Origin: Mya arenaria
Lineage: Eukaryota > Mollusca > Bivalvia > Myida > Myidae
DNA: 64,000 nt
Reading direction: 5' to 3'
NCBI RefSeq assembly: GCF_026914265.1
Contig: NC_069124.1
Location: 23,320,489 to 23,384,488, forward strand
In this document: positions 1 through 64,000 of the stretch, in pieces
Layout of the letters: each line of letters begins with the position of its first letter
Position numbering within the stretch: the first letter of the stretch is position 1
Translations under genes and position numbers: made by a program
The notes under the pieces: model-generated
What the model was told of the DNA's origin: nothing
Database searches by the model: none
The model's input: only the letters and a program-made list of their open reading frames with translations

Positions 1-3000
1 TCTGATTTTTTCCATATCGAATCTATACCATATCTAATCTTCCCCGATTCAGAGTTTTCATTGTTATGTATTGAAGTAGCTTTCGACTTTTAGCCTTGAA
101 TCATAACGATTTGTTGTGAGTTGTTAAATGTTAGTTGTTTAATGTTTGATAGTTTATCTTTTTTCTGAAATAAGGTCTTCGGATACTATATCGAATTTGT
201 TCTTATTTTTAATATTTTAGAGGGGATTTTTAATTGGGATTATTCTAAAGTGTTAACTATTTTTTTTACTTTTGACATTCCCGGCATTCACTGCAACTAA
301 CAAAGGACGGTTTTTAATGTTCCCATGACGATCAGGATGTTTTGATAAGAGAAACACATTTTTTTGTCGTGAAATAACCGTGTGGTCACCAAGCCGGACA
401 AATGGGTTTTCTCCGGGCACTCCGGTTTCCGCAAAAAACGCAAGACCACGCTCTCGCGCTACATCGTGCCAACGAGAATGACCTAGTATAATATATCATA
501 ACTTTCTCCACAGTCGGTGTAACATGTATAATGTTTAAACTAAATAACCTTGTATCAAAAATACATAAAACCGGTCGGAGAGCTACATTTTCGTTATTTA
601 TCCTGATTTATTTTGTGTTGTGGTCTATAAAAATATAGGGAACAATTGTTGTTGTTTAATTTCATCATCAATACTTTTGAACTTAGAAAGAAGTCTATAC
701 GGGACTTTGCATTAATTATTTGAGGGTAATGCACTTTGTACGCTGATTTATTCATCGCCAAACGTCTTTAAGTTATGTTAAGTTTATTGCAAAGGGCTAT
801 AACTTATTGACACCCTTCATCTAAGTTCACTGAGGCTCAATGAGTTGCAGCCCCTTTGTGAACGAGAATAGTATCGAAATTACTGTTGAAATCGCCTCCA
901 ATAATATGGTTATAATTTCTTTCTAATAAGTACTTTGATTTATCTAAAATGCTTTTATCGATCTTTGCCGTTATTTGGCATTTAATTTTAGATTGCGTTT
1001 ATTTTACTAAACGAGATTTATTCCGAAAGAAAAAAAGATACAGTTGTTCTTTATTTCCAAGTCCTATCGGTGAGCAATCGGGGTTGTAATTATGTTAATG
1101 ATGAAATAATTTGGGTTTATTGACATATACAGATGTTTCCTTTTATATAGCATATAGTTCATAATAAATATGAAGGTATGTACACCATTAAATCAAACGC
1201 ACAAGTGAGATCAATATTTAATTTAACTCTTCATGCCAAGTTTTGTGTTGAATAACTACACAAACATACCTATGTCCAATCCATTTGAAAACGATATAAT
1301 TTGTGTGACGAGAAACATCCACCAGGAATCATTCTGTAAGAAAAAATGTCATTGGTATATGGTAAATAAGACTACGACAGTATATCACATAAACACATAT
1401 ATATACTATACGAAGTGATACAATAGGGTTGTTAGTACTGCGTTCGGAAAAATCGTATTCAAATCATGTGGCGTAAGCCGAGTAAAATCAATATCTGCAA
1501 CATTAATAGAATACGAGATTTCGGATGAAACACAGTACTTTTAACCATTTTATTATATACATTACTGGTAAAATAACTTAAGAGACATATGTTTTCATAT
1601 TGTTAGTCATTTTAATGGCGCATTTTCTGTTTGTGACGTCATTTTAAGATCCTGCAACGATATGCTTATGAAAATACGTTTTGCACTTGAGTGGACTTCG
1701 TAGTTTGCTTATTGTATTGCGCGTGGATTTTTATAGGTATATTATAACATATGCTATTTTGCAACGTCACAACTAATAATATAAGGCGTCGTACCAGTCT
1801 GTTTGTATCAACACCTATTTCTTTTCGCTTTAAACTGTCAAACAGCACTCATGAAAACTAAATGAACAATACAGAACAGAACAGCATACTTGTTTGACTT
1901 AAACATTACAAGGTATTCGTCATACAAACACATACACTATCAAAGTCTTGACATGTGACATGTGAACAATTTAATTATAATTTTAGTTGTAAGAGAACAT
2001 TTTATTTAGGAGTCATCTTCATACCTACCACGTTTTTATTTTCACTTAAAGTATTTCGAGTCTAAATTGTTCACGTACAAGGTAGATTTGACTAGTATTA
2101 CAATAAATAACATGTACAGAGATACTATGTCATGCTACGTTTGATAGCAATGCATTTGATAACGACATGATAATGGTAATGATCGTGTACAGAATATTAT
2201 GATACGAGTGAATTATTAAAAATAATGGAGCTACGGGTAACAACACACAAACCATATATTCCGTCTGCTGTTTCATTGAACCAGAGAAAGCATAAAAAAG
2301 TGTTCTCACTTACTATTACAATGTATAGCTTATTCATTAATAAATATTAAAGTATATTACACGTTTGTATCAATATAATTTATCTCATCAATCTCGAGGG
2401 AGAGTAAAATTTTACGATATTTCGTATTTCTATTTAATTTATAGATGCATCAGGTATGGCAAATGCTCAAAACTGGACCTTTTACTCTAAATTCATCCAG
2501 ACGCCATGATAAATTTTAACAAGGCGCATCAGTACTGATCTAAATACATTAAAGTCTACATCGTTGTACGGAAACAAACTATTTTATTTTCAAAGACGCT
2601 ATGACAATGTTGGAATCTTTTAATTCTATAAAGTCAAAGTATTGGTAGATTAGTTCCAAACACATTTTCAGAACTGTTTATTAACCTCTCATAAACGTAC
2701 GAATCACAAAACCCAAACTTCAGACTTATTATTTAAAATGGATAATACGTCGGTGCCAATAGGACTAAACATGATAATTTTGAACTTAAGTGTTATGATT
2801 CAAATCCATAAATGTAAGAAAAGATCACAACCCTTTCCCTGCAAGTTTTTCTTGAAGCCTGTATGAAAGAGTGAACACTTTTTGTACAATTTATCAACTC
2901 AACCCTCATAATATTAATTTATCAGTTATTAGCAAATTCCAGAAATTCTCATTTTCTTCTATTTTATTTAAACAGTTTACCCAAAGATCACATTTCATCG

Positions 3001-3092
3001 AATACGTGCTTTTTAAATTGCAACGTTTATACATTTAAATTCTGAGGACCCAACAACTCGCTTGGTATTAATTGGTGCTAAAATACAATGTG
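1..3092. other. Gene-free AT-rich stretch
   Basis: I see no exon with paired splice sites and an open frame on either strand. Around 355-480 a more GC-rich piece containing GGGTTTTCTCCGGGCACTCC looks like a fragment of a dispersed mollusc repeat (recognised by eye, not searched). The rest is unassigned. Confidence 0.5.
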
Positions 3093-3520
3093 TGTATACC
3101 ACGTGATAAATTGTGTCATAAATGCTACGTCGGTAGGCAATATTTTGATATGAAAAAGACTTTAAACAAAGATAACTTCACAATTTCTTCACCATTTTAA
3201 ATGAAACATAGCGCAGTCTACGCCGCTTACGGAGCCCTACCGAAATTCTACCAGAGTTTGATTATACGGCCGTCTGACGGAGCACTGTCAAAACATTATT
3301 TTGGAAACAGGTTTGTCGAAGTGTTTGATGCAACCAATGACTTTATCAAAATTCGGAAATAAAACAAATACGGGGCTCCTTAAGCGGCATAGACTGCTCG
3401 TTGTTTCAATTATAATAGTGTTGTAAAAGAAAAAGTTATCCTTGATTTATGTCTTCATTTTAAGCAAAATTTTACCTTCCGACGTAGCATATATGACGTA
3501 AGTTATCAGGTGGTATACAC
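3093..3520. mobile_element. MITE with about 55-bp terminal inverted repeats
   Basis: The two ends are GTGTATACCAC and GTGGTATACAC, and the inverted similarity continues inward for about 55 bp through GCTACGTCGG and its complement CCGACGTAGC. There is no coding capacity. A second copy lies at 24505-24893 with its right end missing, and internal pieces of the family occur near 15945-16015 and 16325-16420. It is a non-autonomous DNA transposon. I could not define a target-site duplication, so the superfamily is unassigned. Confidence 0.7.
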
Positions 3521-5267
3521 CTCCTGTTATATATTCCGTCACCTTGTCAATTTGTATTATCCGTGAATGAGCGGAAGATATAATTCACAAAACAAATTCG
3601 TTCAATTGCGGGTTTTTGGCTTGGTTATGAGGCTTTGCCTCTCAACCAGTGGTGGCGCACGTGCTTTAATTTGCCGTTTATAGGACGCATTATCGGGAGT
3701 CAAAATCAATCGCTTTTTCAATCGCCTTGCCGCTCCGTTGAACTTATATGAGTAAGGCTTAATTTCCTCTCGAATCCGTGTGGCACTCGAGTAATTATTG
3801 TAGATGTGGACTGATAGCGCGGGGCTGTAGGTTCAGGTCGCTATGCAATCTTTAAACGGCATGAAGCCTGGAATTACTCGATTTTTCTTAAATATTTTTA
3901 ATTAATCGAGCTAGTCCCGGGTCTTATTGGCTGTCTATTCATGGGGCGAACATATTTCGAATAAAAAACGAGGCATATGGACGGACAATCTCGTCCTTGT
4001 ACATATTTTTAATTAGCAAGCTCATAATTCAAAACCAGCTATAAATTATTGTCGGTATCTAATACTGTAAATACTATCAAACAGCATTTCAGGCCCGCGC
4101 CATACCAAAAATAATGGTCATTTGTGTAGTTATTTCTTGATTTTCTGGGATAAGGTACGTTTAGCGGCTCCAGATGTCAACAAGACCCCAGACCCAATTT
4201 TGAAGACGGCCCTATGAGTAATATTTTTGACGAAGCTGATATATTGTTAAAATGCCACTCATTCAATAAACACAACATTATCGTACACACAAGGCATTGA
4301 CCCCATCTCGCAGTTTCTGTGCAATCAGCAACTGCTGTAACATTGGCCCCCACCCATTGACCACATAGTTATATTCATATTCTCTCTGTCATTAATAGAC
4401 CGCTCCCACAAAACTGGCCGCCTATACATTTACTTAACGTTACTAATATGCTGGAAATCAACGCAATTCATCTGGTAAAATATCTTCAAATTAATTGTCT
4501 AAACCTCTTGATAGTTGCAGATGATCTTTCTTTGCCTTTTCTTTTGATTGCCCTGTTATTGCAATGGTTCATATAAATTGAAATCGAATAAAAAAGCGCT
4601 ATAAGAATCCACCGACGGATATTCGGAATTCATCTGTGAGGAACGTGATAAAATATATTTTTATTTTTATGTTTTAACATTGAAATAATGGCGAAGTAAT
4701 ACTGTGGATGCATTTCAAAAAAGTAAACAGTAAAGAAAACACACATTTGCAAAGGCAGGGGCTATGATGAAAAATTAAGTACCTACCAGAGACAGCGCCA
4801 TTGATAAAACCCAGCTTGTCTAAACAATAGTCTTATTAATCCAGCAACACACTTCAAACGAATAAAATGCGACAAGGAAGTTTGAATTAACAATTGTTAA
4901 CCCCAATAGTTGAAACTAAAAACTGAATCAAACTTAAACACCCAGATAACAACTGATATGTAGGGCGAACACACCCGTATTTTCTTTGACATATTATTTT
5001 AGTTAATTAAAGACAGAGTTCTATATGAAATTCTTCAACACTAAGTTTGGCCAAGGCACAGTCGCTTCAATAATTTTGTTTGTCCAAACTCTCCATGAGC
5101 ACACGCTGGAAAATGTATTCTACTGAATAATTTATTGCATTTTAGAAGGTATTTGTCACTGCAAACGATTAATTAGCGGTTACATCTCAGTCACCGAAAC
5201 ACTTCATTTTATGCAATGTACTCTTTTTTGAGTACACTAAATCTCTAAAATAAAGCTCGATACTTAC
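3521..5267. other. Intergenic or intronic stretch, nothing recognised
   Basis: No supported exon. It probably lies in or downstream of the minus-strand EGF-repeat gene that begins at 5268. A GC-richer patch at about 3600-3850 is unassigned. Confidence 0.4.
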
Positions 5268-5408
5268 GAGTTAAACACATATTTCCTTTGTATCCGGATG
5301 CACATCCGCTCGGACAATGACCGCTGTATGCGTTACACGTTGTGTTCCCGCCACTACAATAACCGCAATGTGACGTACACTCGTGTCCATACTCTCCCGG
5401 GGAACATT
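5268..5408 (-). CDS. EGF-like repeat exon (MEGF / scavenger receptor F type), most C-terminal of three
   Basis: A 141-nt exon with minus-strand acceptor ACAG at 5409-5412 and donor GTAAGT at 5262-5267. It enters and leaves in phase 1 and codes 46 full codons beginning CSPGEYGHEC, with eight Cys in the pattern C-x3-G-x2-G-x2-C-x3-C-x2-C, then C, C-x3-C and C, ending GYKGNMC. This is the extracellular Cys-rich module of MEGF10/11-type and SREC-type receptors, which bind ligands or apoptotic cells. Two sister exons lie upstream at 6059-6199 and 7202-7342. The signal peptide, membrane segment and remaining repeats are not in view, so the exact gene cannot be named. Confidence 0.8.
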
Positions 5409-6058
5409 CTGTATAAATATTAACATCACACTGATCTCTCTTTCTATGTTGACCCTTTAACGATGTTTGTACTTCCGGATCTTTGTACTTCGACTGTTGT
5501 TGCTTATTATTAGTACATTTCAGCAGGATATAAAAAAAATCTATTTTTATGCTATTATCTAAGCAAAATTACCACCCACTTTTACCTTAATTCTTATACG
5601 ATGTTTGTATTTCCTCAATTTTGCTCTTCGACTTATGATGTTAAGGAACAGCACAGTTAAAGCATTTAAACGTGTATGGCATTTTGTCGATGAGGCTACC
5701 CAAACGATACAATAGTTAAAGGACAAGCTTGATTGTACGATTATGCATTTTTATTTATGTTCATTTTGTTAACATCTGATATAGATTGCAAATCTCAAAA
5801 ACAAACTACAACCCTGGGATTGTTATTCATGAGGTGCTTGTTTAGGTCATGTCTTTAGTGAAGTTATTTTAATATATTGTATTAAAATACAAAATAGTAT
5901 AACTTCAGGAAGGAAACTCCGTATCGAAAGGATTGTATATTGGTCTTTTAAAGCCACGTTTGTATTTTGTATTTTTTTAAGGAGTTGTGCATTTTGTTAA
6001 TGTGAAAATAGATCGGTAATATTATTTCAAAATGATAAATAACTCAATTTCGACCTAC

Positions 6059-6199
6059 CTGTTTTACAGATGTCTCCTTTGTATCCAGCGTTACATCCGG
6101 CTGGACAGTGCCCGTTGTACGTGTCACATGTTTTGTTGCCATCATGACAGTGGCCACAGTTAAATGTACAGTTAGATCCAAACTCCCCGGGAGCACATG
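6059..6199 (-). CDS. EGF-like repeat exon, middle of three
   Basis: A 141-nt phase-1 exon with acceptor CCAG at 6200-6203 and donor GTAGGT at 6053-6058. It codes a module beginning CAPGEFGSNC and ending GYKGDIC, with the same eight-Cys spacing as its neighbours. Because both ends are phase 1, the exon can be gained, lost or skipped without a frameshift, which is typical of extracellular modules. Confidence 0.8.
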
Positions 6200-6416
6200 C
6201 TGGAACATTTATTCAGTTTAATACCTACCTATACTGCATTTTTTTCAACGTATAAGCTGTCACTGTACCTGTTAAATAGCCTGTTACAAGTGAGGTACCT
6301 AAACAATTCTCATTTTCTCGCATAAAAGTATAGGCTTGTTTGTAAATGTGAACCCAAAAAGATACAACATTAAGAGAAGAAACCCTTGATTTCAATAATA
6401 CGGTGATTTATTTAAG

Positions 6417-6543
6417 GAATTAATTGCGGGGTTGATGTCATTATCGGTGTATGAACGCAATTGGACATGAATTCCACACGTACTTTGACCAGCCCAATTG
6501 CGTTCATATCCCCGATAATGACATCAAACCCGCAATTCATTAC
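6417..6543. repeat. Short fold-back element between two EGF exons
   Basis: Two arms of about 47 bp, 6417-6464 and 6494-6543, are near-perfect inverted copies around a 29-bp spacer. The arm contains GTTGATGTCATTATCGG and GAACGCAATTGG. The same arm recurs at about 50935-50985, so this is a dispersed family and not a local hairpin. Confidence 0.75.
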
Positions 6544-7201
6544 TTATATTTACACCAATAGTTCATTATTTTATTCAATAATTGTTAAAAAAGAATACTT
6601 CAATTCATTTAAGAAAACCTTTCAGTAATCATTTCTTACCCATTCTGTTAATAGAATGACAGACTGTAACGAAAAAAAAAATAATTTCAAATGACGTCAC
6701 AATAACGCGGGAAAAGATCAACCTCATGAAATTTTTATAAGTAAAATTTAAACACTTGGCAACTATACATTTAAAATATAAGAAAAAAACATTTCTAAAC
6801 TGTTGATTTATATTTTACGGGACCTGCTGACACAATACAAACAATAACAAGATCAATAGTTTGCATGTATAATGTTATGCGATGAATTGCAATCCGAACA
6901 TATCCGAAGATGTTGCGTTCATCGATTGATAAACGCAATTGCCGAAAGGCAGTTCGTTTAAGGAATCGAAGTTGAGGTGTAAGTATTTGAGTTTGAATAA
7001 TTCTGGAATTCCTCAGATAGCGAAACACAAAAAGCTGAAACCTTTGAAAATACGTTTTATAACGAGTACGTTTCGATTTCAATACCGGAATTAGAAACAT
7101 GAAAACTGTTTTTGCTTGATAATAGTAGTTCCTTTAATAAAAATATAAGGTGATTAAAGCAAAATGTTTAAATTCAAAAACAGAAACCAAAAGTAACTCA
7201 C

Positions 7202-7342
7202 TTGTTTTACACAAGTCTCCTTTGTATCCGGCTGCACATCCGGCTGGACAGTGCCCGTCGTACGTGTCACACGTGGTGTTGCCGGCCTGACAGTAGCCAC
7301 AGTTTGATGCACAGTTTCTACCAAATTCTCCGGGGGCACAAG
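7202..7342 (-). CDS. EGF-like repeat exon, most N-terminal of three
   Basis: A 141-nt phase-1 exon with acceptor CCAG at 7343-7346 and donor GTGAGT at 7196-7201. It codes CAPGEFGRNC...GYKGDLCK with the eight-Cys pattern of the two sister exons. The Cys-rich core is strongly conserved among the three, which indicates exon duplication. No further EGF exon was found upstream on the minus strand in this window, so the 5' part of the gene is beyond a long intron or absent. Confidence 0.8.
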
Positions 7343-7579
7343 CTGGAAGATTTATTATGTTGACCATCGCTTTTGCATTAATGGAACTTATTTTATGTTT
7401 TTACTATCGGACAATTTCACGAACATGGTGACAATACATTGATTTGAAATCATGTGACAAAAAAGGATTTAGCTTTTCTGAAGCACCGATCAAATGGAAT
7501 ACTATGTATTTATTTGAGTCATCTGCACCAAACAGTTAATGAGCGAAGCATTAAATAATTTCACTGATATTACTGATAA

Positions 7580-9200
7580 GTGTTGCAGATTCTCCATTTA
7601 CAAAACGTTCTAATTTTGACAATAAACCTAGTTTTGAGACATTACGTTATAAGACAAATGCTGACTGGTATAATCAAGAATGTGTTAATACTTGTAATGT
7701 AATGTAATGTTAATTTGAATGCTTAAACTTGTATAATTATAATGAAACAGATGAAAATAGGTTAGATTTGTAGTAATGTAAAATGTATCATAAGAATATC
7801 ATAGTTACGCATTTTATAGACGCAAAATATCTAAATAAAAGAAATTAAAGAAAACTAAACCCAAAAGTGTTTGGAAATACTTAAAAAAGTATAATTCTGT
7901 TTTAATAAAAAAGTGTCAGATTATTTTTGTGAATATTTAAAAAAAACATCAGCAGTTATGTGTTTGTTTGTTCGAAAAAGTAGCGGAAGTTTTTTTGTGA
8001 AAAAAGAGAGATGTTAAAGAACCATATGAAACGTTCCAAGAACTTGACCATCCTATCGTTGATGGGGAATTTAAAAAAAAAAACAACAGGTAAAGCATAT
8101 AATTATTTTTTAAATGAATATGTCATTGAACGTATAGATTTATTAGGTGCATATTTATGTGATCAATTCAACTCGATTTTGAACTCGGATATTTATTCGG
8201 ATGAGTGGATTGGTGGTATTATAATCCCTCTGTATCAAAGGCAATGTTAATGATTTAAACAATTATTATGTAGCGGATCCGTTGTCTAATGGTAAAACAC
8301 TTGACTATCAATCCAGCTGGGATCGCAGGTTTGATTCCCCGTCGAATCACTGAAAATACTAAGCGTCTACCGGGAGAGACGTTAAATGGGGGTCCCGTGT
8401 GACAGTGCTATACACTGGCACACGTTAAAGAACCGGGTAGCTCTAACCATGTTTTCATTCTGTCTGTGCACAATGCTCCAAAAACCTTAAATGACTAGGT
8501 AATCTTAACGGAGCACTCGCCAAATGGGCAAGGCCCGAGTGCTAGTATAAATAAGCTTATACACACCCGTAAACAATTATAGAGGTTATACTCTTGTTAG
8601 TTGTTGTTCTTAGTTATTTACCACTGTGTTTAATTTGACGTGAATTTATTGTTATTATATTGGCTTTTCTATCTATGGTAGATATATTTTAGTTGTACAC
8701 GCAAAATAATGTTGGATATAGTTAGCATTTAGATAATATAGTATTAATGTTACCTTGTTTCGCAGATGACATGGCCATTGTAGGTAAAACACCGACAGAA
8801 GTATAAAAACATCTAGACACATACTACAAGTATTGTAAGACACGGGGACTTCAAATAATTACTTTCAAAATTAGAATTATTGTTTTTCGTAAATGAGGTG
8901 GATAATCTGACTTACAATGGAAACGTCATCGATGTAGTATTTGATTTTAACTATCCTTGGACTGTTTTCAAGTATACACGGAATTTTACCCTTAATCAAA
9001 AACATTGAATTGGCAAAGCCCTTAAGGTTATGAATGTTCTATAATGCAAATGCAAAGATAACGGAAAAAGTCCAAAAAGCTTCTGCAAATTGTTTGATGC
9101 TTTTATTTTGTCTGTTTTAAATTACGACTGTGAAAATTGGAACATACTAAATCAACAGAAAAAGATAGAATACAACTGAAATTTTACAAGAAACTGTAAA
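7580..9200 (+). pseudogene. Decayed non-LTR retrotransposon (LINE) ORF2 fragment
   Basis: Broken reading frames resemble a LINE endonuclease-RT linker and RT domain. At about 7580-7690 there is a piece with WYNQEC. At 8130-8250 there is a piece reading FNSILNSDIYSDEWIGGIII, which fits the RT segment normally followed by P-x-K/R and the finger region. At about 8755-8900 there is CFADDMAIVGKT, the Y/F-A-D-D catalytic box with the downstream K-T-R-G-L-Q stretch. In-frame stops (for example after PTEV) and frameshifts make it non-functional. A SINE at 8273-8560 sits between the two RT pieces. The clade was not determined. Confidence 0.7.
8273..8560 (+). mobile_element. tRNA-derived SINE
   Basis: The 5' part is tRNA-like: GCGGATCCGTTGTCTAATGG as A-box region and GGTTTGATTCC as B-box. 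It is followed by a GC-richer central domain with GACGTTAAATGGGGGTCCCG and a tail near GTGCTAGTATAAATAAGC. It is inserted in the LINE remnant. The central domain looks like one of the conserved-core SINE superfamilies of invertebrates; I cannot say which. No cloverleaf good enough for a functional tRNA. Confidence 0.65.
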
Positions 9201-9256
9201 GGGTTATGCCAAATGCATGTAATACTTGTATATATGGTGATATATGAAGATATCCT

Positions 9257-9258
<2 letters not shown>

Positions 9259-9308
<50 letters not shown>
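9259..9308. repeat. (TA)n microsatellite
   Basis: About 50 bp of uninterrupted TA dinucleotide directly to the left of the ATTAAGGAGACC repeat region. Confidence 0.95.
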
Positions 9309-9309
<1 letters not shown>

Positions 9310-9310
<1 letters not shown>

Positions 9311-9640
9311 ACTTAGGGCATTAAGGAGACCGTATATATTTTACGGCATTAAGGAGACAATTTGTATATTTTTTGTTTTATACTTTATTTTGCTTTTTTG
9401 TTGATAATTTAGTATTAAAATGATCTTTTATTATGTGTACAAGATTTAGGCTTCTTAAATTAATTAACAAAAAATATACGTAATTTGCGGTCTCCTTAAT
9501 AATTTGTAAGTATGTTGCAGGTTTTAAGGGGACAGGTATATATGTCGAAGGGTTTATGGAGACCAGTGTATATATTATATTATTTTTGAGGCATTAAGGG
9601 GACCATCCATATTTTATGGCATTAGGGGGACAAATTATAT
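9310..9640. repeat. Cluster of ATTAAGGAGACC motifs
   Basis: The 12-bp motif or close variants (ATTAAGGGGACC, ATTAGGGGGACA) occurs about seven times between 9317 and 9630, mostly direct and once inverted (GGTCTCCTTAAT near 9488). A related cluster occurs at 23525-23805, also beside a (TA)n tract. Probably a dispersed element with iterated binding-site-like repeats; no coding capacity. Confidence 0.6.
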
Positions 9641-9872
9641 ATATCTTACTTTTGACAGTGAAGGCTCCCGTAACCTTAAGAGACAACTTTGTAATAATAT
9701 TTTTTATAATTGTGTGTAATAAATCCACAAACAATGACCAGTCGAAACGGGAGGACTGCAAATTTCTTTGGATATTAATCGAAAATCTTTTACAGACCAT
9801 CTCATTCATTAAACGAAATTCAGCTTCAGTCACTTGGTATGTCACTTTGATAAATAAAATATATAATGGCCA

Positions 9873-10105
9873 GGGGCGGATTCAGGAATTGTCGTTAGAA
9901 GGGGGCGTTACTTATGGGCATTTGCAGGAGGATCGAGGGTTACTCAATCAAGACCATCCATGTTCAAGACAATTTTTAGTCGGAAATGATGCATTATGTG
10001 CGTATTTTATTATTTTATTCTCATATATTGACACAAAAAGTAAACTTGGACGATTTTAAAGGGAGCGCACGCCGACTGCGCCCCCTTCTCAATTCGCTAG
10101 TGAAT
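9873..10105. mobile_element. Short element with GCGGATTCAGGAA end
   Basis: Starts GGCGGATTCAGGAATTG and ends near AATTCGCTAG. A clear relative in the same orientation is at 52146-52422 (GGCGGATCCAGGAATG to AATCCGCTAG), sharing the block TGATGCATTAT...TATTTTATTATTTT. The ends form an imperfect inverted repeat followed by a G-rich GAGGGGGCG. Non-autonomous, unclassified. Confidence 0.6.
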
Positions 10106-12550
10106 GGTGACTTAATATTTGATATATTATGGTTAAATAGAACTTTCAGTTGAATTATATAGAAACTGTAAATGCTAAATACAAGTTCTGTGCTTGTAAA
10201 AACAATAAGTTTCGTTTGCACACGAATGTGTCTGTTAACGCTTGAACAGTTAGCTCATGATTAAAGAACATTGTTCATTGGGTTCATTGTGACCCATGGA
10301 AGTTTTTTTTATTAAAATCCCAACTTCTTTTCCCTTAAATTTTACTTGCCTAAAACTTTAACCTAAGTCAATCAGGAGCCATAACTTGTATTAAGGATAT
10401 GGAGTTATGGTACCTCATTGGCTGATGGTCCTGAACAATTGTGTGAAGTATTAAATCCATTGAATGAAGGGTATAGAACGCCTTTACCAATAGGCTACGG
10501 AGACGGTTTTAGTGCATGTACTCAATTGCAGATTAAGGGGGGTTGGGGGGATCGGTCCCAGCACGCGCGCCGTCCCCCACCCCTTTGAATCGTCCGTTTA
10601 TAATACGTTATCAGTCAATATCGGGAAAAAATACAATATTAAGATAAAAATGCACTATTTCGGACTATAAATTAGGGGAGTTTAACCCCCACCCCGGTCC
10701 AACATTTTAAGTCATTCAATTTCTGTTCTGAGGGAGGGGCGGATGTGGAAAGATTAAGCCCATGAGTTTCACGTACCACTTCTTAAGTCAATTCCTGGAT
10801 CTGCCACTGATATCTGTAATCAGATTTGTTGTTTCATAATGTTATAGTTCCTTTAAACAGTTTAAACCTTTTATGACATCGAAATAAACAGACGCATGTT
10901 CAGTAAAAAGACTAAAAACATACTCTGTATACAACGTTCTCGTACTCCAGAGCGATGATGCTATGCATTATATTTATCATCATCTGACTGACTAACTGCC
11001 AAAACTTTTCCGTTTAAAGAGACTCTCTCATGTTTTGGCACCAAACATATTTTTTTTGTAAAGCATCTGAAAACACTTACATGTATATTTATTTTACTCC
11101 TTGGTACTGAAATTGCAGAAATAATAGTAACCAGGTTGATTTTCATTAATACTTCAATAGCATTTTAAAAAACGATTAAAGTATTAAAAATTGATCTTGT
11201 TAAAGTTGGGAGCAAGCACATGGGGGTGCAGATAACACATAGAATAAAAAACGGACGCTTATCCACTCGCCCACAGGGACTCATACTAAGGTGTTAAATA
11301 ACTGATTGTGCAACAGCCTTTTGTTGAATCGGGTTAGTAACTCATTTCAAAATTTTGGACTTCAGGCTATATTTTAGCACATTTCAACATTTATTGAAGG
11401 GTTTCAGCCATCAAAAGCTTAGCCTTAACACTTCGTTTGATTCGCCATACTTTATTTCGTAATAACAATCTATAAAATCCAAGTAAAAGATGCATTTTCA
11501 AAACCCTTAACGCTTCGCTTTTTTCACTCAAAAACTCATGTTCGAAAGATTTAAAAAAAAGTATGTCATAATCATATCCTCTTTAGCGGCTGAGTTTCTT
11601 AATATATAAATCTCTTATAAATTTGCCAAATAAAATTCAACACGGGTAAACAATTATAACAAATAACGTATTTTATGTATTTTATGTATTGCAACATATT
11701 TATAAAAAGATAAAGTCAATTGAATCAAATAAACATTTTCAATGTACTTTCTTTCTCGCGGAAAGTGGACATTTCATCTTGCTCCAACAAGTGTGTGGTA
11801 TGGTTGATTCTCTTCGTGACTGAAATCAACTTTTTTAAACACATGGTGCATTTCTAAACAGCCCCTTCAGATTATTTGACGATTGCATTTCCATGGGAGA
11901 TCACTGCGTAGGATAAACATACAAGTGTTGTTTAGCCACACTGTGGTTTCAATATTGTCAGGGGCGTAGCTACCCCTCTATTTATGTGGATTCATAAATG
12001 TGCTGGGGGGGGGGGGTTCAGGGGCATGCCCCCGCAGAAAATTTTGAAAACCATGGTGCAATCTAGTGCATTCTGGGATTTCCGATGCGCATTATTTAGT
12101 ACTGGAAAATAACCAGTTTTAGATTCATGTAGTCAAGTTCGTATACTGCAACTTTGGTTGATTTTTTTCAGAATCATGAGGATTCAGCCGCGTATTCACG
12201 TATAGGCGCTACACGCCTGTATGATGTGCATATGAATGTATAATTTGGTTTAAATGATGCATCCTTAATGTAACACCTCCTTGCTGCTACACCAATAGAA
12301 ACTTTATGGGATGTTAATAGTAAAAGAACTAGCACTGACGTTCCAATTTTTGTCTGGGTCATTTAAATAATAGAAAACAAATTACAAGATAAACAAATTT
12401 GTTTTGACTTCTTTAATGAATTATATAAAAACATTGTACAAAAATATCATGACACTTTTAAACAATAAGTATGGTTGTCAATTAAACACATGCTAGCTTT
12501 AAAGATTAAGGCAAACCATTGGAATTTTACAGCGGTCTTAAAAGGTGTAT
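10106..12550. other. Repeat-rich non-coding stretch
   Basis: No exon supported. At about 10525-10812 is a probable inverted relative of the 9873 element (right end CAATTCCTGGATCTGCCACTG). At about 11960-12060 a G-rich fragment with GGGGCGTAGCTACCCC and a poly-G run looks like a transposon end. The rest is AT-rich and unassigned. Confidence 0.4.
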
Positions 12551-12903
12551 TTAAAGCTGCAATCTCACCGATTGATCGTTTTGACTACCTGTACCCTTTT
12601 ATTGTTTGTCTATAAATGGACTATTTTTTGCAGAAATGTCTAGACCCAATTTTAAGTGATATAAGACTGCTGAAAAAAGATAAGATTGCAGTTTATCATA
12701 TTTATGTTAAAAAAAAAAAATGTTTTATGGCTAAAAGCATTACGAACAATTTAATGTAAATTTTCGGCAGTTTTACCAAACATTTTTGATTGGTTCTATT
12801 GTGAATTATCTAATATGACTGAATTAAAGGAATGATAACCAAATCAGCAGATTTTGAGACAATTTTGTGTCTAAACTGACAATCTGTAAGAGTGCAGCTT
12901 TAA
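12551..12903. mobile_element. MITE with TTAAAGCTGCA...TGCAGCTTTAA ends
   Basis: Begins TTAAAGCTGCAATCTCAC and ends AAGAGTGCAGCTTTAA, an imperfect terminal inverted repeat. The interior contains ATAAGACTGCTGA. Related copies are at 13365-13894 and 16426-16650. Non-coding. Confidence 0.75.
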
Positions 12904-13364
12904 GTGTTGATCTAAAGCTTCATATACACATTGTTATATTGTCATTAACTGTTTAAAAGGTCTCATGTACTAAATAATATAATAATTTTCATACAATATC
13001 TAAAATTGATTAAAATAAATAAAGTATAAAGTATCATTATACCTATTTCTTACTAGTGCCGTTTCTCATCTGACAATACCATCCAAAGCCATCATTTCAA
13101 CTATGAATTTAACTTTCAACTTTTCTATTGCATATGCAATAAAATACTAGTATACCAAAAATACAAGCCATGAACAATATGATTGTTCAACTTGCATTAT
13201 CTTTGACCTTTTGATATGACCATTTTCCAGTTTTGTCTATTTGTAAGTTGTGCCCTGAGGAATGAAGTAAGACTGTATGAATCATAAAAAGCAATAAAAA
13301 CACTAAAAATATGCCCCACCCCCTGTAATTTCTAATACAGTAGTAAAATCAAGCAATTAAACAT

Positions 13365-13583
13365 TTAGAGCTGCACTCTCACAGATATACCGTTTTCACA
13401 ACTTTTTTTTGTCTTGGAATGAGAAATTGTTTGCGTAATTATCTGCAAACTTATGATAATGATAAAAGATTGCTGACAAAAGATCAGATCGCAGATTTCA
13501 TATTTCCGTTCGAAAATTAATGTTACTAACGGTTTAAGAAAAGTGCATAAAATATCAATGTTTTCTTGATAAACATACCAATA

Positions 13584-13617
<34 letters not shown>

Positions 13618-13894
13618 TTTATGCACTGTGCTGTTTGTAGAGTTGTGTGCTGTTCCATGTTTCTTGTCTGTGAATTTGTGTTCTATGTCTTTGGCGTTGC
13701 CCATTGCCACTAAACTGGGTTTATGTTTAAACTTTTTGCGACTGAGCATGTTTCTGTAGCTTTTTGCATATACCCGTATATTAAATAGAAAAATCTGCAA
13801 TTTAATTTTTCGCAAAAATTGGATGGTTCCAATCCAAGACATAAAATGAGAGAAGTTGTCAAAATGTCCAAAATGTGAGAGTGCAGCTTTAACG
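13365..13894. mobile_element. Second copy of the AGCTGCACTCTCAC MITE
   Basis: Left end AGAGCTGCACTCTCACAG, right end GTGAGAGTGCAGCTTTAAC. The interior is longer than the 12551 copy because it carries a (TA)n tract at 13588-13613 and flanking unrelated sequence, probably a later insertion or expansion. Confidence 0.75.
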
Positions 13895-14580
13895 TTTGAA
13901 AGTAACTCTGTTTGCCTCATGCCCCTAAACAGGATTTAATTATATTATATTCCCAGTGGGCTTGTCCCTGTATATTTGATTGTAAAATTGCAGTAATGGA
14001 TACTGGTCTAATTATCTTCTGACAATTTTTCACAAATTTTAAAGAAACAGAAAACACATATTAAGCTCATATAACGTTGAACAATTTAATCTCATTCATT
14101 AGGTTGAGAAAAATTCCCTAAAAATATTAATTGTGGAAACATATCTTATTTAAATACCTACAGGAAATGGCAACATCATTTACCCTTTAGTATGAAAAAT
14201 GCAGTTTCCTGATATTTGAATAGTGGTTCTTTATTTCAGCATCTCAATTCATTCAACGTACACATAGTATGTATCAAGTTTCAAAGGAAACCAAATCATT
14301 GTAACGATTGTTTTCAAAGCAAATAGATTCACACTCTTGATAAACTTCTTTTCCTAGTTTCAACTTTTGAGACTTTTTGATGAGCCTGCACCTTCCCCCT
14401 CTTATGCAGTGGCTTCAAGCAATAAAGCTACCAGCTCAAGTTGCACAGCTGGTGAACAAGACTGCTGATAGTCGACAAACTGCACACTTGATGCCATGAT
14501 AAATCATGTCCATCAACTTCCAGAATGAAGAAATGACGCAGCACAGAATTGATTTCAATTGGACCTCTCTGTACTTTCAT

Positions 14581-14742
14581 CCCTTTGTTGTAGTCAAAGA
14601 CTATTTCTTAGTGTGCAGTGCGGGATCTTGAGAAGCTTTCTGCTCCTCTGATGAAGTAAGTTTAGCAGAGTGTGAAACTCCTGTCTACTCATATGCCTGG
14701 ACACCTGTGATCTATGTCTTCTTGTGTGTGCCCAACTATCAC
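14581..14742 (-). pseudogene. Exon remnant with VGHTQEDIDH motif (TE-derived domain)
   Basis: Acceptor TTTTCAG precedes 14742. In the phase left by the upstream exon it reads VIVGHTQEDIDHRCPGI and then a stop. In the next frame the similarity appears to continue as VSRHMSRQEFHTLLNLLH. The string V-G-H-T-x-E-D-I-D, followed by a Phe/Val-Ser-Arg segment, is typical of a domain common in transposon-derived animal proteins. One frameshift therefore explains the break. Family assignment is from memory of the motif. I read this as the 3' end of a broken gene. Confidence 0.5.
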
Positions 14743-15626
14743 CTGAAAAGAATTTAGAGGAAGTTAGTGCTTGATTACAAGTCAATGTGACAAAAAAAAG
14801 GTCTTTCATTTATGCCACCAAGAACTAGTATTCAAAGTTTCATAACTCGTATGTTAACTCAAAGCAATTGAGCAGAAACTGTTTGGTAATTAATTTTAAG
14901 TCACTGCTTCCACTTATACTATCTGTAATATTGAATGTGAACCGACTGACCCAAATGCTATTCTAAATATTGTTTATGTGCAGAAACCTAAATCCTATTG
15001 ACACAAAAGTAATCCAATTGTATGTCTTCACAAAACATTCTACAACAGTATTTGTCAATTTAACTCAAAGATTGATTATTGTTTTTTTGTCAGACAAACA
15101 CAGAGATGGCCCTATATCACTCACCTGATTTGAGAAAGGATTCTAACTTAGTTATTGTTTGGACACTTACTGGACACTTTTGGTCTGACTTTATAATGCA
15201 GCTGGTGAAAATATAAAAAGTCCCTTTATAATGGGCTTACAAAAACATGAAAAAAATGTATTTGTTTAAAAATTACTAAGGGCCATAACTCTTACAATAT
15301 TTAAGTTTGTATTGAGCAGAAAAACCTAAAATACAACCTTAAAACTATATTTACAAGTAAAACAAAAAAATCTACAGATATGTTTTTTTGTATCTGGTTT
15401 TTGAGAGAGAATAATCAGAAGAAAACATCACACATTCACAATCATATTAAAAAATATTTAGTTTTTAAAAAAATTATATTCTATTTCAAAAACACTGCAA
15501 AAGACAAGACATATACGTTTCAATTTCTTGATTTAATACATTGATGATTATCGATTCTTATGAAGCGAGATGGGTCTTACACTCTAACCACTGCAACTTG
15601 CATGTTCTTAGTTACTCAGTTATTAC

Positions 15627-15733
15627 CTTTCTTAAAATTCTCCTCTTGATCTGAGCCACGCCAAAATGATGGAAGATGCTTTTGTTGTCTTTTCCATCGG
15701 AATGTATAGCACCTCTGTGTTTCTGTTTGTCTC
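15627..15733 (-). CDS. Internal exon of the minus-strand broken gene
   Basis: A 107-nt exon with acceptor TTTCAG at 15734-15739 and donor GTAATA at 15621-15626. It is open and joins in phase to the exon at 16697-16774. It codes DKQKHRGAIHSDGKDNKSIF and then HHFGVAQIKRRILRK. Its phase-0 exit joins the VGHTQEDIDH exon at 14742. Function unknown. Given the downstream frameshift it may be part of a pseudogene. Confidence 0.5.
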
Positions 15734-15944
15734 CTGAAATAGTAAAAGTTTATTAATAATAATAACAATAATAATAATCAGTGACTTGTATTGAAATTAT
15801 TTTCACCGATTGTGCCTTGCACATTGGGGAACAAAGTTGACTTCTAAGGAGAAGATTTTTCCATATAGAAATATAGCAAAAAGTAGCTCCGCACCCTGGA
15901 GCAATGTTTTTTATGAATCAATATCCGGTGAAAAAAATTCATAC

Positions 15945-16425
15945 AGGGTATTGAAACATTTTTTGCTTCAACTGAAGACTTTTAACAAAGATAACTTAAC
16001 TAGCTCTTCATCATATTAAATAACAAGAGCACCGCGGAGTGGGTGCCAACGCTCGTCTGTAATTCCAAGTCGAAAAGGGGGGATAACTCAATATTAATTA
16101 AAGGCAAAATTATATGACCTGCTATAAACATGCATAGTGTTAATAGGAACACGTGTAGCAAGTTTAATGTGAAAATGTTGAACGGTTTTTGAGTTATGAG
16201 GTAAGGTTAAAGTTTTTGGACGACGACGACGACGCAGACGCAGACGCAGACGCAGACGACGCCGACGACGCCAAGGCTATCACAATAACTCGACTTTTTT
16301 TCTTCGAAAAACAGACGAGCTAAAAATTAGCACAGTCTATGCCGCACACGGAGCCCCACATTTGATCTTTTACCAAAGTTTGGTTGAGAGTTTAGTTTCA
16401 CATCGACAAGTCTTTACAGGTCTAT
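15945..16425. repeat. Nested dispersed repeats with (ACG)n-rich core
   Basis: The outer flanks (15945-16015 and 16325-16420) match internal parts of the 3093 MITE. Between them, at about 16020-16325, is another element running from CGCTCGTCTG to CAGACGAGC, with a GACGACGACGACGCAGACGC low-complexity core. This is a nested insertion. Neither layer codes for protein. Confidence 0.6.
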
Positions 16426-16650
16426 TAAAGCTGCACTCTCACAGATTGAACGTTTTGAAAAAGGTTATATTTTTTATCTTGGAATGAACCAATGTATGCG
16501 AAAATGCATGGAAACCAGTGATATAAGACTGCTGACAAAAATGTCTTTGAATTCCCGTCAAACATATGTCCAAACCAAATTAATTGTTAGTTTAAACATT
16601 ATATATTTAACAACAGTTGTGAAAAAGGAGTTATCATTATATAAGATTAT
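16426..16650. mobile_element. Partial copy of the AGCTGCACTCTCAC MITE
   Basis: Left end TTAAAGCTGCACTCTCAC followed by AGATTGAACGTTTTGA and ATAAGACTGCTGACAAAA. The right inverted end is missing. It lies just downstream (on the minus strand) of the exon at 16697-16774. Confidence 0.65.
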
Positions 16651-16696
16651 ATTATCTGGCAGTGGTTGAAAATGTAAAGTGAGACCAGTTTTTTAC

Positions 16697-16774
16697 CTGT
16701 TATTGAACAAACTGTTATGTTGGCAGGACTGTCCTCCTCAGCAATGCAAAGAACAGCAATGACTGGCTGGCACT
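16697..16774 (-). CDS. Internal exon of the minus-strand broken gene
   Basis: A 78-nt exon, acceptor TTTTACAG before 16774, donor GTAAAA at 16691-16696, phase 1 in and out. It codes CQPVIAVLCIAEED and then SPANITVCSITG. Joined to 15627-15733 the frame stays open. No domain recognised. Confidence 0.5.
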
Positions 16775-17800
16775 CTGTAAAATGGCGATTAAAACATTTT
16801 GTCCAATTAAAACTGTCCCATTCTAAACAATCCATCAGCAATATATATAAATGAGCTGCGCCATGTGGAAATGTGTCTTGGGAAGTTGACATCATTCCAT
16901 GATGTCATAAAGATGAGCAGAAGACATTACTTACTATGCAGCAAAAGTTCTTACTTTAACAGTAAAGATATCTTTTTTGAGAAAATTTATCAAAGTGAGC
17001 TCTTTTATGTCATGTTTCTAAAGTACCGAAAGTCTTGTACACATCTATGTTACATATATAAATCATAAACAGGAATAAAATGAGGAGTTGTGTACACACT
17101 AATTCCTCCTTATGTACTGTGTAACTCAAGAAAAACAATCCATAATTCTAGTAAACCTCTAGAATTCCCTTACTTTTCTCGCTGTACAAAAATGAATTGA
17201 GGAGTTGCAAACAAGCAGGGCCATAAAACTTTTGCTATTTAAACTGTACTGCAACAGCAATTTAAAGACAGTGATACTCATTGATGGAATAGGCACTTAA
17301 GACAGCTACATTTTCTGAAAAATGGAGATCAGACTAAATATTTATAGATTTATTTGAAATAAAGAACATGATACAGTGTTTGTGTTAAACTTGTTACTTA
17401 TCCCTGATTTAACACAATCATTACCTTCAAAGTGGTGATAAAATAAAAACAAATATACCTTATTAAACACTGTTTACTATCACATCTGTACACCCCCTCC
17501 CCCTTCTTACATACTTAAGCGGCTCTTACCAAAGTAAAGAATGAAAGGTCCACAAGGCCAATTATAAACCATGAACCATGAGAATCCTGTTTACTAATTT
17601 GATTTTAAATCACCCAAAAGGCTTTCTACACTGTGTCACATAATGGTTCCTTAATTTAAATCTAGTCTCCAAAGGTGTCACAGTTGTGATTTCATTGAAA
17701 GACTTGAGATACGTTATTTAAAAAAAATGACGAAAGGAAAGCTTAAACGCAGAAGTCTGGCCGGGTATACAAGCCTGGAAATAAATACGCAAAAGCTCAC

Positions 17801-17911
17801 CATGCTGCTAAGGAGTCTTATATAATTCCCGGCCCCAGTTCAGCTGGAGATGTTGATTCCACACGGCTGGAAAACCGGCCCGGTGCACCCAAGCTTCACC
17901 ATCGGCAGTAT
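17801..17911 (-). pseudogene. Possible exon carrying one in-frame stop
   Basis: A 111-nt segment with a good acceptor (pyrimidine tract then GCAG, before 17911) and donor GTGAGC at 17795-17800. The frame that fits the phase of the exon at 16774 reads ADGEAWVHRAGFPAVWNQHL and then QLNWGRELYKTP, followed by a TAG three codons before its end. All three frames contain a stop. Either it is a decayed exon or not an exon. Confidence 0.3.
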
Positions 17912-18729
17912 CTGCAAGAGGAGGGTGTAAATCTGGGAAAACGCATTTATAATCAATTTGCGAAAGTTCTTATCCGTCATAAGTAGTGAACATGTATGTG
18001 GCTTATAGAACATCTGAAATTAAGTTTAATGAAGGAGACAAAGTTCGGTCTGGGATCTAAACCTGGATTTTGATGCTGAAATTGTAAGGGCCGATTTCAG
18101 AACATCCACTCTCACTCACACTCCAACCACATTCCCGTAAGGGACACTCAAATGATCACTTGAGTGGAATACGGGGAGTGACACTCAAGTGACTGTTCGT
18201 ATTCACACGCCTCGCTAACACTCCACTTCATCACAGTATATAATTATACACGTATGTTTACATGATCATATCGGATTATCTGTTTGACTATGGTGATGTT
18301 TACATTACACATTGTAAACATATGTTTATTTGAGATTTGAGTACCTTATTGTTAGTTATGGCAACAAACAAATGATAATAATTGTTATTCTGAAACTGAA
18401 ATTTACATTTTAAAACAATTAGTTAATAAAAATAAACGTTTTGGATTGTAAATAACTGTTGCAAAATGCGTTTAAATGCATGTTTTTTGTTGTCGTTGTT
18501 GTTGCTGTTTTAAATATGTAGCCGTTTTCCATTGTATCACATAATTTAAATATGTATTCATATATAATCTTGCTTTTGTATTCTACATAAAGCGGTCTTA
18601 GCAGTTGAAAATAATATATGGAAGTTGAAAAAATAGCAGATGGATAGAATTAGCGAATGAATCTGCTTCTTATGGGGAAATTACACCTCGGAGTGAAAAA
18701 CAACTCAAGAAATGTAGGGGAAAATGGAT

Positions 18730-18739
18730 GAAGATGACG

Positions 18740-18791
<52 letters not shown>

Positions 18792-18957
18792 TGATGTTGA
18801 TGATGATAGGGTGGTGTTGGTGTTGATGGTGCTGCTGCTGGTGCTGCTGCTGCTGCTGATGATGATGATGATGAAAATGATGATGAAAATGATAATAATA
18901 ATAATTATTATAATAATAATAATAATAATAAAAATAATAATAATAGTAATAATAATC
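18730..18957. repeat. Compound trinucleotide microsatellite
   Basis: Runs of (AAT)n, (GAT)n, (GCT)n, (GAT)n and (AAT)n in succession. Long open frames through it (poly-Asn, poly-Ile and so on) are by-products of the triplet period and are not genes. Confidence 0.95.
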
Positions 18958-19439
18958 CAGCTGAATGTAGGCTGGAAAATACATAGCAATTCCCTGACCA
19001 CGCTATGAAATGGCCTAGCGGCGCCAAGTTAGCGGCCTGGCGGCCTAGCCGCCTCATGTGACTAGCGGCCTAAAATTGTTTCCTATTCCAATGCATTTTA
19101 TATGCGTTCTTGTCTAAAACAATGATAAATTAAATGTTCCTATTCATAAATCAACATCCTTTAGCGAATATCAGCATTTTCCCCTTTTCCTGGGCTGCTG
19201 GATTGAGTTTTGGGGATTTTTAGGCCGCTAGGCCACCAGGCCGCCAAGTTCACTCCGCAAGGCCGCTCAAGCGTGATGTATTTTGCATAGGAGAACAATT
19301 ATTTTAGCATTGTTTTAGAAGAAAACTCATATAAAAGGCTCTGAAGTAGAAAACAATTTAAGGCCGCTATGTTAATGTACGACTAAAAACATTGATTTAT
19401 CATATTTCCCATATAAACCCGTGAACCTTGAAATAGAGA

Positions 19440-19560
19440 ACAAATTTAGGCTGCTAGTCCGCCAACTTCACGCCGCTAGGCCGCTCACTTCATGCCGCTA
19501 GGCTGCTAACTTCACGCCCCTAGACCGCTAACTTCATGCCGCTAGGCTGCATACTTCGCA
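19440..19560. repeat. 22-bp tandem repeat, GCCGCTAGG type
   Basis: About five imperfect 22-bp units of the type CGCTAACTTCATGCCGCTAGG. Inverted relatives of the GGCCTAGCGGCC core lie at 19010-19070 and 19225-19270, so the block can fold. Confidence 0.75.
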
Positions 19561-20117
19561 TACATTTAGCTGCCTGTCTTTGCAGCCATTGATGAATTGC
19601 AAACATCAACATTGCTGGGGGTTCAAGATCATTGCGAAACAAAACAAATATATGATAGGCGCATCCTTTTGAATTTGTTTTGTTTATAGATGGCCACGTT
19701 ATTAAATGAACATGTACTTCAATGGATTATCCCGGTCTCTTAAATATTGTCTGGGAATAAGCATGTCCCTTATTTGTTCCAAATATTTGATATATTTCAT
19801 CTTTTCTACTTGCCACATACTTTTTTCACTCACACTCATTCAATTCGTATTCACAACCAATCCTCGAGGGCGGTTCAAGTGGCCTAGCCGAGCACTCACA
19901 AATGTCCCACTCACCCAAAACACTTGAGTCTCACTCACACCTGTGAATACGGATATACCTTTCACTCAAAAATATCTCGACCGTTATGTGATTACAGAGG
20001 ATTAACTCATTGAGTGTGAGTGAGAGTGATTGTTCTGAATTCGGCCCTATGTTTTGTTCAAATGAAGTATAAACTTACAGTGAGTACAGAGATATCCAGT
20101 CCAGATTTATCGCTTAC

Positions 20118-20261
20118 CTGAAGTTCGTAGGGCTACACTTGTGAGCTTTGCTGTAAATTGCAGGAACTGTCCCCATGAGCCTTTTGTCTGATAGGGGAAT
20201 GGTGGCTTTGGTGATTGGTGGTACCACTATGCATTTCTTATCCACACACAACACAGTGTAT
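20118..20261 (-). CDS. Isolated open exon of an unidentified gene
   Basis: A 144-nt exon with acceptor ATTTTCAG before 20261 and donor GTAAGC at 20112-20117. One frame is open throughout: YTVLCVDKKCIVVPPITKAT followed by IPLSDKRLMGTVPAIYSKAH and KCSPTNF. Its exit phase (2) does not match the 17911 segment. A possible first exon of the same strand lies near 23239-23283 (an ATG-containing stretch before donor GTAAGTG), but joining them directly gives a stop, so exons are missing or the two are unrelated. Not identified. Confidence 0.45.
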
Positions 20262-21393
20262 CTGAAAATGACAGAGAATGGCCATGCACTTATGAAAACT
20301 ATGCTAGAAATACGCCGTTATGATTGTATCAGATGACATTTCCACACAAAAATTGTGAGGCCTCCAATACAGCAGTACTGACATCAATGACGAAAACATA
20401 TATATCTGTCATGGAGCTATGCTGGTTCTGTGGCGTCAAAACCAAAATTGTGTGATTTAAATGCATATATTTTTGTTGGTGATTAGTTTAAATCCAACTG
20501 AAGCAATCTCGTATCAATATAAACCTTAGTTCATCCACCAAATTCAATATTTGAATGTTAGAAGATTTGTTTTCAGAAGATCAGCAATAATGTTTTTTCT
20601 TTAATTGTCTCCATGAAAAATGTAAATTTCAAGTTTATAGGCGCTGTTTTATCTGAGAATTTCCCTGGGTGTGAACCGCTTACTGTGTCCAAGTTATCCA
20701 AGCTGGATCTAAGACATTACTACAATATGGGCAATTTGCTCTGCCATTTTTATAGATAATTGTGTATTCCAAAGGTATTCTTTTGGTATATTGAACTCAC
20801 AACAATATTTGAACTCCTGACGTCCAGCACCGCTGTCAGATTATCTAATCCAACCACTATGCCATTGCATGCTCTTAACTGAACGAAAGATAAATGAATT
20901 CTCACAATTCTGAACAGTATTTTTTTTGGTCACAGATAGCAACCTTTTAACCCCACTTAAACCTGTCTTCCCTATTTGGCAAACAGAGAATTAGAAAATT
21001 TGTTATCTGATGATCCTGTAAATTTTGTGTGGATAGACTAAATACTGTTCGAATATAGCAAATCAAAACTAACATTTTGGGTTTATTCAGTGTAGACCCT
21101 TAAATATCAATTTTGATTTATAAGTATGTAGGTTTGTTCAAAAGCTCAGTACAGTTTACTTTACTTGTTAAGTTATCCAATTTCTGTAAATAAATATTAC
21201 TAAACTTGACTATAAAATACTGTAGGGGGGCTTGTCGTAAAGTTAAGAAAAAATCCAAATAATGCAACAGTCAATTGCAGCATGGGCCCCCAAGGTCCTG
21301 CTAATAGTGGGGACTTTGACTTTCAGTACAGCCAATCCCAGGTAAAATTCCCGCTCTGCACAGACAAACAGCTGGTAAAAGCCCTGTCAAATG

Positions 21394-22610
21394 AATTATG
21401 GTCATTTCGTAACCTCTCATTGTTGGTCATTTCGTAACCATTGTGTTAGTCAATTCGTAACCGTTAAGAAATCGAATGTTCATATCTTAACCGTTGACTC
21501 CTATAATTATGAGGAATTAATTTAATACCATTTGAATTTACAAAATAAGTTTACTGTAAGTATAAAACATAAAAATAACAACATAAACAAAGTTAAATCT
21601 AGTAGTTGTATTCCTTCTTTATTCCTAATAGTGTAGTGCGATTTACCAATAAACTCTGAAACTATGACAAATAGAAACATTCACACTAGCTATTTTTTTA
21701 TGTTGCGAAGGAAATATTATAAGTAGGCTGAATATTAAATGTAATAATTTTTTAATTCATAGATGTTCTACCATTGAGAGGAATTGTGACCTTAAGCCAA
21801 TATTTTTTAAATATATAGACCATATAACTTTAGAATTTCATTTTTTTTAAATTGCATAGAAGTATTGTAAAATGTAGTGAGTTTGCCGAATGAGAGTATG
21901 CGCTTTTTATATGCTTATTGTATTAAAAATGTGCCGATATGTTTAATTTTGTATCTTGTTATTGGAAATTAATATTGTACCATAACTAATAATTTTAGGC
22001 TGTTTTTTGTCGGCTTCGTATATAAAGTATGCAGAATATGGATCAATTGAGAAAAGAACAGAACAAAATTTTGTTCGTTTTAAACAATTCAAACAAATAT
22101 AGTCAATGAAATAGGTCAAGAATGATCATTTATGTAAACGTAATTTTACTCAAAAATACATCGCGATCAGTCTTAAATTATTGTTTATAAGTAAGCAAAA
22201 TGTAAGAAAATAATTAACATATTTTGGTAGTATAACAAATCATTTCTAATTTAGCATGATATATATATATATCTATTAGATATATATATATATATCATGC
22301 TAAATTAGAAATGATTTGTTATTATTATCTAATAACTATTGAGTAACATAAATTATTAGCTTGTTAATAGTGAGAATTTGAGTAATGTCTCCCAATTGGT
22401 GTCTTGGTTGCTGTGCCATATACATCCAGGTTCGAACAATACACTTAACGAGGTGCTAAGTGTACTATTTATCACCTTGTTAAATGGTGGTTACCATATC
22501 ATATGAGCAATTGATTTCTTGACGGTTACGAATTGACTAACAGAATGGTTACGAAATAACCAAGATTCAGCAGTTACGAAATGGTAAGGTTACGAAATGA
22601 CCAGATCCCC
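21394..22610. mobile_element. 1.2-kb non-autonomous transposon with iterated terminal motifs and 8-bp target duplication
   Basis: Flanked by GTCAAATG on both sides (21386-21393 and 22611-22618), which fits an 8-bp target-site duplication. Each end carries three to four copies of a 14-15-bp motif, GGTCATTTCGTAACC or GTCAATTCGTAACC, inverted between the ends. These look like iterated transposase-binding sites. The interior is very AT-rich with a perfect palindrome at 22232-22322 and no ORF. An 8-bp duplication would fit the hAT superfamily, but the outermost bases do not match well, so this is tentative. Confidence 0.7.
22232..22322. repeat. Near-perfect 91-bp palindrome with (AT)n core
   Basis: Arms ATAACAAATCATTTC...GCATGAT and complement meet in an AT run around 22277. 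It can form a cruciform or a long hairpin in RNA. Confidence 0.9.
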
Positions 22611-23238
22611 GTCAAATGCCCCTGGGGACATCCTAGGTTAGGCTCATTCCCTGTTTTCAGCGCAAAAACAATAACACCGCATTCACTCAGCACTGCCGGT
22701 CCACCTGGAAGGTAAAAACATGGCCCATTTCCCCTGCTATCCCCGGTATAAACAAGATCTGGGGGCCATGGTTACAATTGACTGGTGCATAACTGTGGCA
22801 GAATAAGCGAAATATTTTATTGTTGCATTTATTGTCAAATATGAGAATTTAAGACAGTGTTCGTTCTGTTTTGCTATTCAAAGGTGATGAGAATGACTAA
22901 TGACATGACATTGACAAACAAAATGTAAGGCATGTGTATCCTTTCGTCTTTTATTTATTAAAATCTGAGATGTTAAGGGCGCAAATCCCTTTTTAGATTG
23001 GAACATACCAAATAATAATAAGCGACGATGTAGTGGTAAACCAAGTTTGCTAGAAATCAATCGAGTTTCTCCAAAATACAAGCAAAAATTACACCGGATG
23101 TTGATACAAGTGATTTAGTTTCGGATGAACAAAATCCGGATAAATCATTTGCTTTTCATCCAAAGGGTGGACGATTTATACTACTGTACAAAAGTCATAA
23201 AAATAAACGAAAAAAAACGTTAAATATGTACTTTAAAC

Positions 23239-23290
23239 ACTTACCAAGTTACCATTCTCTTTCCGTAAGAGATGAACGCCATACTGCATA
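23239..23290 (-). other. Possible minus-strand first-exon end
   Basis: On the minus strand an ATG at 23283-23281 opens MAFISYGKRMVT before donor GTAAGTG. A second ATG in another frame opens MQYGVHLLRKENGNL with a phase-0 exit. Only the donor and short open frames support it. Confidence 0.2.
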
Positions 23291-23524
23291 ATTGCACGGA
23301 GATGGTACCACGGAGATACCCGAAAATTTCCGTTATATTCCGGAAAGTTAAATTTTTGTATACTTGAAAATTTAGATGCTGATGGTACCGGAAATATCGA
23401 ATTTCCTTATTTCTGTTTGTTATGGAATGAAACTTCGGGATAATATACAATAGGCTTTAAATAAAGTAAAACAAATAAAAAATGCTTAGTATATAGCTAT
23501 TTTTTACCAAAATTATGATTTTTT

Positions 23525-23809
23525 CCCTGGTCGCCTTAATGGCTATTTTTATGGATACACAAATATACACACACAAAAGTTTAAGAATATTTTTTTTAAT
23601 ATTAAAATATAATAAGATTTAAAACAATGAAATGATCTCGTAAATAAACATTCAAGCTTATCAACTTACTGTCAATGGACATTTTTATTGAAATTTGATA
23701 CCTCAAATCTGGACTGAAAATATTAAGGAGACCAATTTTTGTCGCCTTAATCCAGCGGTCCCCATAATGCCTAGATTAATATATATATGGTCACCTTAAT
23801 ATCTGTAGT

Positions 23810-23852
<43 letters not shown>
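23525..23852. repeat. Second ATTAAGGAGACC cluster and adjacent (TA)n
   Basis: GGTCGCCTTAAT, ATTAAGGAGACC, GTCGCCTTAATCC and GGTCACCTTAAT occur between 23527 and 23800, followed by a (TA)n tract at about 23812-23851. This is the same motif and microsatellite pairing as at 9259-9640, in the opposite order. Confidence 0.6.
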
Positions 23853-23853
<1 letters not shown>

Positions 23854-24079
23854 TTGTAATACCGTACATGTGGGAAGAATCGTAGTCCTCAGACCAACGT
23901 TGTGGGAGGTACACCGTAAATGTGGGCAGTACGGAATCTTCCCAAAAATACGGTACCTTTATTTCATTCATTTGGTCTTCAGGGGTGATAATTTAATGTT
24001 TAAAAATCTGCCCACAATTCGCCAGCTTGGGTTGTGGGAAGAAAAAAAATATTTGGCTTGCCTCCCTTTGATATCTCTC

Positions 24080-24270
24080 TGCAAAATAATCATCGATTGG
24101 AACAATTTGGTCACCACTAACCCGAAGCTTGCCGGAAAAGTCCGAGTTGTTACGAATGCTGGGTCGGAACTCGTTAGCCAATTGAAACTACACGGTCATC
24201 TCCGGCACGACTCGATGTTAGAACCGCCATTTTGATAACTTTGTTGGAGATGCAGCGAGGTTGAGGTACG
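24080..24270. promoter_or_regulatory. Possible CpG-containing promoter / first-exon region
   Basis: CpG density is higher here than in the AT-rich surroundings. The string CGCCATTTTGATAAC (complement ATCAAAATGGCG) resembles a YY1-type core-promoter site. On the plus strand a transcript could leave through GTTGGAGATGCAGCGAG... with donor GTACGT at about 24266. This would suit a 5'-UTR exon for the SET gene, whose ATG sits directly after an acceptor at 31737. No direct evidence for transcription. Confidence 0.25.
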
Positions 24271-24504
24271 TTTTAAATGGTTTAATAGTTAAACATGTGA
24301 AAAGATGTCATATCTTGGCTGTAAACTTGTGTATCTCTATAGTTGTAATTTAAGGACTTCCAAAAAGTTGGTGCCAATCAATGGTGGGTCTCAATTTAAA
24401 TGTTGATCGATGACTTCAACTTGCAAGGCGCCAAAAAAAAATACTGTAGTAGCCAAATTTTGTACGACAAAGTACCTATTTGATTGTGGGGCTCTTTTCA
24501 GTGT

Positions 24505-24893
24505 GTGTATACCACGTGATAAATTGCGTCATAAATGCTACGTCGGAAGGCAATATTTTGCTTCGAATGAAGACTTAAAACAAAGATAACTCCACTATTT
24601 CTTCACAATTTTAGATGAAACATAGCGTAGTCTATGCCTCTTACGGAGTCCCTCCTCTCATCTTTTACCAGAGTTTGATCGAAAGTTTAGTTTCTTCAAA
24701 CACTTCGAAAAACCATTTCACAATAAGGCCATCTGACGGAGCACTGTCAGTTTGAAACAGGTTTCTTGAAGTGTTTGAGTAAACTAATCACCTAATCAAA
24801 CTGCGGTAATAAAATCAAGGCTGGGCTCTTATAGTGGCATAGACTGCCTTTTGTTTTATTTAATTTGGTGTAGTAAAAGAGGACTTATCTTCA
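24505..24893. mobile_element. Second copy of the GTGTATACCAC MITE, right end lost
   Basis: Left end and interior match 3093-3480 (GTGTATACCACGTGATAA, CATAAATGCTACGTCGG, CTGACGGAGCACTGTCA). The right inverted repeat is missing after about 24893. Confidence 0.7.
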
Positions 24894-26157
24894 AAATTAG
24901 TCCAAATAATTGAACGTTGACGGATTTTTTTTAGATTTTTGATATGGCAAATCCTTCACGTACAAATTGTTAAGTATCAAAAGTGGGTAGTTGTTCCGAT
25001 CAGGATTCCAGGTTAAAGCATATAACGTCTATAAAATATCATAAAAACAAGTAATATTACCAGATAATGTTATTTTATATTAGTTCCGTACACAAAAAAT
25101 AAATATCCAACTTATAGTTATGAGTTTGACGGCTTTTCTTCATTTCATTCTGTCAAAACATAACGATATATACATGAAGGGCATCTGCAAGGCTTCAGGG
25201 CACAGTTTTAAATTACTTGTTTTAATGCATTAAGTGCTTGTTTAGTGCAAGATAATATTTCACTTGGTCAAATACGAATATAACTCTTTATGATCAATTT
25301 CAACCATAAAATACTTCACTTAAAAGAATATTTTTAACCCCCCCCCCATTTTTTGCACATTCCCGTTTAGACGTTAGGGATTGGAAGAATCCCGTATAAC
25401 ACGTCTATTATTTTAGACTACTTCAAAGTAAGTCTCTATTTTATATTTGTACATATGTAGTTGCCATAATCAGGTCTGGTCTTTCTTTAAAATGCATACC
25501 AGTAGCTAATCATTGTTTAAAATGCATACAGTACCAGCTGGGAGTAAGACTACTGGTCCCAGATACCAGTAGCTAAAGAACTTCAGCAAACATGTTATAT
25601 ATTACCTTTTAGGAAATGTTCTCTGAAAAAAAGTTATTGGGTAAATGAAGTAAAAACTAAAATGTAGTTCTCAAACACAATTTCAAAACCTAAAAATGCT
25701 AAATAGATAGGTGTTTTACCTTTATAAAAAATCTAATATAAACATTCCTTACTAAAGTCATAGTTTTGTTCAAATTTAATCATGTGATAAAAAGATTTTC
25801 GGAAAATACCAAGTTTTTTGCAGTTATTTTCTATTTTGAATGATAACAATAACAAAATTGGAATATAGCTAATTGTTTTTATTATTAAAATTCATTTTCA
25901 ACCTAACTGAAATGGATTTTTATGTGAAGCCGATGCTAAAATGAGAATCAATTGTCATCATCATGGCAGTGTTCGACACTAACGGGGTCCCGGATCCCGA
26001 GGACACCAATTTTTCGGGAGGGACATCTAACTTCAATGTCTGGTATTCCGTCGGGACACTTAAATTTCTGACTGATAAACGCTAAATATCAATGAATAAA
26101 TAGCATTTCATTAGTTAATTACCTAAATTCGGGTCCCCCTAAATTTCTTGACAGTGC
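24894..26157. other. Non-coding stretch
   Basis: AT-rich with a poly-C run near 25340 and a direct duplication of ACCAGTAGCTAA-type sequence at 25498-25575. No exon seen. Confidence 0.4.
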
Positions 26158-26913
26158 CAGGGTTCGAATTTATACTCGCAAAATGCGAGCGACATTTGAA
26201 AATTGCGAGTGACTTTTATTCTGCGAGTGGCTTTTTCTAGACCACAAAATGGTAAAAGGAAAGTAGAATAAATATGAACTTAATTCCGCTACGTAGTCGA
26301 GTGTAAACAGCCTGTACCCGTTAAGTGGCATGTTTACACTACCAGTATAAGGAAGACAGTACGGAGTCACGCTCTTGTAGGTTTTCAAAAATAGAACAAA
26401 TACGGAAAAGGCCGAGTTTTATCTCGAATCTTTCCGGGAAGCTCTGAGGCGTGCATAATACAAAGTTAATACGAATGACGTAATCACCTAGCTCAATCAT
26501 TGGCTAAATTAAGCGCTTTCGGGCACTATATGTAAACCCCATCATCCTTTGAATATATTTCCGCCCAACTGTCAAAATGAATAGACTTCGTTGATCGATA
26601 TATTTCATGGTCAGTATCCACGCTACATTTACTGTTGCTTTTTTATTTTAGATTTATTATTTTATTGTTTTTTATACATATAGACTTAATGAAATATGTA
26701 GCGTGCTTGTCGAGTGGGTATTAAATTACTCAAGATTGATTCTTTTTAATATTCATAATAGGTCTTTGGTGTTAATTTCTTCTTTAATTAGACAATATTA
26801 TAAGGGAATAAAGCAAATAATAAAATTGCAAGTTGATTTTTCATTTTGCGAGTTGCCTCAAAATGCACTCGCAAAATTTTGCGAGTGCTCCTCAAAGTTA
26901 AATTCGAACCCTG
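26158..26913. mobile_element. hAT-like non-autonomous transposon (756 bp) with AGTGC target duplication
   Basis: Starts CAGGGTTCGAATTTA and ends TAAATTCGAACCCTG in register (the right end reads TTAAATTCGAACCCTG). Both flanks are AGTGC (26153-26157 and 26914-26918). The subterminal sequence carries repeated CTCGCAAAATGCGAG-type motifs at both ends. CAGGG termini are usual in hAT elements, whose duplications are 5-8 bp. No transposase ORF. Confidence 0.75.
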
Positions 26914-27892
26914 AGTGCATGTGAAAATGATATTATAATTATTATTATTGGACACACCAAAGCGAAAGTATAGCTGACTTTTTGACTATAGTTACGTCAT
27001 GAATCTATAAATAAACTGGTCTTTACACAGGGCGCATGCTGGTTAACGCTTCCGTTTTGTTGTTTACATTTTCAACAAGGTCAGAGGTGACAGAGATTTA
27101 TTGTCGGCAAAATACTTAGTGGAATTGCTTTGCTTATGTGTCAGAACCGCTAAAAAAATGCCATCACTGGTGATACCTTTATGATACGACCTTCGAGTAT
27201 TTACAATAACATTTATGGCACAAAAGACCGGCACCATACATTCAGCATTCTTTGTTAATTGGCATTCAACTGATCAGTATTTGTTAATTTTAAAGACGTA
27301 TATTTTAATGCTATGATCAAATCAAAATAGAAATAAACTTTGCTAAGTTTTATTCATTATCTACAGTCAATTTATAAAATGTTACAACTTTATGGCGCGA
27401 AAATTAACATACACAATTTTTGGTCGTCTGCTCTTCCTGTATGCACTATACCTGTTGGGCAGTCTGATTGATTTATCAGCAGCTCTACTTAATATTGGCT
27501 TCAGTTTTCACAAGCCAGATGTAATATTCCTACTGTTTCTCAATGAAAAGCACCAACATCTTACAAGACCCTGAACCATGATGTATTTTATGCATATTTT
27601 CTGAAAATCTAAAAATAGTAACAACATCAAGTTTTTGTTTACATAGTATCCATCTTTGTTTTTGACTGAAAACAAAAGGAACTTAGACACTCTACTGCTT
27701 TTGAACCCAATCTACCAACTTAAAGACCCAAATATATCTTACTGCCATTGCCAGAGGTTCACAGCATGTCTGACATTCAGTGCTACTAAACTTGTCATTA
27801 CATACTGCTGAAAACATGTATAATATGGTGTATACTTGAATTACAAATTGAAAAGTAAAAGACACTGTATTTGTATGTTGAATTTAATATTA
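26914..27892. other. Non-coding stretch
   Basis: AT-rich. The 60-codon frames here have no splice or start context that would support a gene. Confidence 0.35.
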
Positions 27893-28430
27893 AGGCCAAA
27901 TAAAAAAATATTTTTTTTATTTTTTTTTTGATATATTGATTTCAGTAAAGGTTGACTCAGAAAGTAACAGAAATAAAAGTAATAAATTTTCAGGCTTATC
28001 AGTAGTTTTTAAACATGTTCCATGCTTCAAAGGTAACATTCTTTATTTGTCTGGTTAAATACTTTGACAATGATGGTTGGATTTCAACTAAGTTATGGTA
28101 CACCACTCTGCTATCGTTTAATACTTTCCAGGAACGGTTTTATTTCTCTTTATGCACCCTTTTGCTTTCAATCACCCACTGTAGAATGCTAACCTCCCTG
28201 TAACATAATTACATGCAGAGTGGGGCAGAAAATTACCATATAAGCCATCAGCCAAGGAAACCCCAATGCTGTCAAGAGGACCTGGGGGTTCAGGTTTGAA
28301 TAACAAGTAACATGCAGGTTTTATTGCCAAAATTTGCACACTTAAGTCTGGCATATCAATCCGAAAGTCAGTATCTGACACATTTGTATCTGACAAGAAA
28401 ATATAGTTCAAGAATTCGTCTTCAGCCTGA
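27893..28430. repeat. Segment duplicated at 36309-36890
   Basis: From AGGCCAAATAAAAA through to TATAGTTCAAGAATT this segment is highly similar to 36309-36885. The two differ by scattered substitutions and small indels. It includes the exon-like piece described at 28237-28426. Confidence 0.85.
28237..28426 (-). CDS. Possible exon inside the duplicated segment
   Basis: The minus strand has acceptor GATCAG before 28426 and donor GTAATT at 28231-28236. The 190-nt segment is open: AEDEFLNYIFLSDTNVSDTD, then FRIDMPDLSVQILAIKPACY, then LLFKPEPPGPLDSIG. The copy at 36.7 kb lacks one T in a homopolymer and is frameshifted, and its acceptor side differs. No family recognised. It may be an exon captured by a transposon. 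Confidence 0.35.
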
Positions 28431-29389
28431 TCATAAACAATTTCATGCGGCAGTGATTTTTATTTAAATTTTCAAAACCACCTGTGGCTTTACAATTGGG
28501 AAAATAAGCGTGTTAATTCCCAAAATTGGGAAAATACAATGAACATTAAAATGGTCATTTAAAATAAACAGTAACAAAGACACCTATTCAAACTGTTTCA
28601 ACTCTCTTTAATGACTGTTACTATCATCAAAACATGTAAAACATGATTTTTGTGCCAAATGATCCCTATCAATGTTGGGAAATTTTTCATAAATAATTAC
28701 AAAGGATATGTTATATACTATAATGAATAACATTGGTATTTTCATCATAATATGCACTGACTCTGTTAACACCTTACATTGTTTAATCCCTTGTTTTAAC
28801 TCTTTGAAATAGTCAATTGATTGATTAACAAGTTCTTAAAAATTTCAGAGACAATTTAATGGGCTTATCTTCCTCTTAAATTGGATACAAAATCTGCTGT
28901 CTTTTAAAAACTATGACTTTCACACTCATAGAGGGAATGGAATGAATATATCAATATTTTTTTTATTTTTTTTCCCAATTTCCAAATAGTAGGATTTCAT
29001 CAAAATGTTTCCTTAGGCATTCATCAATAAGTAAATATACCATCATTACAATAAATAAATACAGTTGTCTACTTTCAGTTTCACTTCTCAGTTCTGTCAT
29101 TTTCCGATATTGGCAATGAAGGTCAATGTCATGTATGTGAACATGTAGTTTAGGCATAACAAAGAACAGTATTGTGTATTAGTTATTTTAATCCCCTCCT
29201 GCACCGAATAATTTACTGTCACTTTTAAATTAGTAATCCTTTTGTTGACAGTGACACATGTTTTTAACACAATGATTTTAACTCTTGTTACATGCTCTCT
29301 TATTGGATGAAAAAATGGAGTTGAACCAATGAAAATCCACCTTTCACCATGATACGAATATTACATCATTGTAAGTTTCTGTGAATAGA

Positions 29390-31020
29390 CGCAGTGCTCC
29401 AGCTAAGCATAATTAGCGTGGCGGGGCGCCCCGCTGCCCTTTTATGGCGCCCTGCTGCCTTTTCAAACGCCCCGCTTTGCCCTTTTCATTGACAGAGCCG
29501 CCTTTGATGATAAATAAAACAAATAAATTGTCCATTTGTGTCATCAAAGCAACATTGACTTCGCTGAAATTTTAACACATTGTAAATCTGTCAATCAGCG
29601 AGTATTTGGCCACTGTCCCATTAGTCAAAACATCGCAATTAGCCATAGGGTAATCCGATAATTGGGCCGTGTCATCCAATTACCAAAACATAGCCGGTAG
29701 GCGGAGCTATTGAAAGTTAACCAATCAGAATGTACATTGAGAAGAACCTGATAATATGATATACGTTCATTAAAATGAGATAGAAAAGGCGACATAATTA
29801 TGAAAAATCGTGTCAAGCATTGATGAAGTTAAAAAGTAATTGTTATATGTATTGAACAAACAATGCCAGACATTTTAAACATTGATGTTTTTGAAGCAGA
29901 CGGTCATAGCCATCTCGGGCCATCTGCAAGGTGGCGCTAAGAAAATCAATAACATGACGTATCACCAAATATTTAATTGGTTTTCGTGAAATGTTCATGA
30001 TAAAAAATTGATTTGTAAACACAAAAAATATTTTTTTTTTTTGCTTTATGTAGAGTTTTAATACTTACAGTATTCTCCTGTTTACGATGTCAAAAAAATC
30101 TGCAAGATCGCCATTTTGTCAGAACAATTTTCCGAGTTAATTTCTCAACCTCCCATTATGTATTGGTAAAGTTTTCATCAAGGACAGTGAATTAAATGTC
30201 ATTTAGTTCTTAAATGTCAGCATATTTAAAATTATTTAGCCAGAGACAAGTAAATAACAGCATAGCTGAATGTGACATTCGTACCCTATCCCGAATGTAC
30301 CAAAATAATATTGACAGTTAATTTATTAGTCATTTTGATTGTTTCAAATCCTTAGCTGTCTTGGTTTTTGTTTCATTTTTAGATGCTATTTGGAGATAAA
30401 CTATGTGACATTGACAAATACACTTTTGCTGAGCCAAAAATGATACATTTTTTTTATGAACATTTTATATAGTTATAGCAATCAATTTGAATGTGAATAT
30501 AAACTGAGGTGTGTGTTATGGCATAGTTTTTGTATCAGGTGTTACGAAAGTATCACTTCTCCTTTAAGTCTCCCCACTTCTCCCTAAATTGACTGAAGGG
30601 AGAAGTCACTTCTCCCAAAGTTTTCAGCCTAGTGAGAGTAGGCTGAAAACTGGGAGAAGTGACTTCTCCCATTCATAACACTGTTGTTGAAAGAGTTGCG
30701 CATTGATATGCCATAGATTAAACTACGAATAAAGCATGATTTGTTACTTCTATTTAAATCACAGTTTGTTACCAATTTTGATATTACTGCACATATAGTC
30801 AGGTTATGTTTCAGAAATTAGTATGAAAATAATAAATATACAGAACTATGACTTAATAACTACATCTTTGGATATCATAACAATTAGTATTGAAAGTAGA
30901 GCTCTAGTACCAAAATATTGAACTTTGCAAGTCCCCCATTGAGGCTCATTGAATGCGCCTTAAAAGTGCCTTTTTGGACCAAGCACCCTGCCCTTTTCAA
31001 ATCCTGGCTGCATGTAGGGG
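29390..31020. repeat. Repeat region with GTGCTCCAGC-type ends and a palindromic mini-element
   Basis: About 29392-29490 (AGTGCTCCAGCTAAGC, then GCCCCGCT repeats) resembles 63915-64000 at the right edge of the window, and related text with CCTGCCCTTTTCAAATCCTGG is at 30985-31010. No exon seen between. The palindrome at 30539-30683 is listed separately. Confidence 0.45.
30539..30683. repeat. Palindromic mini-element
   Basis: GGGAGAAGTCACTTCTCCC followed by AAGTTTTCAGCCTA is mirrored, around a 7-bp loop, by TAGGCTGAAAACT and GGGAGAAGTGACTTCTCCC. The outer ends GTGTTACGAA and TTCATAACAC are also inverted. A compact fold-back MITE. Confidence 0.75.
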
Positions 31021-31736
31021 AAATAACTGTTTTGTTTATAATCTCATTGTCTTTTATTCTTATTTTCTTTTGAAGTTTTAGAACTCCAGATTGGAAATTT
31101 TTATTTAGAAATGGGAAAAAAGGGTACTTTTTGCCATTGGGAACATGACCGAATACCGGCTATAAATATTGCCTAAAAAACACCTGACAATTCATAATTG
31201 TATTTTTTATTCATTTCTGAGGGGAATTGATTACCAATTTTTGGGAAAATATGACTATTTTTTGGGAAAATTGGACGATTTTCGGCGAGGGGAAACAGCC
31301 GTTATTCGGCGGTAAATTTCACGAACAAAAATCACTGTGCGGGTGTCATTACACCAATTCTTCCTGACCGAAACACTGTACCTCGAAGTCAGAACATGTT
31401 GACACTAAATCAGTCTATATGTTTGAGTATAATACTATTGTATTTCAGAATTAAGACTTATGTTTTGTTAAATTTTCACAAAATTGAACTTTAACGCGTT
31501 AAAATTTCACAATAGAAATGGCAGGGGCTGTTTCACAAAGAAGTGAAAAAATCACTGCTGGCACGTGATTGCAGAGTCATTTTATCATCGTAGTCAGTTG
31601 TATTGATTCTGGTTGACTTTTGTATGAGGGTTACACCATGACTTTAATGTGTAGTAAAAAAATCTACATTAAAGTTATGTGAGCCAGAACTAAGCAGACA
31701 GTATGTTTTACATTTAAATCAACTGTGTTATTTCAG

Positions 31737-31839
31737 ATGCCTGTGCCAGGAAAGAGAAAATCCCCAAAAGATATTGCCCTTCAGTGGGTTGAGAAAGGCG
31801 ACCCAGATGGATTTTCTATAGACATGTATGGCTTTAAAG
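31737..31839 (+). CDS. SET gene exon 1 (N-terminus)
   Basis: Acceptor TTTCAG directly precedes the ATG; donor GTAACA at 31840; exit phase 1. Codes MPVPGKRKSPKDIALQWV and then EKGDPDGFSIDMYGFK. A K-R-K/R-S-P-x-D-I-A opening followed by a D-P-D-G-F segment is what I recall from SET proteins of this transposon-related family. Confidence 0.7.
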
Positions 31840-33634
31840 GTAACATAAATTCATCACATTCAATTATAAAATATATATCAAGTCCTATTAAGAGGGATTT
31901 TATGTTCATTGTGAAGTTTTGTGAAATCTATTGTGCTTGCTGGTATTTGCCATTTGAGCTGAAGTTGGTGTCCACAAAAGGTTATTGCATAATGAGGGTG
32001 TGTTAACAACAAGCAAAGAGAACATGTTTTTAGCTCACCTGTCACATAGTGACAAGGTGAGCTTTTGTGATCACAATTTGTCCGGCGTCCGTCCGTCAGC
32101 TGTCCGTCCGTAAACTTTTACTTTAAACGACATCTCCTCATTAACCGCTTAGCCAATTTCATCCAAACTTCACAGGAATGTTCCTTGGGTGGTCCCCTTG
32201 GAAAATTGTTCAAAGAATTGAATTCCATGCAGAACTCTGGTTGCCATGGCAACGGAAAGGAAAAACTTTAAAAATCTTCTTCTCCAAAACCACAAGGCCT
32301 AGAGCCTTAATATTTGGTATATAGCATCATCTAGTGGTCCTCTACCGAAATTATTAAAACTATCCCCCTGGGGTCAAAAATGGCCCCGCCCCGGGGGTCA
32401 CTTGTTTTACATAGACTTATATAGGGAAAACTTTAAAAATATTCTTTTCAAAAACCAAAAGTAACTATATATAATTGTCTGATGAACAAGTTATTGATTT
32501 GGTGAGGCCTTGAGGTCAGGTGTCATCAGACATAACTCTACTGGTTGAAGACGAATTTTACTGCTTTTTGGACTTTTCTACCGCTCTACTGATTGTTTAA
32601 ACAAGTTTATAGGCAAAATGGCAAAAATATTATTGAGAGAACTGGGCAGAAATAAATATATATTTATATGTGTGTATATATATAGAGATGGAGTGTTCAT
32701 ATAGCTTAACTTCATTGTGTATCATATTTGCTTGCTTGTGGGCAGAAACGCAAGTCTGCCCATTAATACAGAATATATCTTAAAGGGACTGTACACCAGA
32801 TTGAAAAAAAAAGTTTTTTATGCCCCCGAAGGTGGGCATATTAAAATCGCACCGTCCGTCCGTGTGTCCGGCTCAATAACTCGTGTCCGGGCTGTAACTT
32901 TCCTTTGTATGGACAGATTTTAAAATAACTTGCCACATGTGTTCGGCATACCAAGACAACGTGTCGCGTGCAAGACCCGTGTCCCTACCTCAAGGTCACA
33001 CTTAGGAGTTTATTCACAATGGAATGCTGCATGTAAGGACATAACATTAGGTTGTCGTGTCAGGGCTGTAACTTTCCCTTGTATGAACAGATTTTAAAAT
33101 AACTTATCACATGTGTTCGCCACACCAAGACGACGTGTCGCGTGCAAGAACCGTGTCCCTACCTCTAAGGTCAAGGTCACACTTAGGTGTTTATTCACAA
33201 TGGAGTGCTGCATATAAGAATCTAGAGTATAAGTTTTCGTGTCCGGGCTGTAACTTTCCCTTGTATGGATATATTATGAAATAACTTGCCACATGTGTTC
33301 GACATACCAAGACGACGTGTCGTGTGCAAGACCTGTGTCCCTATCTCTAAGGTCAAGGTGACACTAAGTGTTATTCACAATGGAGTGCTGCAAATTATAA
33401 GGACATAGAGTAACTTTCCCTTGTATGGATATATTTTAAAATAACTTGCCACATGTGTTCGACATACCAAAAGGACGTATTCCTTGTTAAATGAAAAAAT
33501 ACAAAATAACTGCTAAACTTAATAAATTGTAAACTATGTGGTACTTCAGTTAGTAAGTTTCAATGCATTCAGGGATGTAATTTGTCCGCGGAATCGCGAA
33601 ATTCCGCGGATCTGATGGCCTCAGGGACCCCCCC

Positions 33635-33665
<31 letters not shown>

Positions 33666-36600
33666 AAAAAAGTTTTTTGATGATTTAAAAACTTACTAGA
33701 GTGCTTTTGGTTGTTTATGTAGATGTTCCAATTTGCTTCACTTTGAAGTCAGAAGAACCCTCAAAAGAGCTTCTAAAAAGCCAGTTTTTCTTATACGGCA
33801 GTGTGCTTTTGACCCCCTGGCATTGTACACATCGATGCCAAGTTTATGTCAGTTTCGACAATATTCTTTTTTTCCCACTATTTTATCATATGGAGTACAG
33901 CCCCTTTAATATACAGGAAGTTTTATTTTGGCCATTTTGTTTTCCAAGATGGCTTTGTCATGCAAAAGGACCAAGGTTTTTGTGGTTACGGTACTAAAAA
34001 GCATGCAGACTATATATAAAAAAATATTTCTGAAAAATCATTGTTTCATAAGCACATTTATGACAATGACTGTTTGTTTTAGTGTTTTTGCCACTTTGTG
34101 CAAGCTGTATTTAAAAGCTGAGAAGTATTTTTACCTTGACTATTTGAAGTGATTGAAGGTGTTTCTCAGCTTAATAAAGGGCAAGTCTGGAGATTTTAAA
34201 CTTAATTTTTTGTAAAGAAATAAAGTTTTAGCTACAACAAACCAAACATCTTGTTTCTTATAATAGCCTGCCCACAAGAATAACCATGAACGCAAACATT
34301 ATTAACAAAAAAAGAATGGAACTTGGAAATTCCTGATTCATATCCTTTGTATATGTAGCACAATAACCATTTTCAACTAAATGGTGTTTCAACACATGTA
34401 GTGGATCACTGTCTGCAAGCTAGTTTTCGGTTGGAACAAACTGTTGAAACGCCTCCAGAGGGAAAATGGCTGTGTTTTCTTTAGCATTAAATACTCTATG
34501 ATGAGGTCAAACTTGTTATTTTTTCTTCTTTTTTTTACATTTTTTTGTAAATGGCCTATAGCTTATATTTTCTTATTTCGCAGACTGCGAACAAAAATGC
34601 CCTTAGTTTATCATTTGGCATAAAAATGCTTGATTTTAAACATGTTTAAATTTCATATTGAAGTTTTTAGAAGAGCATTGGAGGACATAAAATTTATGTA
34701 CTTAATATTAACATGTAAAATGTATATAGATCAAAATATGATGAATATATATATCTTTTTGAATCATATATTTGAGATATTGATTTTCAGTTAGATGTTC
34801 ATGTAAAAGTGGCAAATTTCAGGCAGAGGTATAAAGACTCTTATAGGAAGGGACCGTGGTGAATTCCTCTTGCACTATACTGGAGAGAAGATTTCAGGGG
34901 ACGAAGGCGAACGAAGAGAAAGACGTAAATCAACTGGATACCGTTTTTTCTTTGATAGTAATGGCCAAAAGTTATGGTAAGAAATTATTTTTGTTGCATT
35001 TTGTATAATTATGTTTTTAATGGATAGCATTCCGAATGTGAATAAGGATCTTCTATGTGCAGATTGCATCATTGGTTACATTTCATGGACCCATTTTAAA
35101 ATGCAGGGCTTTTTCACCTTCTTTGCTAGGGGCGGAAATAAGGCTACTTCACAATTGGAAAAAATGGCATATTTTCCCAATTTCCAGATATTTTTTTCAC
35201 AATTTCCAGATATCTTTCCCAAAAAGAAGATCTTACTTCAAAAAAATTCCATTTTGAGACATTTACGCATTTAAATTTCCCAATTTGCAGAATTTCACGT
35301 GATTAAATTTAATGAAAAGGCTAGGTCTCTTCACAATTTTTGGTGAAAAAGCCCTGAAATGTATGGCATATATATATTTGCCCTTGTACTTCCGTCAAAA
35401 TATAAATTTCTGGTTGTTATCAAAACAAAAGTTGGAAAAAATCAAAGTCTGGATAATGCTTTTTACATGTAAAGCATGTCCTAATGATTCTTATATGTCC
35501 TAGATCTGCAATAAAAAAAGTTTTATGGCTTAAACCTTTACTAACTAGAAAAATACATAAAACATCATTTTTTGAAATTAAATATAAAAATCTGTGATCA
35601 ATTTTTTATCAGCAGTCTTTTCTCAAAATCAATACATTTACATGTATAACAAACATAATTTTTGAGTCACAAACCTTTAACTACTTTCTAAATAATGTAT
35701 ATTGAAAATTAGGGATGGCAACAAGTACTCCATCGAATGTCCAAGTACTCGAGTACCAAATCACTATTTGAGTACTCGGAAAAAAATAAAATTATGTATA
35801 AAAATCACCAAATACACGATTTACACTACAAAACAATACAATACGTTTATTTCGGCTTAAACTTACAATGTTTATAGCAGTGAAAAATAACATGAAAATT
35901 TCTGAACAGAACTTAACAAAGGGATGTTATGTATAAAAAAAAACATATGCATGATATGTTAATACATTCATGTAATACATAATTGTATTAATTGTTTAAT
36001 TAATTGTCAATTTACTTAATACTGTTTAAGGAAATCCCAACAACCAGAAGGCAAACTTTTGACTAATAATGAACAATTAAAGACATAAACATCTCCAAAT
36101 TTGCCATATACTGGAATCTTTCTTAGAGTGGTTAAACTTCTAAAACAATAGCTTTGAATTATTTTTCTTTTGTAGTGTGGATGCATCAAAGGAGTCTGGT
36201 AGATTGGGAAGATTAGTAAATCATGGAAATAAGAAAGAAGCAAACTCCATCATGAAACATGTTGATGGGCATTTGTTCCTTTTTGCTTTAAGGTATTGTA
36301 TTTGTCATAAGGCCAAATAAAAAAAAATAGGTGCGTTTCAGGTAACGTTGCCAAAAAAAATTGGGTAGGTAGGTCAGAATATTTTTTTATTTATTTTTTT
36401 TTATGTTTTGATTTCAGTAACTGTTGACTCAGAAAGTAACAAAAATAAAAGTCATCAATTTGCAGGTGTATCAGTAGCTTTTAAACATGTTCCATGCTTC
36501 AAAGGAAACATTCTTTATTTGTCTGGTTAAATACTTTGACAATGATGGTTGGATTTCAACTAAGTTATGGTACACCACTCAGCTATTATTCAAGACTTTC

Positions 36601-39600
36601 CAGGAACAGTTTTACTTTTCTTTATGCACCCTTTTGCTTTCAATCACCCTCTGTAGAATGCTAACCTCCCTGTAAGATAATTACATAAAGAGTGGGACAG
36701 CAAATTTACCATATAAGCCATCAGCCAAGGAAACCTCAATGCTGTCAAGAGGACCTGGGGGTTCAGGTTTGAAGAACAAGTAACATGCAGGTTTATTGCC
36801 AAAATTTGCACACTTAAGTCTGGCATATCAATCCGAAAGTCAGTATCTGACACATTTGTGTCTGACAAGAAAATATAGTTCAAGAATTGAAATATACCTG
36901 CCACACAAGCACAAACTATCTGTAATTGACCTTAAGAGTTCGGACAATCTTAAAATTTGGACATACATTATTATTTTCAAAAATAATTTATTTTAGGTAC
37001 CTAATTTTCGGACACCCAAAGGACATCGATTGTTTACAGTTACTAAGTCTCACAGACCAAAATTATTGATCTTTATCGTTACAGTGCCTGGCTAGATTGC
37101 CTAACCGTATACATCACTGTGATTTGTTAGTTAGTTACTACCCATCCTAAACGGTTTATTGCCTGTTGAAAAGGATGTGTTATATATTTAATGGAGGATT
37201 AAAGAAACAACATGGGCAATCAAGAGATTAAGAAAACACAGACATGACATGTTTGTTAAATGATCCGCCAATAAACTTGGAAACTTGTACCACACTTTTA
37301 ATATAGACTTTATGAAGCAATAATCGTACAGTAATACTGATTGTAACATCAATAGAACAATAAAAGTCAACACATTCAATGATACATGTAACTATTTAAT
37401 GTGATGAATTAAAGTTAGAAATATAATACTTAAGTTACAATCAAAAACACCACCCAGACACATTAATCCTGCATAGCAATATCCATGCTCTCCATGAGAT
37501 CCTCGTGGGTATAACTGAGTTATGTGACGTCACACAATGTGACTGTTTGATCTGAAGCCGATAAAAGGTGTTTATTCATTTCAATGCATGTATAAAATGG
37601 TGTTGAATGGGATTTTAATTAACTTGATGAATTCGGAGGACGAAAAATTAATTATTTTAAGGTATCCGAACTCTAAGGTGAAGTACGGTAAATACATTCA
37701 GAAATCCAACTCTTAATATTGTCAACTTTACGTACATATATTTTGTATCAAATGCTTTTCGTACCCAAATCACATTTTTTCAGGGGAAATCCTGAAATCC
37801 AAGTCTAATAGTGTCAACGGTACATACATTTTTAAAAAAATGCTTTTCGTACCCAAATCACATTTTTTCAGGGGAAAATTGATTATGGTCGGCGGGAAAA
37901 AATAGGGTCGGTCGGGTAACCTAAAACAAACCTATTTTTTTATTTGGCCTAAGTTATGTTGTAGAACTATTGTGTTAGCAAGACAATTTCCATATATGCC
38001 CATATTTAGAGTATACTTAACATTTAAATATCAACTAGTATATGGAACACTTTAAACAGTTAAAAAAATGTACAACTGTATATATAGAATGAGTTGACTT
38101 TAGTTATTTGAGCTCATTAAATGTTTAAAAATTCAACTGTCACCAGTGTCACTTTTGGTCTTAGTCCCACAAAACTATTGTCATAGGCTATTTGTCTGAA
38201 TAATTGAGTTCTTTATGTTCTTAATAGGAGGCAATAAGAGAGTTAATCATGGTGTGGCTCAGCCCCACTACTTCTTGGCTAAGTGGCCGACCCTTAAGTG
38301 CTTAACAATGGTCAGCCTTCTTTTGATATTTAACCCTATTAGTTTGTCTGATGTCTGTCCAAATAAATGATAAAGAAAGTGCAGCCAATTGCCCATAACT
38401 TGAAAGTGCATAGACATTTACCTGCCATCTCTATATGTGTCATTTTGATGATTCTGTGTCTTGCAGAGTGATTGTTCATTGTTGATAAAAAAAACAGCTA
38501 TTAACATTGTTAAAGGATGTGATTTGTCCAATTTCACAGATTTCTGTGGATATATTGGCTAGAGACCAAAAAACGTTATCTGGATGCTTTTGATTGTAAC
38601 ATAAAAAATATATTTTTTTAATACTTTTTTTTTTATTAGTTAAAAAAATTAACTGGTGTCTTTTGGTTTTTGCTTAATATGTTGATAGTATTGATTTACA
38701 CTCCTGTTGACATGAAATTGAACTTGGGAGAACCCTCAAAAAGGCTTCTAAAAACAGTTTGGCCTCTGCTGTGTTTCAATCCCATTTGGATGCCTAAAAT
38801 CATCGCAAAAAAGAGGTTTCAGCCCTTTAACTGACAGATCAATCACATCCTTTGTAATGTTATGTAACACATGGCTTATAGCCTTAATACAAAGTACAAA
38901 AGTCATTTAATCACATTTTGAAAACTAAACATGTTTCAGGAACATTAAAGCAGGAGAAGAGCTTTTGTATGACTATGGATTGAAAGATCTTCCTTGGATG
39001 AAGGTACTTATAATTAGGTAGTTATACCCCCCAAAACAAAGTTTGGGGGGGGGTATACTGGAATCGGGTTGTCCGTCTGTCTGTCTGTCCGTCTGTCCGT
39101 CCGTTTTTTTGTCCGGGATTCATCTTTGTCGTTATTGAACAAATCTTTTTCAAACTTTCAGATATTAATGGCCATGATGTAAACTTGCGCCTCTGTGAAA
39201 TTGGTACGGGTCACATGACCCTGACCAGAGTTATCTCCCCTTGATGTGTTAAAGTAGGCAAAATAAGCCCTGTCCGGGATTCATCTTTGTTATTATTCAA
39301 CAAATCTTTATCAAACTTTCAGAAATTAATGGCCATGTTGTAAACTTTCGCCTCTGTGAATTTGGTACAGGTCACATGACCCTGACTGGAGTTATCTCCC
39401 CTTGATGTGTTGAAGTAGGCAAAATAAGCCCTGTCCGGGATTCATCTTTGTTATTATTCAACAAATCTTTATCAAACTTTCAGAAATTAATGGCCATGTT
39501 GTAAACTTTCGCCTCTGTGAATTTGGTACAGGTCACATGACCCTGACTGGAGTTATCTCCCCTTGTAGGCAAAATTAGCTTTGTCCGGCCTAATTCCAGG

Positions 39601-42600
39601 GCAAACAACCTAGACATGGAGGGGTGGGGGGTATTCGTTAGCCTATGGCTTACAGTTCTAGTTTTAGTATTGCATTCATGATTGTTTTCATAATGCAGGT
39701 TTACAGTTACGTTAAATGGACATTTTAATAAAAGGAAATGTTTACTTGAAATATTGTAAGCTTTGGCTTGTACAGTAAATCCTTATCAACTATACATATC
39801 TCTGATTTTGCCTACTAGGTTCATGTGTCTTAAAAAAAGTTTTTCTTAATTATGTGCATGAAACATGTGAATAGTTAAAGCATTATAAAGTCTGTTAAGA
39901 CTCATTAATTATTCAGAACAAATGTTGGTACATTCTTTCAGGACCCAGCGACTTTCACCACCTCCAAGGGTTCCAAAAACAAGAAGGGAGAAAGGAAAGT
40001 TAAGAAAAGGGAAGAGTGTGAGGGTGATGATGGGGACAACAATCGTAATAACCCAGGAATTAACACCTTAGAACAGATGGCAAACCAACTGGCCTCTGGG
40101 GATATCATCGATGCACCACCAGAGGTGAGTCATATGTTATAGAAAGTATGTTTTCCTTTCATTCCAATCTTGTTTGGAGGCACTTTGATCCTTATGTTAG
40201 ACCAATTTTGAAAATCTAATAAATTTAAGTCCCAAAAATATTCAGAATAGCCAAGGTCAAGGTCACTGTTACTAAAAATAGAAAAATGGTTTCTACTTCA
40301 TAACTTTAATTGGGCATGATATATTGTGATGAAACTTGCTGTATAGGCAGCCTCTGTGAAGACAATGCTTGTGATTGAAAATGGGGCCAGTGGAGTAAAG
40401 GTTTTTGTGCACTGTTACGAAAATAGAAAAACGGTTTCCGGACAATTTCTCAGCTAGTTTTTCTTGTCAGCAGTGTAACTTCTAAATTACTCAACAGATT
40501 TAAATAAAACAATACATGCATGATAACAGAAGATGCAGTGTGCAGTAACATTGTAGTTATGGCCTCTTTAAAGGAATGGTTTGCCATTCCTGTGTCCAGG
40601 CGGCATTTGGGGGTATTCGTCACTCCTGTGACAGCTCTAGTTTGGTATTGAAAGAAATTAAGCACAATTATTTCCCATGTACAGACCCGGGCAGTTGATA
40701 ACCTGGATGATAACTTGGATGGGAAGAATGTGAGTGATGAGGCAGTACCTAAGAGCATGCACGAGCTCAATAATGCAGCCAAGACTATGGCCATGTCAGA
40801 GGAACCGGAGAAGCCAGAGAATGAGAGGACAAATCACTTCTACAGCTATGTCAAGGTATACAGCAACAAATTTGGTCAGGTTAAATGTTCCATGGTTCTA
40901 CATGGTTTTAACAGCTTAAACCTGTCTTTGCATCTGATATTCTGGTATTACTTTGTCTTTAGATAAAATGTGAAACATTAAAGCCAAGGTTCTTCCTCTG
41001 AATTTGCATTCATGATTGTTTACATAATGCAGGTTTACAGTTACGTTAAATGGACATTTTAATAAAAGGAAATGTTTACTTGAAATATTGTAAGCTTTGG
41101 CTTGTACAGTAAATCCTTATCAACTATACATATCTCTGATTTTGCCTACTAGGTTCATGTGTCTTAAAAAAAGTTTTTCTTAATTATGTGCATGAAACAT
41201 GTGAATAGTTAAAGCATTATAAAGTCTGTTAAGACTCATTAATTATTCAGAACAAATGTTGGTACATTCTTTCAGGACCCAGCGACTTTCACCACCTCCA
41301 AGGGTTCCAAAAACAAGAAGGGAGAAAGGAAAGTTAAGAAAAGGGAAGAGTGTGAGGGTGATGATGGGGACAACAATCGTAATAACCCAGGAATTAACAC
41401 CTTAGAACAGATGGCAAACCAACTGGCCTCTGGGGATATCATCGATGCACCACCAGAGGTGAGTCATATGTTATAGAAAGTATGTTTTCCTTTCATTCCA
41501 ATCTTGTTTGGAGGCACTTTGATCCTTATGTTAGACCAATTTTGAAAATCTAATAAATTTAAGTCCCAAAAATATTCAGAATAGCCAAGGTCAAGGTCAC
41601 TGTTACGAAAAATAGAAAAATGGTTTCTACTTCATAACTTTAATTGGGCATGATATATTGTGATGAAACTTGCTGTATAGGCAGCCTCTGTGAAGACAAT
41701 GCTTGTGATTGAAAATGGGGCCAGTGGAGTAAAGGTTTTTGTGCACTGTTACGAAAATAGAAAAACGGTTTCCGGACAATTTCTCAGCTAGTTTTTCTTG
41801 TCAGCAGTGTAACTTCTAAATTACTCAACAGATTTAAATAAAACAATACATGCATGATAACAGAAGATGCAGTGTGCAGTAACATTGTAGTTATGGCCTC
41901 TTTAAAGGAATGGTTTGCCATTCCTGTGTCCAGGCGGCATTTGGGGGTATTCGTCACTCCTGTGACAGCTCTAGTTTGGTATTGAAAGAAATTAAGCACA
42001 ATTATTTCCCATGTACAGACCCGGGCAGTTGATAACCTGGATGATAACTTGGATGGGAAGAATGTGAGTGATGAGGCAGTACCTAAGAGCATGCACGAGC
42101 TCAATAATGCAGCCAAGACTATGGCCATGTCAGAGGAACCGGAGAAGCCAGAGAATGAGAGGACAAATCACTTCTACAGCTATGTCAAGGTATACAGCAA
42201 CAAATTTGGTCAGGTTAAATGTTCCATGGTTCTACATGGTTTTAACAGCTTAAACCTGTCTTTGCATCTGATATTCTGGTATTACTTTGTCTTTAGATAA
42301 AATGTGAAACATTAAAGCCAAGGTTCTTCCTCTGAATTTGCATTCATGATTGTTTTCATAATGCAGGTTTACAGTTACGTTAAATGGACATTTTAATAAA
42401 AGGAAATGTTTACTTGAAATATTGTAAGCTTTGGCTTGTACAGTAAATCCTTATCAACTATACATATCTCTGATTTTGCCTACTAGGTTCATGTGTCTTA
42501 AAAAAAGTTTTTCTTAATTATGTGCATGAAACATGTGAATAGTTAAAGCATTATAAAGTCTGTTAAGACTCATTAATTATTCAGAACAAATGTTGGTACA

Positions 42601-45600
42601 TTCTTTCAGGACCCAGCGACTTTCACCACCTCCAAGGGTTCCAAAAACAAGAAGGGAGAAAGGAAAGTTAAGAAAAGGGAAGAGTGTGAGGGTGATGATG
42701 GGGACAACAATCGTAATAACCCAGGAATTAACACCTTAGAACAGATGGCAAACCAACTGGCCTCTGGGGATATCATCGATGCACCACCAGAGGTGAGTCA
42801 TATGTTATAGAAAGTATGTTTTCCTTTCATTCCAATCTTGTTTGGAGGCACTTTGATCCTTATGTTAGACCAATTTTGAAAATCTAATAAATTTAAGTCC
42901 CAAAAATATTCAGAATAGCCAAGGTCAAGGTCACTGTTACGAAAAATAGAAAAATGGTTTCTACTTCATAACTTTAATTGGGCATGATATATTGTGATGA
43001 AACTTGCTGTATAGGCAGCCTCTGTGAAGACAATGCTTGTGATTGAAAATGGGGCCAGTGGAGTAAAGGTTTTTGTGCACTGTTACGAAAATAGAAAAAC
43101 GGTTTCCGGACAATTTCTCAGCTAGTTTTTCTTGTCAGCAGTGTAACTTCTAAATTACTCAACAGATTTAAATAAAACAATACATGCATGATAACAGAAG
43201 ATGCAGTGTGCAGTAACATTGTAGTTATGGCCTCTTTAAAGGAATGGTTTGCCATTCCTGTGTCCAGGCGGCATTTGGGGGTATTCGTCACTCCTGTGAC
43301 AGCTCTAGTTTGGTATTGAAAGAAATTAAGCACAATTATTTCCCATGTACAGACCCGGGCAGTTGATAACCTGGATGATAACTTGGATGGGAAGAATGTG
43401 AGTGATGAGGCAGTACCTAAGAGCATGCACGAGCTCAATAATGCAGCCAAGACTATGGCCATGTCAGAGGAACCGGAGAAGCCAGAGAATGAGAGGACAA
43501 ATCACTTCTACAGCTATGTCAAGGTATACAGCAACAAATTTGGTCAGGTTAAATGTTCCATGGTTCTACATGGTTTTAACAGCTTAAACCTGTCTTTGCA
43601 TCTGATATTCTGGTATTACTTTGTCTTTAGATAAAATGTGAAACATTAAAGCCAAGGTTCTTCCTCTGAATTTGCATTCATGATTGTTTACATAATGCAG
43701 GTTTACAGTTACGTTAAATGGACATTTTAATAAAAGGAAATGTTTACTTGAAATATTGTAAGCTTTGGCTTGTACAGTAAATCCTTATCAACTATACATA
43801 TCTCTGATTTTGCCTACTAGGTTCATGTGTCTTAAAAAAAGTTTTTCTTAATTATGTGCATGAAACATGTGAATAGTTAAAGCATTATAAAGTCTGTTAA
43901 GACTCATTAATTATTCAGAACAAATGTTGGTACATTCTTTCAGGACCCAGCGACTTTCACCACCTCCAAGGGTTCCAAAAACAAGAAGGGAGAAAGGAAA
44001 GTTAAGAAAAGGGAAGAGTGTGAGGGTGATGATGGGGACAACAATCGTAATAACCCAGGAATTAACACCTTAGAACAGATGGCAAACCAACTGGCCTCTG
44101 GGGATATCATCGATGCACCACCAGAGGTGAGTCATATGTTATAGAAAGTATGTTTTCCTTTCATTCCAATCTTGTTTGGAGGCACTTTGATCCTTATGTT
44201 AGACCAATTTTGAAAATCTAATAAATTTAAGTCCCAAAAATATTCAGAATAGCCAAGGTCAAGGTCACTGTTACTAAAAATAGAAAAATGGTTTCTACTT
44301 CATAACTTTAATTGGGCATGATATATTGTGATGAAACTTGCTGTATAGGCAGCCTCTGTGAAGACAATGCTTGTGATCGAAAATGGGGCCAGTGGAGTAA
44401 AGGTTTTTGTGCACTGTTACGAAAATAGAAAAACGGTTTCCGGACAATTTCTCAGCTAGTTTTTCTTGTCAGCAGTGTAACTTCTAAATTACTCAACAGA
44501 TTTAAATAAAACAATACATGCATGATAACAGAAGATGCAGTGTGCAGTAACATTGTAGTTATGGCCTCTTTAAAGGAATGGTTTGCCATACCTGTGTCCA
44601 GGCGGCATTTGGGGGTATTCGTCACTCCTGTGACAGCTCTAGTTTGGTATTGAAAGAAATTAAGCACAATTATTTCCCATGTACAGACCCGGGCAGTTGA
44701 TAACCTGGATGATAACTTGGATGGGAAGAATGTGAGTGATGAGGCAGTACCTAAGAGCATGCACGAGCTCAATAATGCAGCCAAGACTATGGCCATGTCA
44801 GAGGAACCGGAGAAGCCAGAGAATGAGAGGACAAATCACTTCTACAGCTATGTCAAGGTATACAGCAACAAATTTGGTCAGGTTAAATGTTCCATGGTTC
44901 TACATGGTTTTAACAGCTTAAACCTGTCTTTGCATCTGATATTCTGGTATTACTTTGTCTTTAGATAAAATGTGAAACATTAAAGCCAAGGTTCTTCCTC
45001 TGAATTTGCATTCATGATTGTTTTCATAATGCAGGTTTACAGTTACGTTAAATGGACATTTTAATAAAAGGAAATGTTTACTTGAAATATTGTAAGCTTT
45101 GGCTTGTACAGTAAATCCTTATCAACTATACATATCTCTGATTTTGCCTACTAGGTTCATGTGTCTTAAAAAAAGTTTTTCTTAATTATGTGCATGAAAC
45201 ATGTGAATAGTTAAAGCATTATAAAGTCTGTTAAGACTCATTAATTATTCAGAACAAATGTTGGTACATTCTTTCAGGACCCAGCGACTTTCACCACCTC
45301 CAAGGGTTCCAAAAACAAGAAGGGAGAAAGGGAAGAGTGTGAGGGTGATGATGGGGACAACAATCGTAATAACCCAGGAATTAACACCTTAGAACAGATG
45401 GCAAACCAACTGGCCTCTGGGGATATCATCGATGCACCACCAGAGGTGAGTCATATGTTATAGAAAGTATGTTTTCCTTTCATTCCAATCTTGTTTGGAG
45501 GCACTTTGATCCTTATGTTAGACCAATTTTGAAAATCTAATAAATTTAAGTCCCAAAAATATTCAGAATAGCCAAGGTCAAGGTCACTGTTACTAAAAAT

Positions 45601-48600
45601 AGAAAAATGGTTTCTACTTCATAACTTTAATTGGGCATGATATATTGTGATGAAACTTGCTGTATAGGCAGCCTCTGTGAAGACAATGCTTGTGATTGAA
45701 AATGGGGCCAGTGGAGTAAAGGTTTTTGTGCACTGTTACGAAAATAGAAAAACGGTTTCCGGACAATTTCTCAGCTAGTTTTTCTTGTCAGCAGTGTAAC
45801 TTCTAAATTACTCAACAGATTTAAATAAAACAATACATGCATGATAACAGAAGATGCAGTGTGCAGTAACATTGTAGTTATGGCCTCTTTAAAGGAATGG
45901 TTTGCCATTCCTGTGTCCAGGCGGCATTTGGGGGTATTCGTCACTCCTGTGACAGCTCTAGTTTGGTATTGAAAGAAATTAAGCACAATTATTTCCCATG
46001 TACAGACCCGGGCAGTTGATAACCTGGATGATAACTTGGATGGGAAGAATGTGATTGATGAGGCAGTACCTAAGAGCATGCACAAGCTCAATAATGCAGC
46101 CAAGACTATGGCCATGTCAGAGGAACCGGAGAAGCCAGAAAATGAGAGGACAAATCACTTCTACAGCTATGTCAAGGTATACAGCAACAAATTTGGTCAG
46201 GTTAAATGTTCCGTGGTTCTACATGGTTTTAACAGCTTAAACCTGTCTTTGCATCTGATATTCTGGTATTACTTTGTCTTTAGATAAAATGTGAAACATT
46301 AAAGCCAAGGTTCTTCCTCTGAATTTGCATTCATGATTGTTTTCATAATGCAGGTTTACAGTTACGTTAAATGGACATTTTAATAAAAGGAAATGTTTAC
46401 TTGAAATATTGTAAGCTTTGGCTTGTACAGTAAATCCTTATCAACTATACATATCTCTGATTTTGCCTACTAGGTTCATGTGTCTTAAAAAAAGTTTTTC
46501 TTAATTATGTGCATGAAACATGTGAATAGTTAAAGCATTATAAAGTCTGTTAAGACTCATTAATTATTCAGAACAAATGTTGGTACATTCTTTCAGGACC
46601 CAGCGACTTTCACCACCTCCAAGGGTTCCAAAAACAAGAAGGGAGAAAGGAAAGTTAAGAAAAGGGAAGAGTGTGAGGGTGATGATGGGGACAACAATCG
46701 TAATAACCCAGGAATTAACACCTTAGAACAGATGGCAAACCAACTGGCCTCTGGGGATATCATCGATGCACCACCAGAGGTGAGTCATATGTTATAGAAA
46801 GTATGTTTTCCTTTCATTCCAATCTTGTTTGGAGGCACTTTGATCCTTATGTTAGACCAATTTTGAAAATCTAATAAATTTAAGTCCCAAAAATATTCAG
46901 AATAGCCAAGGTCAAGGTCACTGTTACTAAAAATAGAAAAATGGTTTCTACTTCATAACTTTAATTGGGCATGATATATTGTGATGAAACTTGCTGTATA
47001 GGCAGCCTCTGTGAAGACAATGCTTGTGATTGAAAATGGGGCCAGTGGAGTAAAGGTTTTTGTGCACTGTTACGAAAATAGAAAAACGGTTTCCGGACAA
47101 TTTCTCAGCTAGTTTTTCTTGTCAGCAGTGTAACTTCTAAATTACTCAACAGATTTAAATAAAACAATACATGCATGATAACAGAAGATGCAGTGTGCAG
47201 TAACATTGTAGTTATGGCCTCTTTAAAGGAATGGTTTGCCATTCCTGTGTCCAGGCGGCATTTGGGGGTATTCGTCACTCCTGTGACAGCTCTAGTTTGG
47301 TATTGAAAGAAATTAAGCACAATTATTTCCCATGTACAGACCCGGGCAGTTGATAACCTGGATGATAACTTGGATGGGAAGAATGTGAGTGATGAGGCAG
47401 TACCTAAGAGCATGCACAAGCTCAATAATGCAGCCAAGACTATGGCCATGTCAAAGGAACCGGAGAAGCCAGAGAATGAGAGGACAAATCACTTCTACAG
47501 CTATGTCAAGGTATACAGCAACAAATTTGGTCAGGTTAAATGTTCCATGGTTCTACATGGTTTTAACAGCTTAAACCTGTCTTTGCATCTGATATTCTGG
47601 TATTACTTTGTCTTTAGATAAAATGTGAAACATTAAAGCCAAGGTTCTTCCTCTGAATTTGCATTCATGATTGTTTTCATAATGCAGGTTTACAGTTACG
47701 TTAAATGGACATTTTAATAAAAGGAAATGTTTACTTGAAATATTGTAAGCTTTGGCTTGTACAGTAAATCCTTATCAACTATACATATCTCTGATTTTGC
47801 CTACTAGGTTCATGTGTCTTAAAAAAAGTTTTTCTTAATTATGTGCATGAAACATGTGAATAGTTAAAGCATTATAAAGTCTGTTAAGACTCATTAATTA
47901 TTCAGAACAAATGTTGGTACATTCTTTCAGGACCCAGCGACTTTCACCACCTCCAAGGGTTCCAAAAACAAGAAGGGAGAAAGGAAAGTTAAGAAAAGGG
48001 AAGAGTGTGAGGGTGATGATGGGGACAACAATCGTAATAACCCAGGAATTAACACCTTAGAACAGATGGCAAACCAACTGGCCTCTGGGGATATCATCGA
48101 TGCACCACCAGAGGTGAGTCATATGTTATAGAAAGTATGTTTTCCTTTCATTCCAATCTTGTTTGGAGGCACTTTGATCCTTATGTTAGACCAATTTTGA
48201 AAATCTAATAAATTTAAGTCCCAAAAATATTCAGAATAGCCAAGGTCAAGGTCACTGTTACTAAAAATAGAAAAATGGTTTCTACTTCATAACTTTAATT
48301 GGGCATGATATATTGTGATGAAACTTGCTGTATAGGCAGCCTCTGTGAAGACAATGCTTGTGATTGAAAATGGGGCCAGTGGAGTAAAGGTTTTTGTGCA
48401 CTGTTACGAAAATAGAAAAACGGTTTCCGGACAATTTCTCAGCTAGTTTTTCTTGTCAGCAGTGTAACTTCTAAATTACTCAACAGATTTAAATAAAACA
48501 ATACATGCATGATAACAGAAGATGCAGTGTGCAGTAACATTGTAGTTATGGCCTCTTTAAAGGAATGGTTTGCCATTCCTGTGTCCAGGCGGCATTTGGG

Positions 48601-50601
48601 GGTATTCGTCACTCCTGTGACAGCTCTAGTTTGGTATTGAAAGAAATTAAGCACAATTATTTCCCATGTACAGACCCGGGCAGTTGATAACCTGGATGAT
48701 AACTTGGATGGGAAGAATGTGATTGATGAGGCAGTACCTAAGAGCATGCACGAGCTCAATAATGCAGCCAAGACTATGGCCATGTCAGAGGAACCGGAGA
48801 AGCCAGAAAATGAGAGGACAAATCACTTCTACAGCTATGTCAAGGTATACAGCAACAAATTTGGTCAGGTTAAATGTTCCGTGGTTCTACATGGTTTTAA
48901 CAGCTTAAACCTGTCTTTGCATCTGATATTCTGGTATTACTTTGTCTTTAGATAAAATGTGAAACATTAAAGCCAAGGTTCTTCCTCTGAATTTGCTTTT
49001 GAATATGATCAAAACTGTCTTGTGATCTTACCATGTCTTGTGCACAAGCATGCAATGACTTGTTGAAGTAATGATCATGACATTCAAAATTATGTCAGGG
49101 TTCTCAAAATGAACTGGCTGCCGGCCTATTTGACCGGTTAAAACCGGATATCGGCCGGTTAGAATACTTAGTATCATAGACAATATAACAATAATTTCAA
49201 GACGGAAAGTGGGCAGATCACTAGTATATAATATTGAAAGACAGATTGCGGGTAGATGTGGGCAGATGACAAATATATATGGGCAGATGGTATTCTGCCG
49301 GTAAAATCATCCCACAGTGTTGTTTTTAAAAAGGGAGATTACAGACACTATATTGTGATATATAGTATACTGAACCATATATATAGCAATGATGTTAACT
49401 ATATGAAGCCTAGCCATCGGCAAAGTCATCATCCCGTAACACCGGTCTGAGGACCACTTCCCACTTTTACGGTCTTACCAGTATATATATAGGCCACAAC
49501 AAATTGATCATTTGTTGATTTTGCCAAATAAAAGTAGGAACGAGCCAGCGAAAAAAAAATATTTTTTTTTTTAATTTCTCCAAATTCAGAGGCGAGAGCA
49601 ATGTGAATTTTTTTTTATATTTCTTACCTAATATATCATACAATTATGTTAAGAAATGCTATTTAATTGCAAACATAGGTTCTCAGTTATAAATGAAAAG
49701 GTTTTGATTGTATCACATAAAAATCTGTCTCATTATTTAACAAATGGCAATAAGATCTAGTGCTTTACTATTAACTTCGATTAAAACGTGGATATATTGT
49801 AAATACAACGTTCCTCATAGCAACGTGCAATTATTTGAAGACCAAAAAGAAGACTGTTATATTCATTCCGTAACTTACTATCACAAAAAACATTTAAGAC
49901 TCGTAAGAGTAATTCATCATTAGATCATTTCCAAATATTGGGTCGGGTCTAAATTTGGTCCAGCAAACCCCGGGTATATCCAGCGCATTCATCCGGCACT
50001 GCGTGGCCACCTTGAAGGTAAAAACATGGCCAATTTCCCCGGCTATCCCCGGACATGGAGGGGGGGGGGCGTGATTGTTCTGATTGGCTGACATTCAATA
50101 GCTCCGCCTCCTGGTGATGTTTTACTAATGCTCTCACTAATAATCGGATTAGAAGATGGGCGTGCTGTTTATGAATATACAGGTCGTCCACTCATTATAC
50201 ATGTAATAAGCTGTCATTTGACAAGTACAATGCACATTGGAAGATAAATGGCAGTACGGCATAGCAGTCAATGGGGCAGTATATGAAAACATCCAGTCAC
50301 ATTAAAAGAAACGTTCAAGGCTATTATAAGGAATTTTTATAATGCCCGGGGTCAAGTTCTTGGTGTTTCTTTGCGATTTTCCGGACGTATAATATGCTTT
50401 GTCCGCTTATTGAAACCTCTGGCCTTAGAATGGGTAATTTTGAAACCTCATATATGATTTCTTTTTGGTTGTGTAAAGGTTTCAAAGAAATATGTGTCCA
50501 AGGCAGTTGCCCAGGAGATCCATGAGAAGGCATTGCCATTCATTAGGAAACTGCAGGAGGCTGATGAGAAGAGGGACAATGACAACAAAGATGAAGTCGA
50601 G
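31737..50601 (+). CDS. KMT5A-like SET-domain protein with seven tandem exon pairs (5' part of a composite gene)
   Basis: Nineteen exons in unbroken phase: 31737-31839, 34823-34976, 36176-36292, 38940-39003, fourteen exons of the 1,334-bp array, and 50479-50601. Together about 1,008 codons. Residues 1-146 form a SET domain related to KMT5A/SETD8, which monomethylates histone H4 Lys20. The opening GKRKSPKDIALQWV and the motifs GRGI, EFLLHYTGE, RLGRLVNH and GEELLYDYG are all present, so SAM and lysine binding could be intact. The fourth SET motif has NHG where NHS is usual. Residues beyond 146 are seven charged, low-complexity 118-residue repeats, then a helical, Lys/Glu-rich tail. The start is the ATG directly after an acceptor, so a 5'-UTR exon lies upstream. 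It may continue into the exons from 52995 (see there). Confidence 0.75.
32036..32420 (+). repeat. Dispersed repeat in intron 1 (CTCACCTGTCAC type)
   Basis: Starts TTTTAGCTCACCTGTCACAT with the inverted ACAAGGTGAGCTTTT hairpin partner, followed by (GTCC)n-rich GTCCGTCCGTC. The second half includes CCCCCTGGGGTCAAAAA, also found at about 61690-61715. A common bivalve repeat type, by recollection. Confidence 0.65.
32817..33480 (+). repeat. Dispersed repeat with internal tandem units of about 175 bp
   Basis: Starts TATGCCCCCGAAGGTGGGC. The unit with GGGCTGTAACTTTCC, ACATGTGTTCG and AAGGTCACAC occurs nearly four times, at about 32888, 33061, 33245 and (truncated) 33410. Confidence 0.7.
33626..33671. 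repeat. Poly-C / poly-A homopolymer junction
   Basis: About 29 C followed by about 17 A. The length is prone to replication and sequencing error. Confidence 0.95.
34823..34976 (+). CDS. SET gene exon 2 (SAM-binding and substrate strands)
   Basis: Acceptor TTTCAG at 34817-34822, donor GTAAGA at 34977, phase 1 in and 2 out. Codes GRGIKTLIGRDRGEFLLHYT, then GEKISGDEGERRERRKSTGY and RFFFDSNGQKL. The G-R-G motif and the E-F-L-L-x-Y-x-G-E strand are the first SET motifs. Confidence 0.85.
35495..35790. repeat. Diverged repeat pieces in intron 2
   Basis: About 35495-35660 is a diverged relative of the AGCTGCACTCTCAC MITE in inverted orientation (ATCAGCAGTCTTTT). At about 35712-35780, GGGATGGCAACAAGTACTC with CAAGTACTCGAGTACC looks like a hAT-type transposon end. 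Confidence 0.4.
36176..36292 (+). CDS. SET gene exon 3 (NH catalytic motif)
   Basis: Acceptor TTTTGTAG at 36168-36175, donor GTATTG at 36293, phase 2 in and 2 out. Codes (C)VDASKESGRLGRLVNHGN, then KKEANSIMKHVDG and HLFLFAL. KMT5A reads V-D-A-T-x-E-x-x-R-L-G-R-L-I-N-H-S in this place. The Asn-His pair is kept and the Ser is Gly. Confidence 0.85.
36309..37951. mobile_element. Inverted-repeat element carrying the duplicated segment, in SET gene intron 3
   Basis: The left end AGGCCAAATAAAAA...ATAGG is mirrored at 37931-37950 by CCTATTTTTTTATTTGGCCT. The next inner parts (GGTAACG and GGGTAACC) are also loosely inverted. The left 580 bp is the copy of 27893-28411, with its minus-strand open frame broken by a 1-nt deletion. 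Ends of the same type are seen at 56400-56446. It is 1.64 kb with no transposase. Confidence 0.5.
38940..39003 (+). CDS. SET gene exon 4 (C-terminal YDYG motif)
   Basis: Acceptor TTTCAG at 38934-38939, donor GTACTT at 39004, phase 2 in and 0 out. Codes (R)NIKAGEELLYDYGLKD and then LPWMK. G-E-E-L-x-Y-D-Y-G is the last SET motif with the catalytic-pocket Tyr, and the short P-W-M-K tail matches the KMT5A end. No post-SET Cys motif, as in KMT5A. Confidence 0.85.
39028..39650 (+). repeat. Dispersed repeat with three internal 160-bp tandem units
   Basis: Starts TTATACCCCCCAAAACAAAG with an inverted TTTGGGGGG...TATAC hairpin. Units beginning GTCCGGGATTCATCTTTGT follow at about 39112, 39272 and 39433, with CACATGACCCTGAC and GAGTTATCTCCCCTTG in each. 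It ends about 20 bp before the seven-fold exon array. Confidence 0.8.
39942..40855 (+). CDS. Array unit 1: exons 39942-40124 and 40685-40855
   Basis: First exon: DPATFTTSKGSKNKKGERKV, then KKREECEGDDGDNNRNN and PGINTLEQMANQLASGD, then IIDAPPE. Second exon: TRAVDNLDDNLDGKNVSDEA, then VPKSMHELNNAAKTMAMSEE and PEKPENERTNHFYSYVK. Acceptors CTTTCAG and TGTACAG, donors GTGAGT and GTATAC. A basic cluster is followed by an acidic run, then a predicted helix. No known domain. It probably acts as a charged spacer or docking region (inference). Confidence 0.75.
41276..42189 (+). CDS. Array unit 2: exons 41276-41458 and 42019-42189
   Basis: Protein sequence identical to unit 1. The DNA differs in the intron: TTTACATAATG near the unit start and GTTACGAAAA in the middle intron. 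Confidence 0.75.
42610..43523 (+). CDS. Array unit 3: exons 42610-42792 and 43353-43523
   Basis: Protein identical to units 1 and 2. It shares GTTACGAAAA with unit 2 but TTTTCATAATG with unit 1. Confidence 0.75.
43944..44857 (+). CDS. Array unit 4: exons 43944-44126 and 44687-44857
   Basis: Protein identical to units 1-3. Private intron changes: GTGATCGAAAA and GCCATACCTG. It shares TTTACATAATG with unit 2 and GTTACTAAAA with unit 1. Confidence 0.75.
45278..46176 (+). CDS. Array unit 5: exons 45278-45445 and 46006-46176
   Basis: The first exon is 168 nt: an in-frame 15-bp deletion removes five residues of the basic cluster (KKGERKVKKREE becomes KKGEREE). The second exon has Ser to Ile (KNVIDEA) and Glu to Lys (MHKLNN). 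The frame is kept. Confidence 0.75.
46597..47510 (+). CDS. Array unit 6: exons 46597-46779 and 47340-47510
   Basis: Full-length first exon. The second exon has MHKLNN, as in unit 5, and a private Glu to Lys (MSKEPEK), but KNVSDEA as in units 1-4. Confidence 0.75.
47931..48844 (+). CDS. Array unit 7: exons 47931-48113 and 48674-48844
   Basis: The second exon has KNVIDEA as in unit 5 but MHELNN as in units 1-4. The intron just after it shares CCGTGGTTC with unit 5. It is the last unit before the single-copy exon at 50479. Confidence 0.75.
48997..50478. other. Intron with transposon-derived pieces
   Basis: At about 49096-49480, GGGTTCTCAAAATGAACTGG, CCGGCC repeats and GACCACTTCCCACTTTTACG look like a transposon fragment (the last part resembles 23870-23905). 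At about 49940-50090 there is a relative of the 22700 element with GGTAAAAACATGGCC and a poly-G run. No exon seen. Confidence 0.4.
50479..50601 (+). CDS. Exon following the array
   Basis: Acceptor TGTAAAG (an alternative acceptor at CAAAG shifts the start by three codons) and donor GTATGC at 50602; phase 0 at both ends. Codes VSKKYVSKAVAQEIHEKALP and then FIRKLQEADEKRDNDNKDEVE, a charged, probably helical segment. Joined straight to 52995 it would end in a stop after 13 more codons. Confidence 0.65.
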
Positions 50602-50930
50602 GTATGCTACTTTTTTTTCTTCTTTTTTTCACTTCTAAACATTTCATATTTGGGTTTGTTTTTCAAGGGATCATCACAGCTTTGGTATATTATGTTGATT
50701 CTCATAATTCTTTCATGGAAACTTATATAAGTTTTGTTATAAATTATTCGCATGAAACTTTATACTCGATCAGAGCTACAGATATGGTGTGTGTTTTTTA
50801 ATAAATTAAGTATTACCCAATCATCTTATGGCAATTGTGTATTAGGATTTGAAACAAATTGGGTAAAAAAACTTAAAGGGGATTATAAATGTAATGTTAT
50901 TTTCTAACCTTACTTATAACTTGTATTTAA

Positions 50931-51310
50931 TTAAGGAATGAATTGCGGGGTTGATGTCATTATTGGGGTATGAACGCAATTGGATTGGTCAATGTGTGTG
51001 GAGTCCGATAATAATTTATGTTGTTAATCTTTGTATATGTGATTTACCAAGAAAAGGTTCAATTTTACGCTTCAATTTGACTCTGAAATTAAAATTTTAT
51101 AGCAAAATACTCACATTTCAGAAGAAAAATAGTGGTACGCACAAACTGTTTCCTCAGTGTTTAAATGTTATATTGTTGCTAGTTGACAGCATATAGAAAT
51201 AATAGGTAAGTGTCTATAGCGAGAAAGATTAAACAGTGCTGTGGAAAAATATATTTAGCGGAGCAGTGTCTAATCCAATTACATTCATAATTGGAGCCAA
51301 ATAACCATCC
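50931..51310. repeat. Relative of the 6417 fold-back element
   Basis: GAATGAATTGCGGGGTTGAT, GTCATTATTGGGGTATGAACG and CAATTGGATTGGTCAA match one arm of the 6417 element. The opposite arm is badly decayed (CCAATTACATTCATAATTGG near 51275). No exon seen in the remaining DNA up to 52145. Confidence 0.45.
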
Positions 51311-52145
51311 TTAATGTGACACTTACTTATTGTTCCTTTTATCCTGTCAATTTATTTGAAAAAGATATATACTTTAAAGTTTAATACTTTCATGTTCCTC
51401 TATTTCAAATTTGTACTGCAAATGCCATGGCAGAAGCTTGCTCGGCGATATTTTTTCGCTTATCTTTCTAGCAATATTCTATAAACAAACGCTTTTGGGA
51501 ATGATGTCCAGGTCTTTCTGATCGGATCAAATGGGTCATTTTGCCTAAATTGCAAAAAAAATCAATCACTTTTCTTATTCAGGGTTAGCAATGCTTTTAG
51601 CCCAAAATAACAATTTTTCAAACCTATTTCATCTTCTGCCAGCAGTTTTGATTAACCGGGTTCCAGATATTTACGCAAAAAAATTGTTTCATTACAAGAC
51701 AAATAATAAAAAAAAGTTGTCAAAAGAATTCACAAATTCTTCCATAAGTTAGGATGTCTAATTTTTTTGTCTGATGTATTCATCAAAATAATTTACAATT
51801 GATAAATTTCACACCCTTTAATATATAGTTTTTTCGCCACTTGTGTCTGGAGGTTTGTTTCCTTGGCCATGACACTGTATAGTAACACGTCACTTGTAAA
51901 TAAAGTGGTGTGAAATTGCTGAATATTAATACACAATTACAATATACATTTTTCTTTCATGCTTTTCGATGAAATATAGGGTTTTATCAGTGAAAATATC
52001 AATTTGATATTTTCACTGCAAAATAAGGAGTGAAAATATCAACTTTCAGAACTACTTTTAAAAACTTTTGTAGTTACTTCCCCTTGATCAAAACAGAACA
52101 CTTCAAACCAGAAAATGTTGGCAAATTTAAAGAAATGTTTTACAG

Positions 52146-52422
52146 AGGCGGATCCAGGAATGAACGTTAGAGGGGGCGTAACTTAGGGGCGCAACCTTTT
52201 GACATGCACCCCTCCCTCTGAACCGAAAGTGTATGGCATAAACTGATTGCATATGGATTGGGGGTTAAGCAATCAAGAAAAATTGACAATTTGTAGTTGG
52301 AAATGATGCATTATAGGCGTATTTTATTATTTTTTATCTCCTAAAATGACATAAAAAGTAAACTTTGACGATTTTAGAGGGGGCGCGCGCCGGAAGCGCC
52401 CCCCTCTAAATCCGCTAGTGTT
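52146..52422. mobile_element. Second GGCGGATCCAGGAAT element
   Basis: Same ends and interior as 9873-10105 (GGCGGATCCAGGAATG, AGAGGGGGCG, TGATGCATTATAGGCGTATT, AATCCGCTAG). Confidence 0.65.
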
Positions 52423-52994
52423 TTATACATTTAAATAGATATATTTTTGGAAATTAACAACTTTCTGTTTATTATCCCGTTTTTCGAACGTTTTTTTTAT
52501 CTTGAAGCTGAATGTTCGAACATTTGCTTACATACCAAACAAATTTCAGACGCAAACAACTGTTCGAACATAAAAAGAATGTTATATCATTGTTCGAATG
52601 TATTTTGAACTGTTTATCAGTAATATGTAAAACAAGCTTACCGGAAAATTTACACAACAATTTACAGATAATCTGATATGTTTTACCCCAAACACGCCTC
52701 AAAATATGTCAACAAACTAGCATGGTCCTCATCATTACCTTGAAAACGACTTGTCTTCAAGCAAAACAGACTGGTCTCTGACAGTTTGATGACTGAATAT
52801 CCATGTATTAAGAAACGCACTCTAAAGCCATATTGGATTTTAATCATTTTTCTAAGCTTTAAAGTCACTCGTGAAAATATGTTTTTCTATGACACTCGTG
52901 AAATAAAATGCACTGAAATAAACAAATATCCTCTATATCTTTACAACAAAACTTATTATTTCATTTTCATAAATTGTAATATTACATATTCTAG

Positions 52995-53082
52995 GAAAAT
53001 GTTGGGGCTCAGTTAGTGCACTTAAAGGAGGTGTAGAGATTGGAACGTTTCCCATGTATTCAACAGTATTGGCAATGGGAAG
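52995..53082 (+). CDS. FHA-like exon 1
   Basis: Acceptor TTCTAG at 52989-52994, donor GTGAGT at 53083. The frame that continues downstream reads KCWGSVSALKGGVEIGTFPM and then YSTVLAMG. This resembles the start of a Ki-67/Repo-Man-type FHA domain (W-G-x-I, G-V-x-G-x-x-F-P-M). Read in phase 0 the same exon gives 13 codons and a TAG at 53034-53036. Confidence 0.6.
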
Positions 53083-56000
53083 GTGAGTATTGCATTTGTT
53101 TGACTGGTCACAAGTGAACCTAGAGCTGTATAGCATTTTAGATCTAGATATAAGTGTAGGAATACCCTTAAATATAGCTTTGCAAATCATTATTGATTGC
53201 TTGGTAAAACATTGTTGTTGAATAGATTGGTCAGGTGACTGGATCTTCAATATAGAAAATCAGATACAAATTAGGGGTTTAACATAGATGTAGTTTATTA
53301 ACCAGATTAACAAAATCAAATGACAAGCCTAGGGTAATTACGATATCTGAGTGTTTTTAGAGTCTGTCATAATCATGAAAAAAATAAAATGATATATCCC
53401 AGTAAGTTATACTGTTGTGTGATTATTTGTAATCTGGCAATATCAGTTGTTTTTGTTTTCAGTGCTAATACAAATGACATTAGAGTGAAAACAGCTTCAC
53501 TGCATGAAGTTTTAATAGAAGTCAATTGGCAGGGCCAGGTAATTAATCCTATGAATTTTATATACAAGACAGTATTCATGACTAAAATCGCATGCAGCTT
53601 TGCTTAAATCATGCTAAAGTAAATTCCCAATTTAAAGGATCTTAGGCTACTTTGGAAACATACAAGACCACACATTTATAACAAAAATTATCTGTTAATA
53701 AAACTTAAATGAATAACAAAACCATGTTATGTTTTGTGTTTCATTTAAATTTTATCAACAGTTAACTTTGTAAACAGAAAGTTTTGTTATTTGTCCTATT
53801 TATTCTGTCCTAGTTTTTATAATTGAAATGAAACAACCTTTAAATGTACAACTTGATATTTAATAGCAGCAAGAAGTAAAACATGAATCAAAATGAAAAT
53901 AATCTAATCCACATGTTTGATTATGGAATAAAATTGAATTGAGCTTTAAGTGAATTGTTGTAGCTCTAGTGAGCCTCTATGGGCATAAATGTGAGCAGGC
54001 TGAACAGGCTTCCATTGAGGATCTTGTTTAAAAATGGTTAATGTATAATGTATTTCATTGAAATTTTGTACGAGGCTTTCCAGCCATAATGCTATCTGAA
54101 ATAAGCAAGTAAGATAACTAGATCATGCATTGATGCAAGTTTTGACCCTTTATTTTTTTACTTAGAAATTCTGGTTAAAGTTTTGCTTCGAGTACTTCAA
54201 GTCTTACAATTGCATATCCCAATTACCATTTTTTTATATTGTTTAAACATTTTACAAGGATTATCAGCCATTAAGTACAAAAAATGGCCGTTTGTTTTTT
54301 ACTTAAAAATCTGGTTAAAGTTTTGTGTGCAACTTATAACATTAACGTCCATATTTCAATAACCACTGGATTTATTACATTGAAATTTTATTCAAGGCTT
54401 CTCAACCGTTTTAACAACTGAAATAAGCAAGTAAGATAACTTGAGCTTGCATTTAATTAAAATCAGGGCCTTTTATGTTTTTACTTTACACAAATTATGA
54501 TTAAATTTTTGCCATTTAACCACAATAAAGTCCATATCACAGTAACCACTTGATTTATGACATTGAAACTTAATACAAAACACCAACTAAACTAATGAAG
54601 CAAGATCACACTTTTTTGCATTAAATGCAAATATATATGTCCTTTGACTTAGAAATTCTTGTTAAAGTTTGATCTTGATTTTCATCTTATTTCACTTTTG
54701 ACAGGCACTATATTGCATAAAAAATTTAAAGACAAAGAGGCATCAGGCGTGCTGTCCGTCAACAGCTCTTGTTTATTTTTTAATCATAATTTCTGATTGG
54801 TATTATTCACAAAGCACATGCAGTTTATGTATCTCGAACTTGGTCTTTAATCATTTGTCTACTTCAGGCCATTATTGAGTACTAATTGATTCCCAATATT
54901 AAACTATGCTGCTAGTAAATTTATGTTGTTGTTTGCAGATTTTTTTGGTTGATGCACGAACAAGCAGTGTTAGAACCCTTAAGAACAATGACCTATTTGA
55001 AGTTGGAGGAAGAACATTTAGATGGAATCTTCTGAAAGGTAAAAGCTCGATTGAAAGAAGTTGTTGTTGTAAAAATGACTAATTCATTAGTCGGCATACT
55101 TTTTCCATGTCTTGCAAGTCGGATACTGATTTAACATCTTGTCATGTTCAGTTTTGCCTAATATGCTAACAACAAGGTTTTCAAACAGAAAAGTCTAGTT
55201 ATTAGATTGGTAATTGCATCTAGCTAGGCAGTGGGTGGTTATAAGCACAGACTAAACTATTAGTTTCTCCTTAATAACTATAGTATGTATAGGATGTTGA
55301 AACCACATTTTGTGTGTAGCAAACTTCCAAAGATCAAGAACACTATAAATGATATAGAACAATTAAATTTGCATTTAAAATCATGGTTTTCATAGATTTT
55401 TAGCATTAAGTTTGTATACTGTTAAATATATGTTTTTTGGTGTTTTATATGATTGTGTTTGTTTATATAATTTTAATGCTTATTTTTTAACTTATGTAAA
55501 CTTAATCTTCTCACAGATGGTGTTGGGACCCCAGACACAGTCTTTAGCATAGGTTCATCCTTAACTAGCCCCAAGTCTGGTGGATCAAGCATACAACAAT
55601 GTAAGGGGAAAAAAAGAAATATTTAATATTTTATACTAAAATAAAAAATTTGCTAATGTGTAAAATCAATACTCAAAATAGTATCTTGAAATAGAAATGA
55701 TTTGAAAAGTCAAGGTGGCGTTATTTGACTGCTGAATTTTTTTTTATCTTTTCAGTTTGGGTATGGGGATATTGTTTTGGTGTTGACTGTCATTCTTTCT
55801 TTCCATCTGTCCTGAACGATATTCACTTTTGGACAACTTGTGGGTCACATCTTAATAAAGTTAGATCACTAGGTCCTTATTATTTGGTCTGCCACCATAT
55901 TATGGTAATGATTAGTCTGATGACATTTAAACTTGGACAGAATGTTACCCTTGATGACACCTCCATATTTTATTAGTGGGTCATATGGGGTCCAAAGCTA

Positions 56001-59000
56001 GATCACTAGGTCAAATTTTGAAACATTCTAGAGGCAGTATATCTGGTCCACTAATTATGAAACTTGAATCAGAAACCCTACCTAAAAAAATAGGTGCTGA
56101 CCCTACTGTTTTGATTACGGTTAGGCCTAAAAACAAAATTGTTTGGTTAGGGTTACATCCTTTTCAAAAATAGGTAGGGTAGGTAGGCTTTTTATTTATT
56201 TTTTTATTAGGCTTTATATAAGAATGTCATTTTCATCATTGGAGAATGGTGTTAAAGTTATCTTCTATATAAGCAATTAAAGTTTTAAACTACATATTGA
56301 AAAGCAAAAAAAAAAAAGAAGAATTTTTTTTTTTTTTTTTTTCATTTTTTTTTTTCAAACTGACTATAAAAACGTTAGAGTCGGCGCCTATTCCGTAGGT
56401 AGGGTCGGGTAACCCGAACCAAATGTATTTTTTTTTTAGGCCTTAGTAATTTTTTATTATTTTTTTATGTTTAGTTTATAACCTTTAAGGTGTTATACAG
56501 AAGATTACTTTAACATAATTATCTTGTTCTTACATAAAGCCTAATATAAAAAAAAATATATTTATATATATAAAGCCTTCCTACCCTACCTGTTTTTGAA
56601 AAGGATGTTACCCTAACCAAACCATATTTTTTTTGGCCTTATGATATGTATGTTTGTAATTCGTGGCGGAAAATAGCTACTTGAGCTAATGTTTTTTATT
56701 GTCTTGTACCAGCCTTTCAATAAAGATTCTGGTATCTTTATACTCATATATCTTTTCTGCAGGCAACACCTCTCCTGACAGACTTGATTCAGGCAGCAGT
56801 CCCGCCCAGAGGAGCATGCTTGAACTCCTCAGTATAACAGATGCTGCAGCTAAGGCAGTAAACAAGTCCAGCCACTTGGCTACCAGTCATGGATTCCAAA
56901 GATCACTGACCCAGTCTGGTCAATCAAGCTGCTGTGAGGGTTCTCATGTATCTTGGCCTATGGACCCCTTGACTCAAACTGGTCACAGTCAAGGCTCCCA
57001 GAGTTCACAGCAAGATGACAGACTGACCTCCCAGCAGCTAAACGATCGGTTTGAACACATTAATGTTTTTCCAGATTAAATGCTATACCTAAGTCATGAA
57101 AAATGCTTGAGAAAATTCTCATGGCATTGTTTTATGCAAGTCATGCAACAGTTAGATTTGTCATTTACCATCTGAACAACCATATATTTATCACAAACAT
57201 CATTTTTATTAGGCTGTTGTACACACTTTACAACAAAGGGTATTGTTTTCATATAAAATGTTTATTAACTACTGCTTTAAATAATCATCAGAATGAAATT
57301 TATTTGTGATTTTCATCAGAATTGTTCTGCTTGAAACAAAAAGATTTTGTTTTGAAACATTCCCATTGCATTGATTATCTTAGTGGTTTAAAATTTCCTT
57401 ATATTTTGATTTACAAGATATTATTTCTGCAACATTTTTTATCTGCAACATTTTATAAATTCAACAATTACATAATATCATTGAAATATTAGGTCTGGGA
57501 AGTCAGTTGGTTCTGCCAGATCAAGAGGGATGTCGGTAAGGTCTCGTGACAGTGAAGTGTCGGTAACTTCAGATGTCAGTGTGGATTCAGGTGTATCCAA
57601 ACAACCACATATTAGCGCAGCATCAGGGGTGTCCGTCCATAGTGCAAGGTCTGCACTATCCCTGGGAAACAGGCAGTTTGGTGGCAAGGTAGGTATTGTG
57701 GCATGGTCATATGAAAACATCTTGCCTGATTTATTTATTTATGTTGTCTTAGAAACAATGCAATCAGAAAATCACTATTAGAGAATAGAATGAAAGTTTA
57801 AGTATTAAAACTGTTAAATATTCAGAAAATGATAGACTGGTATAATAAAAAACAGTCTTCTAATTATGACACATTCATATGTGTAATGTTGACTTTCTTT
57901 TAATATATGTGCATTCATACATATAATGTATCTTTAATGTCTATTCAAATCAATGTTTTATTCACATTGGCCTGTTTAAAAAATGTTGTTGTTTTAAGTT
58001 AGTTACCAAGATATGTTTAATATCAGAGGAATAAACCCTCGAAGTACATCGTTTTTTATTCTGATAATTTTTCTTTCTTAATTGTCTTCAACATGTCATT
58101 TTAGGCTGTCAAGGATCTCCGCCATGACAGTGGAGTGATCAGTAAAACCCAAACCCAAAGTGACAGTAAGGCTAGGGGGACAATTCTTGCTGGTTCAGAA
58201 TTTGGAGAATACTCATATGATAGAAGTTCAGATGATGGCATATCTGTGAGTGATATACTTATAAAATCCACCCATGAAAACAATGAACACAGTGTCATTG
58301 AAAATAGGGCTAAACAGGCTGAGAAAAATGGGCATTCTAGTAGCACAATGTCAAAATGCTTAAAAACGTCAAACAGAGTAGAAATTTTTAACTCAAGTGA
58401 GCCACAAAAAGTGAAAATATCTCAAAAGCATTTAAAAGAAATTAAGTCTCCTTATTATGATGATAGCCCAAGAATTTCAGTCTCATATGATTGTAAAAGG
58501 CCTTCGTCATTGTTAGAAGGCAAACATAGTGGGCGACAGATGGTTTCTTCAGATGGTCAAAATTCAACAGACAAAGATGCTGTGATCAGTGTTAATGACT
58601 CAGATCGTAAAAAAACAGTTGGTGTGAAAATGAAATTCACAAAAGGGACAGATAGTCAGTACAATAACCAATTTGAAGTGCAGAAAGAGAAAAAATCTGC
58701 TGAAAAATGTTTCGAAGATGTAGACATTGCTAAAGCCGAACAGAGATGTGACTTTGAGAGGAAATCTCAGTTTCATAATGCTAGCTTACAGAATGCTTCT
58801 AGTGATTACAAACACCCATCAACATATCAGTTACCCACATCAGGTAAAGGACATGTAAATGTGATAGAATCAGATGTCCACTTTGTATGTACCACCAAGC
58901 CTCCAGTGGAGCAACATACTAATCGGAAATGTCTGCCAGGGATGGCTGACTTGTCAGGAGGTCAACAGATTCCTGCCCTGCTACATGATCCTGAAGACAG

Positions 59001-62000
59001 CATTCAGATTATATCTGCCCATGGTGTGTATAATGTGGGGGTAGCATACAGAAAAAGGGATAAAAAAATAGCATCTCATTTTAAACTGGTTTGTTTTTCT
59101 GAAATATTTAAGCTGTTGGAGGAACTTTGGTTAAAGTTTAAGGGCACTTTGTGTCTGGTTAAAGGTTTAGGGCAAATTGGGATTTTTGCTTATAAACTCC
59201 TATACAAGTCACTCATATTTCACACAGTTCATGACCATCACACTAAAATATAACTGCCGTCGTTTGAATAGGCGGTCATTCGATAACTGGCGGTCACTTG
59301 AGGTCCAAGCTTTAGTACTGACCATTATTCCTTCTATTTTCATATAAAATATACTAAAACTGAATCGAAACCTAATAAGTCTGGGAGACACGAATGATTG
59401 CCAGTTCCAAATACACAAATCATGCACACAACTTAATGCTTACCTCTAGCCCTAGGTCATAATTTCACACATTTTCCCAAAAGCAAGTTCCAAGAAAAAC
59501 AAACAATTGGCAGGTTTTTCTTTTACATTTTTTTCATTAATTTATGACAGATTTTAACCTTATGAGCCATTTTCACAAAGCAATACTTAGTGATAACTTC
59601 ATACTTTGAAAATACATTCTAAGACATTTCATTTCAGACTAAAAAGGAAAAATATATTCTGAGGAAAATTTCATTTCAGACTAAAATGGAAAAATACATT
59701 CTAAGACATTTCATTTCAGACTAAAATGGAAACTTGGGTCATTAAAACATCAGATCACTCGAGGTTTTTGCTGAGTGAGAGTTCCCAGCGTCCTCGAGTG
59801 ATCACAGCATTACTGTATTAGGTTGCATTACTCCATATTATCTTTAATACAGATATTTTAGCCCTTTATCGATTTAGAAAGTTTTGTTCAGGTTCATCAC
59901 ACAATTATGTAACTTATGTATAAGTTATGGCCTGTGAAAATATTGTTTAAAAATTCTAGGTTTATTTACAGCATCAGGAGCAGTCACCTACAAGCCAGAC
60001 TTTGTTGATAGTGAGTGCAGCATAGAATCAGATGTATCTGAAGATTTTCCAGTGCTGACAGATGGGAAAGGTAAACCAAGGGATTTTCGCTTATAAACTC
60101 CTATACCTTCATTCAAGTCACTCCTATTTCACACAGTTCATGACCATCACACTAAAATATAACTGCCGTCGTTTGAATAGGCGGTCATTCGATAACTGGC
60201 AGTCACTTGAGGTCCAAGCTTTAGTACTGACCATTATTTCTTCTATTTTCATATAAAATATACTAAAACTGAATCGAAACCTAATAAGTCTAGGAGACAC
60301 GCATGATTGCCAGTTCCAAATACACAAATCATGCACACAACTTAATGCTTACCTCTAGCCCTAGGTCATAATTTCACACATTTTCCCAAAAGCAAGTTCC
60401 AAGAAAAACAAACAATTGGCAGGTTTTTCTTTTACATTTTTTTCATTAATTTATGACAGATTTTAACCTTATGAGCCATTTTCACAAAGCAATACTCAGT
60501 GATAACTTCATACTTTGAAAATACATTCTAAGACATTTCATTTCAGACTAAAAAAGAAAAATATATTCTGAGGAAAATTTCATTTCAGACTAAAATGGAA
60601 AAATACATTCTAAGACATTTCATTTCAGACTAAAATGGAAACTTGGGTCATTAAAACATCAGATCACTCGAGGTTTTTGCTGAGTGAGAGTTCCCAGCGT
60701 CCTCGAGTGATCACAGCATTACTGTATTAGGTTGCTTTACTCCATATTATCTTTAATACAGATATTTTAGCCCTTTATCGATTTAGAAAGTTTTGTTCAG
60801 GTTCATCACACAATTATGTAACTTATGTATAAGTTATGGCCTGTGAAAATATTGTTTAAAAATTCTAGGTTTATATACAGCATCAGGAGCAGTCACCTAC
60901 AAGCCAGACTTTGTTGATAGTGAGTGCAGCATAGAATCAGATGTATCTGAAGATTTTCCAGTGCTGACAGATGGGAAAGGTAAACCAAGCATGTGTAGAC
61001 ATATAATTGCCAATATTCATGTTGTTATAAAAAATTGTAGTGTAACCAAAGTCATAATCCAATGTAATATAAACAGTGAATAGTATTTTATACTGAAATA
61101 AGTGTTGGTTTAAAACACAAAATATCCACAGCCAGGTACACCAACCAACACTATAACTACACTCTGACACTCTCAGACATTTTTCGTGGAATAGTCCTTA
61201 AATGTGCAGACTAAAATACCCATTTTTTATTGAATCTTCATTGACCTGATTTGGCCTTGCGTTGACTCGAATCTTTAAAATATTAAATTGATTCTTGGTT
61301 AAGTATACTTTAGAGGCAGGTCAAGCTAAATATGTTTAGCGGGTCTCACAAGATTTAATTCAGAATCAATCTACACTTTATTATTGGTGGATGCTTATAA
61401 CTATGTTGAAATAAAGATGTTGGGTAAATGTTTTATTTAAATAACTGAAGGATACTTTAATTTTTCAGCATCCATGGCAGTTATGAGAAATCTTCAGAAG
61501 AAATATTACAACATGAAGGTAACTGTCACTAACATAAGAAAATTCATCAACTAAAGACTTGTAACAGTATTTGTCTGTCAGAGCAAAAAACCACCATTTT
61601 TAAAGCCCCCTGACCAGGAAGTGCCCATATTTAGTAATGGTGACTGGTCATTGTCTGTCAGCTGTTTTGTGTGTAGCATCATTAAGTGGCCCCCTGGGGT
61701 CAAAAAAGGCCCGCCTTAGGTGTCACAAGAAATCTTTGAAATTATTCCTTGTCTGGAAGCACTAGCTGCAGACCCTTGATATGTTGTATATAGCATCATC
61801 TTTGAAAACAAATTTCAATGTTGTTTTTGTAGAGCAATTAAATTAGGACCATAAACACTCCCATGTAAGTGATAGGCCATCATAGCCTTCTTGTCATGAA
61901 GAGTGGTGTTATTGACTTCGGCTAGGTTTGTGACATCTCTATTTCAGGAAAAGTACTTGAAGCTGACGAAAAAAACAAAAGTTTCTGAAGCAAGTGGCGG

Positions 62001-63761
62001 TCATGACAGTGTAAAATATAAAAGTTCGGGATCCAGAACATGTCATGATGTACATGAAACTGTAACAAGTAGTAAGTGGATTTTTGAAGAATACAAGCAA
62101 TAATTGTATGCTGTTTGTTCTGTCAGCAAAGGGCAGACACTAATAACTTGATTAGCATTATTTGCTAGTGGTATTGTATGTTATGCCTACAAAACAATTC
62201 TAAAGAATATATCATACTATGTATTCCTGTTTTCTGGATCCATCTTTATTTACTATTTTGAAATTTATGCATACTGGTAAGATTATATTCATAGAAATTA
62301 TGGCCAATCCTTTCCCATACAGGGTACATTTATATTCTTGTGCACACTATTTGCAAAGCCTCTGGTTTTAACAAAAATTGAGCATTACACATGATGACAT
62401 TAATCATTCTTGATTTCAAACAACCCATGGTGTGTAGTCTGAAACAACATTCTGTGTCCAAGTCATGTGCGGGTCCCTTCATAACTCCAGTGATTGGTGT
62501 ATTTCTATTGTCTGTTTTCAGGTGGGAAAAAAAAGAGAATATATGACAAACGCCTGGCTTGCTTATACTGTGGGAAATTATATAAACACAGAATTATGGA
62601 GCATATGTATCTTGCCCACGGAGATGAAAAGGAAGTAGCAAAAGCATTGAGTACCTCCAACAAGGAAGAAAAAAATGTCATTGTCTTGAAACTGAAGAAC
62701 AAAGGAAACTTCAAGCACAATGTTTCCGTTCTTCAAAATGGCGGTGAACACTTCATTGTATGCAAGAGACCAAGTAGACGTCCTGTAATACCAAGTGAAT
62801 TCTTGCCATGTGTGTACTGCTATGGTTTTTATCAGAGAAAGGAACTTTGGAGACATTTGAAAACTTGCTGCTTAAAAGTAATTCATAGCACAGAACAGAA
62901 GAATAGTTTTACGGCTTCTGCAAGGGTTATGCTACGGGCCGCAGTAAGCACAGATCCGAAGGGAAATGATGGTGCACAACTTTTGGAACTTTTACAGACA
63001 AGAAATGATGTCATTGGCAATGAAATTATTAATGACAGTCTTATTGTCAAGTTTGGGAAAGTGCTTTTTGAAAAACTAGGAAGCCGACGAAAAAATGATG
63101 TATCACAAAGAATGCGGCAACTTGGGCGATTAAAGACACATATAAACTCTAACCAGATAGAAAAGATTGATCAGCTATCTGATATGATCAATGGCAAGAA
63201 CTTTGATAATGTAGTTGAAGCTGTTAAAGAGCTGGCAGAAATTCATGAAAACCAGGAGAATGTTTTTCAATTTGAGAAGCCTGGTCTTGCTTTGAGATTG
63301 GGTCACAATATAATCAAAGCAGCGGACATCAAATTTGGAATGTGCATGAGGAATGATGATGATGATGATGTGGGTGCAAACCAAGCAGAAACATTTAGCA
63401 AGTTTTATAGAAAAGAATGGACTGATTTAATCTCCTCCGTAGCATTAGCGTCTCTAAAAACAAACAAATTTAACAAAGGGGATGCAATGCCTCTGACTGA
63501 TGATCTAATCAAACTGCGAAACCACCTCTCTTCAAAAATGGCCACACTGACTGAAAAGATGAACGATTCCCCAACCTACCCAGTATGGCGTGAACTAGCA
63601 GAATCAACAATGATACGAATACTTCTATTAAATAAACGCCGAGGAGCTGAAGCATCAAAGTTGCTACTGATGGCCTATACTGATCGACCGAACTGGAAAG
63701 AGACCACTAACAAAGAGGTTTTTGACAGTCTCTCTTCACTGGAAAGAAAAATGTTCTCAAG
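52995..63761 (+). CDS. FHA-like / zinc-finger / tyrosine-recombinase-like protein (3' part of composite gene, truncated by window)
   Basis: Twelve exons that agree in phase at every junction: 52995-53082, 53463-53538, 54939-55038, 55517-55600, 56763-57048, 57493-57688, 58105-59023, 59972-60070, 60881-60979, 61469-61518, 61948-62071 and 62522-63761, about 1,120 codons. In order: a degenerate FHA-like domain (residues 1-90), a Ser/Gly-rich linker, a polar 306-codon exon, a duplicated 33-residue acidic piece, a basic segment, two zinc fingers (CxxC-x10-H-x4-H and CxxC-x11-H-x3-C) and the first part of a tyrosine-recombinase-like core ending just after its Arg-I motif. From memory, SET + these fingers + this core occurs in one family of animal proteins, so this is likely the 3' half of the gene at 31737. 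The first exon needs one nucleotide from its predecessor, while the 50601 exon leaves none. A nuclear, chromatin-linked role is inference. Confidence 0.7.
53463..53538 (+). CDS. FHA-like exon 2
   Basis: Acceptor TTTCAG, donor GTAATT. Codes (S)ANTNDIRVKTASLHEVLIEV and then NWQGQ. N-D-I-R-V and the following L-H-x-V-x-I correspond to the C-D-I-R-I and S-x-x-H-x-x-I strands of FHA domains. The phosphate-binding Gly-Arg is replaced (MGSANT). Confidence 0.65.
53820..54780 (+). repeat. Dispersed repeat in FHA intron
   Basis: Three loose copies of a unit of roughly 200 bp with CTGGTTAAAGTTTTG and ATTACATTGAAATTTTATTC (54170-54700), ending in GGCGTGCTGTCCGTCAACAG at 54750. Non-coding. Confidence 0.5.
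54939..55038 (+). CDS. FHA-like exon 3
   Basis: Acceptor TTTGCAG, donor GTAAAA, phase 0 in and 1 out. Codes IFLVDARTSSVRTLKNNDLF and then EVGGRTFRWNLLK. L-x-D-x-x-S-x-x-x-x-L-x-x-x-D-x-F-x-V-G-x-R-x-F-R-W fits the C-terminal strands of an FHA domain with a shortened N-G loop. Confidence 0.7.
55517..55600 (+). CDS. Linker exon after FHA-like domain
   Basis: Acceptor CACAG, donor GTAAGG, phase 1 in and out. Codes (D)GVGTPDTVFSIGSSLTSPK and then SGGSSIQQ. Gly/Ser-rich, no domain. Confidence 0.65.
56129..56641. mobile_element. Inverted-repeat element, GGTTAGGGTTACATCC type
   Basis: Left GGCCTAAAAACAAAATTGTT, then GGTTAGGGTTACATCC and TTTTCAAAAATAGGTAGGG; right CCCTACCTGTTTTTGAAAA, GGATGTTACCCTAACC and ATTTTTTTTGGCC, in inverted order. 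A second element end (TAGGGTCGGGTAACCCGAAC) is nested at 56391-56446. Non-coding, inside an intron. Confidence 0.75.
56763..57048 (+). CDS. Ser-rich linker exon
   Basis: Acceptor TCTGCAG, donor GTTTGA (weak), phase 1 in and 2 out. Codes NTSPDRLDSGSSPAQRSMLE and onward to SQQLND(R). The weak donor is accepted because the phase fits the next exon exactly and the frame otherwise ends 10 codons later. Confidence 0.6.
57493..57688 (+). CDS. Ser/Arg-rich linker exon
   Basis: Acceptor ATTAG, donor GTAGGT, phase 2 in and 0 out. Codes SGKSVGSARSRGMSVRSRDS and then VSVTSDVSVDSGVSK-type repeats. Likely disordered and a possible phosphorylation substrate (inference). Confidence 0.65.
58105..59023 (+). 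CDS. Long polar exon (306 codons)
   Basis: Acceptor CATTTTAG at 58097-58104. The open frame runs past 59200, but a donor GTGTGT at 59024 gives exit phase 1, as needed for the next exon. Begins AVKDLRHDSGVISKTQ; rich in Ser, Lys, Asp and His; no domain recognised. It ends near SIQIISAH. Confidence 0.65.
59972..60070 (+). CDS. Acidic exon, first duplicate
   Basis: A 99-nt exon, acceptor TTTACAG, donor GTAAAC, phase 1 in and out. Codes (A)SGAVTYKPDFVDSECSIES and then DVSEDFPVLTDGK. Confidence 0.7.
60881..60979 (+). CDS. Acidic exon, second duplicate
   Basis: Identical in coding sequence to 59972-60070, including both splice sites. As the exon is symmetric (phase 1/1), including both adds 33 residues without a frameshift. 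They could also be mutually exclusive. Confidence 0.7.
61469..61518 (+). CDS. Short exon
   Basis: Acceptor TTTTTCAG, donor GTAACT, phase 1 in and 0 out. Codes (A)SMAVMRNLQKKYYNMK. Confidence 0.6.
61560..61830. repeat. Dispersed repeat fragment in intron
   Basis: Contains GTCATTGTCTGTCAGCTG, CCCCCTGGGGTCAAAAA and TATATAGCATCATCT, which it shares in part with 32310-32400. Non-coding. Confidence 0.5.
61948..62071 (+). CDS. Basic exon before zinc fingers
   Basis: Acceptor TATTTCAG, donor GTAAGT, phase 0 in and 1 out. Codes EKYLKLTKKTKVSEASGGHD and then SVKYKSSGSRTCHDVHETVTS. A Lys-rich stretch that could serve as a nuclear localisation signal (inference). Confidence 0.65.
62522..63761 (+). CDS. 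Zinc fingers and N-terminal part of tyrosine-recombinase-like core
   Basis: Acceptor TTTTCAG at 62515-62521, donor GTGAAA at 63762, 413 codons. Near the start is CLYCGKLYKHRIMEHMYLAH (C2H2), at about residue 95 CVYCYGFYQRKELWRHLKTC (C2HC). They are followed by a helical region (KFGKVLFEKLG, RMRQLGRLKTHI) and by ILLLNKRRGAEASKLLLMAY, in which R-x-x-E followed by L-x-x-L fits the first catalytic Arg box of tyrosine recombinases. It ends in SLSSLERKMFS before the donor; the TGA just after is intronic. The H-x-x-R and Tyr boxes must be in exons beyond the window, so catalytic status is unknown. Confidence 0.75.
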
Positions 63762-64000
63762 GTGAAAAAACAGTAACCGTTGATTATTGTGCTTGATTCA
63801 TATTGTATGAATTTATTTTTCTATGAAAATATTCTTTAAGAAATATACAACTATTTCTGTTATTAAGAAATGGAAACGTTAATATTGTGGGAAAGGCCAA
63901 TGATTTGATCAAAGACAGTGCTCCAGCGAGCCCGTTTTTCAATGGCGCAGCGCCCGTGCCCCTTTTCTTACCGCCCTGTTCTTTTTTTGAGTAGTGCCCT
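63762..64000. other. Intron with repeat fragment at window edge
   Basis: About 63915-64000 begins AGTGCTCCAGCGAGCCCG and resembles 29392-29490. The window ends within it. Confidence 0.5.

Follow-up and report, generated by a model that had tools for sequence, protein, structure and literature searches.

In SETMAR, a single primate gene, a SET domain is joined to a mariner DDE transposase, and the captain of the Starship elements carries the domain DUF3435. Cryptons, as described by Kojima and Jurka in 2011 (PMC3212892), are tyrosine recombinase (YR) DNA transposons lacking inverted repeats. Nimavirus-type giant elements of crustaceans combine C2H2 YRs with simple-repeat-specific insertion; sesarmid nimaviruses sit in (AT/TA)n, with (AT)n users relying on a Ginger2 DDE enzyme, and the nimavirus YRs use telomere repeats or 28S rDNA (PMC10871703).

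The locus described here lies in the soft-shell clam Mya arenaria within a window (the whole stretch of DNA analyzed, 64,000 nucleotides) at C3:23320489-23384488 of a searched genome of 1.216 Gb in 18 contigs, and with good confidence is taken as the long gene of a giant YR DNA transposon. Exons were read by their splice sites and then checked by script, giving a chain of 33 with AG/GT borders at 33/33. The first block has 19 exons encoding 1008 amino acids without a stop (the SET domain, seven two-exon units, and one further exon), and the second has 14 exons encoding 1275 amino acids, also without a stop (FHA-like exons, linkers, two zinc fingers, and the YR core), with its last two exons, O and P, beyond the window edge. 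Exon phases are consistent inside each block, as a first-pass annotation had claimed, and the SET domain, array, paired fingers, and N-terminal part of the YR that it had placed on the plus strand are recovered by the exon chain at the same positions and in the same order:

23812-23849, no strand: (AT)19 microsatellite, presumed insertion target (an A/T-only run of 10-72 bp precedes 14/14 left ends examined of 15)
23850-23874, plus: element left terminus AGTTTTGTAATACCGTACATGTGGG (generalized motif with 15 genome-wide matches, reversed control 0)
31737-31839, plus: exon A, opening the SET domain (MPVPGKRKSPKD...); the NCBI model LOC128227385 has the same sequence here
34823-34976, plus: exon B, SET (exon chain)
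36176-36292, plus: exon C, SET with the GRLVNH motif (exon chain, PDB match of joined SET)
38940-39003, plus: exon D, SET end with the YDYG motif (exon chain, Pfam)
39942-48844, plus: tandem array, 7 units of two phase-0/0 exons (exon chain)
50479-50601, plus: exon E3 (exon chain; present in LOC128227385)
52995-53082, plus: exon F1, FHA-like by eye (exon chain; Pfam FHA match absent)
53463-53538, plus: exon F2, FHA-like by eye (exon chain; present in model MAR_022951)
54939-55038, plus: exon F3, FHA-like by eye (exon chain)
55517-55600, plus: exon G, linker (exon chain)
56763-57048, plus: exon H, Ser/Gln-rich linker (exon chain)
57493-57688, plus: exon I, Ser-rich linker (exon chain)
58105-59023, plus: exon J, long linker (exon chain)
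59972-60070, plus: exon K1, phase 1/1 (exon chain)
60881-60979, plus: exon K2, duplicate of K1 (exon chain)
61469-61518, plus: exon L (exon chain)
61948-62071, plus: exon M (exon chain)
62522-63761, plus: exon N, carrying both zinc fingers, the core-binding part of the YR, and its first catalytic box (exon chain)
65453-65720 in window-extended coordinates, outside the window, plus: exon O, SNSLRKYIATVCQ (exon chain)
66034-66229 in window-extended coordinates, outside the window, plus: exon P, LAHTVKTHLGFY (exon chain)

The joined SET exons match Pfam SET over its full length (1-105/105) at 7.9e-15 with 55.6 bits (cut-off 22.4), and the PDB search returns KMT5A at 3.9e-23. The top 14 PDB rows are all KMT5A/SETD8 (3.9e-23 to 1.5e-21) with the next at 1.2e-11, among the best 60 of 95 matches. 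A KMT5A-like SET domain with NH and YDYG motifs, as originally proposed, is thereby confirmed, and a chance motif is ruled out by the strong Pfam match of the spliced exons. On unspliced DNA Pfam recognizes the last SET exon alone (0.084), a weak score because introns interrupt the domain, and tblastn with a provisional human KMT5A sequence gave only noise and was set aside. The window and the C7 models have the NH motif as in KMT5A, whereas ND takes its place in P0034 and in five motif-readable relatives (P0119, P0133, P0147, P0157/8, and P0161), a sequence difference suggesting that the catalytic competence of the SET domain may differ between NH and ND members.

The expanded repeat region of the first-pass annotation is present on the plus strand where it had been located, as seven tandem units each composed of exon E1 (61 codons, 56 in unit 5) and exon E2 (57 codons). 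Across the 21 unit pairs, the exons show 36/7344 differences and the E1-E2 intron 22/11760; divergence is thus higher in the exons, which are not more conserved than the intron and show no sign of constraint. The annotation knew of no such array in other proteins. It recurs behind SET in the fish Silurus (5 units) and Chanodichthys (5), in Apostichopus (7 of one motif), and in the Mya C7 protein (27 of one motif), and a tandem repeat is also carried by the copies of the TG clade described below.

The paired zinc fingers and the N-terminal part of the YR with its R-x-x-E box were found in exon N as annotated, the box lying in 'NKRRGAEASK' with the exon ending at 63761. Downstream exons supply the second catalytic Arg in SNSLRKYIATVCQ and the His and Tyr in LAHTVKTHLGFYRLQ, so that both catalytic Arg residues, H, and Y are present in the window copy, and R, K, the second R, H, and Y form conserved alignment columns among relatives. 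The prediction of downstream exons with H-x-x-R and Tyr held for the second Arg and the Tyr and failed for the His of HxxR, which is replaced (S/T-x-L-R). A YR fold with core-binding and catalytic domains is recognized in the structure model of a relative; the assignment rests on this model because a PDB profile search with the YR alignment found no recombinase, and the model points to the tyrosine recombinase superfamily. An exon that appears Myb-like by eye lies ~6 kb beyond the last YR exons (L009:8067-8420), and Pfam gives no match for this exon fragment. An Rfam search returned nothing at gathering score, and a scan of viral contigs gave 35 pattern stretches of which 0 were confirmed.

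A search with the TG-clade ORF scored 7992 candidates, 1008 of them relatives at E ≤0.001. Among the best 120, which are those listed, 7 carry a precomputed SET, and many relatives are fragments. Pfam recognizes SET in 6/9 relatives scanned (P0034, P0038, P0114, P0119, P0133, and P0147), the Pfam-SET members coming from Mya, Solemya, Apostichopus, Danio, Silurus, and Chanodichthys. The front end of the window used as query returned 10 proteins, two being models of this locus and two plant SET proteins. The remaining six (P0156-P0161) match SET and YR and come from Acropora (two), Merluccius, Nothobranchius, Astyanax, and Mya, including a 2194-residue Mya 'KMT5A-like protein' on C7; P0156 (C7) combines a SET match with a long repeat and the YR C terminus. 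Predicted fused proteins thus occur in bivalves, fish, sea cucumber, and coral, placing the SET fusion in four animal phyla, and the order SET, fingers, recombinase, which the annotation had ascribed to uncharacterized animal proteins, is borne out in these relatives.

The first block ends with E3 and the second begins with F1. The FHA-like module proposed for F1-F3 was not confirmed, as Pfam does not recognize FHA in the joined exons (E up to 10); nothing relevant was found in the PDB and nothing significant in a pairwise comparison with an oyster relative, both with a query carrying two residues at a junction where the splice gives one. Pfam on the unspliced 50.4-56.5 kb region also gives no match. 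The oyster relative P0074 has an FHA domain (PF00498, 1.2e-4) ahead of its recombinase. Within 50601 to 52995 no 0-to-1-phase link joining the blocks was found, and two gene models, both predictions, connect the halves in different ways. LOC128227385 reproduces the first block without a difference (1008/1008 residues), after which E3 is spliced to F1 in a shifted frame and the protein ends 13 residues later; MAR_022951, which maps to the same chromosome, begins with the first SET exons and continues through the array and the FHA-like exons to the linker, lacking the remaining SET exons, and Pfam finds no SET in it. Two separate neighboring genes, one with SET and the array ending in F1 and the other a zinc-finger recombinase gene, would account for the end of LOC128227385, for the phase that does not pass from E3 to F1, and for MAR_019844, the model of the C5 copy, which begins at the zinc fingers. 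This arrangement is nevertheless considered unlikely given the continuity of MAR_022951 and of P0156 and the fused P0034, fish, coral, sea cucumber, and Solemya proteins; moreover, the short model is explicable by alternative splicing of one gene. The two blocks are accordingly inferred to form one protein in the window copy.

Linkage of SET and YR is also seen across the clam genome, where 61 YR matches, a lower bound because only the best candidates were taken, resolve into 42 loci. At 17/42 of these a SET match in the same orientation lies at most 35 kb upstream, and at 0 one in the opposite orientation, with 2 SET matches downstream and no detected SET at 25/42, the 35-kb limit having been chosen after the SET-YR distance of the window was seen and the SET list comprising all 50 matches of one search and 22 of 73 of another.

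Regions of 40 kb on C2, C3, and C17 have >30 kb in common at 98.6-99.9% and belong to the TG clade. The left junction, a repeat with CCTTGTACTCGC, is common to seven copies, and the right end falls at the same point in seven copies. Both ends are present in six copies on six chromosomes (C2, 30.3 kb; C10, 30.3; C14, 33.2; C3, 33.2; C17, 33.3; and C11, 36.1). A TG/CA repeat adjoins 7/7 left ends and 7/7 right ends. Right flanks are common to C2, C3b, and C10, and left flanks to C3b, C17, and C14a, so the seven ends represent five distinct flanks per side. Two empty sites on C10 align with the flanks of the copy on that chromosome, the flanks meeting inside a (TG)n tract; identities are 98.2% (666 bp) and 97.9% (665 bp) for the left flank and 98.2% (1107 bp) and 96.5% (1086 bp) for the right flank. 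C11, C14, and C17 carry identical recombinase ORFs, the C2 ORF differs by one silent base, and the C10 frame is broken. In the C3b region the YR is located mid-element, and no reverse transcriptase of the DIRS/Ngaro type was recognized by eye among its ORFs of ≥85 amino acids. Of 38 occurrences of GAGGAC or its complement in the 33-kb element, 15 fall in the outermost 400 bp at the two ends, and from sequence these motifs are possible binding sites for the fingers. The tips share TTGTA next to the repeat as judged by eye. Terminal inverted repeats score no better than shuffles (62/300 shuffles reached the score), and because both ends abut TG/CA repeats a Crypton-type terminal direct repeat of 4-6 bp is indistinguishable from the target.

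The window copy belongs to a second, AT clade. Upstream, its similarity to a C17 paralogue starts at the (AT)19 tract and extends inward, and sister copies on C7 and C9 open with nearly identical sequence. The left-terminus motif, generalized over 25 bp and searched genome-wide with the reversed motif as control, identifies 15 AT-clade left ends, 14/15 directly behind TATAT. Compared over up to 300 bp, the 14 flanks comprise 12 distinct ones, being unrelated save for two pairs. Going inward from the ends, a same-strand SET match is reached in ≤15 kb at 9/14 against 0.006 expected, and after 3.0 kb at the fifteenth end (C17). The window rightwards of 23850 is inside the element, and the SET exons therefore belong to it. 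No TG or CA tract of seven or more is present in the window; this absence seemed to speak against an element, an objection that the existence of the AT clade removes. For the window copy no right end was found on following homology to the C5 copy as far as extended position 76648, where that homology stops; this position was rejected as the end because no repeat tract is there. A DNA query of window 22.5-32.4 kb returned matches swamped by common repeats.

In the finger/YR exon the window differs from C5 by 23 nonsynonymous and 6 synonymous changes (pN/pS 1.02) and from C1 by 12 and 5 (0.62), with values of 0.27-0.54 from 5-9 changes for three sister copies. The C5 copy has a stop in frame and lacks stretches present in the window. 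A pN/pS of about 1 against this decayed copy suggests that the window copy is probably older and possibly inactive. The first-pass suggestion of a still mobile system is well supported for the relatives, with their shared ends and empty site, and is no more than a possibility for the window copy; the alternative suggestion of domestication finds no support in the comparison with C5. An immobile host gene, domesticated and multiplied through segmental duplication, would be consistent with the long introns and with flanking DNA common to some copies, but is highly improbable where the copies, spread over six chromosomes, have common junctions within microsatellites, most AT-clade flanks are distinct, empty sites exist, and the window gives such pN/pS values against C5 and C1. 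Nothing observed argues for a conserved host function.

A transposon of this kind could also be a Crypton that acquired a SET exon, Cryptons being YR DNA transposons without inverted repeats (PMC3212892). This origin is judged improbable, as neither the window exon nor the TG-clade ORF matches DUF3504 at E up to 1 (for other members, 25 of 54 Pfam families are among the matches listed), the fusion spans four animal phyla, the elements reach 30 kb with many introns, and the word 'microsatellite' is absent from the available text of the Crypton paper (PMC3212892).

For the giant transposon favored here, the protein would be ordered as a KMT5A-like SET domain, an expandable tandem repeat, a possible FHA domain, two zinc fingers, the YR, and a Myb-like exon. 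The fingers would bind the subterminal motifs, and the YR would cut at the element tips and insert the element, probably by way of a circular excised form, at a TG or AT step of matching sequence within a microsatellite. Chromatin targeting, as suggested in the first-pass annotation, is a hypothesis, and the insertion target observed is the DNA repeat itself (TG/CA or AT dinucleotides). The SET domain would methylate a histone or partner at donor or target chromatin and so might help expression, target access, or timing. The exon arrays could expand by unequal exchange with the frame unshifted. On a broader level, the evidence leans toward an ancient animal superfamily of giant YR transposons having an integrase with a built-in KMT5A-like methyltransferase, with TG- and AT-specialized clades and a SET domain that may mark or open chromatin.

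Among openly licensed papers no published description of a SET-YR element was found; the YR transposon is a known kind, and the giant, animal, SET-fused, dinucleotide-targeted form appears new. Giant YR-driven elements are known from fungi; those here reach 30-36 kb in an animal host and include near-identical copies and a visible empty site. The methyltransferase-recombinase fusion raises the question of whether chromatin is modified to choose the place or time of integration and, if true, would represent a transposon writing its own histone code. A natural YR using TG or AT repeats could inform genome engineering, and many 'uncharacterized protein' records from fish and invertebrates would gain an explanation.

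Compared with known systems, the clam locus resembles SETMAR in having SET joined to a mobile-element enzyme and differs in being a recurring YR fusion with many copies in several phyla. The closest solved relative of its SET domain is KMT5A/SET8, the histone H4 lysine-20 methyltransferase, the window copy having NH and YDYG; unlike in KMT5A, the clam SET domain is embedded in a recombinase protein, and some relatives have ND for NH. As in the fungal Starships, a giant DNA element is mobilized by a YR in a eukaryote; the clam elements differ in their animal host, SET domain, and one long gene in place of a captain with cargo genes, and neither the window exon nor the TG-clade ORF matches DUF3435 (E up to 1). 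Cryptons (PMC3212892) likewise have DNA mobilized by a YR without long terminal inverted repeats, carry a short identical sequence at both termini, and in some cases became host genes, whereas the clam elements are larger (30-36 kb) with many introns, have SET and a tandem array in the same protein, target dinucleotide microsatellites, and lack a DUF3504 match. The nimavirus-type elements are viruses, unlike the clam elements, and a SET domain is not mentioned in the available portion of PMC10871703; with a YR bearing C2H2 fingers and simple-repeat targets, they constitute the nearest precedent for the repeat targeting of the clam elements.

The window element, probably a giant tyrosine recombinase (YR) transposon copy of the AT clade, has common repeats around its left part, and tandemly copied exons occur both in its gene and in the DNA downstream of the window (L009). 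The features are the following.

Window 5248-7400, minus strand: several EGF-like exons (MEGF-type, by eye) of an unrelated gene.
Window 22500-23850: very common repeat, at least 20 copies at 94-100% among the matches listed.
Window 29391-31010: second very common repeat, at least 20 copies at 94-95% among the matches listed.
Window 59972-60979: tandem duplication of ~0.9 kb containing K1 and K2, the two copies of exon K.
L009 6447-7754: second tandem exon array (DEQPAETQSSMPVNQRQKRPRL...), between the YR and Myb-like exons.

The repeat at 22500-23850 runs up to and includes the (AT)n tract that borders the left end of the window element, so this target tract may be the tail of the repeat. The duplication of exon K is a second site at which exon copies have been kept in phase.

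In the related TG-clade copies, common sequence continues beyond the element ends, with right flanks common to C2, C3b and C10 and left flanks common to C3b, C17 and C14a. The C2 flank matches the empty C10 site, an unfilled (TG)n site on the chromosome of the C10 copy, at 98.2% over 5480 bp. These common flanks look as though they were carried along with the element or exchanged afterwards.

Among the relatives, the Ostrea edulis protein P0074 carries a YR together with an FHA domain and a short tandem repeat; no SET domain was detected in it. In the KMT5A-like model P0156 from Mya chromosome C7, a partial SET domain (positions 1-91) occurs together with a motif repeated 27 times and a YR C terminus; this model also has a B-box match below the cut-off (3.9e-4).
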